A DNA stretch of 64,000 bases, from positions 62,001-126,000 of the forward strand of contig NZ_BMHI01000006.1 of NCBI RefSeq assembly GCF_014640635.1, given 5' to 3'. The translations under genes and the position numbers were made by a program. The notes under the pieces were generated by a model, which did not search any database, had not been told where the DNA came from, and saw only the letters and a program-made list of their open reading frames with translations. Positions 1 through 64,000 of this stretch are shown here, piece after piece; position 1 is the stretch's first letter, and each line of letters starts with the position of its first letter. This DNA is from Flexivirga endophytica (GTDB lineage: Bacteria > Actinomycetota > Actinomycetes > Actinomycetales > Dermatophilaceae).

Positions 1-984
1 GGGCTGAGTGCGGAGCTGCACCAGTCGCCGGAGAGCTGGCGGTGGCGGTTCGCGCCCTCGGGGCTGGAGAACACCGGGCACCGGCTCACCGGCGACGCGC
101 AGATCGGTGAGTGGCTGTCGCGCGAGATCACCAACCTGGTGGCCGCGGCGCGGCGGGCCGCGACGCTGCCCGGGGACGGTCCACGACTGGCAGCGGCGTT
201 CGCCGCCGTGCTCTTCGCGCCGATGAACACCCGCGGCCGGTGGTACGAGCTGCAAGAGCTGATCGTCGCCGGGCTGGAAGCTCTCGGTGATGACGACGCG
301 AGCGATCACCGAGCGCTGCTGGAGAACGACCTGGGCTGGATCAATGCGTTGCTCGGCAGTCCCGCCCAGGCCGTGCCGCATCTGGAGCGTGCGCTCGCGC
401 ACTGGCGGAAGGTCGGCCAGCGCAGGGGCGAGGCCACCACCCTGCGCGTGTTCGCCCGTGCCCTCAGTGGCACCGGCCAGGGCCTCGAGAGCATCGAATG
501 TGCCCGCAGCGCGCTGGCGATCTTCCGGGAGCTCGAGGTCCGCGAAGGCCAACTCGACTGCCTGATCGCGATCGGCCTACAGGCGGCGGCGTTGGGCGAT
601 CTCGAAGCGGCGATCGCGGCGCATGAGGAAGGCATCGCGATGGCCGAAGGGTATGGCGACCTCTGGCACGCCGGGGTGCTCGTCGGCAACGTCGCGGACC
701 TGCACCGGCGATCCGGTGATCTCACGCGAGCGGTCACTCAGTTCGAGCGAGCGCTGCGGATGGACCGCGACTCCGGCAACGCCCGCACCTATTTCGAGGC
801 CGAACACCTCTGGGGCCTCGGCCGCGCCCGGCACGAGCAGGGTGACGGCCGGACCGCACGCGGGTGCTGGGACCGGTCGGCCAAGATCCTCTACGAGCTC
901 GGCCTCATCGGCAGCGAGGAGTACGACTCCCTGCTGGCCGAGCCGGTGCCCGCCACCCCGGACGTAATCGCCCGCCAGCTCTGA
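1..984 (+). CDS. Partial: TPR-rich tail of a large transcriptional regulator (AfsR/SARP-like)
   Basis: The frame is open at base 1 and ends at TGA 982-984, so these are the last 327 residues of a gene that starts outside the window. From about residue 65 the protein is a chain of helical repeats with tetratricopeptide spacing (PAQAVPHLERALAHW, GDLEAAIAAHEEGIAMAE, GDLTRAVTQFERALRMDRD), rich in Ala, Leu, Arg and Glu, with no membrane segment. Such tails are typical of large actinobacterial activators built as DNA-binding part, NTPase, then TPR, where the TPRs sense a ligand or partner. Neither the DNA-binding part nor the NTPase is visible here, so the class is inference. The methyltransferase pair follows after 91 bases and could be its target, but nothing in the sequence proves it. 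Confidence 0.7.
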   Translation, partial: GLSAELHQSPESWRWRFAPSGLENTGHRLTGDAQIGEWLSREITNLVAAARRAATLPGDGPRLAAAFAAVLFAPMNTRGRWYELQELIVAGLEALGDDDASDHRALLENDLGWINALLGSPAQAVPHLERALAHWRKVGQRRGEATTLRVFARALSGTGQGLESIECARSALAIFRELEVREGQLDCLIAIGLQAAALGDLEAAIAAHEEGIAMAEGYGDLWHAGVLVGNVADLHRRSGDLTRAVTQFERALRMDRDSGNARTYFEAEHLWGLGRARHEQGDGRTARGCWDRSAKILYELGLIGSEEYDSLLAEPVPATPDVIARQL

Positions 985-1075
985 ACGCCGCCGGTGTAGC
1001 GCGGATGAACCAGCGATAAAGCGCCTCCTCTCAGGCTGCGTGGATCACCACACGGAGCCACAGGGGGACTCACGC

Positions 1076-1903
1076 ATGACCACGAGCGACACCACGACCA
1101 CTGAATACGTCTTCGACAGCCCGTCGGTCCAGGGGCGTCAGCAGTTGAACCACCTGCAGACACTGCTGGACCCGATCACCACGGGCGTCCTCGACGACAT
1201 CGGCGTCTGGCCCGGCAACCGGTGCCTGGACCTGGGGTCAGGAGGAGGATCGATCGCCCGATGGCTCGCCGACCGGGTCGGGCCGACGGGTCAGGTCGTC
1301 GCCGTGGACCTCGACACCGAGCAGATTGATGTGCCGTCCAGAGTCCAGGTCCACGGGCACGACATCAGGGACGGCCTGCCGGTCGACGGCCCGTTCGACC
1401 TGATCCACGCACGACTGGTGCTGATGCACCTGCCCAACAGGGAAGGCATCCTCCGCGACCTCGTCGACGCACTCGCTCCCGGCGGCTGGCTCGTCCTGGG
1501 CGAGACGCCCGACCGACCGCAGGAGGTCCTCGCCGCGCCCACTGCAGCCGACGCCGAACTGGCGGACCGCGTGCTGCGCACCGGCCTGCGCGTGGTTTCC
1601 GCGGCGGGTGTCGCACTCGACTGGGCGTATGCCGTCGAGCAGCGCATGGCGGCCGCCGGTTTGGTGAGCATCCGCGGCAACGAGTACAGCCCGATGGTGA
1701 CTGGCAGTGACGCCGGTGCACTCCTCATGGGCACCTACGTCGCACAGGTCAAGCCGTTGCTCCTGGACGCGGGGCTGACTGAGGACGAACTGTTCCGCTA
1801 CCACGCGTTGATGCGCGATCCGCGGTTCCGGGCCTGGCCGTTCCTGCGCCTGGTCACGACCGCCGGCCGTAAGCGGGCCGGGGACGCGGAGCAGACGCGA
1901 TGA
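1076..1903 (+). CDS. Class I SAM-dependent methyltransferase
   Basis: A 275-residue soluble protein with a Rossmann methyltransferase core. Motif I reads CLDLGSGGGSIARWL at about residues 50-64, the acidic end of strand 2 follows as VVAVDLD, and the post-motif region FDLIHARLVLMHLP matches the ubiE/Methyltransf_11 group. It transfers a methyl group from S-adenosylmethionine to an acceptor I cannot name. ATG 1076 was chosen because AGGGGGA lies at 1062-1068. Its stop overlaps an ATG in ATGA at 1900-1903, where the next gene, a close paralogue, begins. Both proteins start with the same pattern (Y-x-F-D-S-x-S-x-Q-G-R-Q-Q), pointing to tandem duplication. Confidence 0.85.
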   Translation: MTTSDTTTTEYVFDSPSVQGRQQLNHLQTLLDPITTGVLDDIGVWPGNRCLDLGSGGGSIARWLADRVGPTGQVVAVDLDTEQIDVPSRVQVHGHDIRDGLPVDGPFDLIHARLVLMHLPNREGILRDLVDALAPGGWLVLGETPDRPQEVLAAPTAADAELADRVLRTGLRVVSAAGVALDWAYAVEQRMAAAGLVSIRGNEYSPMVTGSDAGALLMGTYVAQVKPLLLDAGLTEDELFRYHALMRDPRFRAWPFLRLVTTAGRKRAGDAEQTR

Positions 1904-1914
1904 CGGGAGACACC

Positions 1915-2722
1915 ATGACGAGCGACTACATCTTCGACAGCGCGTCGCCCCAAGGTCGGCAACAGGTCGGCCACATAGAGCAGATCTTCGACCCGATCAC
2001 GACTCGATTCCTCGACGATGTCGGGGTCACGCCAGGCGCACGGTGCGTGGAGGTCGGGCCTGGGTCGGGATCGATCTGCCGTTGGCTGGCCGATCGGGTC
2101 GGCGCGGCTGGTCGGGTCGTCGCCGTCGACGTCGCCCACCGCGCAACTCGACGTACCGGCACAGGTGGAGGTCTATCGGCACGACATCGGTGCGGGTGTG
2201 CCCACGGACGGCCCGTTCGACCTGATCCATGCCCGCTTCGTGTTGATGCACCTACGAGACCGGGAGAACCTTCTCCGGATGCTGGTCGACGCGCTGGCGC
2301 CCGGCGGGCTGCTCGTTCTCGGCGAGTCTCCCAATCGGCCGCAGGAGGTCCTGTCCGCGCCGAGCGACGCCGATGCGGAACTGGCGCACCGCGTCGTCGG
2401 CGCGGGAGTGAGGCTCACCGGACGGGTCAGCACCGCCTGGGAGTGGGCCCACGAGGTGGAGCAGCATTTCGTGGCTGCTGGGCTGCGAGACATCCGCGGC
2501 TTCGAGTACACGCCGATGGTGACCGGTGGCGACGCTGCGGCGCTGTTGGTGAGCACACATGTCGCACAGGCCGAGCCGCTACTGCTCAAGGAAGGCGTCA
2601 CCCGGGACGAGATCAGCCGGTTCCATCTGTTGATGCGCGATTCACGGTTCCGGGCCTGGCCGTTCATGCGGATGGTCATGACCGCCGGCCGTAAGCCGCT
2701 CGACACGGAGGTGGGCCGATGA
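1915..2722 (+). pseudogene. Second, tandem methyltransferase broken by a +1 frameshift
   Basis: This is a paralogue of the gene just upstream. The first 74 or so residues (SDYIFDSASPQGRQQ to GRVVAVDVA, with motif I as VEVGPGSGSICRWL) lie in the frame of ATG 1915. The rest (TAQLDVPAQVEVYRHDI to the end) lies in the +1 frame and stops at 2720-2722. Compared with the intact neighbour there is one extra C in the CCC run at 2135-2137; removing it gives DVATAQLDVP against DLDTEQIDVP, with no other gap. ATG 1915 has GGGAGA at 1904-1909; ATG 1900 is an alternative. The part after the break shows no further damage, so the lesion is recent, or a sequence error. Confidence 0.8.
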
Positions 2723-3768
2723 GCGAGCGCAGCGAGCGACACATTGGACTGAGCCGGCGGATGTTCTCGTTGGTCGCAGTCCTGGCACTGGCACTCACCG
2801 CCGCCGTGTTGCCTGGCTCGGGCCGAGCCACTGCGGTGGCGAGTCCCAATCGTGGTCACCTCGTCACAATGTGCTTGGCGCCCAAGGCTTTTCCGAGCTT
2901 CGAGCACACCGTGCGCGTGCCGGCGTTCCTCGTGGCGACTCTGCTGCGGACGACGGCGTCATACCGAGGGCCGTGTGCGGCGTATGGCGAGTCGGCCCCG
3001 CGCGGTGACGGGCGACTGACGGCATACAGCCAGCAGGAGCACGGCAAGCCCGCCGCGATCGGCGTCGTCCTGCCGACGTCGACGCTGCGCGGGTTGCCGC
3101 ACGATCCGCCGACCGACGGCAAGTGGTGCTACGACAAGAACGGCGACGGCACGGTCGACCCGATGATGGAGTGCGCCAACGGTTACGGCAGCGTGCTGGA
3201 CCTGGACGGGAGTTTCCGACGTGACGTCGAGACGCCGTTCAAGTACCTGATGATCGACTGGAACCCGCACGGGCACGGCCCGCCGAACGTCTATGACCGG
3301 CCGCACTTCGACGCCCACTTCTACCTGCAGGCCGACGCCTCACGCCGCGCCATCCGTCCGGGGCCGTGCCCGGAGCTGGTCAACTGCGAGGACTTCGAGC
3401 TCGGCAAGAAACTACCGGCCGCGAAGTACCGGCCGAGTGATTTCGAGGATCTGGACGCTCAGTCACCCGGGATGGGCAACCACCTGATCGACCGGACCGG
3501 GCCGGAATTCCACGGCAAGCCCTTCACCCACACGTTCATCTACGGCACCTGGGATCGCGACGTGACCTTCTACGAGCCGATGATCACCGAGCAGTACCTG
3601 GACGAGCTCGCGGACGGGACACGCGATGACGCCTGCGTGCCGATCAAACAGGCGGAGGCGTTCCAGCAATCCGGTTGGTATCCAACGCGATACTGCATGC
3701 GCCATCGCGACAATCGGGACGAGATCACCATCTCGCTCGAGGGGTTCGTCCACCGCGCGGCGAGCTGA
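2719..3768 (+). CDS. Tat-type exported protein of unknown function with His-rich motif
   Basis: 349 residues. The N-terminus carries a twin-arginine-like signal (LSRRMFSLVAVLALALTAAV) with a likely cleavage after ATAVA, so the mature protein is extracytoplasmic. The middle holds a striking cluster, DWNPHGHGPPNVYDRPHFDA, followed by HFYLQ, giving four closely spaced histidines as in metal-binding sites. Cysteines are scattered (KWCYDKNGDG, MECANGYG), and KNGDGTVD resembles a calcium loop. I recall similar secreted proteins under the TTHB210-like/DUF5602 label, but cannot verify this. The start overlaps the preceding stop (ATGA, 2719-2722), so it is probably the third gene of the methyltransferase operon. 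An internal ATG at 2761 would leave a plain Sec signal. Confidence 0.65.
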   Translation: MSERSERHIGLSRRMFSLVAVLALALTAAVLPGSGRATAVASPNRGHLVTMCLAPKAFPSFEHTVRVPAFLVATLLRTTASYRGPCAAYGESAPRGDGRLTAYSQQEHGKPAAIGVVLPTSTLRGLPHDPPTDGKWCYDKNGDGTVDPMMECANGYGSVLDLDGSFRRDVETPFKYLMIDWNPHGHGPPNVYDRPHFDAHFYLQADASRRAIRPGPCPELVNCEDFELGKKLPAAKYRPSDFEDLDAQSPGMGNHLIDRTGPEFHGKPFTHTFIYGTWDRDVTFYEPMITEQYLDELADGTRDDACVPIKQAEAFQQSGWYPTRYCMRHRDNRDEITISLEGFVHRAAS

Positions 3769-3808
3769 GTGTCATGGGGGATGTGATCGCACTTGGGGGA
3801 GTGCGCGG

Positions 3809-4429
3809 ATGCCGACCAGCAACACGTTGATCACCTTCATGGGTGCGGCGCTCGCCGTGCTGCTGGTCCCCGGCCCGTCCGTCGCGTATGTGATGTCACG
3901 CAGCATCGCGCACGGTCGGGCGGCCGGGCTGGTCTCGATGCTCGGCCTGGAGACGGGTGCGATGCTGCACATGTGTGCCGCCGCCGGAGGCGTGGCCGCG
4001 CTCGTGGCAGCATCGCATCCGGTCTACGCGGCACTGCGGTATGGCGGGGCCGCCTACCTGGTGTTCCTCGGGATTCGCGAGATTCGAGCAGCAGTCGGGC
4101 CGGAGGGGGCATCGGCGGAAGGCGTCGTGACGAGGGGCCGCCTCTACCGTGACGGTGTCCTGGTGGACCTGCTGAACCCGAAGTCGGCGCTGTTCTTCCT
4201 GGCCTTCCTGCCCCAATTCGTCGAACCGGTGCGGGGATCCATGTCCGGTCAGGTGATGGTGCTGGGGTGCTGCTTCGTCGTGCTGGCCGTCGTCTGCGAC
4301 ACGAGCTACGCGTTGATCGCCGGCTCGTTCAGCCGGCGGTTGAAGGCGTCGGTGCGTGCGCAGTTGCTGGTCAATCGCGCGACCGGTTGCGTCTTCATCG
4401 CGCTCGGCGTGTTCGCGTGCGCCGCGTGA
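3809..4429 (+). CDS. LysE/RhtB-family exporter
   Basis: 206 residues, mostly hydrophobic, with about six membrane segments. The N-terminal pattern FMGAALAVLLVPGPSVAYV carries the PGP motif of the LysE/RhtB family, and the middle holds DLLNPKSALFFLAFLPQF, the second signature (NPK, FFLAFLPQF) of these amino-acid or homoserine-lactone exporters. Length matches the family norm of about 205. ATG 3809 is supported by GGGGGA at 3795-3800. The substrate cannot be read from sequence. The gene follows the secreted protein by 40 bases on the same strand and may share its transcript. The purine permease downstream has its own promoter. Confidence 0.88.
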   Translation: MPTSNTLITFMGAALAVLLVPGPSVAYVMSRSIAHGRAAGLVSMLGLETGAMLHMCAAAGGVAALVAASHPVYAALRYGGAAYLVFLGIREIRAAVGPEGASAEGVVTRGRLYRDGVLVDLLNPKSALFFLAFLPQFVEPVRGSMSGQVMVLGCCFVVLAVVCDTSYALIAGSFSRRLKASVRAQLLVNRATGCVFIALGVFACAA

Positions 4430-4452
4430 GGAAGTGAGTGTCCGGTCGCAGG

Positions 4453-4458
4453 TACCCT
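4453..4458 (+). promoter_or_regulatory. -10 box of a leaderless promoter for the NCS2 permease
   Basis: TACCCT ends seven bases before ATG 4466 and there is no Shine-Dalgarno sequence before that ATG, the usual picture of an actinobacterial leaderless transcript. No clear -35 element is visible. The same arrangement recurs before the genes at 6121, 57830 and, on the minus strand, 48552. Confidence 0.45.
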
Positions 4459-4465
4459 GCTGCCC

Positions 4466-5929
4466 ATGAGTTCACCCGCCCTCGCGCCGAACGCGTTGGA
4501 CCGTTTCTTCAAGATCACCGAGCGGGGGTCGACAGTCAGCCGCGAGATCCGAGGTGGTCTCGTCACCTTCTTCGCGATGGCCTACATCATCGTGCTGAAC
4601 CCGTTGATCATCGGCACGGTCAAGGACGACGGTGGTCACGGCTCGTTCCTGGGCGGAGGAAGCGACCCGCAGCTGGCGAAGGTCGCGGCGGCCACGTCAC
4701 TGGTCGCGGGCGTGATGACCATCCTGATGGGCGCGATTGCGAACTATCCGATGGCGATCGCAACAGGCCTGGGGCTCAACGCTTTCGTGACGTTCTCCAT
4801 CGCCGCGCTGCCCGATATGACCTGGGCCGACGCGATGGGCCTGGTCGTGCTCGAGGGCATCGTCATGCTGGTGCTGGTGCTCTCGGGCTTCCGGGTCGCG
4901 GCGTTCAAGGCGCTGCCACCGCCGATGAAGACCGCGATCAGCGTCGGCATCGGCCTGTTCATCACCTTCGTCGCGTTCTTCGATTCGGGCTTCATCCGAG
5001 CGGGTGCGGGCACGCCGGTCGAGCTGGGCGTCAACGGTAGGTTGGACGGCTGGCCGTTGCTGGTCTTCTGCGTCGGACTGATCACCGTGATCGCCCTTTA
5101 CGTGCGGAAGATCAAGGGCGCCATACTGATTGCGATCCTGGGCACCACCGTGCTGGCAGTCATCGTCCAGGCGATCTGGAAACCCGGCAGCCAGAACCCG
5201 AAGAACCCGACCGGCTGGGGGCTCAACGTCCCGAAGCTGCCGACCGACTGGATCGCGACGCCGGACTTCGGGTTGCTCGGCGACTTCAGCCTCTTCGGAT
5301 CGTTCGGCAAGATCAGCGTCATCACCGCGCTCCTGTTGATCTTCTCCCTCGTGCTGGCGGACTTCTTCGACACCATGGGCACAATGGTCGCCATCGGCAG
5401 CAAAGGTGACCTGCTGGACGAGACCGGCACCCCGGTCGACGCGCAGAAGATCCTGGTCGTCGACTCTGTCGCCGCAGCCGCCGGCGGTATGGCGTCGGTC
5501 AGCTCCAACACCGGCTACATCGAATCCTCCGCAGGAGTCAGCGAGGGCGCCCGCACCGGTCTTTCCGCGGTGGTCACCGGCGCGCTGTTCCTGCTGGCGA
5601 CCTTCCTGTCGCCGGTGGTCGAGGTGGTGCCCTACGAGGCCGCCACCCCGGCACTGGTGCTGGTCGGCTTCCTGATGATGCAGCAGGTCGGCGGCATCGA
5701 CTGGCACGACTGGGACATCGCGATCCCGGCGTTCCTCATCATCGTGCTGATGCCGTTCTCCTACTCGATCACCGTCGGCATCGGCGCCGGCTGCATCGCG
5801 TTCGTGGTCGTGAAGCTGGCGCGCGGCAGGGTGAAGCAGGTGCCGCCGCTGATGTGGCTGATCGCAGGGCTTTTCGTGATCTACTTCGCGATCGCCCCCG
5901 TGCAGGACGTCCTCGACAAGATCTTCTGA
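4466..5929 (+). CDS. NCS2-family purine permease (AzgA/PbuG type)
   Basis: 487 residues with 12 or more membrane segments. The opening, FFKITERGSTVSREIRGG followed by LVTFFAMAYIIVLNP, is the signature of the guanine/hypoxanthine-adenine permeases of the AzgA branch. Typical later features are GLGLNAFVTFSIA, the helix-10 region DFFDTMGTMVAIG and SVSSNTGYIESSAGVSEG, in the positions where the family binds purine and proton. Length is typical (about 450-490). It should import hypoxanthine, guanine or adenine by proton symport for salvage. The gene stands alone: its own leaderless promoter lies upstream and 191 bases of non-coding sequence follow. Confidence 0.92.
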   Translation: MSSPALAPNALDRFFKITERGSTVSREIRGGLVTFFAMAYIIVLNPLIIGTVKDDGGHGSFLGGGSDPQLAKVAAATSLVAGVMTILMGAIANYPMAIATGLGLNAFVTFSIAALPDMTWADAMGLVVLEGIVMLVLVLSGFRVAAFKALPPPMKTAISVGIGLFITFVAFFDSGFIRAGAGTPVELGVNGRLDGWPLLVFCVGLITVIALYVRKIKGAILIAILGTTVLAVIVQAIWKPGSQNPKNPTGWGLNVPKLPTDWIATPDFGLLGDFSLFGSFGKISVITALLLIFSLVLADFFDTMGTMVAIGSKGDLLDETGTPVDAQKILVVDSVAAAAGGMASVSSNTGYIESSAGVSEGARTGLSAVVTGALFLLATFLSPVVEVVPYEAATPALVLVGFLMMQQVGGIDWHDWDIAIPAFLIIVLMPFSYSITVGIGAGCIAFVVVKLARGRVKQVPPLMWLIAGLFVIYFAIAPVQDVLDKIF

Positions 5930-6120
5930 CCCGCGTGGTGCGGCTCCGTGTGGGCCCGACCGGACCCAACCAGCGACCGTTGCCGGTTGTGTGCACGCGG
6001 TCTCGATACGGGATCACCATGGGGGCTTGCCCTACCCGACCGGATGCTCGGGCTAGCCCGACATACAGCTGACCGGTCCACGGGATCGGTTCCGGAACGC
6101 CAGGTTCCTAGCGTTGTGGC
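5930..6120. other. Intergenic region between purine permease and histidine kinase
   Basis: 191 bases without a convincing reading frame. A weak dyad at about 5953-5970 (TGGGCCC, four bases, GGACCCA, one G-T wobble) may help terminate the permease transcript but has no T-run. The last 12 bases hold the TAGCGT -10 box of the kinase promoter. Nothing else stands out. Confidence 0.4.
6109..6114 (+). promoter_or_regulatory. -10 box of a leaderless promoter for the histidine kinase
   Basis: TAGCGT ends six bases before ATG 6121. No ribosome binding site precedes that ATG, so transcription probably starts at or next to the start codon. No clear -35 element is visible. Confidence 0.45.
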
Positions 6121-7428
6121 ATGGCATATTCACTGTTGATGAGCGACGAGGTGGCGACCGGGACGGAGCCGTTCGAAGACGTCGGCCGCGGCCGGCTGCC
6201 GAGGCTGGTGCGTCGGACGCTGACCAGCACTCTGTATCTGCTGATCGCCTGGCCGTTCCAACTCGCGGTCTTCATCCTGAATGTCACGCTGGTGTCGACG
6301 GCCACGTCGATCCTGTTGGCACCGTTGTCCGTTCCGCTGGCGATCGCTGTCGCGAGCAAGTCCTCGGCGATCGAGCGCCGGATGGTCTCGGGCTGGGTCG
6401 GTCTCGAGGCGCCACCGGTACGACGACTGGCTCGCGCGCAGGGTGAGCGCTTCACGGACTACGCAGTGCGCGTCGTCAGCAACCCGAACGTCTGGCTCGA
6501 GGTCGTCTGGACCCTGGTCGCCTGGGTCGTCTCCACGATCACCTGGGTGCTGACCATCACCTGGTGGTCGATCGCGGTGGCGGCCACCACGTGGCCGGCA
6601 TACGGCTGGATCACCCACGGCCACAACGGCAATCAGGACCCGGCCGACCTCGTGGGGCTGCATTCCTTCCTCCCAGCTGCGGCTGCGTATGTCGGCATCG
6701 GACTGATCTTCCTGATCACCACGCCGTTGGTGATCATCGGCCTGGCACGCGCGCAGGGGTTGGTGTCCACCGCGTTGCTCGGGCGGGCCCAGCAGGAGGC
6801 GAAGATCGCCGAGCTCACCGAGACCCGGGCGGCGGCGCGGGTCGCCGAGTCCGCGCAGCTGTCCAGGCTGGAGCGAGACATCCACGACGGCCCGCAGCAG
6901 CGGTTGGTCCGGCTGAAGATGGACCTCGCCCGGATGGAGCGGCAGGTCGGTGAGGACTCGCACGCGATCCTCGGACTGCGCGCCGCGATCGCCTCGACAC
7001 AGGAGACGCTGGACGAGCTGCGCGCACTCTCCAAGGGCATCGCGCCACCGGTGCTCGCCGACCGTGGCCTCGTCGCCGCGGTCCGCGAAGCGGCGGGGCG
7101 TGCGACGATCCCCGTCACGGTGGAGGCCGACCTGCGCCAGGTGGTGTTGCCGCCGCACCTCGAGCAGTCCGCGTACTTCGTGGTCTCCGAGGCACTCACC
7201 AACATGGCCAAGCACAGTGAGGCGCGCTGCGGTCTGGTTTCGTTGCAGATCAACGGTATTGACCTAGTGGTGTCCATCACCGATGACGGGCGGGGCGGCG
7301 CGCACCTGTCGAAGGGCAGCGGCCTGGTCGGGCTGCAGAGCCGAGTCCGCTCGGTCGGCGGCACGCTGACCATCGACTCTCCGGTGGGTGGACCGACCAC
7401 GGTGCTGGCGGTGTTTCCCCTAACCTGA
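6121..7428 (+). CDS. Two-component sensor histidine kinase, NarL-partner (HisKA_3) type
   Basis: 435 residues. The N-terminal half has four or five membrane segments (about 35-80, 125-160, 180-205) in the style of the actinobacterial 'putative sensor' domain. A linker helix (about 215-250) leads to the dimerisation/phosphoacceptor helix LERDIHDGPQQRLVRLKMDL, with the phosphorylated His at about residue 258 and the D-G-P-Q pattern of this subfamily. The ATPase domain shows the N box SEALTNMAKHSEA and the G box DDGRGG with GSGLVGLQSRV. It autophosphorylates and passes phosphate to the regulator encoded four bases downstream. What it senses is unknown; the Trp-rich membrane part suggests an envelope signal. 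Confidence 0.93.
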   Translation: MAYSLLMSDEVATGTEPFEDVGRGRLPRLVRRTLTSTLYLLIAWPFQLAVFILNVTLVSTATSILLAPLSVPLAIAVASKSSAIERRMVSGWVGLEAPPVRRLARAQGERFTDYAVRVVSNPNVWLEVVWTLVAWVVSTITWVLTITWWSIAVAATTWPAYGWITHGHNGNQDPADLVGLHSFLPAAAAYVGIGLIFLITTPLVIIGLARAQGLVSTALLGRAQQEAKIAELTETRAAARVAESAQLSRLERDIHDGPQQRLVRLKMDLARMERQVGEDSHAILGLRAAIASTQETLDELRALSKGIAPPVLADRGLVAAVREAAGRATIPVTVEADLRQVVLPPHLEQSAYFVVSEALTNMAKHSEARCGLVSLQINGIDLVVSITDDGRGGAHLSKGSGLVGLQSRVRSVGGTLTIDSPVGGPTTVLAVFPLT

Positions 7429-7432
7429 CGTC

Positions 7433-8074
7433 ATGCGGATCGTGGTGGCTGATGACTCGACGCTGCTACGAGAGGGAGTGCAGCTCATCCTCGGCGACGC
7501 CGGGCACGAGGTGGTCGCCGGTGTGGGCGACGGCACCGCACTGGTGGAGGCCGCGTTGCGGGAGCGCCCGGACCTGGTGATCACCGACGTGCGTATGCCG
7601 CCCAGCGGCACCGACGAGGGATTGCGGGCGGCCGTGCGGATCCGTCAGGGGTGGGCCGATGCGCCGATCCTGGTGCTCTCGCAGTACGTAGTCGAGGCGT
7701 ATGTCGACGAGCTGCTCGCCGCCGGTGCCGGATCGATCGGCTACCTGCTCAAGGACCGGGTGGGTGACATCGACGAGTTCCTCGCCGCTGTCGAGTCGGT
7801 CGCCCACGGCGGCACCGTGTTGGACCCTCAGGTCATCTCGCAGTTGATGACGAGGCGCCGAGATCCGTTGGCATCGTTGACTCCTCGCGAAGGCGAGGTG
7901 CTGTCGCTGATGGCGCAGGGCATGTCCAACGCGGCGATAGCGGCGCGACTGGTCGTCACATCCGGCGCCGTGGAGAAGCACACCCAGCGCATCTTCGCCA
8001 AGCTGCAACTGTCGCCGGAGGACACCGCCGGTCATCGCCGCGTGCTGGCCGTTCTAGCGTTCCTGCGGGACTGA
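7433..8074 (+). CDS. LuxR/NarL-family response regulator
   Basis: 213 residues in two domains. The receiver (1-120) has the acidic pair D7/D8, the phosphoacceptor D52 in LVITDVRMPP, a Ser at the switch position (LVLSQY) and Lys in LLKDR. The C-terminal HTH (about 148-205) starts LTPREGEVLSLMAQG, followed by SNAAIAARL and the recognition helix GAVEKHTQRIFAKL. It starts four bases after the kinase stop, so the two form an operon and a cognate pair. Phosphorylation should release the HTH to bind target promoters. No target is obvious nearby; the convergent VWA-domain gene ends six bases away. Confidence 0.95.
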   Translation: MRIVVADDSTLLREGVQLILGDAGHEVVAGVGDGTALVEAALRERPDLVITDVRMPPSGTDEGLRAAVRIRQGWADAPILVLSQYVVEAYVDELLAAGAGSIGYLLKDRVGDIDEFLAAVESVAHGGTVLDPQVISQLMTRRRDPLASLTPREGEVLSLMAQGMSNAAIAARLVVTSGAVEKHTQRIFAKLQLSPEDTAGHRRVLAVLAFLRD

Positions 8075-8080
8075 CGTCGT

Positions 8081-9763
8081 TCAGCCGAACAGCGCCTCCT
8101 GGAAGACGTTCGGGGCTTCGGACATCTTCCGGAGTGTCGTCGCGCTGCCCTTGGTCACTGCGGCCACCTGCTCGAGCCCCTTGTAGTTCCCGCCGGGGTC
8201 GAGCAGCACCATGCTGAGTGTGACGGGCTTCTTCGGGTCGTAATACTTGGCGACATACGCCTTGACCTGTGCCAGTGTGACGTGGTTGCCGGCGTCCTCG
8301 TTGGCGCCGTCGGACAGCACGATCACGCGGTTGGCCCTGCCGGGGGTGTAGTGGTCGACTGCGTACTTGTAGGCGCGCTCGATCGCCAGATAGACGGGGG
8401 TGCCGCCGCCGGGCTTGGCCCGGTCGAGTGCCGCGTGGATGTCTTTGATGTGTGCGGGGCTGTCGAGCGCCAGCGGCACGTCGTCGAAGACCGGCCCCTT
8501 GGCGCGGTTGGCGAAGAACCACATGGTCGACCGCTGCTGCGGCGACGCGAGGGTGAAGGCGAGCTTGAGCAGTTGCTGCATCATCACCACCTTCGGCGTC
8601 TTGGTGCCGGGGAACTTCTCGGTCATCGAACCGGACAGGTCCAGCAGCGCCACCGTGGAGTTGCGTCGGTGTGCAGTCTGCCACGCGCTGCGTGCTGTCT
8701 TGAACGAATCTGCAGTGACGGCAGCTGGTTTCGCCAGATCGCTGGCTCCGTCGATGCCGGGGCGTTCTCCGGTGCGGCTGCGATAACCGCTCGCGCGCAG
8801 CGCCTGTTGACCCGCCGGCGACCGCAGGTGCGTGAGGAGCACCTGGAACTTCGACTTGCTGAAACCGTTTGCCGGGGTGGCCACGATCGGCACGGCGGCG
8901 GCCCCGCCCAGCAGTGGCACGCCGACGAGTTGGTTGGCACCGGTTCGCGCGTTGTGGGCGGCGACTTCGCGCTCGGTGCTCAGCACGGCGCTCGCGGTCT
9001 TGGCGAAGGCTGCGGTGTCGGGTGCGTTCAACAGGTCACGTGCGGCCGAGTCGGACTTCTCCACGACCGTGAGTTGCTCGACGTGGACCATGGCGAACGT
9101 CGCGGGGGTCGGATGCGTGTAATCGGGCGTCTTGCCGACAGGTTTTCCGTTGACGGCCGTCAGCAGTGCGCCATACCCGATCGCGCCGGTGGCGGACGTC
9201 GCCGGATCGGGAATGGCGAGCCGGAAGTCTCCCCACTCGGCGTGCCCCTCGGTGGACCAGGTGTTCTTGCGGTTGAACCAACCCTGCAGGTTGTCGGTGG
9301 TCGGTGCTCCGAAGGCAGTCGCCATCGCCGACGGCATCGCCAGCACGACCGGGCTCGTGGCGACCAGCGCCGGGTCGTCGTTGGACGTCCCCGGCCGCAG
9401 CTCGACGTCCGCGTCACCGGCCGTCTTTGCCGGGGCGATGCGGTATGCCGGGCCGATCGTGTCCGCCAGTCTGTTGATCAGGCTCGTATCGCTGGTGCCG
9501 GTCCAGACCTGCACCACTTGGGCGTTCGCGCCGCTGGACGGCTTCGTCGTGGTCGTTCCCGCGGTGCTCGACCGAGTCGCGGAGCGGGTGTCGTCCTGCC
9601 AGGGCCGGGTGACGGCCACCGCCGTGCCGGCGACCGCGAGCACGCAGACTGCGGCGACGATCGCTGCCATCGCACCGCGGTTGCGCGAGTCCGCCACTCG
9701 GTGCCGGATCTGCGTGGAACCAGCCGGCTGGCTCGATCGATGACGACCTTGTCTGCGGCTCAT
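8081..9763 (-). CDS. Secreted/anchored VWA-domain protein with solute-binding-protein-like N-terminal half
   Basis: 560 residues. A short cytoplasmic, Arg-rich N-terminus precedes one membrane segment (about 31-51, MAAIVAAVCVLAVAGTAVAV), then a Ser/Thr-rich linker. Residues about 80-340 look like a periplasmic binding protein of the molybdate/sulfate type (VVQVWTGTSD, VVLAMPSAMATAFG, AIPDPATSATGAIGYGAL). From about 365 comes a von Willebrand factor A domain with a metal site: DLSGSM (D-x-S-x-S), later GGTPVYLAI (the Thr) and VIVLSDGANED (the Asp). VWA domains bind protein partners through Mg. The fold is anchored outside the membrane, so a role in envelope assembly or adhesion is plausible but unproven. 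ATG 9763 begins MSRRQGRHRSS. Confidence 0.8.
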   Translation of the reverse strand: MSRRQGRHRSSQPAGSTQIRHRVADSRNRGAMAAIVAAVCVLAVAGTAVAVTRPWQDDTRSATRSSTAGTTTTKPSSGANAQVVQVWTGTSDTSLINRLADTIGPAYRIAPAKTAGDADVELRPGTSNDDPALVATSPVVLAMPSAMATAFGAPTTDNLQGWFNRKNTWSTEGHAEWGDFRLAIPDPATSATGAIGYGALLTAVNGKPVGKTPDYTHPTPATFAMVHVEQLTVVEKSDSAARDLLNAPDTAAFAKTASAVLSTEREVAAHNARTGANQLVGVPLLGGAAAVPIVATPANGFSKSKFQVLLTHLRSPAGQQALRASGYRSRTGERPGIDGASDLAKPAAVTADSFKTARSAWQTAHRRNSTVALLDLSGSMTEKFPGTKTPKVVMMQQLLKLAFTLASPQQRSTMWFFANRAKGPVFDDVPLALDSPAHIKDIHAALDRAKPGGGTPVYLAIERAYKYAVDHYTPGRANRVIVLSDGANEDAGNHVTLAQVKAYVAKYYDPKKPVTLSMVLLDPGGNYKGLEQVAAVTKGSATTLRKMSEAPNVFQEALFG

Positions 9764-9890
9764 GGGGGGCCGTCCTTCAACGCGCGTGCTTTCAGGCCCA
9801 CAAGTCGTTGGCCGCGATTAGAAAATAGACGACGTCACTGGAGTATGGTGCGGCGTTTCATTTTCCTGTCCGAAACGTAACCAGCCTCGG

Positions 9891-11537
9891 TCAGTCGGTC
9901 GCGTGGATGTCGTCGGCGTCGATGATGCGGTAGGCGTAGCCCTGCTCGGCCAGGAAGCGCTGCCGGTGGGCAGCGAATTCCGCGTCGACGGTGTCGCGGG
10001 TGACGACGGCGTAGAAGTGCGCGGTGCGGCCATCGCCTTTCGGCCGCAGCACGCGGCCCAGTCGCTGGGCCTCCTCCTGGCGGGAGCCGAACGTCCCGGA
10101 GACCTGGATGGCCACGCTCGCCTCGGGCAGGTCGATCGAGAAGTTGGCGACTTTGCTGACCACCAGCTTGTTGATCTCGCCGTCGCGGAACTGCTGAAAG
10201 AGCTTCTGCCGCTGGGCGACCCGGGTCTCACCGGTGATCAGATCGGCGCCAAGCCGCTCGGACAGTGCGTCCAGCTGGTCGAGGTACTGTCCGATGATCA
10301 GCGTCGGCTGGCCGTCGTGTTGGCGGACGAGCTTCTCGACGACCGCTTCCTTGACCGGCGCGCACGACGCGAAGCGGTAACGGTCGTCGGGTTCCGTTGT
10401 GGCATAGGCCATTCGGTCGCTGTCGGACAGCGTCACCCGCACCTCGACACAGTCGGCGGGCGCGATGTAGCCCTGCGTCTCGATGTCCTTCCAAGGGGCG
10501 TCATACCGCTTGGGGCCGATGAGGGAGAACACGTCGGACTCCCGGCCGTCCTCGCGCACGAGGGTGGCGGTCAGGCCGAGCCGACGCCGGGCCTGTAGGT
10601 CGGCAGTCATCCGGAAGATCGGCGCGGGGAGGAGATGCACCTCGTCATACAGGATCAGCCCCCAGTCGCGGGCGTCCAGCAGCTCGAGGTGGGGGAAGAC
10701 GCCCTTGCGCTTGTGCGTGAGCACTTGGTAGGTCGCGATGGTGACCGGCCGGATCTCCTTGCGGGCGCCGGAGTATTCGCCGATCTCGTCCTCGGTGAGG
10801 CTGGTGCGGGCCAGCAACTCGTCGCGCCACTGCCGGGCGGAGACCGTGTTGGTGACCAGGATGAGGGTCGTCGCCTTGGCCTCGGCCATCGCGCCGGCGC
10901 CGACGAGCGTTTTGCCTGCGCCACAAGGGAGTACGACGACACCGGACCCGCCGTGCCAGAACCCGTCGACAGCCTGCTGCTGGTAGGGACGCAGTGACCA
11001 CCCCTCCTCGTTGAGCGAGATCGCGTGGGCCTCGCCATCGACGTATCCGGCATCGTCCTCCGCCGGCCAGCCGACCTTGATGAGCTGCTGCTTGATGGCA
11101 CCGCGCTCGGAGGGGTGCACCAGGACACTCGAGTCGTCGAGGCGGTCGCCGATCATCGGCGCGATCTTCTTGTGCCGCAGCACTTCGGTGAGCACCGCCG
11201 TGTCCGTGGTGGTCAGGATGAGCCGGCCTTCGTCGTCCTTGCGCAGCGACAGCCGTCCATAGCGGTCCATCGTCTCGGCGATGTCGATCAGCAGGGGATT
11301 GGGCACGGGGTAGCGGCTGTAGCGGATCAGCGCATCCACGACCTGCTCGGCGTCATGGCCTGCGGCGCGGGCATTCCACAGCCCGAGCGGGGTCACCCGG
11401 TAGGTGTGCATGTGCTCCGGCGCGCGCTCCAACTCGGCGAACGGCGCGATGGCACGGCGCGCCTCCGTCGCCAGAGGGTGGTCGACCTCCAGCAGCACGG
11501 TTTTGTCGCTCTGGACGATCAGTGGTCCGTCGGTCAC
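9891..11537 (-). CDS. DNA repair helicase of the XPB/Ssl2 family
   Basis: 548 residues, the size of bacterial XPB. The N-terminal 180 residues form the damage-recognition-like region, followed by superfamily 2 motifs: Q/Ia region LRPYQQQAV, Walker A LPCGAGKT (203-210), Walker B DEVH (298-301), motif III LGLTATLVREDG and motif VI QRLGRVLRPKG. It unwinds DNA 3' to 5' with ATP and is thought to serve repair. In mycobacteria the gene sits beside one encoding a Helicase_C_3-type protein. Here that partner is at 26867-29074, also on the minus strand but 15 kb away, with about fifteen kilobases of other genes in between. Confidence 0.93.
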   Translation of the reverse strand: MTDGPLIVQSDKTVLLEVDHPLATEARRAIAPFAELERAPEHMHTYRVTPLGLWNARAAGHDAEQVVDALIRYSRYPVPNPLLIDIAETMDRYGRLSLRKDDEGRLILTTTDTAVLTEVLRHKKIAPMIGDRLDDSSVLVHPSERGAIKQQLIKVGWPAEDDAGYVDGEAHAISLNEEGWSLRPYQQQAVDGFWHGGSGVVVLPCGAGKTLVGAGAMAEAKATTLILVTNTVSARQWRDELLARTSLTEDEIGEYSGARKEIRPVTIATYQVLTHKRKGVFPHLELLDARDWGLILYDEVHLLPAPIFRMTADLQARRRLGLTATLVREDGRESDVFSLIGPKRYDAPWKDIETQGYIAPADCVEVRVTLSDSDRMAYATTEPDDRYRFASCAPVKEAVVEKLVRQHDGQPTLIIGQYLDQLDALSERLGADLITGETRVAQRQKLFQQFRDGEINKLVVSKVANFSIDLPEASVAIQVSGTFGSRQEEAQRLGRVLRPKGDGRTAHFYAVVTRDTVDAEFAAHRQRFLAEQGYAYRIIDADDIHATD

Positions 11538-11627
11538 GCGGTGTTCCCTTCAAGAAGTAGCCGATTAAAGGTAACCACCGCGAGCGGCGACTTCTTCCGT
11601 CGGGAGACCACTGTCGCTCTGCGCGGG

Positions 11628-12203
11628 TCAGCACCGTTCGGTCGTGTAGTGCGAGACCAGGGCCTTGGCGGACGCCTCACCCTCGTCGATCGCGACCTGA
11701 TATTGCTCGCGCAACATCGTGGCCATCGTGCCGGTGTAGGCGATGAACAGTGCGCTGGCCAGTGACTTGGCTCTCCGTCCGGCGAGTAGCCGGGAGTGCT
11801 CGAGCAGCCGGTCGCGTAGTAGTTGCGTCTCTTCGGTGAGGACCGTCGTCAACTGCGCACTCGGTTGCGGTATGGCGGCAGCGGCACCACTGAACGCGCA
11901 CCACCGCTCGGTCAGGTGATCGCGTTGGTAGACACGAAGCGCCGGCCAGAGCGCGAGGAGTCGCCCCGCATCAGTGGTCGCGCGGGAGATCTCGTCGTCC
12001 CAGACCGCTGTCCACACGCGCAGCCGTCGTTGCAGCGCCGCGGTGATCAGCCCCTCCTTGTTGCCGAAGTGGGAGTAGAGGCTCGGCGGCGACGCGCCGG
12101 CCCGCCGCAGGATGACGTCGACCGGGGTCGAGACGGAACCGTCCATGAAGAGGACCTCGTCGGCCGCATCAAGCAGCCGATCACGCACCGGGGCTGTTCT
12201 CAC
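11628..12203 (-). CDS. TetR-family repressor, probably of the betaine genes
   Basis: 191 residues. The N-terminal HTH reads VRDRLLDAADEVLFMDG, then TPVDVILRRAGASPPSLY and SHFGNKEGLI, the standard TetR pattern; the remaining 140 residues are a variable helical ligand-binding domain. The start is GTG 12203. It is divergent from betB, and the 121-bp gap contains two near-identical palindromes of the kind TetR dimers bind. The simplest reading is that it represses both itself and the choline-oxidation operon, with choline or betaine aldehyde as inducer, as BetI does; it is not close enough by eye to call it betI. Confidence 0.88.
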   Translation of the reverse strand: MRTAPVRDRLLDAADEVLFMDGSVSTPVDVILRRAGASPPSLYSHFGNKEGLITAALQRRLRVWTAVWDDEISRATTDAGRLLALWPALRVYQRDHLTERWCAFSGAAAAIPQPSAQLTTVLTEETQLLRDRLLEHSRLLAGRRAKSLASALFIAYTGTMATMLREQYQVAIDEGEASAKALVSHYTTERC

Positions 12204-12212
12204 ACCACAATC

Positions 12213-12243
12213 ATAACGCGCGTTATGCTATAACGGTCGTTAT
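12213..12243. promoter_or_regulatory. Two tandem palindromic TetR operators
   Basis: ATAACGCGCGTTAT at 12213-12226 is a perfect 14-bp palindrome. Three bases later, ATAACGGTCGTTAT at 12230-12243 repeats the same half sites ATAACG and CGTTAT. Centres are 17 bp apart, so two dimers would sit almost on the same face with slight rotation. The pair lies 10 bp from the TetR start and about 80 bp from betB, well placed to block both divergent promoters. Confidence 0.8.
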
Positions 12244-12324
12244 CGAATAAGGAGTGCGAATCCGCCTGCGACTCGGCGGTCGAGCGCACACCGACAGCAC
12301 CAGCGAGAGTCACGGAGGACACCT

Positions 12325-13821
12325 GTGTCGAGCATGTTCATCGATGGGCAATGGTGCGAAGCCGCATCAGGGCAACAGCGCGAGATCACCTGCCCGGCCG
12401 ATGGATCCGTCGTCGCGACCGTTCCTGAGGGCGACGCCACCGACGCAGCACGGGCAGTCGACGCGGCGCGTCGCGCGTTCGACGCAGGGGAGTGGCCCGC
12501 CACGAGTTCGTCGGAGCGCGCTCGCCTACTGCACCAGCTGGCCGACCGGCTGGAGCAGGAGAAGGACGAGGTCGCCCGTCTCGAGTCGCTCGACACCGGC
12601 AAGCGGATGCTGGAGTCCCGGATCGACATGGACGACATCGTCGGGGTGTTCCGCCACTTCACCTCGCTCGCCCAGGCGCACGCCGGCCGCGTCGTCGACA
12701 CCGGGATGGCGCAGGTTTCCAGCCGGGTCGTCACGGAGCCGGTGGGGGTCTGCGCCCTGATCACGCCGTGGAACTACCCGCTGCTGCAGACCGCCTGGAA
12801 GGTCGCACCCGCGCTTGCCGCCGGCAACACCTTCGTGCTCAAGCCGAGCGAGCTCACCCCGCAGACCGCCTGTTGGCTGGTCGGGACGTTGAGCGACCTG
12901 GGCCTGGCGCCCGGTGTGGCGAACCTGGTGCTCGGCAGCGGTGCCGCGGTGGGTGGACCGTTGACGACCTCGCCGCTGGTCGACATGGTGTCCTTCACCG
13001 GCGGAGTGGAGACCGGACGAACCATCATGGCTGCCGCGGCCGGCACCGTGAAGCGGGTCGCGCTCGAACTCGGCGGCAAGAACCCCAACGTGATCTTCGC
13101 CGACGCCGATCTGCCCGCAGCGATCGACAACGCGGTGACTGCGGTGTTCCTCGACTCCGGGCAGGTCTGCTCGGCCGGGACGCGACTGGTGGTCGAGGAG
13201 TCCGTGCGCGACCGGGTGGTCGACGAGATCATCCGGCGTGCCGGGCACATCCGTCTCGGGGGACCGTTCGACGAGCGCGCCGAGTCCGGTCCGTTGATCA
13301 GCGAGGACCACCTCCGCAAGGTCCACTCCTACGTCCAGGCCGCCGTGCGTCAGGGTGCCCGACTGCGTTGTGGCGGGGAGCGCGCCGGCGGAGAGCTCGC
13401 CGGAGGCTCCTATTACCTGCCGACGGTGCTGGACGACTGCAACGGCGCGATGGACTGCGTGCACGACGAGTCGTTCGGCCCGGTGCTCACCGTCGAGACC
13501 TTCTCCGGTGCCACCCGGGACGAGGCCGAGGACGCCGCCACCCGGATCGCCAACGACACCGTCTACGGGCTGGCCGGAGCCGTGTGGACGAGCGACGCCG
13601 GACGCGCGGAGCGTATGGCGGGCCGACTGCGGCACGGCACCGTGTGGATCAACGACTACCACCCCTATGTGCCACAGGCCGAGTGGGGCGGCATGAAGCA
13701 GTCCGGGATCGGTCGCGAACTCGGCATCGACGGGCTGGCCGAATACCAGGAGACCAAACACATCTGGCACAACACCCGCCCCGCTCCGGCGGGTTGGTTC
13801 GCCATACCCGAGAACGACTGA
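12325..13821 (+). CDS. betB: Betaine-aldehyde dehydrogenase (aldehyde dehydrogenase family)
   Basis: 498 residues, standard for the NAD(P)-dependent aldehyde dehydrogenase superfamily. Visible motifs are the oxyanion region TPWNYPLLQ (N150), the NAD-binding FTGGVETG, the general base in [11 protein letters not shown] (E248) and the catalytic Cys in [11 protein letters not shown] (C282). It oxidises betaine aldehyde to glycine betaine. Substrate assignment rests on context: a GMC choline dehydrogenase and a BCCT carrier follow directly. GTG 12325 has a good GGAGGAC at 12314-12320; ATG 12334 is an alternative. The operon is headed by the tandem TetR operators. Confidence 0.9.
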
Positions 13822-13868
13822 GTTCCGTTCGGCACCAGGCTCATCGACCTCCAGGAGGAAGACGCATC

Positions 13869-15611
13869 ATGAAGCAGAGCTACGACTACGTCATCGTCGG
13901 CGGTGGGTCCGCCGGGTCCGCGCTGGCCAACCGGTTGAGCGCCGACGAATCAACCTCCGTGCTCGTCCTCGAAGCGGGGCGTTCGGACTTCGTCTTCGAC
14001 CCGCTGATCCACATGCCGGCGGCGCTGATGTTCCCGGCCGGGAACCCGCTCTACGACTGGGCGTACGAGACGGAGCCCGAGCCGTTCATGAACGGCCGGC
14101 GGGTCGCGCACGCACGCGGCAAGGTGCTCGGCGGCTCCAGCTCGATCAACGGGATGATCTTCCAGCGCGGCAACCCGGGCGACTACGACAAGTGGGCCAC
14201 GTTCGACGGGATGCAGGACTGGGACTATGCACACTGCCTGCCTTACTTCAAGCGTATGGAGTCCTGTATGGCGGGCGCCGACACCTGGCGCGGCGGGTCA
14301 GGCCCCCTCAAGATGGAACGCGGCCCGGCCAGCAGCCCGCTCTTCCAGGCGTTCTTCGAGGCGACCGAGCAGGCGGGATATCCCCGCACCGACGACGTGA
14401 ACGGTTACCGGCAGGAAGGCTTCGCGCCCTTCGACCGCAACGTGTTCCACGGCAGCCGGATGAGCGCTTCCCGCTCCTACCTGTGGCCGGTCCGTGGCCG
14501 GCCGAACCTCGACATCGCAACGCTGGCCACGGTGACCGGGCTGCGCTGGCAGGGTGATCGGGTCACCGGGGTCGACTTCGTGCGAGCCGGGCGCCGGCGC
14601 CATACAGTGCAAGCGGGAGAGGTCATTCTGTGCGGGGGCGCATTCAACTCACCGCAGTTGTTGCAGCTCGCCGGGGTCGGGGACCCCGAGACGTTGCGGT
14701 CCGCCGGGGTCACCCCGCGGGTCGAGCTGCCGGGCGTGGGCGAGAACCTCCAGGACCACCTGGAGGTCTACCTGCAGCACAGCTGCGTCCAGCCGGTGTC
14801 GATCGCGCCGTGGCTGAAGAAGTGGAAGGCGCCATACATCGGTGCCGAATGGCTGTTCAACCGCGGCGTCGGCACCTCCAACCACTTCGAGGGCGGTGGC
14901 TTCATCCGCACCAACGACGAGGTCGCCTACCCGAACCTGATGTTCCACTTCCTGCCGATCGCGGTGCGGTATGACGGCAGCGCGCCCGAGGGCGGCCACG
15001 GCTACCAGGTGCACGTCGGCCCGATGAACTCCGACGTGCGCGGCCATGTCCGCATCAAGGACGCCGATCCGCGGCACAAGCCCGCCATTCGCTTCAACTA
15101 CCTCTCGACCGAGCGCGACCGGCAGGAGTGGGTCGAGGTGATCCGCGCCGCGCGGCACATCCTCGCCCAGCCCGCGTTCGCCACGTTCGACGGTGGCGAG
15201 CTCTCGCCCGGACCATCGGTGCAGACCGATGAGGAGATCATCGACTGGGTGGCCCAGGACGCGGAAACCGCTCTGCATCCTTCGTGTTCGGCGAAGATGG
15301 GCACCGACGACCAAGCGGTCGTCGACCCCGCGTCGATGCGGGTGCAGGGCACCGAGGGTCTACGCGTCGTCGACGCGTCGGTGTTCCCGACCATCACCAA
15401 CGGCAACATCTTCGCGCCGGTGATGATGGTCGCCGAGAAGGCGGCCGACCTGATCGCCGGGAACACTCCGCTGGCTCCCGAGCACGCGCCCGTCTACCGC
15501 GCCGGTGCGGGTATGCCGATCCATCCACAGGGCGACCCGCGCAACCAGGCATGGGATGCCAAGACGGCAGTGCCCAGTGCGGAGCAGGCCATCACGGGGG
15601 TGACCCGATGA
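13869..15611 (+). CDS. betA: Choline dehydrogenase (GMC flavoprotein oxidoreductase)
   Basis: 580 residues. The N-terminal FAD-binding fold reads [19 protein letters not shown] and ends in LVLEAG; the GMC signature follows as [16 protein letters not shown]. The active-site His is in [11 protein letters not shown] (about residue 470), and the C-terminal FAD loop is [18 protein letters not shown]. It oxidises choline to betaine aldehyde, feeding the aldehyde dehydrogenase 47 bases upstream. ATG 13869 is preceded by AGGAGGAAG at 13853-13861. Its stop overlaps the carrier start (ATGA at 15608-15611), so the two are translationally coupled. Confidence 0.92.
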
Positions 15612-17653
15612 GCATCGATCAGACCGACGCCCCGCAGACGTCGGCCGTCGACGAGCCCGTCGGCGGACCGATCACGAAGTGGCCCGTGCTGATCGTGTCC
15701 GGCGTCTTCACCGCGGTGGTCGCCGGGTGGGCACTGGTGGACACCGACTCCGCCGGCACATTGCTCGGTGACGCGGTGTCCTGGATCGCCAACGGATTCG
15801 GCTGGTTCTACATCGCCCTGGCCACGACCGTGCTGGTGTTCGTGGTGTATGTCGGCGTGCGGTACCCGAAGGTGCGCCTCGGCAAGGACTCGGATCGCCC
15901 TGAGTTCTCGACGTTCTCGTGGGCCTGTATGCTCTTCGCCGCCGGCATCGGTACCGATGTGATGTTCTTCGCGGTCGCCGAACCCGCCACGCAGTACCTG
16001 CACCCACCGCAGGGCAAGGGCGGAACTCTGGACGCGGCACGGGAATCGACCGTGTGGACGTTGTTCCACTACGGCATCACCGGCTGGGCCATGTACACCC
16101 TGATGGGGATCGCGCTGGGCTACTTCGCGCACCGCAAGGGGCTGCCGCTGGCGGTCCGCTCGGCGCTGTATCCGGTGCTGGGCAAGCGGATTCGGGGCCG
16201 GATGGGCGATGCCGTCGACATCGCCACCGTGCTGGGCACGATCTTCGGGGTCGCGACGTCGCTCGGCATCGGCGTGGTCATGTTGAACGTCGGGCTCGAC
16301 GTGCTGTTCGGCATCGACCAGGGCCTGCCCGCTCAGATCTGCCTGGTCGCGCTCGCCGTGTTCATGGCGACGGTCTCCGCGATCTCCGGTGTCGACAAGG
16401 GAATTCGCTTCCTGTCGCAGCTGAACGTGCTCCTCGCGATCGGTCTCGCCCTGTGGGTGCTGGTCACCGGAAGCACCGCATTCCTGCTGCGCGCCCTCGT
16501 GATGAACGTCGGCGACTTCGTCTCGATGTTCCCCGGTATGACGATGGACACGATGGCTTATGACCATCCGAAGGACTGGATGAGCGCGTGGACGCTCTTC
16601 TTCTGGGCGTGGTGGATCGCCTGGGCGTCCTTCGTCGGGATGTTCCTCGCCCGGATCTCCAAGGGCCGCACCATCGGACAGTTCGTGTTCGGGACGCTGA
16701 GCATCCCGTTCCTCTACATCATCATGTGGGTGTCGATCTTCGGTAACAGTGCGGTCAAACGGATCCGCGACGGTGACGGCAGTTTCGGCAGTCGCGCGGT
16801 GAACTCGCCCGAGCAGGGGTTCTTCGACCTGCTGCAGCAGTACCCGTTGCCGCTCTTCCTCGTCGGCCTCGCCACGTTCGTCGGCCTGCTGTTCTATGTC
16901 ACCAGCGCTGACTCGGGAGCGCTGGTGATGGCGAACCTCTCCTCGGACCTTCCCGACTCGGAGGTGGACGCGAAGCCGTGGATGCGGATCCTGTGGGCCA
17001 CCGCCACCGGCGTGCTGACGGTCGCGATGCTGGTGGTCGGCGGGATCCCTGCGCTGCAGAACGCCACCATCATCATGGGGCTACCCTTCGCAGTGGTGAT
17101 GATCCTCGTGATGCTCGGGCTGCACCGCGCGTTGGAGACCGAACGCCTGCAGGCCACCGCGTTCCGGACCTCGTTGCCCGCCACCGCGATCGGCGGCCCG
17201 GACCTGCGACGGCCGGGCACCTGGCGGAGCCGAATCACCCGGTCCTTGGGTGCGGTCAGCATCAAGCAGGCATCCCGGCGGCTGGACACCGTGGTGCTGC
17301 CTGCCCTGAACGAAGTGGTCGACGAGTTGGTGCAGCGAGGTGTCGACGCGCGGATCGTCACCGCCGACCCGGCGCCTGGTCCGATCGTGCACGCCGTGAC
17401 GCTGGAAGTGCCGGGGACCGAAGCGGGCACGTCGTTCAGCTATGCCGTGCGGGTCCGGCGGGCGAAGGCACCGTCATACGGCTCGCGAATGATCGAGGCG
17501 GACGACACCACGGCCAGCCTCGAGGTGGTGCTGCCCGGCGGCGGTACCTATGACGTCCTCGACTATTCCGCGGACCGGATCTGTCACGACGTGCTGGACC
17601 ACTACCAGTGGTGGTCGTCGTCGCAGGCCGCAGCCGCCGACGCGCTGGCCTGA
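15608..17653 (+). CDS. betT: BCCT-family choline/betaine transporter with long C-terminal domain
   Basis: 681 residues. Twelve membrane segments span about 25-530, with the BCCT signature in [20 protein letters not shown] and the G-x-G-x-D-like stretch [17 protein letters not shown]; that Asp replaces the Gly of sodium-coupled members, as expected for a proton-coupled choline carrier such as BetT. After the last helix comes a roughly 130-residue hydrophilic tail, the osmosensing domain found in BetT-type carriers. It should bring in choline for the two enzymes encoded upstream. The start codon overlaps betA. The gene is convergent with the YbaK-like gene, leaving only 13 bp. Confidence 0.9.
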
Positions 17654-17666
17654 GCCCCGCCGCCGG

Positions 17667-18206
17667 TCAACTGGCGAAAACGCCGACTTCCGTGGTCGGT
17701 AGCCCGGCCAGTTGGTCCGGCGGCACCAGGCACTTGCTGCGGCGCAGGCCCGAGCCGATGACCACGGGGGCCGGTGCGTTCGCGACGCGTTCGTCGACGA
17801 GCACCGGCCAGCCGGTGGGCAGCCCGACGGGGGTGATCCCGCCATACTCCATCCCGCTCAGGTGTACGGCGTCGTCCATCGGTGCGAACGAGCACTTGCG
17901 CACGTCGAGGAACTTGCGCACCGCCTTGTTGACGTCGGCGCGGGTGGTCGCGAGGACGACCACTGCGGCATACCGGGTCGTCTCGCCGCGACGGCCCGCG
18001 ACGACGACGCAGTTCGCCGACAGCTCCGGCGCCGAGTCGTATGCCGAGCAGAATGCGGCCGTGTCGGCGAGCTCCGGGTCGATCTCGCTGACCTCCAGAC
18101 CGGGGACGGCGTCGAGCGCCGCGACGACCGGCTTCGCCAGGAGGTCGCTGCGGTCGGCTCCGGCGTGCCAGGTCAGGGTGCCGCGTCCGTCGAGTCCATC
18201 AGCCAT
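17667..18206 (-). CDS. YbaK/ProX-type aminoacyl-tRNA deacylase
   Basis: 179 residues, the usual length of free-standing YbaK/EbsC proteins. Recognisable pieces are the KxFxDVRK block AVRKFLDVRKCSFAPMDDA, the Gly-rich loop EYGGITPVGLP and WPVLVDERV near the C-terminus. These proteins hydrolyse mischarged aminoacyl-tRNAs such as Cys-tRNA(Pro) in trans. ATG 18206 was preferred to an upstream Met because the family's own fold starts right after it (LTWHAGADRSDLLAKP). A 94-bp palindromic element lies 22 bp upstream of its start. Confidence 0.85.
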   Translation of the reverse strand: MADGLDGRGTLTWHAGADRSDLLAKPVVAALDAVPGLEVSEIDPELADTAAFCSAYDSAPELSANCVVVAGRRGETTRYAAVVVLATTRADVNKAVRKFLDVRKCSFAPMDDAVHLSGMEYGGITPVGLPTGWPVLVDERVANAPAPVVIGSGLRRSKCLVPPDQLAGLPTTEVGVFAS

Positions 18207-18228
18207 GCCGCCACCATAGGCGCGCCAC

Positions 18229-18322
18229 GCCGAGAGGACAGGGGATGTACCGAGAGGAGAGGGCATTCAGCCTGAATTTGCCTGAATCGCCTGTCCTTTC
18301 GATGAACGGGTGTCCTCTCGGC
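18229..18322. repeat. 94-bp palindromic element, copy A
   Basis: The element begins GCCGAGAGGACA (18229-18240) and ends with its exact reverse complement (18311-18322), and is followed by GAGGGGG. Inside, an imperfect second stem pairs 18256-18270 with 18282-18296 (12 of 15 bases) around an 11-base loop. A copy of the same length, with identical ends but a different interior, lies at 31808-31901. It sits between two minus-strand genes, downstream of the M20 hydrolase and upstream of the YbaK-like start. It has no T-run and no gene of its own. Confidence 0.85.
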
Positions 18323-18345
18323 GAGGGGGCTCGGCGCGCAGCGGC

Positions 18346-19923
18346 TCAGGCGCGGAACCGGTCGAACACCCGATACATGAAGTCCGTCCCCTTGTTGAGG
18401 GCGTCGACGTAGATCCGCTCGTCGTTGCCGTGCATCGCGACGAGCTGGTCGTTGTCGATGACGTAGGGGTAGACGCCATACCCGGGGATGTCGTGCTCGC
18501 GCCAGGGCCCGAGGCTGGTGCCCGCCTCGAACAGTGCCGGCGCGAAGACCGCCTCGGGGTAGGTCTGGGCCGAGGCTTTCGAAATCGCTTGGTAGAGAGG
18601 CGTATCGATGTCCGCGGCAGGGGTGGCCCAGGTGTCGTCGAGCTGGTCCAGGTAGTCGGCCTCGGACACGCCTTCGGGCGCTGCCAGCTTGACGACGATG
18701 CCGCGGCGCTTCATCTTCTGCCGCACCGTCGCCAGGAAGTCGCGCGGCTTCTCGCCACCGGGTATGCCGCGACAGTTGACGCGGACGTGCGCCTCCGACG
18801 GGATGACGTTCTCCTTGTAACCCGAGTCCTCGATGACGTATGCCGCCGTCGTGTGCAACAGGGCGTGGTGCAGGTAGGGGTAGTCCGAACCCTTCACCAT
18901 CAGTGCCGCGGTGCGCTCCAGCTGATGCTGGTTGTGGGCGCGCAGCATCATCCGGATGGCGCGTCCCCAACGCCGGTCGTCGGTGGCGTCGGCCAACGCT
19001 CCGAAGTACTCCCGTGTCACGTCGGTGAGGTGGACCGGGGCGTCATACTCCCCGAGCTCGGCGACCGCGCGCGACAGGCCGACGATGGCCGAGTCGGGCA
19101 TCGGCTTCGACGAGTGGGTCGCAGTCCCCTCGGCATACAGGTCGAGGTTGAAGTAGACCTTGTCCTGCCGGGTGACGGTGATCAGCATCGGTGTGGTCTT
19201 GTCGGACTGGGCGATGAACCAGCCGCCCTCGGTGAGGACCATGCCGCAGTCGAGCTTGTCCCAGTGGTTCTCCGCCAGCCACCCGGACCCGTAGTCACCG
19301 GCTTCCTCGTCGCAGTCGGTCAGCACGATGATGTCGCGCTCGAACTTGCCGCCTTCGCCCAGATGGCGCAACAGCGCACTGATGGTGGCGGAGTTGGTGC
19401 CCTTCATGTCGAGGGCCCCGCGACCCCAGATCTGGCCGTCCTTCACCACGCCGGCGAAGGGATCGACCGACCAGTGGTCCTTCTCCACCGGCACGACGTC
19501 GGAGTGTCCGAGGAGGAGCACCGGCGCGGCGGACGTGGTGCCCTTGATGCGCGCCAGGAGGTGGACGTTGTCCGGCTGCGGTGTCGGGATGATCTCGGAC
19601 GAGACACCGGCGGCGTCCCACAGGCCTTTGACCATCTCGGCATACGGCCTGGTCTTGCCGCCCTTACCGAAGTTCTGGGTGTCGAAGCTGATCATCTTCT
19701 TCAGCAGTGCCAACGGATCGTCGTCCGCTGCGGTGGCGCCCTTCAGGCCGTTCCGCAATGTCGCGGCGGACGCGGTCTGGTCGCCGCCGAGGAGTGTCTC
19801 GCCGGAAGCGACGCCCGCAGCGACCACGGCAGCTATGCAGCCGGCGCGGGCCAGGAATCCTCTGCGGTTGAGCGTGCGTTGCCGGGTGGTTTGCTCGATG
19901 TTGTGCTCGATGTCGTCAGTCAC
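18346..19923 (-). CDS. Tat-exported M20-family metallohydrolase
   Basis: 525 residues. The N-terminus carries a twin-arginine signal (LNRRGFLARAGCIAAVVAAG), so the enzyme is exported folded. The M20/ArgE/CPG2 metal site is complete: LLGHSDVVPVE (His and its Asp partner), WGRGALDMKG (bridging Asp), TDCDEEAGDYG (the Glu pair) and a C-terminal His. M20 enzymes hydrolyse terminal amide bonds in peptides or N-acyl amino acids using two zinc ions; the substrate is not predictable. GTG 19923 was chosen over an upstream Met because AAGGAG sits five to six bases before it. The gene is single, with a 94-bp element just beyond its stop. Confidence 0.85.
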   Translation of the reverse strand: MTDDIEHNIEQTTRQRTLNRRGFLARAGCIAAVVAAGVASGETLLGGDQTASAATLRNGLKGATAADDDPLALLKKMISFDTQNFGKGGKTRPYAEMVKGLWDAAGVSSEIIPTPQPDNVHLLARIKGTTSAAPVLLLGHSDVVPVEKDHWSVDPFAGVVKDGQIWGRGALDMKGTNSATISALLRHLGEGGKFERDIIVLTDCDEEAGDYGSGWLAENHWDKLDCGMVLTEGGWFIAQSDKTTPMLITVTRQDKVYFNLDLYAEGTATHSSKPMPDSAIVGLSRAVAELGEYDAPVHLTDVTREYFGALADATDDRRWGRAIRMMLRAHNQHQLERTAALMVKGSDYPYLHHALLHTTAAYVIEDSGYKENVIPSEAHVRVNCRGIPGGEKPRDFLATVRQKMKRRGIVVKLAAPEGVSEADYLDQLDDTWATPAADIDTPLYQAISKASAQTYPEAVFAPALFEAGTSLGPWREHDIPGYGVYPYVIDNDQLVAMHGNDERIYVDALNKGTDFMYRVFDRFRA

Positions 19924-20133
19924 GGTCGGCTCCTTGCTCCAGGGGGGAGAGTGGTGCAGGTCACTTTCCGGCAGGGTCCGGACCGGCAGGGTCAAGGCGG
20001 GTTCAAGTTCGGTCAGTGGTCCTGCTCGTGAGACGAGCGGTTGCTCCGGTGCGACGAATGACCGGGACCTGTCGCGTTGCTCGCGCCGAGCCCGCCATAC
20101 GTGCGCCGGATCACACGGTGCGACGATGGGGGC

Positions 20134-21063
20134 ATGGAGCTGCCACAGGTTGCGTCAATGGCGACGATGCCCGAGGCGATCACGATCTACGAGGTCGGAG
20201 CGCGCGACGGTCTGCAGAACGAGAAGACAGTGGTCCCGGTGGAGGTCAAGGCGACCTTCATCCGGCGTCTGATCGACGCCGGGCTCGAGACCGTCGAGCT
20301 GACGTCGTTCGTGCCGCCGTCCTGGATCCCGCAGCTCGCGGACGCCACGGAGTTGATGGAGCTGCTCGACGACGTCGGCAAAGGCCCGAAGCGGCCCGTG
20401 CTGGTGCCCAACGAGCGCGGCCTCGACAATGCGATCGCGGCCGGCGTCGGCGCGGTGGCGGTGTTCGGATCGGCGACCGAGACCTTCGCCCGCAAGAACC
20501 TCAACCGGTCGGTCGACGAGTCGTTGGCGATGTTCGCGCCCGTCGTGTCGCGGGCGCAGGAAGCCGGCCTGTGGGTGCGCGGCTACGTCTCGATGTGCTT
20601 CGGCGACCCCTGGGAGGGGCCGGTGCCGATCGCGCAGGTCGTCGACGTATGTCGCAAGCTGATGGACCTCGGGTGCGACCAGCTGAGCCTGGGCGACACC
20701 ATCGGCGTCGCGACTCCCGGCCACGTGACCGCGTTGCTGGCGGCGTTGGACGACAAGGGAATCGGCAGCGATCGCATCGGCGTCCACTTCCACGACACCT
20801 ACGGGCAGGCGCTGTCCAACACCGTGACCGCGCTGAGTCATGGCATCCGCGTCGTCGACGCCTCGACCGGTGGCCTCGGCGGTTGCCCCTACGCCAAGTC
20901 GGCTACGGGCAACCTGGCGACCGAGGACCTGGTCTGGATGTGCCGCGGCCTGGGCATCGAGACCGGCGTCGACCTGGAGAAGCTGGTCGAGACGTCGGTG
21001 TGGATGGCCGAGCAACTGCGGCGGCCGTCGCCGTCCCGTGTCGTGAAGGCGCTCGCAGGTTGA
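20134..21063 (+). CDS. Hydroxymethylglutaryl-CoA lyase
   Basis: 309 residues in one HMGL/TIM-barrel domain. The opening YEVGARDGLQNE is the conserved substrate/metal site of this lyase; HFHDTYGQAL holds the metal His pair, and STGGLGGCPYAKSATGN carries the catalytic Cys loop of HMG-CoA lyase. It splits HMG-CoA into acetyl-CoA and acetoacetate, the last step of leucine breakdown. None of the other leucine-degradation genes is next to it. The start is uncertain: ATG 20134 gives MELPQ, while ATG 20158 and 20167 are also in frame and no Shine-Dalgarno site is strong. Confidence 0.9.
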   Translation: MELPQVASMATMPEAITIYEVGARDGLQNEKTVVPVEVKATFIRRLIDAGLETVELTSFVPPSWIPQLADATELMELLDDVGKGPKRPVLVPNERGLDNAIAAGVGAVAVFGSATETFARKNLNRSVDESLAMFAPVVSRAQEAGLWVRGYVSMCFGDPWEGPVPIAQVVDVCRKLMDLGCDQLSLGDTIGVATPGHVTALLAALDDKGIGSDRIGVHFHDTYGQALSNTVTALSHGIRVVDASTGGLGGCPYAKSATGNLATEDLVWMCRGLGIETGVDLEKLVETSVWMAEQLRRPSPSRVVKALAG

Positions 21064-21153
21064 GTGGACCCGGCCACAGTCGACGCACGGACGCGTAGGT
21101 TGAGCAACAGTCAGACATCCGCGGGGGCGGAGAAAGCTATGAGGAGTTCACAC

Positions 21154-23100
21154 ATGAAGTCTGGTGTCATCGCCGACAACTTCGATCATTCGGTGCGGCC
21201 GCAGGACGACCTGTTCGGCCACGTCAACGGTGCCTGGATCGAGAAGACCGAGATCCCGTCCGACCGCGGGCGCTACGGCACCTTCGACCGGCTGCGGGAG
21301 AGCGCGGAGGAAGCAGTCCACGCGCTCATCGAGGAGGCCGCGGAATCAGCGTCCGAGCCGGGCACCCCACGTCGTCAGGTCGGTGACCTCTTCGCATCCT
21401 TCATGGACACCGAGCGCATCGAGAAGGCCGGCGCGGGAGCGCTCGCCGACGATCTCGCGCTCGTCGACGCCGTGGCGTCGACATCCGACCTCGTCCGCGT
21501 CTGCGGGCAGCTCAGCCGCCGCGGGGTCGACACTTTCCTCGGCTTCTATTCCATTGCGGACGCGAAGGATTCGGCGCACAACATCCTCTACGTCATGCAG
21601 GCCGGCATCGGTCTGCCGGACGAGTCCTACTACCGCGAGGACGAGCACGCCGAGGTGCGGGAGAAGTATGTCGCCCACATCGGCCGGTTGCTCGATCTCG
21701 CCGGGCTCGACGCCGGGCAGGCCGACACGATCATGGCCCTCGAGACCCGCATCGCGAAGGCGCACTGGGACCGGGTCGCCTCGCGCGACGCCGTCAAGAC
21801 ATACAACAAGCTGTCCCGTGCGGAGCTTGAGAAGCTCACCCCCGGACTGGAGTGGGACGCGTGGCTCGAGGGGGTCGGCGGCGAGGCTCGGATCCTGGAC
21901 CCGGTCAACGTCGAACAGCCTTCGTTCCTGACCGGATTCGCCGAGGCGTTGAGCGAGGAGTCGCTCGACGCGTGGAAGTCATGGCTCACCTGGCGACTGG
22001 TGTCGGACCGGGCGCCATACCTGCACCAGGCGATGGTGGACGAGCGGTTCGACTTCGCCGGCCGCACGCTGTCCGGCATACCCGAGAACCGCGAGCGGTG
22101 GAAGCGCGGCGTCGCGCTGGTCGAGTCGCTCATCGGCGAGGCCGCCGGTCAACTGTATGTCGAGCGGCACTTCCCGCCGCACGCCAAGGCCCGCATGGAG
22201 AAGTTGGTCGCCAACCTGGTCGAGGCCTACCGCCGCAACTTCGAGACGCTGTCCTGGATGACCGAGACGACCCGCGCGAAGGCGTTGGAGAAGCTGGCGA
22301 AGTTCACTCCGAAGATCGGTTACCCGGAGTCGTGGAAAGACTACTCCGACATCGAGATTCGGCATGATGACCTGATCGGCAACATCGCCGCCGCGACCGC
22401 GTGGGAGGTCGACCGGATGCTCCGCCGGGTCGGTGACGAGGTCGACGCGGGCGAGTGGTTCATGACCCCGCAGACGGTGAACGCCTACTACATGCCGGTG
22501 ATGAACGAGATCGTCTTCCCGGCCGCCATTCTGCAGCCGCCGTTCTTCGACGTCGACGCTGAGGACGCGGTCAACTACGGCGGCATCGGTGGCGTGATCG
22601 GTCACGAGATCGGCCACGGCTTCGACGACCAGGGTTCGCGGTATGACGGCGACGGCAACCTCGTCGACTGGTGGACCGACGACGACCGCAAGCGCTTCGA
22701 TGCGTTGTCGCAGAAGCTGATCGAGCAGTTCAACCAGGTCGAGGGCCGTGACGCTCCGGGCAACAAGGTCAACGGCGCGCTGACGATCGGTGAGAACATC
22801 GGCGACCTCGGCGGGCTGACGATCGGCTACAAGGCATTGCAGGTCGCGCAGGAGACGCAGAAGTCGCCCGAGCTCGACGGCTTCACGCCGGAGCAGCGCT
22901 TCTTCCTCGGCTGGGCGCAGGTCTGGTGTGGCAAGGCCCGTGAGGCGGAGGCCAAGCGGCTGCTCACGATCGACCCGCACTCGCCGGCCGACGCCCGAGC
23001 CAACGTCGCTCGCAACCTGCACGAATTCGCCTCTGCCTTCGGTGTTTCCGAGTCCGACGGGATGCACCTGCCGGAAGAGGCGCAGGTCCGCATCTTCTGA
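21154..23100 (+). CDS. M13-family (neprilysin/PepO-like) zinc metallopeptidase
   Basis: 648 residues, no signal peptide, so cytoplasmic. The zinc site is IGHEIGHGFDDQG (H-E-x-x-H) with the downstream Glu in ENIGDLGG, and NAYYMPVMNEIVFPA is the substrate-backbone motif N-A-Y-Y conserved in M13. The C-terminus FFLGWAQVWC is also typical. Such PepO-like enzymes cut short peptides. ATG 21154 has AGGAG at 21142-21146 with seven bases of spacing; ATG 21139 is a weaker alternative. The stop codon's A is shared with the ATG of the following acetyltransferase, so they are coupled. Confidence 0.93.
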   Translation: MKSGVIADNFDHSVRPQDDLFGHVNGAWIEKTEIPSDRGRYGTFDRLRESAEEAVHALIEEAAESASEPGTPRRQVGDLFASFMDTERIEKAGAGALADDLALVDAVASTSDLVRVCGQLSRRGVDTFLGFYSIADAKDSAHNILYVMQAGIGLPDESYYREDEHAEVREKYVAHIGRLLDLAGLDAGQADTIMALETRIAKAHWDRVASRDAVKTYNKLSRAELEKLTPGLEWDAWLEGVGGEARILDPVNVEQPSFLTGFAEALSEESLDAWKSWLTWRLVSDRAPYLHQAMVDERFDFAGRTLSGIPENRERWKRGVALVESLIGEAAGQLYVERHFPPHAKARMEKLVANLVEAYRRNFETLSWMTETTRAKALEKLAKFTPKIGYPESWKDYSDIEIRHDDLIGNIAAATAWEVDRMLRRVGDEVDAGEWFMTPQTVNAYYMPVMNEIVFPAAILQPPFFDVDAEDAVNYGGIGGVIGHEIGHGFDDQGSRYDGDGNLVDWWTDDDRKRFDALSQKLIEQFNQVEGRDAPGNKVNGALTIGENIGDLGGLTIGYKALQVAQETQKSPELDGFTPEQRFFLGWAQVWCGKAREAEAKRLLTIDPHSPADARANVARNLHEFASAFGVSESDGMHLPEEAQVRIF

Positions 23101-23687
23101 TGCCGCAGCCGGTGTTGCGAACCGAGCGGTTGCTGATGCTGCCGCTCGGTGACGAGCACTTGGAGCTCGAGGTCGAACTCGACTCCGACGCAGAAGTGTT
23201 GCGTTATCTGTGGGGCCGGGCGCGTGACCGTGACGAGGTGGTCGCTTCGCATGCGGAGCGGATGGGTCTCGGGCGGCAGGTGGACGGTCTCGGGTACTGG
23301 ATGGCGTTTCGTCATACAAGCGGGGATGCTGCAGGGCCAGGCGAATTCATCGGATTGATGATGCTGCCGCCCGACCACGCCGACGGGCGGGATGCCGATC
23401 CTGAAGATGCGGCGCTGGGCTATCGGATCCTGCGGCGGCACTGGCGCCATGGTTACGCGAGCGAGGCGTCGGTCGAGCTACTGCGGCACGCCTTCGAGAC
23501 CGTCGGCGTGCCGCGGGTTGTCGCCGACACGATGGCGGTCAACACCGGATCGCGGGCGGTCATGGAGAAGGTCGGGATGCGTTATGTGCGCACGTATTTC
23601 GTCGACTTCGACGATCCACTTCCCGGCACGGAGCAGGGCGAGGTGTTGTACGAGATCACCCGCAAGGACTGGCTGCGCGGCGCGTAG
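23100..23687 (+). CDS. GNAT-family acetyltransferase (RimJ-like)
   Basis: 195 residues. It starts in the manner of ribosomal-protein acetyltransferases (LRTERLLMLPL) and has the acetyl-CoA loop in YRILRRHWRHGYASEASVEL, followed by VADTMAVNTGSRAVMEKVGM. It transfers an acetyl group to an unknown amine. ATG overlaps the peptidase stop by one base (TGATG). It may modify a product or neighbour, but the coupling may be only regulatory. A hairpin terminator follows. Confidence 0.85.
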   Translation: MPQPVLRTERLLMLPLGDEHLELEVELDSDAEVLRYLWGRARDRDEVVASHAERMGLGRQVDGLGYWMAFRHTSGDAAGPGEFIGLMMLPPDHADGRDADPEDAALGYRILRRHWRHGYASEASVELLRHAFETVGVPRVVADTMAVNTGSRAVMEKVGMRYVRTYFVDFDDPLPGTEQGEVLYEITRKDWLRGA

Positions 23688-23745
23688 TGGGCGACCTCGA
23701 GCCGGTCGCTCGTGCCTCACGACCTCCTCGGCCACCGCAGGGAAA

Positions 23746-23775
23746 CGGCCCGGTCAGCTGACGCTGACCGGGCCG
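23746..23775. terminator. Bidirectional hairpin terminator
   Basis: CGGCCCGGTCAGC (23746-23758) pairs perfectly over 13 bp with GCTGACCGGGCCG (23763-23775) around TGAC. It lies between the convergent acetyltransferase and S53 peptidase genes. No long T-run follows, as is common in high-GC actinobacteria. Confidence 0.8.
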
Positions 23776-23786
23776 CCCCAGCTGCG

Positions 23787-25841
23787 TCAGGACAGGTTCG
23801 TCGTGACGTCGTCCAGCACGAAGGACGTCTGCAGGGAGCTGTCCTCGGTGCTGGTGAAGGTGAGATTCACGATCTGACCGGCGTATGCCGACAGGTTGAT
23901 CGTGTGCTTGGTGTAACCACTCGCGGCGTTCGCGTTGGAGTAGGTCGCGAGCGTCGTGGAGCCGGACTTCACGGCCAACTTGTCGTATGCGGTGGTGCCG
24001 TACTCATCGGTGTCGATGTGCAGGTAGAACGACAGGCTCGCGTTGCAGCCGGACGGGATCGCGATGCTCTGCGACAGCGTGTCGGTGTGCGACTGGCCGT
24101 AGCCGTCGAGCCAGGCGTCATACGAACCACCGTGGGTCGCCTCGTAGGCGCCCCACTGGCCGATGATCTGGTCGTTGCTCTGGGTCCAGCCGGTCGCGCC
24201 CGACTCGAAGCCGGAGTTCTTGACGAGTTGCGCGGTGCACGAGCCACCGCTGGAGCTGGTGATCGTCCAGGTGAAGGTCGCCGTGCCGGACTTCCCGGCC
24301 GAGTCCGTCGCCGTCGCCTTGACGGTGTAGGTGCCGGCCGTGGTCGGCGTGCCGGAGATCAGTCCGGAGTTGCTGATCGACAGGCCGGTCGGCAGGCCGC
24401 TCGCGCTCCAGGTGTATGGCGCAGTGCCGCCACTCGCCGCGAGCTGCAGCGAGGCCGCGGTGTTGACCGGGCTGCTCTTGCTGCCCGGGTTGTTGACCGT
24501 CACCCCGGAGGTGGTGCCGCCGCCGAAGCCGGCCACGCCGTTGGGGGTTCCGTTGCCGGTCGGGCCGTCCCAGCCGACGCCGGCGTTGCACAGCACGGTG
24601 CCGCAGCTGCCGTTGTTGCCGCTGGTGACGTCGTTGAAATCACCGGTGTGCGAGTAGGACAGGTCGTTGCCGTAGGTGGAGTTGCCCGCTGCGCCGGCGA
24701 CGGCCGCCGTTGCGGCCAGCAACGGAGAGGCGAGGCTGGTGCCGCCATACACGCTCCAGCCGTTGCCGCCGTAGGTCTGGTAGACGGCCAGGCCGGTCGC
24801 CGGGTCGGCGTCCATCGAGACGTCGGCCTCGGCGCGCTTGCTGCACCCGGTGCTGACGCCGGTCTGGAAGGACGGCTTGGCCACGTATGCCGAGCAACCG
24901 GATCCGGTGCCTTCGGAAGTGCTTGTCTTCCAGACCGATTCGCTCCATCCGCGGCTGGTGCCGCTGTTGCGGGAGAGCGAGGTGCCGCCGACCGCGGTCA
25001 CGTATGCCGACGTCGCGGGGTACTCCGCGCCGTAGTCACTGTCGCCGGTGCTCGCGGTGATGACGGTGCCGGAGTGCTTGAAGTACTGGCTGTCGGCGGT
25101 GGTGGTGCTGCTGTCCTCGCTGCCGCCGTAGCTGTTCGAGACGTACTTGGCACCCTGCGAAACCGCTTGATTCACAGCGGTTCCGAGGTCGTCCATGCTG
25201 GCGGTGTTCGCCTCCACCAGCAGGATGTGGCAGGCGGGGCAGGCCGCGCTGACGGCGTCCAGGTCGAGCGAGATCTCGCCGGCCCAGCCGCTGTCCGGCG
25301 TCGGCAGGCTGTTGGTGGAGCCGCTCTGGCTCATCTTGGTGAAGCACCCGTTGGCCGTGGTGCACGGCGACAGTCCGTACTGCTGGCGGTAGGCCGCCAG
25401 GTCGGACTCGGCGTTCGGGTCGTCATACGCGTCGACGATCGCGACCGTCGTGCCGGCTCCGGCGGACGGCAGGTTGTAGGCGGACTGGATGTCGCTCGGG
25501 CCGTAGCCCGACGGCGTCGCGTTCGGTGTCACTGCGTGCGGGACGATGCGGTTGGGTTCGAACGCGTTGGTCTGCTTCAGAGCGAAGCACTTGGCGATGC
25601 CCTTTGCAACGTGCTGGGAACACACGTGTTCGACCTTCACCGACCCCTTCACCGGGGTGCCGGTGACGGCGGTCGTGGACGACGTGGCGTGCGTTGCCTT
25701 GTGGGCCGGCTGCACGGAGCCGTGGTCCGGATGCGCATACGCCGTTCCGCCGGTCATGGCGAGAGGCAACGCGGCGACAACTCCGAAAAGTGCGACGCCG
25801 GCTGCTTTTCGCCGGTTGTGTCGCAGCTTGGTTGACGACAT
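23787..25841 (-). CDS. Secreted S53 (sedolisin-type) peptidase with Ig-like and C-terminal jelly-roll-like domains
   Basis: 684 residues. A signal peptide (cleavage near AYA, residues 34-36) and a short Thr/His-rich spacer lead to the catalytic domain, which begins at about 112 ([14 protein letters not shown]). The sedolisin triad is readable as E189 and D193 in GEISLDLDA, and S369 in YGGTSLASP, with the oxyanion Asp in ASTGDSDYG. The large inhibitory prodomain of classical sedolisins is missing. After about 470 come a He_PIG/Ig-like domain ([20 protein letters not shown]) and a C-terminal NSGFESG-type domain that may bind surface polymer. ATG 25841 has AAGGAC upstream. Active at acid pH in known relatives; here probably nutritional proteolysis. 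Confidence 0.88.
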
Positions 25842-25869
25842 CAGGTGTCCTTTCAGGTAACCTTCAGAC

Positions 25870-25895
25870 TTGTCACCACTTGGTAGTGGTGGCAA
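25870..25895. promoter_or_regulatory. Inverted repeat between the S53 peptidase and TrmB-like genes
   Basis: TTGTCACCACT (25870-25880) and AGTGGTGGCAA (25885-25895) match at 10 of 11 paired positions around a 4-bp spacer. It sits 28 bp upstream of the peptidase start and about 90 bp from the divergent TrmB-like regulator, a typical place for an operator of that regulator. The link is inference. Confidence 0.5.
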
Positions 25896-25985
25896 CCGGG
25901 GAACTTACTCCCGACCGTTACCTGCAAGGGGTCAAGAGATGGCAAGGGTTTGGTCAAAGCTGCGGGCAGCCGGATGATGGTCGCC

Positions 25986-26819
25986 ATGTCGTCCGACCTC
26001 GCCGAGATCCTCCGTGTGTTGCGTGACCTGGGGCTCACGTCATACGAAGCAAAGGCGTATGCCGTTCTGGTGCAACGAAATACGGCGACTGCCGTTGAGC
26101 TCGCACGAGGTGCGCGGATCCCTCGGCAGCGGATCTATGACGTGGTCGACGGGCTCGTGCAGCGCGGGCTCGCCCGTCCGGTCAGCGGCCAGGTGGTCTC
26201 GTTCGCGGCCACGGACCCACGCGTAGCCATCTCCGGCCTGGTGGCCGAACACCGCCAGCGGTTCAGCGCTCTCGCGCTGAACGCCGCCGACGCGTCGGAG
26301 GAGTTGGCCGGCCTGTGGCACAGCGGTCAGCAGGAGCAGACCCCGCTCGCCTTCGTGGAGTTCCTGCGGGACCCCGCGAGCCTCGGCGCGCGCTTCCTCG
26401 AGTTGCAGAGCCGCGCCACCACCTCGATGTTGCTCTTCACCCGCAAGCCGTATGTCGTCGAGGACAACCAGCCGGGGTTGGACGCCACGCGACGGATCAC
26501 GGAGTCGGGCGGTGACGTGCGCTGCTGTTACGAGAAGGAAGTCCTCGACTCGGACGAGTCAGTCCAGGATCTCAAGCAATTCGCGGAGGCCGGCGAGCAG
26601 GGGCGCATCGTCGACAAGGTGCCCATGAAGCTGTGTCTGGTCAACGGCACCCACGCGCTCTTCTCGCTGACTGATCCCGTCGCGGGTGGCCTCACTGCCA
26701 CCAACGTGCTGGTCGAGCATCCCGATCTGGCCACGTCACTGACCTATGCGTTCGAGACGTTGTGGAGCACCGGCCGACCGGTCCTCGACGTTGCGCGGGA
26801 GGCCGGCTACCAGGTCTGA
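25986..26819 (+). CDS. TrmB-like transcriptional regulator
   Basis: 277 residues. The N-terminal winged helix reads LRDLGLTSYEAKAYAVLV, ELARGARIPRQRIYDVV and GLVQRGLARPV, the TrmB pattern. A helical linker follows (about 95-120), then a phospholipase-D-like effector fold as in TrmB proteins. No membrane segments. It probably senses a sugar or other small molecule and controls nearby genes; the divergent S53 peptidase is the obvious candidate, with an inverted repeat between them. Three Met codons (25974, 25977, 25986) are possible starts; the conserved part begins after 25986. Confidence 0.82.
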   Translation: MSSDLAEILRVLRDLGLTSYEAKAYAVLVQRNTATAVELARGARIPRQRIYDVVDGLVQRGLARPVSGQVVSFAATDPRVAISGLVAEHRQRFSALALNAADASEELAGLWHSGQQEQTPLAFVEFLRDPASLGARFLELQSRATTSMLLFTRKPYVVEDNQPGLDATRRITESGGDVRCCYEKEVLDSDESVQDLKQFAEAGEQGRIVDKVPMKLCLVNGTHALFSLTDPVAGGLTATNVLVEHPDLATSLTYAFETLWSTGRPVLDVAREAGYQV

Positions 26820-26866
26820 GCGACCTTTCGAGACGCTCGTCCCTCGCTCCTCAAGGAACGCCCTTG

Positions 26867-29074
26867 TCATGCGGGTGCGACGCCGGTGATGCGATGGATC
26901 GAGAAGGTCCGCGACTCCGAGCCGCCCTTGCCGACGGATCCGGTGACCCGACCGCCGTCGGCCCGCTGCGGCCGGAACAAGGTGCGGTGCAGCACGCCGC
27001 CGGGGTCGGAGTAACCGATCCACACCGCCGACCCGTCCGCGGCTGCGTTCTGAAGCATCGCCAGCGTCACCGTCGGATCCGTCGAGGGGATGCGCGGACC
27101 CGAGCCGTTCGCCGACCGCCCGGCGGCCGCCGTCTCGCCTCGGCGGGCGCGCGCGATGACCTCGTCGATGACTTCGCTCGTGACGGCGTCGAGACGAGGC
27201 GGCCCGCTCACTGCCGGGGCAGCGGCGCGTGCGTGGCCACCACCGACATGGATGACGTGTCCGTCCTGGCCCTCCGCGACCGGTGAATAGCCGTGCTGCC
27301 GCAGCATTTCCAGCACGGTGGCAGGGTGCGCAGGCGACACCACGACGGTCGGTGCGATCTTGCGCAACTGCAGGGCAGACAGGTTGCGGTCGCTGCTCAT
27401 CGCGTCGAGCATGGCGATGTCGTCATTGCGCAGGTAGCAGCCGGCCGTGCCGACCCTGGTCTGTCCGTGGCGGCGTGCGACGTCCGAGATCAGATACTCC
27501 AACGGCTGGGGCAGCGGGGTCGGGCTCGCCACCGTGAGTTGCTCGGTCAGCTCGCTCGCAGACCGCCCAGCGTCCAGTGCGCGTCGGATGCTCTTGTCGG
27601 TGAAGCGGTAAACCGTTGCCCCACCGCGGGACTCGACGTCCGCAGCCGCCTGCATCAACGAGTGCAGTTGCTCGGTCAGCGGGCCGGGGGCCACCGCCGT
27701 CAGGTCGGCCTGCAGCAACAGGTGATCGACCGGGGCCGGCATCGCCGAGTCCATCGCTGCCGCGGCGCCACCGCCGGCCAGCAGTGCCCGTCCGGGCGTC
27801 GACAGCACCCCGCGCCCGGTCACCCCGAGCCAGGCGGCCTCACGCAGCACCTCATCGGCCCGGGTGGGCGCGCCCTCCGGCAGGCGAAGCGGGCGCTGCC
27901 AGTGCAGCACGGCATCGACGTACTCGGTTGGTACCCCTACGGATCGGTCGATGCCGGCCAGGATTTCGAGGACGTCGTGACGTCGGGTCCGCATCATCGG
28001 CCAACCCACCTCGGTGCTCAGGACGTTGATCGTGCCCTGGTCGGACGACGTGCCGGCCAACGAGGGCGCACGCGAGCTGTCCAGCCATGCGGTCGCGAGG
28101 GTGGCCCAGCGGGACGCCCGGCCCGAGTCGGCCCAGTCGTCATAGGCGGCGGTGGGCAGCCAACTGGGTTCGAAGTCACCGTCGTTCGCGATGAGCCGGG
28201 CGGCATACGCGATCTCGATGACGAAGGCTGCCAGCTCGAGATCGGCATCGAGCGCGGAGGCGGCCGCGCGGTGGTCACGCACGCTCAGCCCGCCGGAGCG
28301 GAGCACACGAGGGGGCGAGGTGTCCCACGAGCGGACGAGGGCGTCGACCCGCCAGAGAATGTCGAGCGCCGCGCCGGCCGCATCCGCGTCCACGTCGTGC
28401 GCGGGCAGTTCGCGGGTCGGAGCCGTCGGCGGCGTGACCCCGTCCTCGTAGAGCTGTCCGCCCCGCAGCGCCAAGCCCACCTCGCGTGGGATGACGCCGC
28501 CCCCGTCGTCGGCGCGGACGACGATCCCGGCGGTGATCAACTCATCGAGCACCGAGGTCGCCGCGGGCCCGTCGAAGCTGGCTCGCGGATGCCGCCATCG
28601 CAACCGGTCAATGGTGGCCTTCGCACCACCGCTCAGGCTCTCGTATGCCGCTGGCGCGTCGGCGCTGCGGTCGGGAACGCCGAGTTCGCGAGCGGGCGGA
28701 CCGAGCCGGGCGGGGCTGCTGAGGATCTCGGCCACGGCCCGCGCCGGGCGGAAACCCTCCGGGCTGCGCCACAGCAGGGCCTCGTCCCACAACGTGCGGC
28801 ATACGGCCTGGACGTTCCGTTTGGTGGTCTTCAGCAACTTCGGCGCAGCGTCCGCGCCGTCGACGAGCACCGCTTCGAGCACGCGGAGCCGGTCGGCCGA
28901 CAGTCGGTCGAGCGCGCGCTGCACGCTGCCGCGGGTGGCCGCTCGAGCCGCCAGTGACGTCAGATCGGCGGGGGCCGGGCGGGTCAGGTCCGGTCGCGCC
29001 GCGAGCAACACGCGCAACTGGGCGTCAGTACGCGCGCGAAGGTCGTCGGCGAAACTGCGGGCGGACTTCGGCAC
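26867..29074 (-). CDS. Helicase-associated protein (Helicase_C_3-like), partner type of XPB
   Basis: 735 residues, soluble. It starts FADDLRARTDAQLRVLLAAR, the N-terminus of a protein conserved across actinobacteria and usually encoded next to the XPB helicase. The C-terminal third (from about 440, VDHLLLQADLTAVAPGPL through ISDVARRHG and VVVSPAHPATVLEMLRQHG) matches what is called the helicase C-terminal/Helicase_C_3 domain, and the tail (AVWIGYSDPGGVLHRTLFRP) resembles a WYL-type sensor module. There is no Walker A, so it is not a helicase by itself. GTG 29072-29074 is the start. Its classical neighbour XPB lies 15 kb away on the same strand. Function in repair is inferred from that association. 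Confidence 0.8.
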   Translation of the reverse strand: MPKSARSFADDLRARTDAQLRVLLAARPDLTRPAPADLTSLAARAATRGSVQRALDRLSADRLRVLEAVLVDGADAAPKLLKTTKRNVQAVCRTLWDEALLWRSPEGFRPARAVAEILSSPARLGPPARELGVPDRSADAPAAYESLSGGAKATIDRLRWRHPRASFDGPAATSVLDELITAGIVVRADDGGGVIPREVGLALRGGQLYEDGVTPPTAPTRELPAHDVDADAAGAALDILWRVDALVRSWDTSPPRVLRSGGLSVRDHRAAASALDADLELAAFVIEIAYAARLIANDGDFEPSWLPTAAYDDWADSGRASRWATLATAWLDSSRAPSLAGTSSDQGTINVLSTEVGWPMMRTRRHDVLEILAGIDRSVGVPTEYVDAVLHWQRPLRLPEGAPTRADEVLREAAWLGVTGRGVLSTPGRALLAGGGAAAAMDSAMPAPVDHLLLQADLTAVAPGPLTEQLHSLMQAAADVESRGGATVYRFTDKSIRRALDAGRSASELTEQLTVASPTPLPQPLEYLISDVARRHGQTRVGTAGCYLRNDDIAMLDAMSSDRNLSALQLRKIAPTVVVSPAHPATVLEMLRQHGYSPVAEGQDGHVIHVGGGHARAAAPAVSGPPRLDAVTSEVIDEVIARARRGETAAAGRSANGSGPRIPSTDPTVTLAMLQNAAADGSAVWIGYSDPGGVLHRTLFRPQRADGGRVTGSVGKGGSESRTFSIHRITGVAPA

Positions 29075-29220
29075 CGCACCAGGATAGGGCGGCCGGGTCT
29101 GGCGAACGACGGCGCGAGGCTGTCGGCCGGAATGTCCGGCCTTCGGCGACGCAGTGCCACGACGATGCGCTCTGACCTACTGTGAGAGGCGTCACGTCGC
29201 CAGTCGTAGGAGGTCCTCCG

Positions 29221-30858
29221 ATGCCCGCTGCCAGTCGCCCGTCATACGCCAGTGGAACCTCGCAGGTGCCGTTGCTCGGCGACACGATCGGCGACAACCT
29301 GCGCCGCACGGTCGAGCTTTTCCCGGAACGCGACGCGATGGTCGACATGCCGAGTGGGCGTCGGTGGACCTACGCCGAGTTCGACGCTGCGGTCGACGAC
29401 GTTGCGCGCGGCCTGATGGCTGCCGGGGTCGAGAAGGGCGACCGGGTGGGCATCTGGTCGCCCAACTGCCCCGAGTGGACCCTGGTGCAATACGCCACGG
29501 CGCGGATCGGCGCGATCATGGTGTGCGTCAACCCGGCATACCGATCCCACGAGTTGTCGTATGTCGTCAAGCAATCCGGTATGCGGATGATCGTCAGCGC
29601 GCAGACGCACAAGACGTCCGACTACCGGTCGATGGTCGAGCAGGTGCGCGGTGAGTGCCGTGACCTGCAGCAAGTGGTCTACATCGGCGACCCGACGTGG
29701 GACGACCTGGTTGCCGGTGCGAGCCGGGTGACGGTCGAAGAGCTGACCCGGCGAGCTGACGGGCTCTCCGCGGACAACCCGATCAACATCCAATACACAT
29801 CTGGCACAACGGGATTCCCCAAAGGCGCCACGCTCTCGCACCACAACATCCTCAACAATGGCTATTTCGTCGGTGAGCTGGTCAACTACACCGAGCAGGA
29901 CCGCATCTGCCTGCCGGTGCCCTTCTACCACTGCTTCGGCATGGTGATGGGCAACCTCGCGGCGACCTCACACGGTGCCTGCATGGTGATCCCGGCGCCG
30001 TCCTTCGAGGCCGAAGCGACCCTGAAAGCCGTTTCGGCGGAAGGCTGCACGTCGCTGTATGGCGTCCCCACGATGTTCATCGCCGAGCTCGCGCTGATCG
30101 ATCAGGGCGAGCAGACCTTCGACCTGAGCACGCTGCGCACCGGCATCATGGCCGGCTCGCCGTGCCCGGTAGAGGTGATGAAGCGGGTGATCGCGGAGAT
30201 GAACATGAGCGAGGTCGCGATCTGCTACGGCATGACCGAGACGTCGCCGGTGTCGACGATGACCCGCACCGACGACACGCTGGCCCGGCGCACCGAGACG
30301 ACCGGCCGGGTGATGCCTCACCTGGAGGTCAAGATCGTCGACCCCGCAACGGGTTTGACGGTGCCGCAGGGCGGCACCGGCGAGCTGTGCACCCGCGGCT
30401 ACAGCGTGATGCTTGGCTACTGGGAGCAGCCGGACAAGACGGCCGAGGCGATCGACACCGCGCGGTGGATGCACACCGGCGACCTCGCGACGATGGATGA
30501 CGACGGTTACGTCAATGTCGTCGGTCGCATCAAGGACCTGGTGATCCGCGGCGGTGAAAACGTCTACCCGCGCGAGATCGAGGAGTTCCTCTACACGCAT
30601 CCGAGGATCGCCGACGTGCAGGTCATCGGCGTGCCGGACGAGAAGTACGGCGAGGAGCTGATGGCGTGGATCATCATGCGGTCAGGGGAGGAGCCGGTCG
30701 ACGCCGACGCCATACGGGAGTTCTGCAGTGGGCGGCTCGCGCACTACAAGATCCCGCGCTACGTGCACGTGACCGAGGAGTTCCCAATGACGGTGACGGG
30801 CAAGATCCGCAAGGTCGAGATGCGTGAGGCTGCGCGTAAGATCCTCGGTAATGACTGA
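29221..30858 (+). CDS. Fatty-acyl-CoA synthetase (AMP-binding family)
   Basis: 545 residues. The adenylate-forming signature [18 protein letters not shown] (P-loop) is clear, as are CYGMTETSP (A5), the hinge region [19 protein letters not shown] with [14 protein letters not shown], and the catalytic Lys near the end in [12 protein letters not shown]. It activates a carboxylic acid, probably medium- or long-chain, to the AMP ester and then the CoA thioester, in the FadD/FadK branch. ATG 29221 is preceded by AGGAGGT at 29209-29215. The aldose-epimerase gene overlaps its end by 8 bp, so the two are co-translated although their chemistry is unrelated. Confidence 0.9.
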
Positions 30859-31780
30859 GGAACAACAGATTTCGCCGTCGGGCGAGCAATGGGAGATCAG
30901 TCACGGGGAGCAGCGGCTCACCGTGGTGGGCGTCGGTGGCGGCATACGCTCGTATGACATGGGCGGTCGCCCCGTGCTGCACGGCTACCCGGTCGACGCG
31001 AAGGCCGACGCCGGTCGTGGACAACTGCTGATGCCGTGGCCCAATCGGATCGCCGACGGCAGATACACCTTCGCAGGCAAGCAGCAGCAGTTGCCGCTGA
31101 CCGAGCCGGCGCGGCTCAACGCGTCTCACGGCCTGGTCCGGTGGGAGCAGTGGTCGCTCGTCGAGCAGAGCGATTCGACTGTGACTGTTGGTTTTCGGCT
31201 GATGCCGAGCCCGGGGTGGGGCGCCATACTCGATCTGCGGGTGCGCTACGAGCTCGGTGATGATGGGCTGACGGTGACCCCGAGTGCGACCAACGTCGGG
31301 TCGACGCGCGCACCGTTCGGGTTCGGCGCGCATCCCTACCTGACCGTCGGCGAGGACGCGGTCGACGAGCTGACGCTGTCCCTGCCCGCGACCGAATACC
31401 TCACGGTCGATGACCGACTGCTGCCGACCGGGACCAAGTCGGTCGAGGGCAGCGACTACGACTTCCGCGAGCCCCGACCGATCGGAGACGCGGTGGTCGA
31501 CACGGCGTTCACCGGGCTGACCGCGGAGGCGGACGGCCGCTGGCGGGTCACGATCAGCACCGCCGAGCGCAGCACCACGTTGTGGGCGCAGGCCGAGAAG
31601 TTCGGCTACACGCAGGTTTTCACCGGCGACTCGCTACCTCCGGCGCGCGCCCGTCGCGCCGGTGTCGCCGTCGAGCCGATGAGTTGCCCCGCCGGCGCCT
31701 TCGCCACCGGCGAGTCACTCGTGGTGCTCGAGCCGGGGGACACCTGGACCGGCCAGTGGGGCATCGCGCACCGCGGCTGA
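30851..31780 (+). CDS. Aldose 1-epimerase family protein
   Basis: 309 residues of beta-rich galactose-mutarotase fold. The catalytic histidines sit in NASHGLVR and GAHPYLTV and the catalytic Glu in VAVEPMSCP, in the expected order and spacing. It interconverts alpha and beta anomers of a hexose or related sugar; the exact sugar is open, and several subfamilies of this fold act on phosphorylated sugars. ATG 30851 lies inside the end of the acyl-CoA synthetase gene (overlap 30851-30858). A 94-bp palindromic element follows the stop and separates it from the convergent menD. Confidence 0.85.
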
Positions 31781-31807
31781 CGCCGATATTGACGGCAACC
31801 CCCATTT

Positions 31808-31901
31808 GCCGAGAGGACAGGCAAATGTCGACGGGACAGGGGATTGCGCCCGACTTTGGCCCGATTCCCCTATCCACTCGTTGATCCGCTGTCCTCTCGG
31901 C
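31808..31901. repeat. 94-bp palindromic element, copy B
   Basis: The same 12-bp ends as the copy at 18229 (GCCGAGAGGACA at 31808-31819, its reverse complement at 31890-31901); here the match extends outwards and inwards to 15 bp (TTGCCGAGAGGACAG). Total length is again 94, and again GGGGG follows. The interior differs in sequence but has a stem at the same offset: 31834-31843 with 31865-31874 (9 of 10 bases). It lies between the convergent epimerase and menD genes, where it could act as a bidirectional terminator. Confidence 0.85.
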
Positions 31902-31926
31902 AAGGGGGTGGTGCGCTGCTTCGTCC

Positions 31927-33690
31927 CTAGGGGGTTGCCTTGGGGGCGAGGGCGGCGGCTGCGGCGGCGCCGAGCTCGGCGCGGAACTCCCGCTGCCCGG
32001 CGCGCGAGATACGCACCTCACACACGCGAATCCCCTTGCCCGGCTTGGCGATTCGATCAGCGAGCGCGTCCGCATCGTCGACATACTCGTGCTCGATGCC
32101 GTGCGCGGCGCACAGCGCGCTGATGTCGGTGTCGGTCGGGGTGGCGAAGATCCGCTCGAACGGACCGGCCAGCGCCTCCTTGCCGGGCTCTAGGGTGCCG
32201 AAGATGCCGCCGCCGTTGTCGTTCATGACCACGATCGTCAGGTCGGGGCGGGCCTCGTGCGGGCCGATCAGCAACGCGTTGGTGTCGTGCAGGAACGTCA
32301 GGTCACCGACCAGCGCGGCTGCGGGATGTGGTGCGCGGGCGAGCGCGAAGCCGATGGCGGACGAGACGACGCCGTCGATACCGGCGAGCCCGCGGTTGCC
32401 GACCGCGACGACCCCGTGGGTGATCTCCCGCGGATCGCGCGCCAGGTCCAGGTCGCGAGCGGTGTTGGAGGATCCGACATACAGACCGGCGTCCGCGGGC
32501 AGATTGTGCACCACGGTGCGGGCGACTGCCGGCCCGCTCGGCCAGCTTGCCTCGATCAGCGGTACCGCCGCGGCCGCGACGACCTGGCCGGCGGTGCGCC
32601 ACTGCGACGCCCACGCCCGGTCGACGCAGGACGCGACGGCCTGGTGGCTGCGTTCGATGTCGTCCCAGTCGTGCACGCGGCGTACGACGTGGCCGGGGTC
32701 GGCCCACGAGGTCAGCGGCGTGACGGCCTCGACCGTGACTGCCGGATTGCGCAGCAGCCGGGCGACTTCGCGGTCGAGGGTGACGCGACCGCCGATCAGC
32801 ACGCGCTCTGGAAGGTGATCGTCGACCCATTCGTGTGCGCGCAGTAGCAAGGGCCCGTTCGGGGTGACGCGACCGCGGCGGTAGGCGCCGAACGGCTCGG
32901 CCATGATCGGCCAGCCGGCAGCATCCGCGAGCTCGGCCAGCTCGGAGGACTGCTGCGAAGCGGGCAAGTCACCCAGCAGCACCAGGGTCCGCGGCACCGG
33001 CGCGATTCCGGAGCCGGTGACGACACCGCGCCGGGCGTGGGAGTCCGGCCGGCGCAGGCTCAGCCATGCCTCGCCGTGCGGTCGCCCGGTCAGTGGCTCC
33101 GGCCAGTCGGTGGCGTCGTCGTCCAACGTGTCCGGCACCAGCGGATCGCGCAACGGCACGTTGAGGTGGACCGGACCCGGGTCGCCGGATGGGTAACCGC
33201 GGGACTCGGCCACCGCGCGGCCGATGACCGACCGCCAGATCGCCTGCTGATCGGGCCGACGCTCCGGGGTGCCGAACTCGTGGAACCACCGGGTCGCACC
33301 GGCGAAGAGCTTCACCTGGTCGGTGGTCTGGTTGGCGCCGGTGCCGCGCAGCTCCTGTGGTCGGTCCGCGGTCAGCAGGATCATCGGGACGTAGCCGTGG
33401 TGGGCCTCGAGCACGGCGGGATAGAGGTTCGCCACGGCTGTGCCACTGGTGGTGATGACCGGAACCGGCATACGGGATGCCTTGGCCAAGCCGAGGGCGA
33501 GGTATGCCGCGGACCGCTCGTCGACCCGCACGTGCAGGCGCACGCGCCCGGCCCGCTCTGCGGCCTCGGCGGCATACGCCAGCGGCGCGGAGCGCGACCC
33601 CGGCGCCAGGACGATCTCGCGCACACCCTGGCGGATGAGCTCGTCCAGCAACACGGTCGCGATGGCAGCGGAAGGATTCACGTGTGCCAT
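31927..33690 (-). CDS. menD: 2-succinyl-5-enolpyruvyl-6-hydroxy-3-cyclohexene-1-carboxylate synthase
   Basis: 587 residues, the thiamine-diphosphate enzyme that joins 2-oxoglutarate to isochorismate in menaquinone synthesis. Recognisable parts are the N-terminal VLLDELIRQGVREIVLAPGS with RSAPLA, the TPP-activating Glu in RVDERSAAYLALGLAKAS, GNRGLAGIDGVVSSAIG in the C-terminal domain and the metal/TPP loop VGDLTFLHDTNALL followed by NDNGGGIF. ATG 33690 was chosen for its GGGAGG ribosome binding site; the frame stays open upstream but that part is random in composition. No other men gene is in the window. The MFS gene lies 25 bp upstream on the same strand. Confidence 0.93.
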   Translation of the reverse strand: MAHVNPSAAIATVLLDELIRQGVREIVLAPGSRSAPLAYAAEAAERAGRVRLHVRVDERSAAYLALGLAKASRMPVPVITTSGTAVANLYPAVLEAHHGYVPMILLTADRPQELRGTGANQTTDQVKLFAGATRWFHEFGTPERRPDQQAIWRSVIGRAVAESRGYPSGDPGPVHLNVPLRDPLVPDTLDDDATDWPEPLTGRPHGEAWLSLRRPDSHARRGVVTGSGIAPVPRTLVLLGDLPASQQSSELAELADAAGWPIMAEPFGAYRRGRVTPNGPLLLRAHEWVDDHLPERVLIGGRVTLDREVARLLRNPAVTVEAVTPLTSWADPGHVVRRVHDWDDIERSHQAVASCVDRAWASQWRTAGQVVAAAAVPLIEASWPSGPAVARTVVHNLPADAGLYVGSSNTARDLDLARDPREITHGVVAVGNRGLAGIDGVVSSAIGFALARAPHPAAALVGDLTFLHDTNALLIGPHEARPDLTIVVMNDNGGGIFGTLEPGKEALAGPFERIFATPTDTDISALCAAHGIEHEYVDDADALADRIAKPGKGIRVCEVRISRAGQREFRAELGAAAAAALAPKATP

Positions 33691-33715
33691 CCTCCCGCAC
33701 CGGTCGGCGGCGCTG

Positions 33716-35074
33716 TCAGGCGACGGTGGCTGCCGCTTCTTCGGGCGCCGGCCGGTCCCGGGCGAGCACGTCGGCGGGCACTTCCCGCGCGAGGAAGGCC
33801 TCGGCCGCGCGGACGGCCGGATGCATTCCGGCGGTAGCGAACACGACGATCGCCGCGATCGCCAGCCACCCGGGACCGTGCCAGCTGAGCGCCAGGAACG
33901 TGTATGCCGCAGGTGCCCACCGACCGCCGAGCGTCGCGAAGACCTCCTGCACGCCGCCGTATTCGCCACGACGCCGCGGATCCATCAGCTCGGCCTGGAA
34001 CGCCCAACTGCTGGCGGAGATCGCCAACTCCGCGCCCGTCACGGTGACATGGCCCAGCCAGACCAACGTGACGGTCAGCAGCCCGGACGTGCTGTGCGTG
34101 CCCATCGTGATCAAGCAGGACAGCACGAAGAACGCACCGGAGATCCGCACGGCCTTCAGCGCATCGGCGAGCGTGTGTATGCCGCGCGTCGTGTATGCCG
34201 GCAGGAAGATGCACATCACCGTGTTGGTGCCGAAGAGCCACGCCAGCAACCAGTGCGGCGAGTCCGTTGCCTCGACCAGCCAGAGCGGGATCACGACGTT
34301 GAGCAACACCTGGTTGGTCCACATCGTGCCGCTGAAGAAGCTGACGCCCATCCAGCCGAAATTGTGCAGCGGACCCTTGCCGGGGATCGGCTCTGCTTTG
34401 ATCTTGCGGTCCCGCTTCGCGGCGCGCTCGTCGTGCGAGGCGCGCGGCAGTCGAGCGATCCAGAAGGCGTTGATCAGCCCGATCACCAACGTCAGCAACG
34501 GCATCCAGCGCAGCACGGTCAGATTGTCGAAGGCGAGAGCGACGCCGCCGATGATCGCGCCGAGCGTGAAGCCGACGTTGAGCGCGGAGTACATGTAGGC
34601 CTGGGTGCGGACCCGCTCCTGCTCGGGCATCACGTCCAGGATGTAGGCATTGCGGCCGGCGCCGGCGGCGTTCTCGATGATCTCGAAGAGGATCACCATC
34701 AGCAGGTATGCCGAGAAGCCCGTCATGAACGGCCACAGCCCGAACATCAGCGCCGCGAGCAGCGCGCCCGCCGACCACATGCGCTTCGGACCGAGCACGT
34801 CCACGACGCGACCGGCCGGGTACGCGACGAGGAACGACACCACACCGGCGATCGTCAGGCCGAGCCCGACCTGAGCCGCCGACAGCCCGACGACCTGGGT
34901 GAAGAAGACGGCGCTGCCGGTCAGGAAGGTGCCTTCACCGGTCGCGAACAGCAAGGACTGCAGCGATAACCGGCGCGACAGGGGAGTCGGCGGTATCAGC
35001 TGCGTCAGCCCGTTGCGGGTGCGAGCGAAGGCTGGTTTCGGCACATCGTTCAGAAGACCACGACGCACCGACAT
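33716..35074 (-). CDS. Major facilitator superfamily transporter
   Basis: 452 residues with 12 membrane segments and the MFS loop-2/3 signature in the form AGRVVDVLGPKRMWSAGAL. The N-terminus is a 35-residue cytosolic extension, and a basic central loop (RASHDERAAKRDRKIKAE) joins the halves. This points to a drug or metabolite exporter; no substrate can be named. The C-terminus is an acidic Ala/Pro-rich tail. A 74-bp palindrome lies 30 bp upstream of its start, between it and the end of the trehalose gene cluster. Confidence 0.88.
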   Translation of the reverse strand: MSVRRGLLNDVPKPAFARTRNGLTQLIPPTPLSRRLSLQSLLFATGEGTFLTGSAVFFTQVVGLSAAQVGLGLTIAGVVSFLVAYPAGRVVDVLGPKRMWSAGALLAALMFGLWPFMTGFSAYLLMVILFEIIENAAGAGRNAYILDVMPEQERVRTQAYMYSALNVGFTLGAIIGGVALAFDNLTVLRWMPLLTLVIGLINAFWIARLPRASHDERAAKRDRKIKAEPIPGKGPLHNFGWMGVSFFSGTMWTNQVLLNVVIPLWLVEATDSPHWLLAWLFGTNTVMCIFLPAYTTRGIHTLADALKAVRISGAFFVLSCLITMGTHSTSGLLTVTLVWLGHVTVTGAELAISASSWAFQAELMDPRRRGEYGGVQEVFATLGGRWAPAAYTFLALSWHGPGWLAIAAIVVFATAGMHPAVRAAEAFLAREVPADVLARDRPAPEEAAATVA

Positions 35075-35104
35075 GCGTCACCCGATTTTCGCTCAGCCAC
35101 CCCA

Positions 35105-35178
35105 CGCCGAGTGACGGCTTCCTCGGCGAGCGACGGCGCCATACAACCGTCATTCGGCGAAGAAGCCGTCATTCGCGG
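35105..35178. repeat. 74-bp imperfect palindrome after the treYZ operon
   Basis: Two 32-base arms (35105-35136 and 35147-35178) pair at about 25 positions around the 10-base loop CGCCATACAA, with most mismatches being G-T type in one strand. Each arm contains two copies of a short word like GARTGACGG. It starts 18 bp beyond the stop of the flavodoxin-like gene, so it may end the treY-treZ transcript, but it has no T-run and is longer than a usual terminator. The loop contains a GTATGNC motif on the minus strand. Confidence 0.6.
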
Positions 35179-35195
35179 AGCGGGTGGGAGGGGGG

Positions 35196-35660
35196 TCAGG
35201 CGCCCTCGGCGACGAGTGCGGCCAGCGTGCCGCCGAGCTCGGTGAGAGCGTCCCGCTCGTCGTCGGACTCCACCCGCAAAATCTCCACCGGCTCGGCCGC
35301 GAGACGCCATTCGAGCCCGGTGGTGATCGACTCCAGCGACCGCCGCGCGCCGGTGGTGTCCGAGCGCCCGTGGATCCAGAAGGAGAACGGCCGGCGCGAC
35401 ACCTTGCCGCGGGTGTCGTCATACGTGGAGTCGAAGGCGTGCTTCATGGCGCCCGACATGTAGCCGAAGTTCGCCGGAGTGCCGAGCAGGTAGCCGTCCG
35501 CGGTCAGGAAGTCGTCGATCGTCACCGACAACGCCTCGACGACGCGTATGTCGACGGGCGGTAGCTCCTCGTGTCGCGCGCCTGTGAGGACGGCGTCGAG
35601 CAGCGAGCGCAGCCGTGGCGTGGGCGAGTGGTGCAGGACGAGCAGTTGCGGTGTGGTCAT
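35196..35660 (-). CDS. Flavodoxin-like NAD(P)H/FMN protein
   Basis: 154 residues in one flavodoxin-type fold. The phosphate-binding loop is HHSPTPRLRSLLDAV, and the flavin-binding segment reads GYLLGTPANFGYMSGAMKHA, followed by FDSTYDD; this is the pattern of small FMN-reductase-like flavodoxins. It probably binds FMN; a redox partner cannot be named. ATG 35660 overlaps the treZ stop (ATGA), so it is the third gene of the trehalose operon, although a link to trehalose metabolism is not known to me. Confidence 0.8.
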   Translation of the reverse strand: MTTPQLLVLHHSPTPRLRSLLDAVLTGARHEELPPVDIRVVEALSVTIDDFLTADGYLLGTPANFGYMSGAMKHAFDSTYDDTRGKVSRRPFSFWIHGRSDTTGARRSLESITTGLEWRLAAEPVEILRVESDDERDALTELGGTLAALVAEGA

Positions 35661-37384
35661 CGACGCTGTCTCAGGATCGCCACCGAGTCGGGGCCGACCG
35701 TCACCTGCTCGGTGCCGCCACCGTCGACCGCACCGAAGGCGAGCACGACGTCACCCGGCATTGCTGCGTCATACGAGCCGAGGTTGATCAGCACGACGTG
35801 GTCACCACGGTGCACCCGGATCGTGGCGCCGTTGCGGCGCACCTCCGGGGCGTCGACGGCGCTCAACGCCGGGACGTCACGACGCAGCCGGAGCAGGGCG
35901 GCATACCACTCCAGCAGCTCGGCGTGAACGCCCATGGCGACTTCCGCCCAATCGAGCGTCGAGCTCTCGAACGTCGAAACAGCTTGCGGGTCAGGAACAT
36001 TCGTGGCCCAGCCATGTGCGGCGAACTCACGTGCACGTCCCTCGGACACCGCGTGCGCCAGCTCCGGCTCCTGATGGTCGGTGAAGTACTGCCACGGCGT
36101 CGAGGCGCCCCACTCCTCGCCCATGAAGAGCATCGGCGTGTATGGCGAGGTGAGCAGCAGCGCAGCCGCGGCAGCGAGGCGGCCAGGGCTGACAAGCTGC
36201 GACAGCCGGTCACCCGTCGCGCGGTTGCCGACCTGGTCGTGTGTCTGCACGGACGCCACGAAGCGCCACGGTGGAGTGCGGTCGAGGTCGACCGGTCGCC
36301 CGTGGTGCCGGCCGCGGAAACTGGACCACGTGCCGTCGTGGAAGAACGGTGTTCGCAGCACCTTCTCCAGGGCCGCCGGATCAGCGAAATCCGAGTAATA
36401 GCCCTGGGTTTCGCCGGTCAGCGCAACATGCAGGGCGTGATGTATGTCGTCCGCCCACTGCCCACTCAGGCCGAGGCCCGACCCGGTGTCATCGCGGGGG
36501 AGCACGGTGCGCGGGTCGTTGCGGTCGGACTCGGCGATCAGGGTCAGTGGGCGGTCGAGCGAGGCGGCGAGCTCGTCGGTCCGACGCGCGAGCTCTTCGA
36601 GGACGTGCTCCGCGCGGCCGTCGTGCAACTCGTGCACCGCGTCCAGTCGCAACCCGTCGAAATGGAAGTCCCGCAACCACATCAGAGCGTTGTCGACGAG
36701 ATAGGCACGCACCTCGTCACTGCCGGCGCCGTCCAGGTTGACCGCCGATCCCCACGGCGTCGCGTAGTGATCGGTGAAATAGGGACCGAACTCGGCCAGA
36801 TAGTTGCCGCTCGGTCCCAGGTGGTTGTAGACCACGTCCAGCAGCACCCCGAGGCCGCGCTGGTGGCAGGCGTCGACGAACCGTTGGCAGGCGGCAGCGC
36901 CGCCGTACACCTCGTGCACGGCGTATGGCGCAACGCCGTCGTAACCCCATCCGCGCTCGCCAGGGAACGCGGCGACCGGCATCACCTCTACCAGCGAGAT
37001 CCCCAGTGCGACAAGGTGATCCAGCTTCCCGATGGCCGCGTCGAAGGTGCCGTCGGCCGTGAACGTCCCGATGTGCAGCTCGTAGATCGACGCACCCCGC
37101 AACGGCTGCCCGGGCCAGGAGGAGTCCTGCCAGTCGTGTGCCGCGAGGTCGACCAGTGCGGAGCGCGCGTGCGGACCGTCCGGTTGGGAGAGGGAGCGGG
37201 GATCGGGGCGCTCGGGTCCACCGTCCAGGCAGAACGCGTAGCGGTCTCCGGGCGCAGCGTCGACGGCCGCATGCCACCAGTGGCCGTCACGGGCCATCGG
37301 CACCCGGATTTCGCCGAGCACGAGATCGACGGAGTCCCGCGCGTGCGGCGCCCAGACGGCGAGGTCGGGATGCGTCCGCCTCAC
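35657..37384 (-). CDS. treZ: Malto-oligosyltrehalose trehalohydrolase
   Basis: 575 residues of the GH13 alpha-amylase superfamily. An N-terminal beta domain (AVWAPHARDSVDLVLG) precedes ASIYELHIGTFTADGTFDAA and the barrel. The catalytic nucleophile sits in DGLRLDAVHEL, the acid in LIAESDRNDPR, and the third acidic residue in QTHDQVGNR. It cuts free trehalose from the end of maltooligosyl-trehalose made by TreY. GTG 37384 overlaps the treY stop (GTGA at 37381-37384). treX, the usual third gene of this pathway, is not in the window. Confidence 0.95.
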   Translation of the reverse strand: MRRTHPDLAVWAPHARDSVDLVLGEIRVPMARDGHWWHAAVDAAPGDRYAFCLDGGPERPDPRSLSQPDGPHARSALVDLAAHDWQDSSWPGQPLRGASIYELHIGTFTADGTFDAAIGKLDHLVALGISLVEVMPVAAFPGERGWGYDGVAPYAVHEVYGGAAACQRFVDACHQRGLGVLLDVVYNHLGPSGNYLAEFGPYFTDHYATPWGSAVNLDGAGSDEVRAYLVDNALMWLRDFHFDGLRLDAVHELHDGRAEHVLEELARRTDELAASLDRPLTLIAESDRNDPRTVLPRDDTGSGLGLSGQWADDIHHALHVALTGETQGYYSDFADPAALEKVLRTPFFHDGTWSSFRGRHHGRPVDLDRTPPWRFVASVQTHDQVGNRATGDRLSQLVSPGRLAAAAALLLTSPYTPMLFMGEEWGASTPWQYFTDHQEPELAHAVSEGRAREFAAHGWATNVPDPQAVSTFESSTLDWAEVAMGVHAELLEWYAALLRLRRDVPALSAVDAPEVRRNGATIRVHRGDHVVLINLGSYDAAMPGDVVLAFGAVDGGGTEQVTVGPDSVAILRQRR

Positions 37385-39789
37385 GACCGCTTCTCCAGCA
37401 ACGCGACCGGCCAACCGGCGAGCAGCTCGGCGAGGTTCACATGGCCCTCGCTGGTGACGGTGTCCCCGGAGACGTGGTCGAGCCACTCACCCGCAGGCAG
37501 CGTGACGGTCGCGTCGGACCAGCCGCCGGACCGCAGCAGCCGACTCGGCGCGCGTGTCGCGAGGGTCACGAACGTCTCGCGGCCGTTGCGTCCGATCGCG
37601 CCGGTCAACCGGCTCGGTGCGACCGACCTGGAGAATCCGACGAGATGCTCGGACGTCGAAGCCACTGGCTGGTATGACGATTCGGCGCTGAAGGGTCGTG
37701 GATGGTCACGACGTGCGTGCAGCGCGGCGGTCACGACCTGCAACTTCTCGGCGTCGAGCCCGGTGCCGTCCTCGACGGTCAGCAACTCCGCCCGCCGCTC
37801 GAAATCGACCGGCCTTCGATTGTCCGGATCGACCAGCGACAGGTCGACCAGCTCAGTGCCCTGATAGGTGTCGGGAATGCCGGGCATGGTCAGCTGCAGC
37901 AACTTGGCGCCGAGCGTGATCGCACGAATCGCCTTGTCATTGGCGGAGATCGCTGAGGCCAGCGCCTTCCGCACCGGACCATCGGCGGAGACCGCGAGGG
38001 CGAAGTCGATCACCCGCTGCTCGTAGGCTTCGTCGACCGACAGCCAAGTCGTCTTCAGCGAGGCCTCTCGCAGCGCCTTCTGCAGGTAGGCGGTGAGGCG
38101 TTCCTCGGACAGGTCACCGGCGCCCAGCAGTGTCTGCCAGACGAAGTGCGCGGTCCGCCCGTCGACCCGCGCCTTCTTCGCGGCGGTGCGTGTTACCCGT
38201 GAAATATCCTGCCAGGCAACAGGATCGCCACCGACGGCGAGCAGGCGGGCGCGCACGTCCTCACTGCGCTTGGTGTCGTGCGTGGACAGTGTCGTCATCG
38301 TCCCGGCTCGCGACGCACGGTGTGCCTTCGCCCAGTCGTGCAGCTCGGTCGCCGCCGACCCCGCGACGCGACTCGGGTCACTGCCGACCTCGTTCATCGC
38401 GATGAACTCGCCCCAGCGATAGAAGGTGGTGTCCTCGATGCTCTTGGCCATCACCGGCCCCCACGTCTGCTGCAGCCGCACTCCGAAGTCGATCGCTGCC
38501 GGACGGCCGTCGGTGAGCAGCGCCAACGGCAGCAACGCCGCCAGCGCCTCCTGCAGGTCCGGCCGAGCTTCCAGGGCGCGGTCGTGCGCCGCCTGCAACT
38601 GCTCCCGCTGCTGGGTGGTGGGCTTGTGACCGGGACGGACGTAGACGCGGTAGACATCACTGGCGACAAGCAGTTCGATGACTGCGCCACGCAAGTCTTC
38701 GACGGATTGCTCGGGCAGTGCTTCCTGCGACCGCCGGGTCAGTCGCTCGACCTCGGGCTGCAGTGACTCGGCGATGACCTGCCGCTTGGCGACTTCCACG
38801 GCGTGCGCGTAGTCGGGATCCCCACCTGTGGCCGTCCACGCCGCCGACAACGCGGCCACCGGCTCCGGGTCCGCGAGCGCGGACTGTATGACGCGCAGCG
38901 CGTCATACCCGATGGTGCCGGCGCACTTCCACGATCGCGGGAGCGACTCGTCCGGCTCGAGGATCTTCTCGACCCAGACCGGCGTCCCTCGTGACGCCTT
39001 GTCGCGCAGCCGGGCCAGGTAGCCGATCGGGTCGGCCAGGCCGTCGGGATGGTCGATGCGGAACCCGTCGATCAGGCCGTCGTGGTTGAGCTCCAGCAGC
39101 AGTGCGTGCGAGGCGTCGAAGACCTCCGGTTCCTCCACGCGTATGGCGATGAGCGTGTCCACCTCGAAGAACCGCCGGTAGTTGAGGACGGCGTCCTTCG
39201 CACGCCAGTGCACGAGCCGATAGTGCTGACGCTCAAGGAGTTCCGCGACATCGTCGGTGCTGTCGGTGCCGACCGACAACGGCCACTCGTGATCGAAGTA
39301 GCGCAGCACCGGCTCGTCGCCGGTCCGGTCGAGGGTGATCTCGCCATCTGCCAGCACCTCGGCGAGCGGCTTCCCGAGGAACGGCAGGCCGACGCGGCCG
39401 CCGCCGGCCTTCCAGTCGATGTCGAACCAGCCGGCGGTGCCCGCGTCGCGACCGTCCCGAAGGAGCTCCCACAGCTGACGATTCATCGATTCCGGTGCCG
39501 GGATCGCCATGTGGTTGGGCACCACGTCCACGACGAGACCGAGGCCACGACTGTGCGCCGCGGTGACCAGCTGCTCGAACGCCGCTCGCCCGCCGAGCTC
39601 ATCACTGATCCGGGAGTGATCGACGACGTCATACCCGTGCATCGAACCGGGAGCGGCCTGCAGGATCGGCGAAAGGTAGAGGTGTGAGACCCCCAGCGCG
39701 GCAAGATAATCCAGCTGTGTCGCCGCGTCGGCGAAGGTGAACCCGGCGTGCAGCTGCAGCCGGTAGGTGCTGGTCACGTCGCGAGCCAT
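37381..39789 (-). CDS. treY: Malto-oligosyltrehalose synthase
   Basis: 802 residues of GH13. The start RDVTSTYRLQLHAGFTFADA and SHLYLSPILQAAPGSMHGYD are diagnostic for TreY, as is VDVVPNHMAIP. The catalytic pair lies in GFRIDHPDGLADP and VWVEKILEPDE, and MPGIPDTYQGTEL closes the barrel. It turns the reducing end of a maltodextrin into an alpha,alpha-1,1 linkage, the first step of the glycogen-to-trehalose route used against desiccation and osmotic stress. ATG 39787-39789 was chosen because the family starts there; the open frame upstream runs into a palindrome. First gene of treY-treZ-flavodoxin. Confidence 0.95.
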   Translation of the reverse strand: MARDVTSTYRLQLHAGFTFADAATQLDYLAALGVSHLYLSPILQAAPGSMHGYDVVDHSRISDELGGRAAFEQLVTAAHSRGLGLVVDVVPNHMAIPAPESMNRQLWELLRDGRDAGTAGWFDIDWKAGGGRVGLPFLGKPLAEVLADGEITLDRTGDEPVLRYFDHEWPLSVGTDSTDDVAELLERQHYRLVHWRAKDAVLNYRRFFEVDTLIAIRVEEPEVFDASHALLLELNHDGLIDGFRIDHPDGLADPIGYLARLRDKASRGTPVWVEKILEPDESLPRSWKCAGTIGYDALRVIQSALADPEPVAALSAAWTATGGDPDYAHAVEVAKRQVIAESLQPEVERLTRRSQEALPEQSVEDLRGAVIELLVASDVYRVYVRPGHKPTTQQREQLQAAHDRALEARPDLQEALAALLPLALLTDGRPAAIDFGVRLQQTWGPVMAKSIEDTTFYRWGEFIAMNEVGSDPSRVAGSAATELHDWAKAHRASRAGTMTTLSTHDTKRSEDVRARLLAVGGDPVAWQDISRVTRTAAKKARVDGRTAHFVWQTLLGAGDLSEERLTAYLQKALREASLKTTWLSVDEAYEQRVIDFALAVSADGPVRKALASAISANDKAIRAITLGAKLLQLTMPGIPDTYQGTELVDLSLVDPDNRRPVDFERRAELLTVEDGTGLDAEKLQVVTAALHARRDHPRPFSAESSYQPVASTSEHLVGFSRSVAPSRLTGAIGRNGRETFVTLATRAPSRLLRSGGWSDATVTLPAGEWLDHVSGDTVTSEGHVNLAELLAGWPVALLEKRS

Positions 39790-39860
39790 GGTCCCCATCA
39801 TGCCTGTGCGCCCTGCCGCCGCGGTGGCCCCACCCGCACCTCGGGGGACCGGCTTCGTCC

Positions 39861-39917
39861 CGAGATGTGAGTAGTTGTCGTTCTGGGCGCCCCGGAACGA
39901 CAACTACTCATAACTCG
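39861..39917. repeat. 57-bp palindrome, left of the DUF559 gene
   Basis: Two 27-base arms (39861-39887, 39891-39917) pair almost perfectly around the loop CGC; the core TGAGTAGTTGTCGTTC is exact and two of the three mismatches are G-T wobbles. A sister palindrome of the same length with the same TTGTCGTTC core lies at 40849-40905. This one stands between divergent genes (treY and the DUF559 gene), where a terminator would make no sense, so it is more likely a binding site, an end of a mobile unit or a leader structure. Confidence 0.8.
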
Positions 39918-39987
39918 GCGAGAGTCCCGCCCGCTGCCTGTGGACAACCGAAAGCACGTCAACGGTCGTGCCCAGCAGAATCCCGGG

Positions 39988-40851
39988 ATGACCCGCCGCC
40001 CGTCGCCGCTTCCCGCGGGGTTCGGCGATGCCTTTACATATGGCGAGGCGCTCGCGCAGGGCGTCACGCCGTGCCGGCTGCGCCATACGGGCCTCGCGTC
40101 GCCGACTCGCAGCCTGCGGGTCATCGGCGATCTCGGCGATCTTCGTGATCGGGCGGCGGCGTACCTTCTCGTGCTGCCGACGTGCGCGGTGTTCTCGCAT
40201 GCGACGGCGGCTCAACTTCTCGAGCTGCCCGTGCCGTCCGACGACCGGTTGCACGTGACCGTGCCGAACGGCGTCCAGGTGCGTCGCAGGGGCGTCGTTG
40301 TCCATCACGGGGAGGTCGATGACAGCCGCTCCCTCGGCGGCATACCGGTGACGTCTGCTCTTCGCACCTGGTCCGACCTGGCTGCGTTGCTGGGCGTGGA
40401 CGACCTCGTGGTGCTCGGCGATGCGATCCTGCACCACTCGCCGAGCCTGGAGGCTGAGCTCCGTCGGCTGCCGGCCGAGCGCACTGGACGACGCGGTGTT
40501 CGCGCGGCGCGCTCGGCGGCGGAGCTGATCCGGGCGGATGTGTTGTCGCCGCAGGAATCGTTGTGGCGGCTGCGCTTTCACCGCGCCGGCCTCCCGGAGC
40601 CAGAACTCAATTCGACGGTCAGGGACTCGCGCGGGAGCTGGCTGGGTGTCGGCGATTTTGTATGGCGCCGTCCGCGCCTCGTCGTCGAGTACGACGGCGA
40701 CTATCACTTCACCGTCGAGCAGCGGCGTCGTGATCAGGTGCGGCGTCGGGCGATGCGGGACGGCGGATGGCCGGTCATCGAGTTGAACGGCGCCGACAAT
40801 CGCAACCCGGGTCCCGCCATACGAGCCGTCGCTCATGCGCTGGACCACTGA
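39988..40851 (+). CDS. DUF559/VSR-fold nuclease-like protein with N-terminal AbiEi-like HTH
   Basis: 287 residues. The N-terminal part (FTYGEALAQGVTPCRLRHTG) resembles the winged helix at the head of AbiEi-type antitoxins. The C-terminal part has the DUF559/very-short-patch-repair endonuclease pattern: E190 in SPQESLWR, D223 in GVGDFVW, E234 and D236 in VVEYDGDYH, H240 and D249 in RRRDQVRRR. These fit a PD-(D/E)xK metal site, so it may cut or nick DNA; no member I know of has a firm function. ATG 39988 was preferred to GTG 39940. The gene is framed by two related 57-bp palindromes; the right one begins exactly at its stop codon. Confidence 0.8.
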   Translation: MTRRPSPLPAGFGDAFTYGEALAQGVTPCRLRHTGLASPTRSLRVIGDLGDLRDRAAAYLLVLPTCAVFSHATAAQLLELPVPSDDRLHVTVPNGVQVRRRGVVVHHGEVDDSRSLGGIPVTSALRTWSDLAALLGVDDLVVLGDAILHHSPSLEAELRRLPAERTGRRGVRAARSAAELIRADVLSPQESLWRLRFHRAGLPEPELNSTVRDSRGSWLGVGDFVWRRPRLVVEYDGDYHFTVEQRRRDQVRRRAMRDGGWPVIELNGADNRNPGPAIRAVAHALDH

Positions 40852-40905
40852 GTTATGAGAACTTGTCGTTCTGGTGCGCTCAGAACGACAAGTTCTCACA
40901 ACTCG
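40849..40905. repeat. 57-bp palindrome, right of the DUF559 gene
   Basis: Arms of 25 bases (40849-40873, 40881-40905) pair at 23 positions around the loop GTGCGCT, and the two mismatches allow G-T pairing. The first three bases are the TGA stop of the DUF559 gene. Its arm reads GAGTTATGAGAACTTGTCG and on; the left palindrome has TAG where this one has AAC, with the matching change in the opposite arm. It lies between convergent genes and could also act as a bidirectional terminator. Confidence 0.8.
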
Positions 40906-40930
40906 ACGGCGAGAAAGTCGCGCACGCTGC

Positions 40931-41704
40931 TCACGAAGCGCGCTCCGACCGTAGGTGGATCGCCAGGTCCGTGCGGCCGGTGGCGTGCTCCTTGCGCAGC
41001 TGCCGATCGGCGTCATAGTCCTCCAGCATCCGCCGGTAGGGGATGGGCTCGTCCCGGTCGAGCGACGCGAGGCGCGCCCGCACCTGCTCCCGCGCGTCCT
41101 CGATGCCGGGCCAGTTCGGGGTGTCCACACCGAGGATGGCCAGTGACTTCAGTGGCGCGATGCCGGTGTACCAGAGGATGCCGTGGGTGATCGGGAAGAG
41201 CAGATCGTGGATGTTGCCGTTGAGGCCTCGTTCGCCGAAGGCCGAGTCCCGGTCGCCGGTTGTGGTGATGACCAGGCCGCGCTTGCCGGCGAACGCGCCG
41301 TCGCCATACTTGCGCGAATTGCCGTCGGCATCGTGTAGGCCGTAGGCGAAGCCCTGGGTGAAGACGCGGTCGAACCATCCCTTCAGCACCGCCGGCATGC
41401 CCGCCCACCACAGCGGGAAGACCAGCACGATCAGATCGGCACGCTCGACGAGTCCCTGGTGCCGCTCGACGACCCCGTCGATCGTGCCGTCGGTGCGGGC
41501 GTCATCGGCGTGGTCGCCGACCGGCCGGTGGAACTCGTCCAGCCCGTAGTCGCCCGGCCGGACCACCGCATCCCAGTGCAGATCATTGAGATGCAGCACA
41601 TCCACGTGATGTCCCTGGGCGGTCAGCTCGGCGCTCGCGGTGCGGGTGAGGTCATCGGTCAAGGAGTGCGCGGAGGGTGCCGCCGAGATGAGAAGTGCTC
41701 GCAT
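40931..41704 (-). CDS. NAD(P)H-dependent flavin oxidoreductase (NQO1/MdaB-like)
   Basis: 257 residues of the Flavodoxin_2 fold. It opens with ALLISAAPSAHSLTDDL (FMN/FAD phosphate loop), then DLIVLVFPLWWAGMPAVLKG with WFDRVFTQGFAY, the hallmark of NQO1/KefF-type quinone reductases, and LVITTTGDRDSAFG. It should reduce quinones or nitro compounds by two electrons with NAD(P)H. ATG 41704 is divergent from an HxlR-type regulator 84 bp away, the usual arrangement for regulation by an electrophile- or quinone-sensing HxlR protein. Confidence 0.88.
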   Translation of the reverse strand: MRALLISAAPSAHSLTDDLTRTASAELTAQGHHVDVLHLNDLHWDAVVRPGDYGLDEFHRPVGDHADDARTDGTIDGVVERHQGLVERADLIVLVFPLWWAGMPAVLKGWFDRVFTQGFAYGLHDADGNSRKYGDGAFAGKRGLVITTTGDRDSAFGERGLNGNIHDLLFPITHGILWYTGIAPLKSLAILGVDTPNWPGIEDAREQVRARLASLDRDEPIPYRRMLEDYDADRQLRKEHATGRTDLAIHLRSERAS

Positions 41705-41788
41705 ACCGATAACGCTACGAGCATGGTGCGCATTTCGGTAGTACGGTCTTTGATGTCACTAATGGACGTTGAGGGAACGGAGCGACAG

Positions 41789-42142
41789 ATGCGTGACCCC
41801 GTACGCCGAGCCATGGAGATCTGCCCGATCGAGGTCGGGGTCGCGGTCGCCGGTGGCGACTGGAAGATGACGACCGTTTCGAAGCTTGCACCCGGCCCGT
41901 TGCGGTTCGGCGAGTTGCAGCGGGAGGTCGGCCCGGTCTCCGCCAAGACCCTCACCCGTCAGTTGCGTGCACTCGAGACCGACGGTGTCGTCATACGCAC
42001 TGTGTATGCCGAGGTGCCCCCGCGCGTCACCTACGAGCTCACCGAAGCCGGTATGGCGCTCGCGGACATCGCCGACCAGCTCGGCAGCTGGGGCAAGAAG
42101 TATGTCGGAGACCCAGCCGACTCCGAATTACGTTCGGGTTGA
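41789..42142 (+). CDS. HxlR-family transcriptional regulator
   Basis: 117 residues from ATG 41789, typical for the family. It opens MEICPIEVGVAVAGGDWKM, with the conserved Cys that senses electrophiles in several members (CPIEVG), then RFGELQREVGPVSAKTLTRQ as HTH and recognition helix, and a wing with VYAEVPPRVTYELTEAG. It probably regulates the divergent flavin oxidoreductase. ATG 41753 and 41723 are in-frame upstream alternatives; 41789 has GGAG-like bases 9-12 nt upstream and matches family length. No clear palindrome is visible in the 84-bp gap. Confidence 0.85.
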   Translation: MRDPVRRAMEICPIEVGVAVAGGDWKMTTVSKLAPGPLRFGELQREVGPVSAKTLTRQLRALETDGVVIRTVYAEVPPRVTYELTEAGMALADIADQLGSWGKKYVGDPADSELRSG

Positions 42143-42155
42143 ACGTCATTCGGCT

Positions 42156-43172
42156 CTAAGGGCGCGTGAACTGGTGCGCGCAGGTGCTGGCCGTGCGCTG
42201 GTAGCCGAGCTTCTCGTAGAGACGCAAGGCACCCGACGGATTCGCCGCGTCGACGCCCAATCCTGCTGCGTCCATGCCGAATTCACTGAAGCGGCGCATG
42301 GATTCGAGGAGTAGCGCGGCGGCGACGCCCCGTCCGCGATGGCTGCGCAGGACACCCAGCTGGTCGGTGTAACCCTCGGTGTAGCCCTGCGGCTCCCAAT
42401 CCTGCTCCCAGGCGTAGTTCATCGCACCACCGATCACCCGGTCGGTGCTGTCGTCGATCGCCAGCACGGTCCAGGCGGGGCGGAATGCGTGTGAGTCGAT
42501 GTTCTCCTGCCACATCTCCGTGGTCGTGTCGGTGTGACCCCAGTGGTCCTGGAATGCCTCGTCCATCACCCGGTGGACCTCGTCGTTGCGCTCGATGTCC
42601 CAACCGGCGAGCCGCACTCCGGCGAGGACCGGCACCTCGATGACGCCGTCGAGCCGACGAGACATCTCGAAGAAGTAGCGTTCAGTGGGCAATTCGTTCC
42701 GGGTTGCCAGGTCGCGCACGTCTGCCTGCTCGGTCGGCACGAACATCCGCATCACGAGTGGGCCGTAGCCATCGCGTCGTGACGCGTCGTCCCAGGCGAG
42801 GCCGTGCGCCAGCTCCCACTGCAGGACCGCCCGTCCGATGCCCTCGCCACGCCGGTCCGGTCGGACCGCTCCGGCGAGGCGGACCCGGCGATGTTCGGTC
42901 ATGGCCCGGTTGCACCCGGCCCACGCGGTCGCCACGACGTTCCCGTCCGCGTCGCGCGCCACGAGCGTGTCCTCCTCGGGCACCGATCGCGGGGAGTCCC
43001 AGAACTCCTCGAGATCGGCGAGCGAGGTGCGCTCGGGGTTCTCGTCATACGCCTCGCACTCGGTGTAGAACGCGGCGATGGCCGGGAGGTCCTCCCTGCC
43101 GAACGGCTGCCAGCTGATGCCGGGGAGTTCGTCCAGCGTAAGGCGGGCCACGGCCGCGGAGGGGAGCGTCAT
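42156..43172 (-). CDS. Tandem GNAT-domain acetyltransferase
   Basis: 338 residues containing two GNAT folds, the first about 15-175 with its acetyl-CoA loop VRPDRRGEGIGRAVL, the second about 180-338 with LRSHRGRGVAAALL and AANPSGALRLYEKLGY. This double layout is that of mycothiol synthase MshD and related actinobacterial enzymes, but residues do not allow me to say it is MshD. It acetylates an unknown small molecule. ATG 43172 overlaps the stop of the VOC-family gene (ATGA), so both are one operon. Confidence 0.82.
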   Translation of the reverse strand: MTLPSAAVARLTLDELPGISWQPFGREDLPAIAAFYTECEAYDENPERTSLADLEEFWDSPRSVPEEDTLVARDADGNVVATAWAGCNRAMTEHRRVRLAGAVRPDRRGEGIGRAVLQWELAHGLAWDDASRRDGYGPLVMRMFVPTEQADVRDLATRNELPTERYFFEMSRRLDGVIEVPVLAGVRLAGWDIERNDEVHRVMDEAFQDHWGHTDTTTEMWQENIDSHAFRPAWTVLAIDDSTDRVIGGAMNYAWEQDWEPQGYTEGYTDQLGVLRSHRGRGVAAALLLESMRRFSEFGMDAAGLGVDAANPSGALRLYEKLGYQRTASTCAHQFTRP

Positions 43173-43582
43173 ACGTTGTCCTTGTTGCCGATTCGCGCTG
43201 ACTCGTCGGAAGTCAACAGCACGACGTTGCCGTCCGGGTCGTCGACCATCGCGGCATACGGGCCCTGGGTCTGTTTCGGTGCGAGCCGGCCCGTGTATCC
43301 GGCGCCGATGAGCTTGGCCCACATCGCATCGACCTCGGCGTCCTCGCCGGCGTAGAACTCCATCAGCTGTTGGTAGCCGCCGGTCGGCCGGGTCCAGGTC
43401 GGATCGGTGGTGCTTGCGAAGTCCTCGGTGAGGACGAGGCTGACCCCGCTGCTCATCCGCAGGAGCGAGACCGGCCGGTCCGTGCGCGGGTCGGGCATCG
43501 CGAGGCCCAGCGTCCGATAGAACTCCACCGATCTCGCCACGTCACGGACTTCGAGCACGACCATGCTCAGTTGCATCTCCAT
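43169..43582 (-). CDS. VOC/glyoxalase-fold protein
   Basis: 137 residues. Two beta-alpha-beta-beta-beta units are visible (VVLEVRDVARSVEFYRTLGL and PYAAMVDDPDGNVVLL), the pattern of vicinal-oxygen-chelate proteins such as glyoxalase or bleomycin-resistance proteins. A Glu in LMEFYAG and another later could hold a metal. The substrate is unknown. The start is ATG 43582 (MEMQLSM), not the Met further up, because the fold begins there. Downstream it is coupled to the double-GNAT gene; upstream lies the 52-bp tandem array. Confidence 0.8.
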   Translation of the reverse strand: MEMQLSMVVLEVRDVARSVEFYRTLGLAMPDPRTDRPVSLLRMSSGVSLVLTEDFASTTDPTWTRPTGGYQQLMEFYAGEDAEVDAMWAKLIGAGYTGRLAPKQTQGPYAAMVDDPDGNVVLLTSDESARIGNKDNV

Positions 43583-43648
43583 GTAGCCATTCTGTGTCGC
43601 TCGGCCGGTAAGTGACACCGATTTCTCTGGGCGGCGGTCGTGCACGAG

Positions 43649-43870
43649 TCTCCCCAGTGTCGACCTATGACCAGGTATAGCGGGCGAGGCCGTTCACGAC
43701 TCGACACTGGGTCGAGGTATGCCGGGTATGGCGCCCGGGGCCGTTCACGACTCGACACTGGGTCGAGGTATGACCGGGTATGGCGCCCGGGGCCGTTCAC
43801 GACTCGACACTGGGTCGAGGTATGACCGGGTATGGCGCCCGGGGCCGTGCACGGCTCGACACTGGGGAGA
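43649..43870. repeat. 222-bp element: terminal inverted repeats around a 52-bp tandem array
   Basis: TCTCCCCAGTGTCGA (43649-43663) is the exact reverse complement of 43856-43870. Between them a unit of 52 bp (first copy 51) starts at 43690, 43741, 43793 and 43845, the last incomplete; the stretch 43661-43689 is a decayed further unit. Each unit holds GCCGTTCACGACTCGACAC, then GGTCGAGGTATGACC and GGGTATGGCGCCCGG, so each carries two GTATGNC motifs and a small CCGGG...CCCGG stem. No spacers, no reading frame of note. It fills the 308-bp gap between the CapA-like and VOC genes, both on the minus strand. Confidence 0.9.
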
Positions 43871-43890
43871 GATACACCCGGGCCGCGCGG

Positions 43891-45174
43891 TCAGCGCAGC
43901 GGTGTCGCGCCACAACTGTTGCCGCCGGACCTGACGACCGACGTGGTGCGCTGCCACGACGCGGGATCGGAGCGCTTGGTCACCGGCCGTATGACGTAAC
44001 CGTTCGCTCGGTCGACACGAGTGGGCCGGAACTTCTCCGTCGAGGTGACCTTGCCCACCGCATCGCGCTTGAACGTGATGACCGCGATCATCCCGTCCTG
44101 GACGGCATCGGTCGACCGTTTTCCGCCATACGCGACGATGCCGGCAGTCTGATCGGACAGCGCGTTGCCGAGGCTGTAGTTGACCATCCGCCCGTCGATG
44201 CGCTGGCACTCCTGCACCACGTGCGGGTGGTTCCCGATGATGTAGTCCACATTCCCGGAGGAGAGCAATTCCGTTGCGAAGCGGCGCTGTTCGGAGGTTA
44301 CCTTCTGGTCCTGCTCCTCGCCCCAGTGCATCGACACCAGCACGAGGTCGGCGCCGTGAGCGCGTGCCGCACGGGCGTCCTTCTCGATCCCGGAGACACC
44401 GATGACGTCATACAGATTTCCAGCGGCCCACGGCGCGGCCGGCGGGATGTGTCTGGTGTTCCCGACGGTGTTGTCGACCGTGTAGGAGTAGGACAGCTGC
44501 GCGATCGTGAAACCCTTCGCGCGGTAGATCGCCGGCTGACCGGGGTGTGCGGCGTCCGGCCCCGGCCCGGCTGCCTCGAGGCCGGCCCGCTGCATGATCG
44601 TGCGGGTGTCGCGGACTCCCGGGAGCTGCTGGTCGAACGTGTGGTTGTTCGCGGTGCTGCAGCCGTCGAAGCCCGCGCGCCGCAGCCCCGTCGCGAACGC
44701 CGCCGGCGCGCCCATGACGAACCCGTGGCTGAGGTCGGCGCCGGTCGCGCCGAGCGGTGTCTCCAACTGGCAGATGGCCACGTCCGCGTCCCGGATCGTC
44801 GGCGCCACCTGCGCGAACATCGGGTCGAAGTCCCAGCCCGGGCCCCGGCGCGCGGCGGCCAACACCGCAGGGTGCGGGATCTCGTCACCCGAGACGGCGA
44901 CGGTCACCGACCCGGGCCGTCCCTTCCGGGGAGCGGGTGTCAGCGCACTCGACGTCGAGCCGGTCGCGGAGGTCGAAGATGCCTCGGGCGTATGACGACT
45001 CGTGGCGCTGGGCACAGCAGTGCGGCTGGTGCTGGTGGCTCCGTGGACGCTGGTGGACCCGGAGGTGCTACCCGTGCCGGCGTCCGGGGAACTCGACACG
45101 CCCGAGCAGCCGACGAGCGTGACAGCCACAGCGGTCGCTGCGACGAGCGATAACCGATTGCGGTACAGCCACAT
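43891..45174 (-). CDS. CapA-family (PGA-capsule/metallophosphatase-like) lipoprotein
   Basis: 427 residues. The signal peptide ends in a lipobox (AVTLVGCSG), so it is a lipoprotein on the outer face of the membrane, followed by a Ser/Thr-rich linker to about residue 80. The body is the CapA fold related to calcineurin-like phosphatases: SVTVAVSGDEIPH, VAICQLETPLG, DGCSTANNHTFDQ, SMHWGEE and VDYIIGNHPHVVQ. Such proteins work in polyglutamate capsule or cell-surface polymer handling; no capB, capC or other capsule gene is nearby, so the role is open. The gene is single, with a tandem repeat array behind it. Confidence 0.88.
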   Translation of the reverse strand: MWLYRNRLSLVAATAVAVTLVGCSGVSSSPDAGTGSTSGSTSVHGATSTSRTAVPSATSRHTPEASSTSATGSTSSALTPAPRKGRPGSVTVAVSGDEIPHPAVLAAARRGPGWDFDPMFAQVAPTIRDADVAICQLETPLGATGADLSHGFVMGAPAAFATGLRRAGFDGCSTANNHTFDQQLPGVRDTRTIMQRAGLEAAGPGPDAAHPGQPAIYRAKGFTIAQLSYSYTVDNTVGNTRHIPPAAPWAAGNLYDVIGVSGIEKDARAARAHGADLVLVSMHWGEEQDQKVTSEQRRFATELLSSGNVDYIIGNHPHVVQECQRIDGRMVNYSLGNALSDQTAGIVAYGGKRSTDAVQDGMIAVITFKRDAVGKVTSTEKFRPTRVDRANGYVIRPVTKRSDPASWQRTTSVVRSGGNSCGATPLR

Positions 45175-45221
45175 GCGCCGTGAGCGTATCCGACAATCCG
45201 TAGCGATTCTGCGGTAACTTC

Positions 45222-45244
45222 CCAGTAAGTACCGACCAGTAAGG
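45222..45244. promoter_or_regulatory. Direct repeat upstream of the small membrane protein gene
   Basis: CCAGTAAGT (45222-45230) and CCAGTAAGG (45236-45244) repeat with a 14-bp period, 27 bases before ATG 45271. It could be an activator or repressor site, or part of the promoter (TAAGGT as a -10). Weak evidence. Confidence 0.3.
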
Positions 45245-45270
45245 TCAACCCCTTCATCAGGAGTGCACCC

Positions 45271-45693
45271 ATGGGAAAGTTCGATTCACCGGTCAAGGCA
45301 GCCCCGGGCTCGGACCTCAACGCCAAGCAGGAGGGGCTGCTGTGGGCGGTCGTCACCATCGTGGCGTTCCTGCTCCTGCTCTTCCTGGACTTCATCTTCC
45401 AGCCCGACACCTCGTCGTTGCCGGGTCCGACCTGGCTGACCGGCCCGGTCGTCGGCTTCGTGATCGGCCTGATCGCCTCGCTGGTCGTCAAGCCGCGCAG
45501 CTGGCGGGTCCAGTCGTGGATCGTGCCCGGCGTGGTGCTGGTGCTGGTCATCCTGTGCGAGCTCTTCCAGGGTGACGCCCAGTGGGTCGGCCAGACCCTC
45601 GCCACCTTCTTCGTCGGCTTCGGCGGCGGCGCGCTGTTCTTCCGGGCTGCCGAGAAGCAGCACGACTACGACCACGCGAACCGCACCGCATAA
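45271..45693 (+). CDS. Small integral membrane protein of unknown function
   Basis: 140 residues. Four hydrophobic segments can be seen at about 24-41 (LLWAVVTIVAFLLLLFLDFI), 53-71 (LTGPVVGFVIGLIASLVV), 80-94 (SWIVPGVVLVLVILCEL) and 105-124 (LATFFVGFGGGALFFRAA), with a basic/His-rich C-terminal tail. I do not recognise the family. ATG 45271 is preceded by AGGAG at 45259-45263. It is monocistronic, bounded by a very strong hairpin terminator. Annotated as hypothetical. Confidence 0.7.
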   Translation: MGKFDSPVKAAPGSDLNAKQEGLLWAVVTIVAFLLLLFLDFIFQPDTSSLPGPTWLTGPVVGFVIGLIASLVVKPRSWRVQSWIVPGVVLVLVILCELFQGDAQWVGQTLATFFVGFGGGALFFRAAEKQHDYDHANRTA

Positions 45694-45715
45694 CCGCCGC
45701 ATAACTAGGTATGAC

Positions 45716-45749
45716 GAAAGGCCCCCGGCAGATTTGCCGGGGGCCTTTC
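45716..45749. terminator. Strong bidirectional terminator
   Basis: GAAAGGCCCCCGGCA (45716-45730) pairs over 15 bp without a mismatch with TGCCGGGGGCCTTTC (45735-45749) around GATT. Short A and T runs at the stem base let it work in both directions. It follows the small membrane protein gene. Confidence 0.9.
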
Positions 45750-45825
45750 CACGCTCCTGGTGGCGACAGCCCAGATCAACCGCACCGCACCACCAGCCGA
45801 CCGGCGCGGAGACGACCGGCATGGA

Positions 45826-45862
45826 CAACGGGCCCGAGCGAACTTGTTCGCCGGGCCCGTTG
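45826..45862. terminator. Second hairpin terminator, for katG
   Basis: CAACGGGCCCG (45826-45836) pairs perfectly with CGGGCCCGTTG (45852-45862); inside, GCGAAC and GTTCGC form a further 6-bp stem. It lies 30 bp beyond the katG stop, so together with the hairpin at 45716 it insulates the convergent genes. Confidence 0.85.
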
Positions 45863-45891
45863 CGTATGCCGCGACGAGTCGCAGCGAGAAA

Positions 45892-48090
45892 CTACTTCTT
45901 GACGTCGAACCGGTCGTTGTCCATGACCTTCGCCCAGGCTGCGACGAACTCGTTGACGAACTTCTCGGCCGCGTCGTCGGAGGCGTAGACCTCGGCGACC
46001 GCACGCAGCTCGGAGTTGGCGCTGAACGCCAGGTCCGCACGCGTGCCGGTCCAGGTCTGGCCCTGGGGACCGGTGCCGACGTAGGTGCCGGCCTGGTCGC
46101 CCGGCTTCCAGTCGGCGGTGATCTCGAGCAGGTTGACGAAGAAGTCGTTGGTCAACTGGCCCTCGCGGTCGGTGAAGACACCGGCCTTGTTGTCGCCGGC
46201 GTTGGCGCCGAGCACTCGCAGGCCACCGATGAGGACGGTGGTCTCCGGCGTCGAGAGGTTGAGCAGGTTGGCGCGGTCCACCAGGTGGTACTCCAGCGGC
46301 GCCTTGGTCTCACTCTCGACGTAGTTGCGGAACGCGTCGATCTTCGGCTCGAGGTAGCTGAAGGAGTCGACGTCCGTCTGCTCCTGGGTCGCGTCGCCGC
46401 GACCCGGGGTGAACGGCACCTGGACGTCGTACCCGGCGGCCTTGGCGGCCTGCTCGACACCGACGTTGCCGGCGAGGACGATCGCGTCGGCGACGGAAAC
46501 GCCTGCCGCAGAAGCGATCTGCTCCAGCTTTGCGACGACCGGGCCGGTGACCGCCGGGTCGTTGACCGTCCAGCTCTTCTGCGGCTCCAGACGCAGGCGG
46601 GCACCGTTGGCGCCACCGCGCTTGTCGGAGTTGCGGTAGGAACCCGCAGCCGCCCACGCGGTCTTGACCAGCTCCTGCACCGAGAATCCGGCGCCGGCGA
46701 TCTGCTGCTTGGCAGCGGCGATCGCGGCGGCGGTCGGCGCCTCGGCGGCGGGGATCGGGTCCTGCCAGATGAGCTCCTCGGTCGGCACCTCGGCACCGCG
46801 GTACCGGGTCACCGGGCCCATGTCGCGGTGAGTCAGCTTGAACCACGCGCGGGCGTAGGCGTCGGCGAAGGCCTCCGGGTCGTCCAAGAACTTCTTGGAC
46901 ACCTTGGCGTACTCCGGGTCGAAGCGCAGCGAGAGGTCGGTGGTGAGCATGCGCGGTTCACGCCGGCCCTCACCCTGTGCCTCCGGCACCATGTCGGCGC
47001 CGCCGTTCTTGACCGGACGCCACTGCTGCGCGCCGGCCGGGGACTTGAACAGCTCCCACTCGTAGCCGTAGAGGATGTGGAAGAACTCGTTGTCCCAACG
47101 GGTCGGGTGGTACGTCCAGGTGACCTCCAGGCCCGAGCCGATGGCGTCGTTGCCCTTGCCGCTCTTGTATGACGACTTCCAGCCCAGGCCGTTCTGCTCG
47201 AACGGAGCGGCCTCCGGCTCGGCGCCGACCTGCTCGGCGTCACCGGCGCCGTGCGTCTTGCCGAAGGTGTGACCACCGGCGATCAGCGCGACGGTCTCTT
47301 CGTCGTTCATCGCCATCCGAGCGAAGGTCTCGCGGATGTCATGCGCGGCCGCCAGCGGGTCGGGGTTGCCGCCCGGACCCTCCGGGTTGACGTAGATGAG
47401 GCCCATTTGCGTTGCAGCCAGCGGGTTTTCGAGGTCGCGGTCACCGGAGTAGCGATGGCTGTCGCCGAGCCACTCCGTCTCGGCGCCCCAGTAGATGTCG
47501 TCGTCCGGCTCCCACGCGTCGACACGGCCGCCGGCGAAGCCGAAGGTCTTGAAGCCCATGTCCTCCATGGCGGCGTTGCCGGCGAGGACCATCAGGTCAC
47601 CCCAGGAGAGCGACTTGCCGTATTTCTTCTTCACCGGCCACAGCACGCGGCGGGCGCGGTCCAGCAGGACGTTGTCCGGCCAGGAGTTCAGCGGTGCGAA
47701 GCGCTGCTGCCCGGTGCCGGCGCCACCGCGGCCATCCTGCACCCGGTAGGTGCCGGCGGCGTGCCACGCCATACGGACGATCAGCGGGCCGTAGTGACCG
47801 AAGTCGGCCGGCCACCACTCCTGCGATGTCTTCAGGGTGCCGATGATGTCGGCCTTGACCTCGGCCAGGTCGAGAGCCTCGAAGGCCGCCGCGTAGTCGA
47901 ACTCCTCGCCGAGCGGATTGGCCACCGCGGGGTTCTTGGCCAGGATCTTCAGGTTGAGGCGCTGCGGCCACCACTGCTGGGTGGAGTCGCCCTGCGCCGG
48001 CTGCACGAGCTCGTGCATGACCGGGCACTTGCCGTTGCCGTCGTCGCTGTCATTGATCTCTGCCAGCGGCTGCTCGTCTGTGGTGCTCAT
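45892..48090 (-). CDS. katG: Catalase-peroxidase
   Basis: 732 residues in the two-domain layout of KatG. The distal heme site is R106, W109 and H110 in [12 protein letters not shown]233 in GLIYVNPEG and M259 in FARMAMND complete the Trp-Tyr-Met adduct needed for catalase activity, and the proximal heme ligand is H274 in [10 protein letters not shown]; all spacings match the mycobacterial enzyme. It removes hydrogen peroxide and has broad peroxidase activity. It lies 24 bp after furA on the same strand, the classic actinobacterial furA-katG operon, and ends at a strong terminator. Confidence 0.97.
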
Positions 48091-48114
48091 GACATCCTTT
48101 CGTAGCGGCGGGTG

Positions 48115-48552
48115 TCAGGCCCGCTCGGGTGAAACTTGTTGGGAACCAACGCAATCGGGGCAGTAGCCCCAGTAGATGACCTCGGCCTCGTCGATGACGA
48201 AACCGTGATCGTCGGATGCGTGCAGGCAGGGCGCGGCGCCGACGGCGCACTCGACATCGACGACCATGCCGCACGAGCGGCAGACCAGGTGGTGATGGTT
48301 GTCGTTACGGCGGAGCTCGTAACGCGCAGGGGACCCGGACGGGCGGATGCGCCGCACCAGACCGGTCTCCGTGAACGTGTTGAGACAGTCGAAGATCGCC
48401 TGCCGCGAGACACTCGGCAGCGCGTCGTGCACCGTTTCGGCCAGCAGCGCGGAGTCGGCGTGCGGGTGATCGCGCACCGATTCGAGCACCGCGATGCGCG
48501 GGCGGGTGACACGCAACCCGGCCTCACGCAGCGTCGTCTCGAAGTCCGGCAT
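48115..48552 (-). CDS. furA: Fur-family peroxide-responsive regulator of katG
   Basis: 145 residues. The winged helix (LREAGLRVTRPRIAVLESV, SVSRQAIFDCLNTFTETG) is followed by the Fur metal signature NHHHLVCRSCGMVVDVE and a second Cys pair in GYCPDC, the structural zinc site. In mycobacteria and streptomycetes the orthologue represses furA-katG and is released by peroxide. The layout here is the same: furA first, katG 24 bp downstream. Its promoter sits directly before the ATG, so the mRNA is probably leaderless. Confidence 0.93.
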   Translation of the reverse strand: MPDFETTLREAGLRVTRPRIAVLESVRDHPHADSALLAETVHDALPSVSRQAIFDCLNTFTETGLVRRIRPSGSPARYELRRNDNHHHLVCRSCGMVVDVECAVGAAPCLHASDDHGFVIDEAEVIYWGYCPDCVGSQQVSPERA

Positions 48553-48559
48553 GTCGTCA

Positions 48560-48587
48560 ACCTTACGCGTTGTTTGGACTCAGTCAA
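48560..48587 (-). promoter_or_regulatory. furA-katG promoter
   Basis: Read on the minus strand, TTGACT and TAAGGT are separated by 16 bp, a good -35/-10 pair, and the -10 box ends about seven bases before the furA ATG at 48552. This gives a leaderless or nearly leaderless transcript, as reported for mycobacterial furA. The AT-richer spacer AGTCCAAACAAC is the likely FurA binding site. Confidence 0.65.
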
Positions 48588-48729
48588 GTCTTTCTCGCGG
48601 GTAACAATTCCGGCTGAATCTTGACAAAGCCGGGGGGGTCCGCCGGAGTCGATAGCGTGCGAAGCGGGGATGAATGAGGTCCGCTGGCGGCTACACGGAG
48701 CCGTGACGCCGAACAGAAGGGGAGCATCG

Positions 48730-48747
48730 GTGGGTGCACTGGTATGA
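48730..48747 (+). CDS. Five-codon leader ORF overlapping the ABC permease start
   Basis: GTG GGT GCA CTG GTA TGA (Met-Gly-Ala-Leu-Val) has a strong AAGGGGAG ribosome site at 48717-48724 with correct spacing, whereas the permease ATG at 48744 has none of its own. Its stop overlaps that ATG in ATGA. It may serve to bring ribosomes to the permease start by re-initiation, or to sense translation. Too short to prove. Confidence 0.35.
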   Translation: MGALV

Positions 48748-51392
48748 CGAATCTGGCAAGCACTGCCCGTCGGCATCGTTGGGGACATGCGGTCCTGTTC
48801 GCGGTGACAGTGGGTCTTCTCGTGGCGGTCGTTGCTGTGGACCCGCTGCTGACGAGGTCGTTCCAGTCTGCGGTGGTCCGGTTTCATACGGACTCGCTCG
48901 GTGCTGCCAGTCAGCAGATCAGTTTTCGTGCAGTTGATGGTCGCGGTCCGTCGTTGACCAAGATCAAGCAAGGTGTGGATCCGCGCGTGAGAGCGGTGAC
49001 TGGCGCTCCGATTGAGTCACGGACGGTGGGAGTCGTCTGGCCCCGGCGGCTAGAGCATGTGACCCTGCAAGCAACCCAAGGTGAGTGTGCCCACGTGCAC
49101 TTGGTCTCTGGGCGGTGTCCGACGGCTCGGAACGAGGTGGCGCTGCCCGAGGCGCAGGTGAAGTCGGTGATCAAACCTCGCCTCCGACTGGGTGAGGAAT
49201 TCACCGTCAAGGGCGATAGCCAACCCACGGACAACGTGGACCGTAATCCGCAAAAGCAGATGAAGTTGGTGGGAGTGTTCACCGCGGCGCCGGATGATCC
49301 GTTCTGGGGCGGGCAAAACATCGCCGGCTACAACCCGAACGCTGAAGTTGGATCGCCGGCTGCTTCGTGGTTGACGTCGGAGAAGACGTTCGCCGGGCAC
49401 CCGCCGACGACGTCGGTCCCGTCGGGCAACATGACCTCGCGCGATGTGAGTTGGACAGGCATCTACAACACGGTGAGCTATCCCCTCGAGGTCGCCCGCG
49501 TCGATCCGAGCTCATTGAGCGACGCCGTCGCGGGCATTTACGCCTCCACCAAACGTCTCGGTGGCGAGATCAACGTGACCGAGGCGCTGTCCGCGGTCTA
49601 TGTCGACACGCACACTGACACCGAGCAGGTCGGTCAGATTTTGCCGTTCTTGCTGGTGCAGCTCGGTGTCGTGTTGCTGATCCTGTTGGTGCAGGTGACC
49701 AGTTTCCTGGCCACGGTTCGTCGGGGCGACGCGGCGGTGTTGAAGATGCGGGGCAACGGGACCGCCGGAGTCTTGCGCCTGGGTGCCCAAGAGCTTCTGC
49801 CTGCGTGGGTGGCGGGCTTCGTCGGCGGCCTGGGCCTTGCGTATGTCGTTGACGAGCTGGTGCGTGCGCTGTGGTTGCCGGGAGGAGTGTCGGCTGCCTG
49901 GGTGTGGACGTCGTTGCTCGCGGCCATCGGGACAGTTGCACTGGCCGCGGGCGTCTGGTGTGTGTGTTGGTGGCTGATGGCCCGGGAACCGATCAGCACC
50001 TTGTTGCGTGCTCGACCGACACGACGCCGCGGGGTGCAGTTGTCGACACCCGCGGCCGTGCTGGGCGCTTTGTGCTTGGTCGGAGTGACACTCACCGCGA
50101 CCAAGAGCCTCACCGGTGCACCGGTGCAGGTCACGCCGTTGCTGTTGGCGGGGCTGGTGGCGGTCATCGTCGGAGTGCTGCTGGCACCGGTCGCCGCCGC
50201 TCTGGTGCGCCGCCTACTCGGGAAGCGTCGTGCCGCCGGTGCATTGGCGGTCGCGCAGCTTGGCCGACGCGCCGGCGTGGTCACCGCGATCGCGACGTTG
50301 ATCATCACCTCCGCACTGCTCACGTTGAGCGTCAGTGTCTTCGCACGTGGTGCGGACAACAGGCAAACCCGAGCGGCCGCGGATGTCGGTGCACCCGCGC
50401 TGGTGCGCCTGGATCAAAGCGCTGCCACCGTGCACCCCAGCGACCTGATGAAGGCGATCGATGCGATCGATCCGAAGCACCACGATTTCACGCCTGCGGT
50501 GCAGATCAACGCGGCGACGTCGACCAGCGAGGCCGTGCTCGGGGTCGTCCCGGCAGACATGGATCGCATCGGGTTGCGTACCGGGTTGCCGCAGCCGGTG
50601 CCATGGTCGGCGCTGGAAGGCACAGGAGCCGGATCCGATCCTGCGGCGTTGGTGGCGACGTGGACGACGAACAGTCATGTGGGGTCGACGGTGTCTGCTC
50701 CGACAATGGCCGACGTCGACGGACCGTACCGGGTCGTCGGGACCGCGCCCTACATCCCGGGTGCCGGCAGCAGGACGATCGTGGTGGACCTGGCCCAGAT
50801 GGCCAAGGTTGGCGACCGCATGGACAACGTGTCGTATCAGGTGTTTTCGGCGACACAGAACCCGGCGATGCTCAAGCGTCTCGATGCTGCGGTCCGCAAG
50901 GTCGGGTTTGCGGGCACCCAGGTGCAAACCCTGCATGCGGCGCGGGCCGGCTACGACGCAACTGCGACGGCGTGGGCGATGAACCTGAGCATCGTGGTGT
51001 CTGCGTTGTCTGTGCTTGCGGCCTTGGTGAGCATGGTGCTGGTCGCGGTCGCCTCGCGACGCGAGCGACAGCGGGACTTGCGTGCGTTGCGCACCGGCGG
51101 GCTCTCCCGCCGGGTGCTGCGGACGGCGACCGTGGGCGAGTTCGTGCTGCTGGCGTTCGTGGGCAGTGTCATCGGGGCGGCTACTGCACCGTTGGCTGCC
51201 TGGCTGACCGGGCGGACAATGTTGTGGTGGTCCACGCCACCGGATCAACCACTGACCCGGACCGGCTTCGAATGGCTGGCCGGCGTGTCGGCCGCCATCG
51301 CGCTGATCGTGCTGCTGCTCGTGGTTGCAACCGTGTTCGGAACCCGTGTCGCCCGCTCGGCCAGTTACCACGTAAGGGGGACTGAGGCATGA
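48744..51392 (+). CDS. FtsX-like ABC transporter permease (fused two-half type)
   Basis: 882 residues. One membrane helix at about 15-35 is followed by a large extracytoplasmic domain (40-300), then a bundle of helices (about 305-330, 350-410, 430-495, 515-535), a second outer domain (540-740) and a last bundle (about 745-880). This is the double FtsX layout of MacB/LolE-like pseudo-dimeric permeases, so one copy can form the whole membrane part. SRRERQRDLRALRTGGLSRR is the coupling-helix region. It works with the two ATPases encoded next, each by ATGA overlap. Known relatives transport lipoproteins, peptides or drugs by mechanotransmission; the cargo here is unknown. Confidence 0.85.
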   Translation: MTNLASTARRHRWGHAVLFAVTVGLLVAVVAVDPLLTRSFQSAVVRFHTDSLGAASQQISFRAVDGRGPSLTKIKQGVDPRVRAVTGAPIESRTVGVVWPRRLEHVTLQATQGECAHVHLVSGRCPTARNEVALPEAQVKSVIKPRLRLGEEFTVKGDSQPTDNVDRNPQKQMKLVGVFTAAPDDPFWGGQNIAGYNPNAEVGSPAASWLTSEKTFAGHPPTTSVPSGNMTSRDVSWTGIYNTVSYPLEVARVDPSSLSDAVAGIYASTKRLGGEINVTEALSAVYVDTHTDTEQVGQILPFLLVQLGVVLLILLVQVTSFLATVRRGDAAVLKMRGNGTAGVLRLGAQELLPAWVAGFVGGLGLAYVVDELVRALWLPGGVSAAWVWTSLLAAIGTVALAAGVWCVCWWLMAREPISTLLRARPTRRRGVQLSTPAAVLGALCLVGVTLTATKSLTGAPVQVTPLLLAGLVAVIVGVLLAPVAAALVRRLLGKRRAAGALAVAQLGRRAGVVTAIATLIITSALLTLSVSVFARGADNRQTRAAADVGAPALVRLDQSAATVHPSDLMKAIDAIDPKHHDFTPAVQINAATSTSEAVLGVVPADMDRIGLRTGLPQPVPWSALEGTGAGSDPAALVATWTTNSHVGSTVSAPTMADVDGPYRVVGTAPYIPGAGSRTIVVDLAQMAKVGDRMDNVSYQVFSATQNPAMLKRLDAAVRKVGFAGTQVQTLHAARAGYDATATAWAMNLSIVVSALSVLAALVSMVLVAVASRRERQRDLRALRTGGLSRRVLRTATVGEFVLLAFVGSVIGAATAPLAAWLTGRTMLWWSTPPDQPLTRTGFEWLAGVSAAIALIVLLLVVATVFGTRVARSASYHVRGTEA

Positions 51393-52246
51393 GCGTCACC
51401 GATGACGCGATACCACCGATCGTCAGCGTCGAGGGCCTGGTGCAGATCTACCGGCTGGAGGGCCAGGACGTCGCAGCACTGTCAGGGGTCAACCTGAGCG
51501 TGCAACCCGGTGAGATCGTCGCCCTTGTCGGGCCGTCAGGTGCCGGCAAGTCCACGCTGTTGAGCGTGCTGGCCGGTCTCATGACGCCGAGCGCCGGCCG
51601 AGTGCGGATCGCCGGGCACGAGCTCAGCGGCAACGACGTCGGGCGACTGGACGACGTCCGAGGAAGCGACCTGGCAGTGCTGCTGCAGGACGTCAGCAAG
51701 AACCTGCTGCCCTACTTGACCGTTCGGCAGAACATCGAGCTCGGCTGGCCGAAACGGCTCGCCGGCACCATCGACGCGGACGCTGTCCTGGACATCGTCG
51801 GTATCCCGTCCGAGCTGAGGCCCCAACCCGTACATGGGATTTCGGCGGCCACTCGGCAGTTGACCGCGATCGCCGCGACCATCGCAACGAACCCATCCGT
51901 GTTGTTGGCCGACGAGCCGACCAGCAGCCTCGCCGGCGTGGAAGTGCAAGCGGTCACCGACGCCATACTGCGCGCGAACAAGGAGCTCGGCACCACGGTC
52001 ATCGCCGTCACTCACGACCTGGATGTGGCGACCGCACTCGACGCGCGCGTCATCACCATCCGCGACGGCCGCATCCGGATGGACGCTCGCGGCGGCAGCA
52101 CCCAGGTGCTCATCCGTGATGACGGCAGCATCCCGCTGACGGACGACATCTTCGGCCAGTTCCCGGCCGGAACCCCGGTCACCCTCCGTCCGGGAGATGA
52201 TGCCGACACCTTCGTGGTGCGACGCGCGACAGGTGGTGACGCATGA
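51389..52246 (+). CDS. ABC transporter ATPase with degenerate signature motif
   Basis: 285 residues. Walker A is VGPSGAGKSTLL (47-58), Q-loop Q100, Walker B VLLADEPTSS with the catalytic Glu, and the switch His is H209 in VTHD. The ABC signature, however, reads ISAATRQ (151-157) instead of LSGGQ-x-Q, which is not expected to close on ATP. A 65-residue C-terminal extension follows. The next gene encodes a second ATPase with the complementary defect, so the two very likely form a heterodimer with one working site. Coupled to the permease by ATGA. Confidence 0.9.
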   Translation: MSVTDDAIPPIVSVEGLVQIYRLEGQDVAALSGVNLSVQPGEIVALVGPSGAGKSTLLSVLAGLMTPSAGRVRIAGHELSGNDVGRLDDVRGSDLAVLLQDVSKNLLPYLTVRQNIELGWPKRLAGTIDADAVLDIVGIPSELRPQPVHGISAATRQLTAIAATIATNPSVLLADEPTSSLAGVEVQAVTDAILRANKELGTTVIAVTHDLDVATALDARVITIRDGRIRMDARGGSTQVLIRDDGSIPLTDDIFGQFPAGTPVTLRPGDDADTFVVRRATGGDA

Positions 52247-52848
52247 TCCGGCTGCACGTCGCAACCGCCCAAACCCGTGATGGCAAAACCATTTTCGCCG
52301 ATCTCGACCTGGAGGTCCCCGACGGTTCTGTCGGGATTGTCACCGGCCATGCAGGTAGCGGCAAGACCGCGTTGATCGATGTGTGCCGAGGGCAACTACG
52401 ACTCAGTTCCGGAACCGTCGATCTGGGGGAAGAGCAGTGCGGCGTCGTCACCCAGAGCTACGACCTGTGCGAGTCCCTCACCGTCACCGAGAACATCCTG
52501 CTGCCGCTGATCGCACGCGGCACGTCATACAGCGACGCACAAGAACGCACGATGGACACGCTTCGTCGACTCGGCATCGACGCGATCGGCAACCACCTGA
52601 TCGGCGAGATCTCGGGCGGCCAGCGTCAGCGGGTGGCGGTCGCTCGGGCGATCGTCGACGAGCCCGCGATCATCCTGGCCGACGAACCGACCTCCGCGCT
52701 GGACGCGGAGAACCGCGTGCTGGTGCTCGCCGAGCTGCGGCGTGCCGCCGACAACGGAGCGTCGGTGTTGATCACGACGAACGACACCCAGCTGGCGCGG
52801 GACGCCGACATATCGCTGGTGCTCGGAAGCTCCACGTTGGTCGAGTGA
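52243..52848 (+). CDS. ABC transporter ATPase with canonical signature but no switch His
   Basis: 201 residues. Walker A is GHAGSGKTAL (35-44), Q71, the signature ISGGQRQR (123-130) is canonical, and Walker B is IILADEPTSALD. At the switch position stands Asn (ITTND, N180) where ABC ATPases have His. With the preceding protein this gives one complete catalytic site (its signature plus the partner's Walker motifs and His) and one dead site. The protein is short, without any C-terminal extension. Last gene of the three-gene transporter operon (overlap ATGA with the previous gene). Confidence 0.9.
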   Translation: MIRLHVATAQTRDGKTIFADLDLEVPDGSVGIVTGHAGSGKTALIDVCRGQLRLSSGTVDLGEEQCGVVTQSYDLCESLTVTENILLPLIARGTSYSDAQERTMDTLRRLGIDAIGNHLIGEISGGQRQRVAVARAIVDEPAIILADEPTSALDAENRVLVLAELRRAADNGASVLITTNDTQLARDADISLVLGSSTLVE

Positions 52849-52866
52849 TGGTGGGATTCTTCCGGC

Positions 52867-54135
52867 CTACTCGACCGCCACGGTCACCGGCAGGTGCAAC
52901 GGACCACGGATCAGCGTGGTGCGCCGCATGGTGACCGGACCTGCACGTCGTATGCCGGGAAGCCGAATCGCCAGCTGTTCCAACGCGATCGTCGCTTCCA
53001 GCCGTGCGAGCGGAGCGCCGAGACAGTAGTGGATGCCGCTGGAGAAGGCCAGGTGCTCGGCACCGTGTGACCGGGTGATGTCGAAGCGGTCCGGGTCGGG
53101 AAACACCTCCGGGTCGCGGCCGGTGCCACCGAGCAACAACAGGATCCATTGATCCTTGCGGACCGGTGTGCCGGCGACCTCCTGGTCCTCGAACGCAACC
53201 CGCTCGGTCCGCTGGACCGGTGGATTCCAGCGCAGTGTCTCCTCGATCGCCTGCCCCGCGAGCTCCGGCTGCTCGGTCAGCAGCCGCCACTGGTCCGGGT
53301 GGTCCTGCAGTGCGAGCAGCGCGTTGCCGAGCAGGTTGACCGTCGTCTCGAAACCGGCGACGAGCAGCAGCAGGCTCATCGACATCAGCTCGTCCGGTCG
53401 GACCTGGTCGCCACGCTCGGCCGCGAGCACACTGGTCAGGTCCTCGCGCGGGTCGACGGCTCGCAACCGGAGCAGCCGGTCGAACATCTCCCCGAGCGCG
53501 GTCGCCGCTTCCATCAGCTCGCGCGCGTGTCGCAGCGAATGTATGCCGTCCAGCGACCCGCCGAGAGCGGCGCCATACCGAGCGAACGCGGTGGTGTCGA
53601 TGCCCGCGTCCTCGTCGATGCCGAACATCCGGGTGATGACACCGATCGGCAGCGGTGCGGCAAAGGAGGAGACGAAGTCGACCGTCCCGCCGTCGGCCAG
53701 CTCGCCGATCAGCCCGTCGACGAGTTCCTCGACGCGAGAACGATATCCGCGCACCATCCGCGGGCTGAACGCAGGCGCCGCGACCCGACGTAGGCGGCTG
53801 TGGTCCGGCTCGTTGCGGTCCAGGAAGGACAGGTCGAAATTCTCGCTGGTGGGAGACGGACCTTCGAGCGGTCGAACCCCGAACGTCCGACTGGTCAGCA
53901 CCGACCGCGCGACGGCGTGGTCGACGGTCGCGAGGTTGCCCAGCCGGGTCGGCACGAGCGGTCCTTGCGCGCGCAGCTCGGCATACACGGCGTAGGGGTT
54001 GTTCCGCCCCTCGCCCATCCGCGGCCGCGCGAGCGGATCGTGGTGCACCTTGCCGCGGTATGCCGTTGACAGCTTGGAGCGGTAGAGCTCCTGGCTGAAG
54101 GCGATCGCGGCCCGCGCGTCCTGCACGATGCTCAT
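52867..54135 (-). CDS. Cytochrome P450
   Basis: 422 residues, soluble bacterial type. The heme-thiolate loop is FSSGIHYCLGAPLAR with Cys371; the I helix has LLVAGFETTVN (260-270) for oxygen activation, and the K-helix motif is E299-x-x-R302. It hydroxylates or otherwise oxidises an unknown substrate and needs a ferredoxin and reductase, neither of which is encoded nearby. ATG 54135 has GGAGGAGGAGGG in front; the Met further up does not. Monocistronic, convergent with the ABC operon. The CYP family cannot be told by eye. Confidence 0.93.
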   Translation of the reverse strand: MSIVQDARAAIAFSQELYRSKLSTAYRGKVHHDPLARPRMGEGRNNPYAVYAELRAQGPLVPTRLGNLATVDHAVARSVLTSRTFGVRPLEGPSPTSENFDLSFLDRNEPDHSRLRRVAAPAFSPRMVRGYRSRVEELVDGLIGELADGGTVDFVSSFAAPLPIGVITRMFGIDEDAGIDTTAFARYGAALGGSLDGIHSLRHARELMEAATALGEMFDRLLRLRAVDPREDLTSVLAAERGDQVRPDELMSMSLLLLVAGFETTVNLLGNALLALQDHPDQWRLLTEQPELAGQAIEETLRWNPPVQRTERVAFEDQEVAGTPVRKDQWILLLLGGTGRDPEVFPDPDRFDITRSHGAEHLAFSSGIHYCLGAPLARLEATIALEQLAIRLPGIRRAGPVTMRRTTLIRGPLHLPVTVAVE

Positions 54136-54193
54136 CGAATCCCTCCTCCTCCGATCGTGCCTCAGCCGGAGGGGCAAGTGCAGGAGAACGAGG

Positions 54194-55666
54194 TCAGTAG
54201 ACGCCCTCGTGGCGGAAGACGGTCAGTGCACGGCGGTCGACGCGCAGGTCCAGGACCTCGGCCTCCTCGCCGAGCTCACCGTCCCGCGCGATCCGCACCG
54301 GACCACCCTCGACCACCTCGATCCGCAGCGACGGTGCGTGGATCTCGTGGTAGCGCTTGTGGCGACCCAGCTGCCCGGTGAGCAGCGAGGCGAGGATCGT
54401 CAGCGTCGCCCCCAAGCCGGAGGCATCCAGCATCCGCAGGTCCACCAGCCCGTCGTCCAGACGCTCGCGGAAGCTCGGAGCGAAACCGTGCGGTTGGTAT
54501 TCGCTGTTGCCGAGGAAGAGCAGGTCGACCTCCGCCGTCCGGTCGTCGACACGAACGGTGATCGGCTGCGACCGCAGCAGCGTGCGGGCACCGGCATACA
54601 ACGCGGCCAGTGGCTTGCCGATCCGCTTCTCGTTGCGCTCCCGGATGGCGACGAAGTCGGTGTAGGCGCCGACGCTCGCCGTGTTGAGGAAGAGCTGGTC
54701 GTTCAGGTACGCGAGATCGACCTTGGCCGCGGTGCCCTGCTTGACGGCGGTGATCGCCGCGCGCAGCGGGAAGGCCCAGGCGTCCTTCGCGAAGTGGTTG
54801 AACGTGCCGGCGGGAAACACCGCGAGCGGCACGTCCGCCTCGCGCGCGGCCGCGGCCGCCGTGCGCACCGTCCCGTCACCACCGGCGACGCCGAGAACCT
54901 CGGCACGAGAAGCAGATTCGCGCATCACGGCTTCTACATCGGAGTCCTCGGCCAGCTCCACGACCTCCGCGTCGGGCAACTCGCGTCGCACCTCCTGGAG
55001 CACCCGCTTCCCCTCACCGCTGTGCGAGGCCGGGTTCACCACCAGCACGACACCGGAGCCCGTCGGTCGAGCCGCCAGCCGTATGACGTCCGTCCCCCGT
55101 ATGGCGGAAGGCGGCTCCGCCGGAGGCACCAGCCGGGCGCCGACCCCGGCGACCGCCGTCCCGAGCAACCAGCCGGCGGCGACGTCGGACGGGTAGTGGG
55201 CACCCGTCGACACCCGGGAGAACCCGACCAGGCCGGCCAGGGTCCGCAGCGGCACCGACAGCACGGGCATCTCCAGACCGACCGCCGTCGCGAAGGCGGC
55301 AGCGCTCGCCGCATGACCGCTCGGGAAGCTGGACGACGTCGGCAGTCGACGCGACAGACGAGCGATCGGCACAGAGGAGAGGGACGGACGGATACGCCGA
55401 TTCGTCCGTTTGGCAACCTGATTCGCGATCAGACTGGTCGCCGCGATTGTCACCACGCCCCGCAACGCGGCCCGTTTCGCCCGCCGGTCACGGCTCAGCC
55501 CCAGCGCACCGGCGACCCCCAGCCACAGCACCGAGTGATCGGCCGCATCGGACAGGCGGGGCATCACCCTGTCCAGGATCGGACTGTGGGTGGTCGCGAT
55601 GCCTTCGAAGACGGCGACGTCGAGGTTGTCGACGTCCTGCATGATGCGGTTGAGCCAATCGATCAC
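54194..55666 (-). CDS. PAP2 phosphatase fused to a diacylglycerol-kinase-type lipid kinase
   Basis: 490 residues. The first 200 form a PAP2 membrane phosphatase with all three motifs: KRTNRRIRP, PSGH (115-118) and STGAHYPSD (H157, D161). From about 205 a DgkB/YegS-type kinase domain follows: VVNPASHSGEG, GVAGGDGTV and PAGTFNHFAKD. One protein thus combines removal of phosphate from a lipid with phosphorylation of a lipid such as diacylglycerol or phosphatidylinositol. This fusion is known from several actinobacteria, but its function is not settled. GTG 55666 is the start; about 80 bp separate it from the GTPase gene. Confidence 0.88.
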   Translation of the reverse strand: MIDWLNRIMQDVDNLDVAVFEGIATTHSPILDRVMPRLSDAADHSVLWLGVAGALGLSRDRRAKRAALRGVVTIAATSLIANQVAKRTNRRIRPSLSSVPIARLSRRLPTSSSFPSGHAASAAAFATAVGLEMPVLSVPLRTLAGLVGFSRVSTGAHYPSDVAAGWLLGTAVAGVGARLVPPAEPPSAIRGTDVIRLAARPTGSGVVLVVNPASHSGEGKRVLQEVRRELPDAEVVELAEDSDVEAVMRESASRAEVLGVAGGDGTVRTAAAAAREADVPLAVFPAGTFNHFAKDAWAFPLRAAITAVKQGTAAKVDLAYLNDQLFLNTASVGAYTDFVAIRERNEKRIGKPLAALYAGARTLLRSQPITVRVDDRTAEVDLLFLGNSEYQPHGFAPSFRERLDDGLVDLRMLDASGLGATLTILASLLTGQLGRHKRYHEIHAPSLRIEVVEGGPVRIARDGELGEEAEVLDLRVDRRALTVFRHEGVY

Positions 55667-55744
55667 GGGAGTGTCCTGTCGCGCTGGTCCGGCTGTGTGC
55701 CGCCATACTCGCCCATCACGGCCCGCCACGCGGGAGGTGGGGCG

Positions 55745-57550
55745 TCACCGCGGGTTCGCCTTCACGTATGCCGCCCAGTCGCCCGGGTCGACGCCCACCC
55801 GCCGTGACGTCGGCGGTGCTCCGCGCACCGCACGGTGGTGGTCCAGGCGACTCTCCCAAACGCCTTCGCCGCTGGTCAGATCCGGCAGGCGCTGCTGCAC
55901 CGCGTCGGTCAACCGGGTCGGTATGACGCCCTCGATGCGCGCGTCGCGTTCGTCGACCTCGGTGCTGGTGATGTCGGCCTCCCACCGGGCCAGGTCGCCC
56001 AGGAGCGCCGGGACCTGCTCCGGCAGCAGGTCGAGGGTGAACGACTCGACGGGCTCGCACACCACGGTGCCGGCCTGTCGCAGCGCGCGCATCAGCACCG
56101 GCCGGGTCAGCAACCGGAAGTCCCCGGCGGTGCTGGACATCGACTTGTCGAAGGTTCCGTGCGCGTGCGACTGACGTGCCCAGTAGCCCGAATGCGTCAT
56201 GGTGACAACGCAATCGGTGACCCGCCAGCCGCTCAGGCCCTGCTGCAGCGTCTCCTCCACCGAGGACCGGACAGCGGTGAAGAACGCCGGCGGCATGGAG
56301 CCTGCCTCCACCTCCAGCTCGAAGCGCACGCCGGTGTCGACCGGTGAGGGATCCACCCGCAGGCCGACGGTCGCGAGGTACGGGTTCGGGGCAGTCGCGA
56401 TGGTCTCCTGTGCCGAGTCGGTGCCGACGACACGCTCGATGCAGATGACCGACAACGGCCGGAACGTGGCGCGGACACCGAACTCGTCCGCCAGCCGCGC
56501 CGCGATGACCTGGCGCTGCACCTCTCCGTGCAGTGACAGCCGCACCTCGGCTGACCCCGCGAAGTTCTCCGCTCCTCCGTCGCTCCGATACTTCGCGGCG
56601 GCCCCGATCGTGCCCAGCCCGTCCCCGAGGGTCACGATGCGCAGATTGATCAAGGGGTCCTGATCGGCCAGCGTGGCCAAGGCCGCCAGCAGCTGGCCGC
56701 GTTGGGCCGGATCGGCCGCGTCGACAACGGTTTCCAGTGTCGACGGCCGCAGTGTGCTCACCTCGCGAGAGCCGTCGACGCCGATCCGGTCGCCGACCCG
56801 TGGGTGATCGATACCGGTCACGACACCGATGCCGCCGGGGGAGAGGGCCTTGGTGCGCGTGCCGGTCGGGTCGCTGATCGCGGTGATCCGTGACCGCTTG
56901 TCGACTCGGTCGCGCACCCGCACGGTGCCGTCGTGCACCCGGAGCCAGGCGCGCCCGTCGGGCTCGACGGAGAAGACCGTCGCGGAGGTGGGAGCGTCCG
57001 GGCGGCCTGGCGAAGTAGGGATGCGTCGGATCCGGTCGAGGAGCGCGGCGATGCCCTCGCCGGTGCGTGCCGATCCGCGCAGCACGGACGTGCCGGGCGC
57101 CGGCTTCAAGCGGTGCGCGATCTGCTCGTCGACCCGATCCGGATCTGCTCCACTGCGGTCGACCTTGTTGACGAAGAGCGTCGTCGGCACGGCCAAGCGC
57201 TGCAACGCGCGCATCAGGATGCGGGTCTGCGATTGCACGCCCTCCACGGCCGAGATGACCAGGATGACGCCGTCGAGGATCCCGAGCGCACGCTCGACCT
57301 CCGCGATGAAGTCCGGGTGTCCGGGAGTGTCAACGAGGTTCACGCACAGGTCGTCGAGCGTGAAGCTGGCGACGGCCGTCCGGATGGTGATGCCACGCTC
57401 TCGCTCGAGCGTCATGGTGTCGGTGGCCGACGTGCCACGATCGACGCTACCGACAGCGTCGATGGCGCCCGCTTCGAAGAGCAGGCGCTCGGTCAGAGTG
57501 GTCTTACCGGCGTCGACGTGAGCGAGTATTCCGAGATTGAGAGTCAGCAA
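55745..57550 (-). CDS. TetM/OtrA-like ribosomal protection GTPase
   Basis: 601 residues of the EF-G family. The beginning NLGILAHVDAGKTTLTERLL (G1), GSVDRGTSATDTMTLERERG (switch), VDTPGHPDF (G3) and FVNKVDRSGAD (G4) match tetracycline-resistance proteins TetM/TetW more closely than EF-G. The C-terminal domains are complete (VVTMTHSGYWARQS, MRALRQAGTVVCEPVESF). It should free stalled ribosomes, removing tetracycline-type drugs, or do some similar native job; resistance itself is inference. The start is TTG 57550 with AAGGAAG five bases before; no ATG or GTG fits. The leader before it folds over that ribosome site (57552-57617) and encodes a small peptide. Confidence 0.9.
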   Translation of the reverse strand: MLTLNLGILAHVDAGKTTLTERLLFEAGAIDAVGSVDRGTSATDTMTLERERGITIRTAVASFTLDDLCVNLVDTPGHPDFIAEVERALGILDGVILVISAVEGVQSQTRILMRALQRLAVPTTLFVNKVDRSGADPDRVDEQIAHRLKPAPGTSVLRGSARTGEGIAALLDRIRRIPTSPGRPDAPTSATVFSVEPDGRAWLRVHDGTVRVRDRVDKRSRITAISDPTGTRTKALSPGGIGVVTGIDHPRVGDRIGVDGSREVSTLRPSTLETVVDAADPAQRGQLLAALATLADQDPLINLRIVTLGDGLGTIGAAAKYRSDGGAENFAGSAEVRLSLHGEVQRQVIAARLADEFGVRATFRPLSVICIERVVGTDSAQETIATAPNPYLATVGLRVDPSPVDTGVRFELEVEAGSMPPAFFTAVRSSVEETLQQGLSGWRVTDCVVTMTHSGYWARQSHAHGTFDKSMSSTAGDFRLLTRPVLMRALRQAGTVVCEPVESFTLDLLPEQVPALLGDLARWEADITSTEVDERDARIEGVIPTRLTDAVQQRLPDLTSGEGVWESRLDHHRAVRGAPPTSRRVGVDPGDWAAYVKANPR

Positions 57551-57701
57551 TGAGGCTTCCTTCGAGTTTGGCGTTGCGGTCGCAAGCTCCCTGCAACGCC
57601 AACTCGGTCCAAGCCTCCTGTGCTTGTTCTGAATCAACTTCGAAGGTCCTGTCCTTGGCCGCAGTGAAGTGGATCGGTGCGGTGCAGGAAGGACGGCGCA
57701 T
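57504..57701 (-). CDS. Small leader ORF upstream of the ribosomal-protection gene
   Basis: 65 codons from ATG 57701, with a strong GAGGAG ribosome site (57714-57709, seven bases of spacing). The product begins MRRPSCTAPIHFTAAKDR and ends in a run of Arg, not resembling a known family. It reads straight through the leader hairpin and overlaps the GTPase gene by 47 bases in another frame. Ribosome movement or stalling in it would control the hairpin. Whether the peptide itself has a role is not known. Confidence 0.45.
   Translation of the reverse strand: MRRPSCTAPIHFTAAKDRTFEVDSEQAQEAWTELALQGACDRNAKLEGSLIADSQSRNTRSRRRR
57552..57617 (-). promoter_or_regulatory. Leader hairpin covering the ribosome site of the ribosomal-protection gene
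   Basis: In the mRNA (minus strand) three stacked stems form: GAGGCTT (57617-57611) with AAGCCTC (57558-57552), CGAGTT with AACTCG, and GGCGTTGC (57577 side) with GCAACGCC, around a 15-base loop. The ribosome site GAAGGAAG (57563-57556) lies in the internal loop and lower stem, and the TTG start two bases beyond. This would keep the GTPase start closed until the hairpin opens, as in attenuators of antibiotic-resistance genes. Confidence 0.6.
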
Positions 57702-57817
57702 CTGCTGACTCCTCGGACCTCGGGCTTGACGCTGTCAGTGCAGCAGACCCGGCTCACCGGCCGCAACGCAATTTCCGCTGACGGCCGGAACTGGTCGCCG
57801 CCGCACGCCCGGACCTC

Positions 57818-57823
57818 TACGGT
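57818..57823 (+). promoter_or_regulatory. -10 box of a leaderless promoter for the Pr6Pr gene
   Basis: TACGGT ends six bases before GTG 57830, and no ribosome site stands before that codon, as at 6109 and 4453. The minus-strand leader of the GTPase starts in the same region, so the two promoters face away from each other. Confidence 0.4.
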
Positions 57824-57829
57824 GAGCGT

Positions 57830-58510
57830 GTGACCGCCGAAGAGGTAGTGCGTGCCCCCGGAGACAGCTCGGGCCCCGCCGTGATGTTGCGTGTCCATGC
57901 GACGCTGCGGCTGCTGGTCGCCGCGCTCATCACCTTCACCGTGATCGTGCAGCTCGTCGAAGCGCTGACCCGGGACGAGAACCCGGCGTCGGTCACCAAC
58001 TTCTTCAGTTACTTCACGATCCAGTCCAACGTCATCGTGGCAGTGGTGCTGGCGGTGGCGGGCGCCATACAGCTGCGTGGACCGGACCCGCACTGGCTCG
58101 ACCGGATCCGCGGTGCGGCCACGGTCTACATCTCGATCACCGGCGTCGTCTACGCGCTGCTGCTCAGCAACACGGACGTCAACACGCCGCTGCCGTGGGC
58201 GAATGTCGTCCTGCACTATTTCGTGCCGATCGCGATGGTGGTCGACTGGCTCGTCGATCTGCCCGAGCGGCGCATCGAATTCCGTTCTGCGCTCGTGTGG
58301 TTGGCCTATCCGATCGTCTACTTGGGCTACAGCCTGATCCGCGGTCCGATCGCCGACTGGTACCCCTATCCCTTCCTCGACCCGGGTCCGCACGGCTACG
58401 GCTACGTCGCGGTGATGAGCGTGTGTGTCGCGATCGTGGCCGCCGTTTTCGTCGCGGTCGTCGCCGGAGCCACCCGGCTGCCCGGCCGAATGATCCAGTG
58501 GCGCGACTGA
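57830..58510 (+). CDS. Pr6Pr-family integral membrane protein
   Basis: 226 residues with six membrane segments (about 22-45, 60-82, 92-110, 118-138, 150-170, 185-210). The segments NFFSYFTIQSNVI and LHYFVPIAMVVDWL, with DVNTPLPWANVV and YPYPFLDP, are those of the bacterial Pr6Pr group related to the eukaryotic AIG1/ADTRP hydrolases. A Thr in FFSYFT and a His in LHYF are the candidate catalytic pair of that family. The bacterial role is not known. GTG 57830 is the start; the next gene overlaps by 13 bp. Confidence 0.8.
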   Translation: MTAEEVVRAPGDSSGPAVMLRVHATLRLLVAALITFTVIVQLVEALTRDENPASVTNFFSYFTIQSNVIVAVVLAVAGAIQLRGPDPHWLDRIRGAATVYISITGVVYALLLSNTDVNTPLPWANVVLHYFVPIAMVVDWLVDLPERRIEFRSALVWLAYPIVYLGYSLIRGPIADWYPYPFLDPGPHGYGYVAVMSVCVAIVAAVFVAVVAGATRLPGRMIQWRD

Positions 58511-59613
58511 CCGTCGAACTCGACGACTCGCAAGCGCTCGCGTGGCGCTTGCAACGGCACTGCCTGTCCCGGCCCGGCGCGCGCTCGGTGAAAGCTGCGG
58601 TATGTCGGGTCGTCGCACTGCGCGGTTGGCCGATGGACCTGGCCGAGCTCGCGGTCGCCGTACGCCGGTCTGCGCCCACGCCCGGTGAGCTGACGGCTGC
58701 GTTGAGCGCGGGCGACGTCATACGCAGCTACGCATTCCGTGGCGGCTCATACGTTTTCACGCCCGAGGTCGGTGCCGTGCTGCTGTCGGTGCACACGGCG
58801 CCACGCTCCTGGGAGAAGGAGCGCTTCCAGCGGCAGGCCGGCTTCGAGCTGGCGGACTGGGAGCCGTTCCGGGCCGCGATGCAGGAGATCCTCGAGCCCG
58901 AACCACTGACCCGCCGGGAGATCGCCGACCGTCTTGCCGACATCCCGGCACTGCGAGGATTGGCCGACGCCGCAACGGGATCGGGCGCCGACGCGCTCTA
59001 CAAGCCGCTGCACTGGTGGGGCGACATCTGTTTCGGCCCGGAACGCGACGGGCAGGCGACCTTCCGGCGGCTGCGCGACGACCCGGCGTGGCCGGGCCTG
59101 CCGGACCTCGACGACGCCGGTCGGGCCGCGATCGAGCTCTACCTGGGCGCCTACGGGCCGGCGACGGTAGCCAACCTGCACTACTGGCTCGCTGAAGGCC
59201 TGGCGGCGCCTCGTCGGCGGGTCATGCAGTGGCTGAACGAGCTGGGCGACGACGTCAGCGAGGTGACGGTCGGTGACATCACCGGCTACGTGTGCACGAA
59301 GGACCTGGACGACATCGCCGCAGCGGAACCGTCCGAGCAGGTGCGGCTGCTGCCCGGCTTCGACCCCTGGTTGCTCGGGCCGGGCACTGCCGACACGAGA
59401 TTGCTTGCTGCACAACGGCGTTCGGTCGGCACCCGAGGCGCCAACCTCGTCCTACGAGGTGGCGTCGTCTCAGGTGTATGGCGCCGGCGGCGTGACGAGG
59501 TCACAGTGTCGTGGTTCGACGAGGCAGGGCTGGTGCCGCGCGACGAGTTGGAGACCGAGGCGCGTCGCGTGGTCGGTGTGGACGTCACGGTCAACAGCCG
59601 GCCCAGCGAATAG
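58498..59613 (+). CDS. Winged-helix (HTH_42, AlkZ-like) DNA-binding protein
   Basis: 371 residues. The early part holds ARSVKAAVCRVVALRGWP, the middle SYAFRGGSYVFTPEVGAVLL (the usual R-G-T-x-H region of the family), then LYLGAYGPATVANLHYWL and LLPGFDPWLLGP near the C-terminus. This is the HTH_42 family to which the DNA glycosylases YcaQ and AlkZ belong; the Q-x-Q or similar catalytic motif of those enzymes is not obvious, so glycosylase activity is open. GTG 58498 starts inside the upstream gene (13-bp overlap), so they are one operon. A DNA-repair role is inference. Confidence 0.8.
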   Translation: MARLTVELDDSQALAWRLQRHCLSRPGARSVKAAVCRVVALRGWPMDLAELAVAVRRSAPTPGELTAALSAGDVIRSYAFRGGSYVFTPEVGAVLLSVHTAPRSWEKERFQRQAGFELADWEPFRAAMQEILEPEPLTRREIADRLADIPALRGLADAATGSGADALYKPLHWWGDICFGPERDGQATFRRLRDDPAWPGLPDLDDAGRAAIELYLGAYGPATVANLHYWLAEGLAAPRRRVMQWLNELGDDVSEVTVGDITGYVCTKDLDDIAAAEPSEQVRLLPGFDPWLLGPGTADTRLLAAQRRSVGTRGANLVLRGGVVSGVWRRRRDEVTVSWFDEAGLVPRDELETEARRVVGVDVTVNSRPSE

Positions 59614-59623
59614 GACGGTCGGA

Positions 59624-60079
59624 TCAGGGTTGGTTCAGCGTGCGCACCGCGGCGACGAGCGGAGCCAGCTGGGGATCCTCAGCCGCGGTGTCGAGCGCTT
59701 TGCGCAGTGCTCGGTCGTTCGTCGGCCGTGCCTTCTTCAGCAGCTTGAACCCCGCGTCGCTGACGTCGGTGTAGATGCCGCGCCGATCGGTCGGGCACAG
59801 GTATCGGGCGAGGAGCCCGCGATCCTCCAACCGGGTCACCAGTCGGGTGGTCGCGCTCTGACTGAGTACGACGGCGTCGGCGACCTGTCGCATCTGCAGG
59901 TGGCCGCCTTCGTCCTCGGTCTGCCGGCTGAGCACGTCGAGGAGTGAGTATTCGCGGACGCTCAGGTCGTGCGCGCTCTGCAGGGCGCGCTCGACCTGCG
60001 TCTCGATCTTGGCGTGCAGCAGCGAGAGCGCGGCCCATCCGCTGGCGAGCGCAGTGAGTTTCGGATCGGTGGCGGTCAT
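59624..60079 (-). CDS. MarR-family transcriptional regulator
   Basis: 151 residues, typical. A helical dimerisation start (LTALASGWAALSLLHAKIE) precedes the winged helix LQMRQVADAVVLSQSATTRL with VTRLEDRGLLARYLCPTDRR (the D-x-R wing). It probably represses the MFS exporter gene 91 bp upstream on the same strand and possibly itself. ATG 60079 has AGGGAG upstream. A perfect 8-bp inverted repeat lies 44 bp before the start and is a possible operator. Confidence 0.9.
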   Translation of the reverse strand: MTATDPKLTALASGWAALSLLHAKIETQVERALQSAHDLSVREYSLLDVLSRQTEDEGGHLQMRQVADAVVLSQSATTRLVTRLEDRGLLARYLCPTDRRGIYTDVSDAGFKLLKKARPTNDRALRKALDTAAEDPQLAPLVAAVRTLNQP

Positions 60080-60122
60080 CGGTGACTCCCTGCTGGTGCT
60101 GCGTGTTCGGCGGCTGCGCGAA

Positions 60123-60142
60123 TAGCCGTCGTATGACGGCTA
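60123..60142. promoter_or_regulatory. Inverted repeat between the MFS and MarR genes
   Basis: TAGCCGTC (60123-60130) and GACGGCTA (60135-60142) are exact reverse complements around GTAT. It is located between the MFS stop and the MarR start, so it may be a MarR operator or a short terminator. The centre contains a GTATGNC motif. Confidence 0.45.
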
Positions 60143-60170
60143 CTGGCGCCTGCAAGTTTACCTCTCGTCG

Positions 60171-61352
60171 TCAGGCGCACGATGTCTGCGCGAGGGATGG
60201 TGCTCGGCTCGGCCGACGCTCCAGAGCGGCCGACCAGATCGCGAGGCCGAGCGCCGTGGCCACCAGAAGGGCGCCGACCCAGTTCGGCGCGGTGTAGCCG
60301 AGCCCGGCTCCGATGACGATGCCGCCCAGCCAGGCGGAGAGGGCGTTGCCCAGGTTGAAGGCACCGATGTTGACCGCCGATGCCAGGGTCGGCGCGCCGT
60401 GCGCCTGGTCCAGGACTCGCTTCTGCAATGGCGGCACCGTGGCGAAGCCGAGGCCACCGACCAGCATGATCGTCAGCGCTGCCAGCACCTTGTTGTGCGC
60501 GGTCACGGTGAAGGCCAGCAGGACCAAGGACAGCCCGCCCAGGGTCACGAAGAGCATGGGCATGAGATTGCGGTCGGCGAACTTCCCACCGACCAGGTTG
60601 CCGACGAACATGCCGACGCCGAACAGCACGAGCAACCAGGTGACGGCACCCTCGGAGTAGCCCGCGACCTCGGTCATCATCGGCGCGATGTAGGTGATCG
60701 CGGCAAAGACGCCACCGAAGCCGAGGACCGTCATGGCCATCGCGAGCACCACCTGGATGTTGCGGAACGCCGCGATCTCGCCGCGGAGGTTCGCACTCTG
60801 CGACCGCGGCATCGGCGGAACGAGTTTCGCAATTCCGAGCAGGCCGATCACGCCGAGGCCGGCAACGGCGGCAAACGTGACCCGCCAGCTGATCGTCTGG
60901 CCGATGAGGGTGCCTGCGGGTACACCGACGATGTTGGCGACGGTGAGTCCGGTGAACATGATGGCGATCGCGGCAGCCTTTCGGGCCGGCGCGACGAGGT
61001 CCGCGGCGGCGACCGCGCCGATGCCGAAGAACGCGCCGTGTGCGAGGGAAGCGATGATCCGCCCGGCCAGCATGATCCCGAAGGTCGGTGCGAGAGCCGA
61101 CAGCGCATTGCCGACGATGAAGAGGCCCATCAGGAACATGAGCATGGTCTTGCGGCTGATCTTGTTGCCGAGCGCGGTCATGACCGGCGCGCCGAGCATG
61201 ACTCCGATGGCGTAGCCGCTGACGAGCAAGCCGGCCATCGGGATGGAGACGCCATACGAACCGGCGATCTGCGGCATCAACCCCATCACCACGAACTCAG
61301 TCGTGCCGATGCCAAAGGCGCCGATCGCCAGGGCGAGGAGTGCGAGAGGCAT
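60171..61352 (-). CDS. MFS efflux transporter (AraJ/Bcr-type, DHA1)
   Basis: 393 residues with 12 membrane segments. FGIGTTEFVVMGLMPQIAGS is the motif D1 region of drug/proton antiporters of the AraJ/CmlA/YdhP type. The loop-2/3 signature reads VMTALGNKISRKTMLM, and the motif C region of exporters is FTGLTVANIVGVPAGTLIGQ. It exports small molecules, probably drugs or sugars. ATG 61352 has AAAGG upstream; the frame stays open above it but without family likeness. A MarR regulator follows on the same strand and a VOC protein is divergent, which suggests a resistance or detoxification island. Confidence 0.9.
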   Translation of the reverse strand: MPLALLALAIGAFGIGTTEFVVMGLMPQIAGSYGVSIPMAGLLVSGYAIGVMLGAPVMTALGNKISRKTMLMFLMGLFIVGNALSALAPTFGIMLAGRIIASLAHGAFFGIGAVAAADLVAPARKAAAIAIMFTGLTVANIVGVPAGTLIGQTISWRVTFAAVAGLGVIGLLGIAKLVPPMPRSQSANLRGEIAAFRNIQVVLAMAMTVLGFGGVFAAITYIAPMMTEVAGYSEGAVTWLLVLFGVGMFVGNLVGGKFADRNLMPMLFVTLGGLSLVLLAFTVTAHNKVLAALTIMLVGGLGFATVPPLQKRVLDQAHGAPTLASAVNIGAFNLGNALSAWLGGIVIGAGLGYTAPNWVGALLVATALGLAIWSAALERRPSRAPSLAQTSCA

Positions 61353-61630
61353 TGCGTGGACCTTTCCAAGATTGCGCGTATCGTTTACCGGCGAAGACAA
61401 TAGTTGCACACGCGGTATAAACGCAAGCGCGCATAATTGGACGCGGCTCGCGCACGCGCCAGGAGCGCTGGCTTGCTCGTGTTCGCTGACGGGAGGTGAG
61501 GACGATCCCGTCGCTGTTGCCGGGGCAGGCCGGTGGGACGCCGCAACGGACAGAACCTGACCGGAGGCAGCTCTAGCGTCAGGACTCCGCTCGCGCTCGG
61601 CGAGCGGCCCCACCGACGAGAGAGAACACC
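61353..61630. other. Divergent promoter region between MFS and VOC genes
   Basis: 278 bp without a convincing gene. On the minus strand TTGCGT and TATTGT, 18 bp apart (about 61397-61426), give a fair -35/-10 pair for the MFS gene. The words GTTTACC, GTTTATACC and a similar AGTTTACC before the MarR gene (60157-60164) may be parts of a shared regulator site. On the plus strand TAGCGT at about 61572 could be a -10 for the VOC gene. Nothing else seen. Confidence 0.35.
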
Positions 61631-62005
61631 ATGCAACTTGCGGCAACCCGCATCATCACCGACGACGTCGACACGCTGGTCGGCTTCTACGAGAAGGTCA
61701 CCGGGATCGAAGCGGCGCGCCTGCACCCGTTGTTCGCCGAGTTGCGCACCGAATCCGGTGTGCTGGCGATCTCCAGCTCGCAGACGGTCCCGCTGCTCGG
61801 TGAGAACGTGGCCGAGGCGGCGGCGAATCGCACTCTCGTGCTGGACTTCCACGTCGACGATGTCGACGCGACCTACGCCGCGCTGCAGGGGACGATCGAC
61901 ACCTTCGTCAACGAACCGACCCTGATGCCGTGGGGCAACAAGTCGCTGCTGTTCCGTGATCCCGACGGCAACCTGGTCAACTTCTTCACCCCCGTCGGCG
62001 ACTGA
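61631..62005 (+). CDS. VOC-family (glyoxalase-like) protein
   Basis: 124 residues with two VOC half-repeats: TRIITDDVDTLVGFYEKVTG and LLFRDPDGNLVNFFTP. The expected metal ligands are incomplete in the first half, so it may bind a ligand without metal, as in some drug-binding members. ATG 61631 has GAGAGAA at 61618-61624. It is divergent from the MFS exporter and may belong to the same resistance response. Confidence 0.85.
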   Translation: MQLAATRIITDDVDTLVGFYEKVTGIEAARLHPLFAELRTESGVLAISSSQTVPLLGENVAEAAANRTLVLDFHVDDVDATYAALQGTIDTFVNEPTLMPWGNKSLLFRDPDGNLVNFFTPVGD

Positions 62006-62029
62006 GCGCGGCGTGCCGCCGGCCCGGTC

Positions 62030-62965
62030 TCAGCCGAGATTCCGCTCGACGAATCCGATGATCTCGCCGGCAACCTCGTCCCGGATCGGCGGCTCGTTGT
62101 GCACCTCGTGCCGGTAGCCGGTGTAGACGCGAGTGCGCACGTCGCGGTTGCCGCTGGACCACAGCTGATTCGCGACGTGGTAGGCGCCCTCGCCATACCC
62201 CGCGACCGGGTCCTGGTCGCCGGCGAGGATCAGCACCGGTAGGTCGCTGGGCACTTTGGCGGCCCAGTCGTCGGCGTTCGCTTCGGCATACAACGCCAGG
62301 AAGTCGCGCAGGAAGCGCAACGTCATCGACACCCCGAAGCGGTTGAGCGGGTCGACCGCGTGGTCGGCCACCACACCACGGTCGGCGGCGACCCAGTCTG
62401 TCGGCCCGCGGACGTCGTCATACCGCTCGGTCACGCCGGCGAAGAGCGCCGGCACGAACTCGTCCGCGACACCGGTGCCGTCGCTGTCACCGATGGCCTT
62501 CTCGACCTCGGCGATCGAAAGCTCTTCCGGACCACGCATTTTCGCGGCGATGCCACCGAGCACCAAGCCGTCGACGTGGTCCGGGTGGCGGGCGACATAC
62601 GCGCGGGCGATCATCGAGCCCCAACTGTGGCCGTAGAGGAAATACGGCAGGTCGGGGTATGCCGCCCGGGCGCGCTCACGCAAGGTCGCTTCGTCCTCGA
62701 CGAACGCGTCCCCGTTGGGGGCGCCACTGTCGGCCCACACACCGGACGCCACCGCGGTCGCCCCGTGACCGACGTGGTCGTCCGCGCAGACCACGAAGCC
62801 GGCGTCCAGCAGCTTGCTGACCAGTCGCAGATAGCGGCGGGAGTGCTCACCCAGCCCGTGGACGATGTGCACGATCCCACGGGGCGTGGTTGCCGGCGCA
62901 TAGATCCAGGCGTGGATCCGGTCACGACCGTTGTGGGAGGGAAAGTCGAACTCGGTGAGCGCCAT
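62030..62965 (-). CDS. Alpha/beta hydrolase, monoacylglycerol-lipase/lysophospholipase type
   Basis: 311 residues. The nucleophile elbow GHSWGSM, the oxyanion region VHIVHGLGEHSRRYLRL, the acid in LAGDQDPVAG and the His in YRHEVHNEP make a full triad; HGLGEHSRRY and DDHVGHGAT are marks of the monoglyceride-lipase/PldB group. It cleaves monoacylglycerols or lysophospholipids in the cytoplasm (no signal peptide). ATG 62965. It stands alone, convergent with the VOC gene, with only 24 bp between. Confidence 0.9.
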   Translation of the reverse strand: MALTEFDFPSHNGRDRIHAWIYAPATTPRGIVHIVHGLGEHSRRYLRLVSKLLDAGFVVCADDHVGHGATAVASGVWADSGAPNGDAFVEDEATLRERARAAYPDLPYFLYGHSWGSMIARAYVARHPDHVDGLVLGGIAAKMRGPEELSIAEVEKAIGDSDGTGVADEFVPALFAGVTERYDDVRGPTDWVAADRGVVADHAVDPLNRFGVSMTLRFLRDFLALYAEANADDWAAKVPSDLPVLILAGDQDPVAGYGEGAYHVANQLWSSGNRDVRTRVYTGYRHEVHNEPPIRDEVAGEIIGFVERNLG

Positions 62966-63020
62966 GGGCGGGACCTCTCTCGGTGCGGGTGTCTGCAGAC
63001 TATGCCGAGGAGGTGTGATC

Positions 63021-63096
63021 TGGTGGGCCCCGCGGGGCTCGAACCCGCAACCTACGGATTAAAAGTCCGCAGCTCTACCAATTGAGCTAGAGGCCC
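63021..63096 (-). tRNA. tRNA-Lys (anticodon TTT)
   Basis: On the minus strand the gene runs from GGGCCTC at 63096 to an encoded CCA at 63023-63021. The acceptor stem GGGCCTC pairs with GGGGCCC (one wobble), the D arm contains AGCTCAATTGGTAGAGC, the anticodon loop is CTTTTAA within GCGGACTTTTAATCCGT, and the T arm is GCGGGTTCGAGCCCCGC. Anticodon TTT reads both Lys codons. Standard length, 76 bases with CCA. Confidence 0.95.
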
Positions 63097-63253
63097 TGGC
63101 GTTTGCGCGTGGCAAGCGTAGTCGGAGCCGGTCCACGACCGCACATCGGCCGCTACTATCCGGCGTTTGCGTCCGACACTTCGCGCGCTCCACCGCGCGA
63201 TGTGTCGCACCGAAACCGGCCAGGACGCTGCCGCCTGGGAGGATGGCCGCATC

Positions 63254-64000
63254 ATGAATCTCTACGACCGCCTGCCCGACGCCGACGACCCGGACGAGAC
63301 CTATGCGCGGTTCGTGGAGTGGGCGGCCGAGCGCGACCTGACGCTCTACCCCCACCAGGAGGAGGCGATCATCGAGCTGCTCGCAGGCGCCAACGTCATC
63401 CTCGCGACGCCGACCGGCTCCGGGAAGTCGATGGTCGCGACGGCGGCGGAGTTCGCGGCGCTCGCGGGGGACCGGGTCAGCTTCTACACCGCGCCGATCA
63501 AGGCGCTCGTCTCGGAGAAGTTCTTCGACCTCTGTGCGACCTTCGGGGCGGACAACGTCGGCATGCTGACCGGCGACGCCTCCGTCAACGCCGACGCACC
63601 AATCATCTGCTGCACCGCGGAGATCCTGGCCAACATCGCGTTGCGTGAGGGCAAGAACGCCGACGTCGGCATGGTGATCATGGACGAGTTCCACTTCTAC
63701 TCCGAGCCCGAGCGCGGGTGGGCCTGGCAGGTGCCGCTGCTGGAGCTACCGCAGGCTCAATTCCTGCTGATGTCAGCGACATTGGGCGACGTGGCGATCT
63801 TCGAGGAGGAGCTGACCAAGCGCACCGGGCGGCCTACCGCGACCGTCGCCGACGCCGAGCGGCCGGTCCCGCTGGCCTTCAAGTGGGCGATGACGCCGCT
63901 GCACGAGACCATCGAGGAGCTGCTCTACGCCAAGGAGGCGCCGGCGTATGTCGTGCACTTCACCCAGGCCGCGGCGCTCGAGCAGGCCCAGGCGCTGACG
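63254..64000 (+). CDS. Partial: DEAD/DEAH-box RNA helicase (DUF3516/HelY-like)
   Basis: The gene starts at ATG 63254 and is cut by the window end after 249 codons. It opens NLYDRLPDADDPDETYARF, then the Q-motif-like YPHQEEAIIEL, Walker A ATPTGSGKS (about 60-68), TAPIKALVSEKF (Ia), motif II MDEFHFYSE and motif III MSATLGD. DEFH and PIKALVSEKF are marks of the actinobacterial Ski2-like helicases that carry a DUF3516 C-terminus. It unwinds RNA or DNA with ATP; specific targets unknown. The C-terminal half is not in this window. Confidence 0.9.
   Translation, partial: MNLYDRLPDADDPDETYARFVEWAAERDLTLYPHQEEAIIELLAGANVILATPTGSGKSMVATAAEFAALAGDRVSFYTAPIKALVSEKFFDLCATFGADNVGMLTGDASVNADAPIICCTAEILANIALREGKNADVGMVIMDEFHFYSEPERGWAWQVPLLELPQAQFLLMSATLGDVAIFEEELTKRTGRPTATVADAERPVPLAFKWAMTPLHETIEELLYAKEAPAYVVHFTQAAALEQAQALT

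Follow-up and report, generated by a model that had tools for sequence, protein, structure and literature searches.

A recurrent octamer in the window and across the genome

The 64-kb window (the whole stretch of Flexivirga endophytica DNA analysed, positions 1 to 64,000) raises the question of which word is over-used along its length and what keeps it there. The initial annotation had reported about 150 GTATG pentamers, about 140 of them as GTATGNC, and a roughly sevenfold enrichment of this heptamer over some 20 expected; the counts are 153 and 143 (74 on the forward strand and 69 on the reverse), against 20.8 GTATGNC predicted from base composition. The over-use stands and is stronger than stated, while the heptamer is one base too short: the next base is G in 139 of the 143 copies, so that the full word is the octamer GTATGNCG, with 139 copies in the window (71 forward, 68 reverse) against 7.0 expected. 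Strand use, given earlier as 24 against 23 in the first 24 kb, is even, with 24 counted on each strand there. A forward-strand copy lies at 651–658, and the four ATA codons quoted initially (5123, 13802, 30709 and 31223) all exist, at reverse-strand copies spanning 5119–5126, 13800–13807, 30708–30715 and 31222–31229, respectively. Opposed pairs, with the left arm on the reverse strand and the right arm on the forward strand, are seen within a predicted gene (2957–2964 and 2982–2989) and between genes (41989–41996 and 42004–42011). Terminator hairpins were rejected, as 28 of the 35 opposed pairs under 36 bp sit within predicted genes.

The enrichment is not lost beyond the window: the whole genome has 8,019 copies (4,048 forward and 3,971 reverse) compared with 1,249 (642 and 607) of the reversed word, a density of about 1.9 per kb, or about one copy per 600 bases. 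Coding constraint was assessed in 413 kb of predicted genes from the window and 20 stretches of 20 kb of the same genome, with genes called by a simple rule based on open reading frames and GC3 rather than by a gene finder. In this sample the density is 1.88 per kb inside genes and 2.05 per kb outside, in keeping with the earlier remark that both coding and non-coding DNA carry the word. It is not concentrated between genes, convergent intergenic DNA having 2.18 per kb against 1.51 to 2.83 in the other classes, and one stretch of 7.4 kb with 58% GC has no copy. A phage with a probable host in the family carries 2 copies in 49 kb, and the dialect of its host may differ.

The 775 copies in coding DNA compare with 88.5 ± 7.9 after synonymous shuffling within genes, the comparison that the initial annotation had proposed, and with 39.5 predicted from the protein sequence and the codon use learned outside motif sites, a 19.6-fold excess. 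This bears out the suggestion that the DNA word rather than the protein is kept, and where several frames had been noted, an excess is found in each of the six. Tyrosine is encoded by TAT in 289 of 331 xxG-TAY-GNC-G contexts, compared with 353 of 2,457 codons elsewhere, and isoleucine by ATA in 153 of 250 matching antisense contexts, compared with 83 of 5,192. One-base variants of GTATGNCG are not enriched in the 413 kb of predicted genes.

It would seem very improbable that the word is a by-product of mutation, of Vsr-like mismatch repair or of a bias in codon or amino acid use. A codon or amino acid artefact was rejected on the excess over the codon model, its presence in all six frames and the like density between genes. 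The absence of GTATGNTG from genes (0 against 9.5 expected) would fit such an origin, though motif-poor genomes also have none (2.2 expected). Against it, the synonymous neighbours GTACGNCG, GTCTGNCG and GGATGNCG are at 0.49, 0.54 and 0.74 times expectation in coding DNA, compared with 0.98, 1.08 and 1.47 times for the corresponding neighbours in motif-poor genomes. They are depleted as if converted, suggesting that the whole word, and not a single mutation type, is the target of the drive; since several different base changes feed the word, Vsr-type conversion was also rejected.

Persistence and spread in relatives

In 112 of 247 comparisons with congeners the GTATGNCG site is preserved intact, compared with 20–31% for control words (seven words with at least 30 comparisons each), and TAT is kept in 68 of 91 motif codons compared with 42 of 87 outside the motif. 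At the aligned congener sites GTATGNTG is found at 1 of 247, and CG to TG decay is not in excess. More widely, the word exceeds three times the control in 20 of 36 genomes of the family, presumably the Dermatophilaceae of GTDB, and in none of 22 from other families. It takes the forms GTATGNCG, GTATGCCG, GAATGCCG (together with GTATGCCG) and GTATGCG, dialects separated by a single substitution or deletion and broadly congruent with the phylogeny, in which several deep nodes are weakly supported. The sixth position is unconstrained in Flexivirga, G007 and G008 and biased towards C in G015; C occupies it in G011 (60/60), G021 (28/29), G025 (27/30), G026 (27/29) and G035 (24/24). Two dialects are carried by G016 (GAATGCCG, 56 against 3.3 expected; GTATGCCG, 22 against 4.0), and G024 has 46 GTATGCG against 6.0 expected with GTATGCCG at background (3 against 2.4). 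Literature searches on the word and its spellings turned up no report of it.

Exclusion between copies on the same strand

Copies of GTATGNCG in the same orientation are depleted within about 600 bp of one another and copies in the opposite orientation are not, an effect that the genome itself shares with congeners, with other genera and with the GTATGCG dialect. Between 30 and 600 bp the pairs in the same and opposite orientation number 399 and 567 in the genome, 228 and 361 in congeners, and 153 and 267 in other genera, these sets being not fully independent because congeners share some sites by descent. Over 45 similarly abundant words (motif included) the share of opposite pairs is 0.465 ± 0.045 and the next highest value is 0.549; with short distances and self-overlapping words still included, the alternation z of two control words was higher than that of the motif. 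Same-strand spacing is near random overall (CV 0.98), there is no alternation in the window taken by itself (68 same and 70 alternate, or 64 and 70 without a tandem repeat), and none is seen in the two sampled genera G015 and G026. The occupancy of tyrosine sites is only weakly affected (72/89 against 147/163 at 600 bp, p = 0.05), and in congeners the effect runs the opposite way at 150 and 300 bp.

This exclusion is what would be predicted by the chief competitor of the reading preferred below, a Chi-like site at which a resecting enzyme, AdnAB or another helicase-nuclease, reads one strand and switches from degradation to recombination. As breaks have two ends, each strand would require its own copies, and opposite copies would be unaffected. 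Consistent with this, isoleucine is encoded by ATA at 36 of 96 sites where the copies within 600 bp are all in the same orientation, compared with 83 of 114 where they are all in the opposite one (p = 3.7e-7), and same-strand gaps above 4 kb number 2 against 17.4 expected, with some long gaps truncated by stretch ends. PDDEXK_1 nuclease domains are found in 57 of the 58 genomes scored for candidate readers (36 of the family and 22 from other families), and 38 of 40 fetched loci yielded a putative AdnA and 39 a putative AdnB, the two forming a tandem pair. These names were assigned on the basis of their order in the tandem, their length and the nuclease domain, and NCBIfam models match the candidates as UvrD-like helicases below every cut-off. 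Known Chi, on the other hand, has a polarity, neighbouring sites sharing a strand more often than by chance according to passages of PMC8022716, and GTATGNCG shows the opposite; RecC, through which RecBCD recognises Chi, does not track the word, since 8 of the 20 motif-rich genomes of the family have it and so do 7 of the 16 others. Conservation specific to motif-rich genomes is no higher in the AdnA and AdnB candidates than in control proteins; they also occur in motif-free genera. On balance a Chi-like site seems rather unlikely, if less so than the remaining alternatives.

Strand polarity and candidate readers

The initial annotation had argued against polarity of the KOPS or Chi kind, and rightly: in stretches with a GC skew above 0.01, 321 copies lie on the G-rich strand and 305 on the other, giving no replication-strand polarity. 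Nor is there, in 21 stretches with orientation judged from GC skew, the bias towards the terminus that is a trait of KOPS and SRS. Binding by a nucleoid or segregation protein, whose sites might be expected to lie genome-wide on both strands in coding and non-coding DNA as this word does, is made improbable by this lack of polarity along the chromosome, by a fully sharp word at such a density and by its absence from related genera.

An orphan methyltransferase with an asymmetric site, whose mark on a single strand would let repair or replication tell the strands apart as in a HIP-like system, would account for the sharp recognition, and with asymmetric marks the strands would count separately; methyltransferases accompany highly iterated words in cyanobacteria according to parts of PMC4390886. 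A co-occurring methyltransferase had been proposed as a check, and the three families searched do not track the word: PF01555, PF02384 and PF07669 are each found in 8–13 of 20 motif-rich and 9–12 of 16 other family genomes, PF01555 being absent from the genome of the window and PF02384 and PF07669 from motif-rich G001. With the lack of excess CG to TG decay and the near absence of GTATGNTG from genes and aligned sites described above, this makes methylation a distinctly unlikely explanation, though less so than a nucleoid protein.

ComEC is present in 35 of 36 family genomes, though motif-free genera have it too, and Tad-type ATPases (T2SSE/Tad) are near-universal, motif-free genera included. 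The one pilus marker searched, PilM (PF11104), was found in 2 of 36 family genomes (G029 and the GTATGCG-dialect G024) and in none of five Flexivirga genomes. Residues were contrasted between 18 genomes assigned by eye to a motif-rich group and 14 assigned to a motif-poor one, with G016 and G024 counted as rich and G009, G019 and G022 omitted, and AdnA, AdnB, ComEC and ComEA gave no outlier relative to LeuS and two others. For each of the six com-locus proteins the terminal-branch rate, scaled to LeuS, was raised in motif-poor genomes, so that nothing specific emerged.

A possible DNA uptake word

The enrichment, its sharpness, the dialects, the patchy phylogeny, the same-strand exclusion and the turnover between congeners are established. 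The dialects and absences in relatives, together with same-strand avoidance, give the word the look of a genome-wide self-recognition signal, and the reading that we tentatively prefer, at somewhat less than even chances, is that GTATGNCG may be a family-specific, strand-read DNA uptake word of the DUS kind. From these patterns we infer uptake, a reader, a drive, and loss rather than repeated gain. A putative DNA-binding protein, tied to the uptake and recombination of related DNA, would favour fragments that bear the word; alleles with it would outcompete those without, filling the genome wherever the protein sequence permits. Shifts in specificity of the putative reader from genus to genus would give the dialects, its loss would let the words decay, and polar reading of a strand would leave a nearby second copy of the same orientation contributing little.

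As in a DUS system, the word is strongly over-represented on both strands, and its dialects and the presence of ComEC are as described. Type IV pili are used by both known uptake-word systems; a pilus machine of the ComP or Pasteurellaceae type was not seen here, as judged on PilM. A strand effect in single-strand DUS-dependent transformation is attributed to N. gonorrhoeae in a 2012 paper cited in PMC12061091, while a passage of PMC12061091 itself, stating that double-stranded DNA is required for efficient DUS recognition, counts against the strand-read uptake word. In Haemophilus and Neisseria, passages of PMC1939737 describe mismatched forms as gradually enriched, which is not seen here, and uptake as indifferent to word orientation, from which same-strand exclusion would not be predicted.

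Comparison with known systems

Like the DUS of Neisseriaceae, GTATGNCG has thousands of copies on both strands, dialects that follow phylogeny by one substitution or indel and two dialects in one genome, and in its phylogenetic dialects it resembles DUS more than HIP1. The relevant parts of PMC3630211 describe one-base dialects, the inserted-base dialect wadDUS, two dialects in the S. muelleri genome and, in the 2.4 Mb of K. oralis, 5,918 kingDUS, to which allowing one mismatch adds only 21%. Unlike DUS, GTATGNCG is actinobacterial, has 7–8 fixed bases rather than 10–12 and lies in Flexivirga genomes without PilM, with same-strand exclusion as a possible further difference. Unlike the USS of Pasteurellaceae, for which even spacing is claimed in a passage of PMC1939737, it lacks both a strong flanking extension and a halo of mismatched forms.

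The likeness to HIP1 drawn by the initial annotation holds for a highly iterated octamer and goes little further. HIP1, which like GTATGNCG is found both within genes and between them, is the palindrome GCGATCGC with methylated GATC and CGATCG, whereas GTATGNCG is asymmetric and has no GATC core, no enriched one-base variants and no tracking by the three methyltransferase families. With Chi it shares a sharp asymmetric octamer, and directional reading would account for the exclusion. It is far denser than E. coli Chi, unpolarised, and RecC is missing from 12 of 20 motif-rich genomes. Unpolarised Chi-like candidates in 16 Terrabacteria species are mentioned in a paper on Chi in Proteobacteria.

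The dialect switches and absences among related genera provide a ready comparative experiment for finding the reader. If the word serves uptake it would be a sign that self-selective transformation is widespread among these actinobacteria, and if it signals resection it would be a Chi-type site for AdnAB-dependent bacteria. Passages of PMC4390886 name three classes of genome-filling word, namely Chi, the HIPs of cyanobacteria and the words that serve uptake in transformable bacteria; GTATGNCG is a further such word, in a Gram-positive family. More tentatively than the uptake reading itself, it could represent a new class alongside Chi, DUS and HIP, a strand-read self-word of Actinobacteria with dialects and patchy absence, its putative reader being other than a type IV pilus protein, RecBCD or three common methyltransferase families, and defined by same-strand exclusion.

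The over-represented word

The initial annotation had described GTATGNC as massively over-used, and the count bears this out, with 143 of the 153 GTATG pentamers in the window being GTATGNC. A G follows in 139 of these 143 copies and no outer position is fixed in the flanks displayed, so the word was taken as the asymmetric octamer GTATGNCG, with the reversed word as control. A sample of 464 kb of the Flexivirga endophytica genome, comprising the window and 20 further stretches, contains 889 copies (both strands together 1.92 per kb), with nearly free flanks, A being slightly avoided before the word and slightly preferred after it. The over-use extends beyond the window: the whole 4.72 Mb genome holds 8,019 copies, or one per 589 bp, versus 1,249 of the reversed word. 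A 52-base tandem repeat of four copies (window positions 43659-43866) itself carries GTATG words and contributes a same-strand cluster to the window. Rfam gives a single match to the window that passes the gathering score, a tRNA gene at 63024-63096.

Enrichment at the DNA level

The enrichment sits at the level of the DNA. Synonymous shuffling within predicted genes sampled from this genome (413 kb) gives 88.5 +/- 7.9 copies versus the 775 observed; the excess is present in each of the six frames, and the expectation falls to 39.5 when codon use is learned outside the motif sites. None of the 21 one-base variants exceeds 1.7x, and several synonymous neighbours are depleted, to about half at the lowest, a depletion that is missing in motif-poor genomes with the exception of GCATGNCG. 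Density is equal in genes (1.88 per kb) and intergenic DNA (2.05 per kb), and the lowest GC fifth of genes is poorer in copies (1.25 per kb) than the other fifths (1.66 to 2.22). Codon choice follows the word, as had been proposed for ATA: Ile is encoded by ATA at 153 of 250 positions in matching context and at 83 of 5,192 elsewhere, and Tyr by TAT at 289 of 331 positions in the right context and 353 of 2,457 elsewhere.

Distribution and dialects

Genomes in which GTATGNCG is more than threefold its reversed control, termed rich, account for 20 of the 36 sampled from the family and none of the 22 from other families in the order; the 16 non-rich family genomes include G024, which has its own spelling, or dialect. 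Among the named loci, GTATGCCG accounts for 15 of 15 GTATGNCG copies in Humibacillus xanthopallidus, for 19 of 21 in a Lapillicoccus MAG, for 14 of 19 in Ornithinimicrobium sp. F0845 and for 11 of 16 in Arsenicicoccus bolidensis. The word is weak in Leekyejoonella (6 copies in 14.8 kb), Pedococcus (7 copies in 21.6 kb) and Phycicoccus (5 copies in 21.6 kb), and Janibacter (four loci), Kineosphaera, Piscicoccus and Luteipulveratus show 0-2 copies each. Among the 61 loci of lower rank, most of them from other taxa but with the family MAG L254 included, there are 32 copies in 980 kb. Phage TJE1 (L304), of the probable family host Tetrasphaera, carries only two copies of GTATGCCG in 49 kb.

When words were counted without bias in 20 genomes, each sampled over 16.5 to 80 kb, the word or a part of it ranked first in ten, a variant in two (G016 and G024), and it did not lead in eight, including the weak G009, G019 and G022. 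At position 6, Flexivirga and genomes G007 and G008 accept any base, G015 shows a leaning towards C, and G011, G021, G025, G026 and G035 have C in almost every copy. The main word of G016 (loci L070, L152, L196, L305 and L306) is GAATGCCG, with 56 copies versus 3.3 expected, and GTATGCCG is also raised (22 versus 4.0), so that this genome, with two dialects at once, is perhaps in the middle of a switch. In G024 the main word is the one base shorter GTATGCG (46 versus 6.0 expected), with GTATGCCG at background, and GTATGCG is also found in MAG L254 (9 versus 0.8). A tree of 39 genomes built from five com-locus proteins unites the C dialects in a single clade, apart from the N dialects; the motif-poor genera are scattered over about nine positions, as counted by eye. 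As several nodes have only 32-68% support, repeated gain stays an alternative to a single gain followed by many losses.

Of 247 aligned comparisons with four congeners, 112 (45%) show an intact word, compared with 20-31% for the seven controls that have 30 comparisons or more and 0-17% for the four with fewer. Among 78 positions that could be aligned and where one species or more carries the word, all five species share it at 7. A 7.4 kb region with 58% GC and weak coding signal (L014; contig C1 of the Flexivirga endophytica genome, 92010-99433) is free of the word; five of its open frames have no Pfam match, and it is probably acquired DNA.

Same-strand exclusion

Strand use is even, as first noted, without leading-strand bias in the stretches (321 versus 305), and within each stretch the two strands are closer to parity than a binomial predicts (squared differences summing to 231 over the 21 stretches with 889 sites). 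Consecutive sites alternate in orientation more often than chance, 522 times versus 360 in this genome, the window alone being too small to reveal it, and 605 versus 396 in twelve other genomes pooled, with no such excess in G015 and G026. For pairs 30-600 bp apart the opposite and same counts are 567 and 399 in this genome, 361 and 228 in congeners and 267 and 153 in other genera, the excess being smaller at 600 to 1,000 bp. Control words of like abundance tend towards same-orientation pairs instead (mean opposite share 0.465, sd 0.045, for 45 words including the motif), no other word exceeding 0.55. The GTATGCG dialect behaves similarly (23 opposite versus 7 same, 30 to 1,000 bp), as does G016 (56 versus 35).

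The deficit is in same-orientation pairs, opposite pairs being near or slightly above expectation. Codon occupancy fits this for Ile, which is ATA at 36 of 96 sites with only same-orientation copies within 600 bp, 83 of 114 with only opposite ones, 37 of 60 with no copy and 121 of 241 with both; the Tyr effect is weak (72 of 89 versus 147 of 163, p = 0.05), and congeners show none or a reversed one at shorter radii. Same-strand spacings are scarce both below 400 bp (ratios 0.48 to 0.93) and beyond 4 kb (2 seen versus 17.4 expected), although the overall CV is 0.98. Our reading is that either strand requires a copy of its own about once per kilobase.

Such exclusion would be best expected of an enzyme reading one strand while moving and least of a double-strand receptor, and a Chi-like resection site is therefore retained, as a less likely rival reading. 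The word does not qualify as Chi on polarity: the published test is that consecutive sites lie on the same strand (PMC8022716), whereas here the reverse is found, consecutive copies being opposite-stranded more often than by chance.

Search for a reader and comparison with known systems

Eight family searches in 58 genomes found no gene tracking the word. All or nearly all of these genomes carry ComEC (56 of 58), T2SSE/Tad ATPases (58 of 58) and PDDEXK_1 nuclease domains (57 of 58), and PilM occurs in 2 of 36 family genomes. In rich versus other family genomes, RecC is present in 8 of 20 versus 7 of 16, PF01555, absent from the window's genome, in 8 of 20 versus 9 of 16, PF02384 in 13 of 20 versus 12 of 16 and PF07669 in 10 of 20 versus 11 of 16, the last two both missing from the motif-rich G001. 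The residue-level contrast in the candidates AdnA, AdnB, ComEC and ComEA was the same as in controls. NCBIfam models found ComEA- and ComEC-like proteins and LeuS in the window's genome.

The suggested likeness to HIP1 holds in that the word is highly iterated, at one per 589 bp, but not in membership, as it is not palindromic. The DUS of Neisseriaceae are described as very dense, with dialects that differ by one base or one indel and follow phylogeny and with two dialects coexisting in a genome (PMC3630211), and the word shares this pattern. The known machinery of uptake did not turn up, so the word is not filed as a DUS, although by analogy it would work like one. Micrococcus luteus, another actinobacterium, is described as transforming by means of Flp/Tad pili together with ComEA and ComEC (PMC6370729), which makes a pilus-based reader for the word possible.
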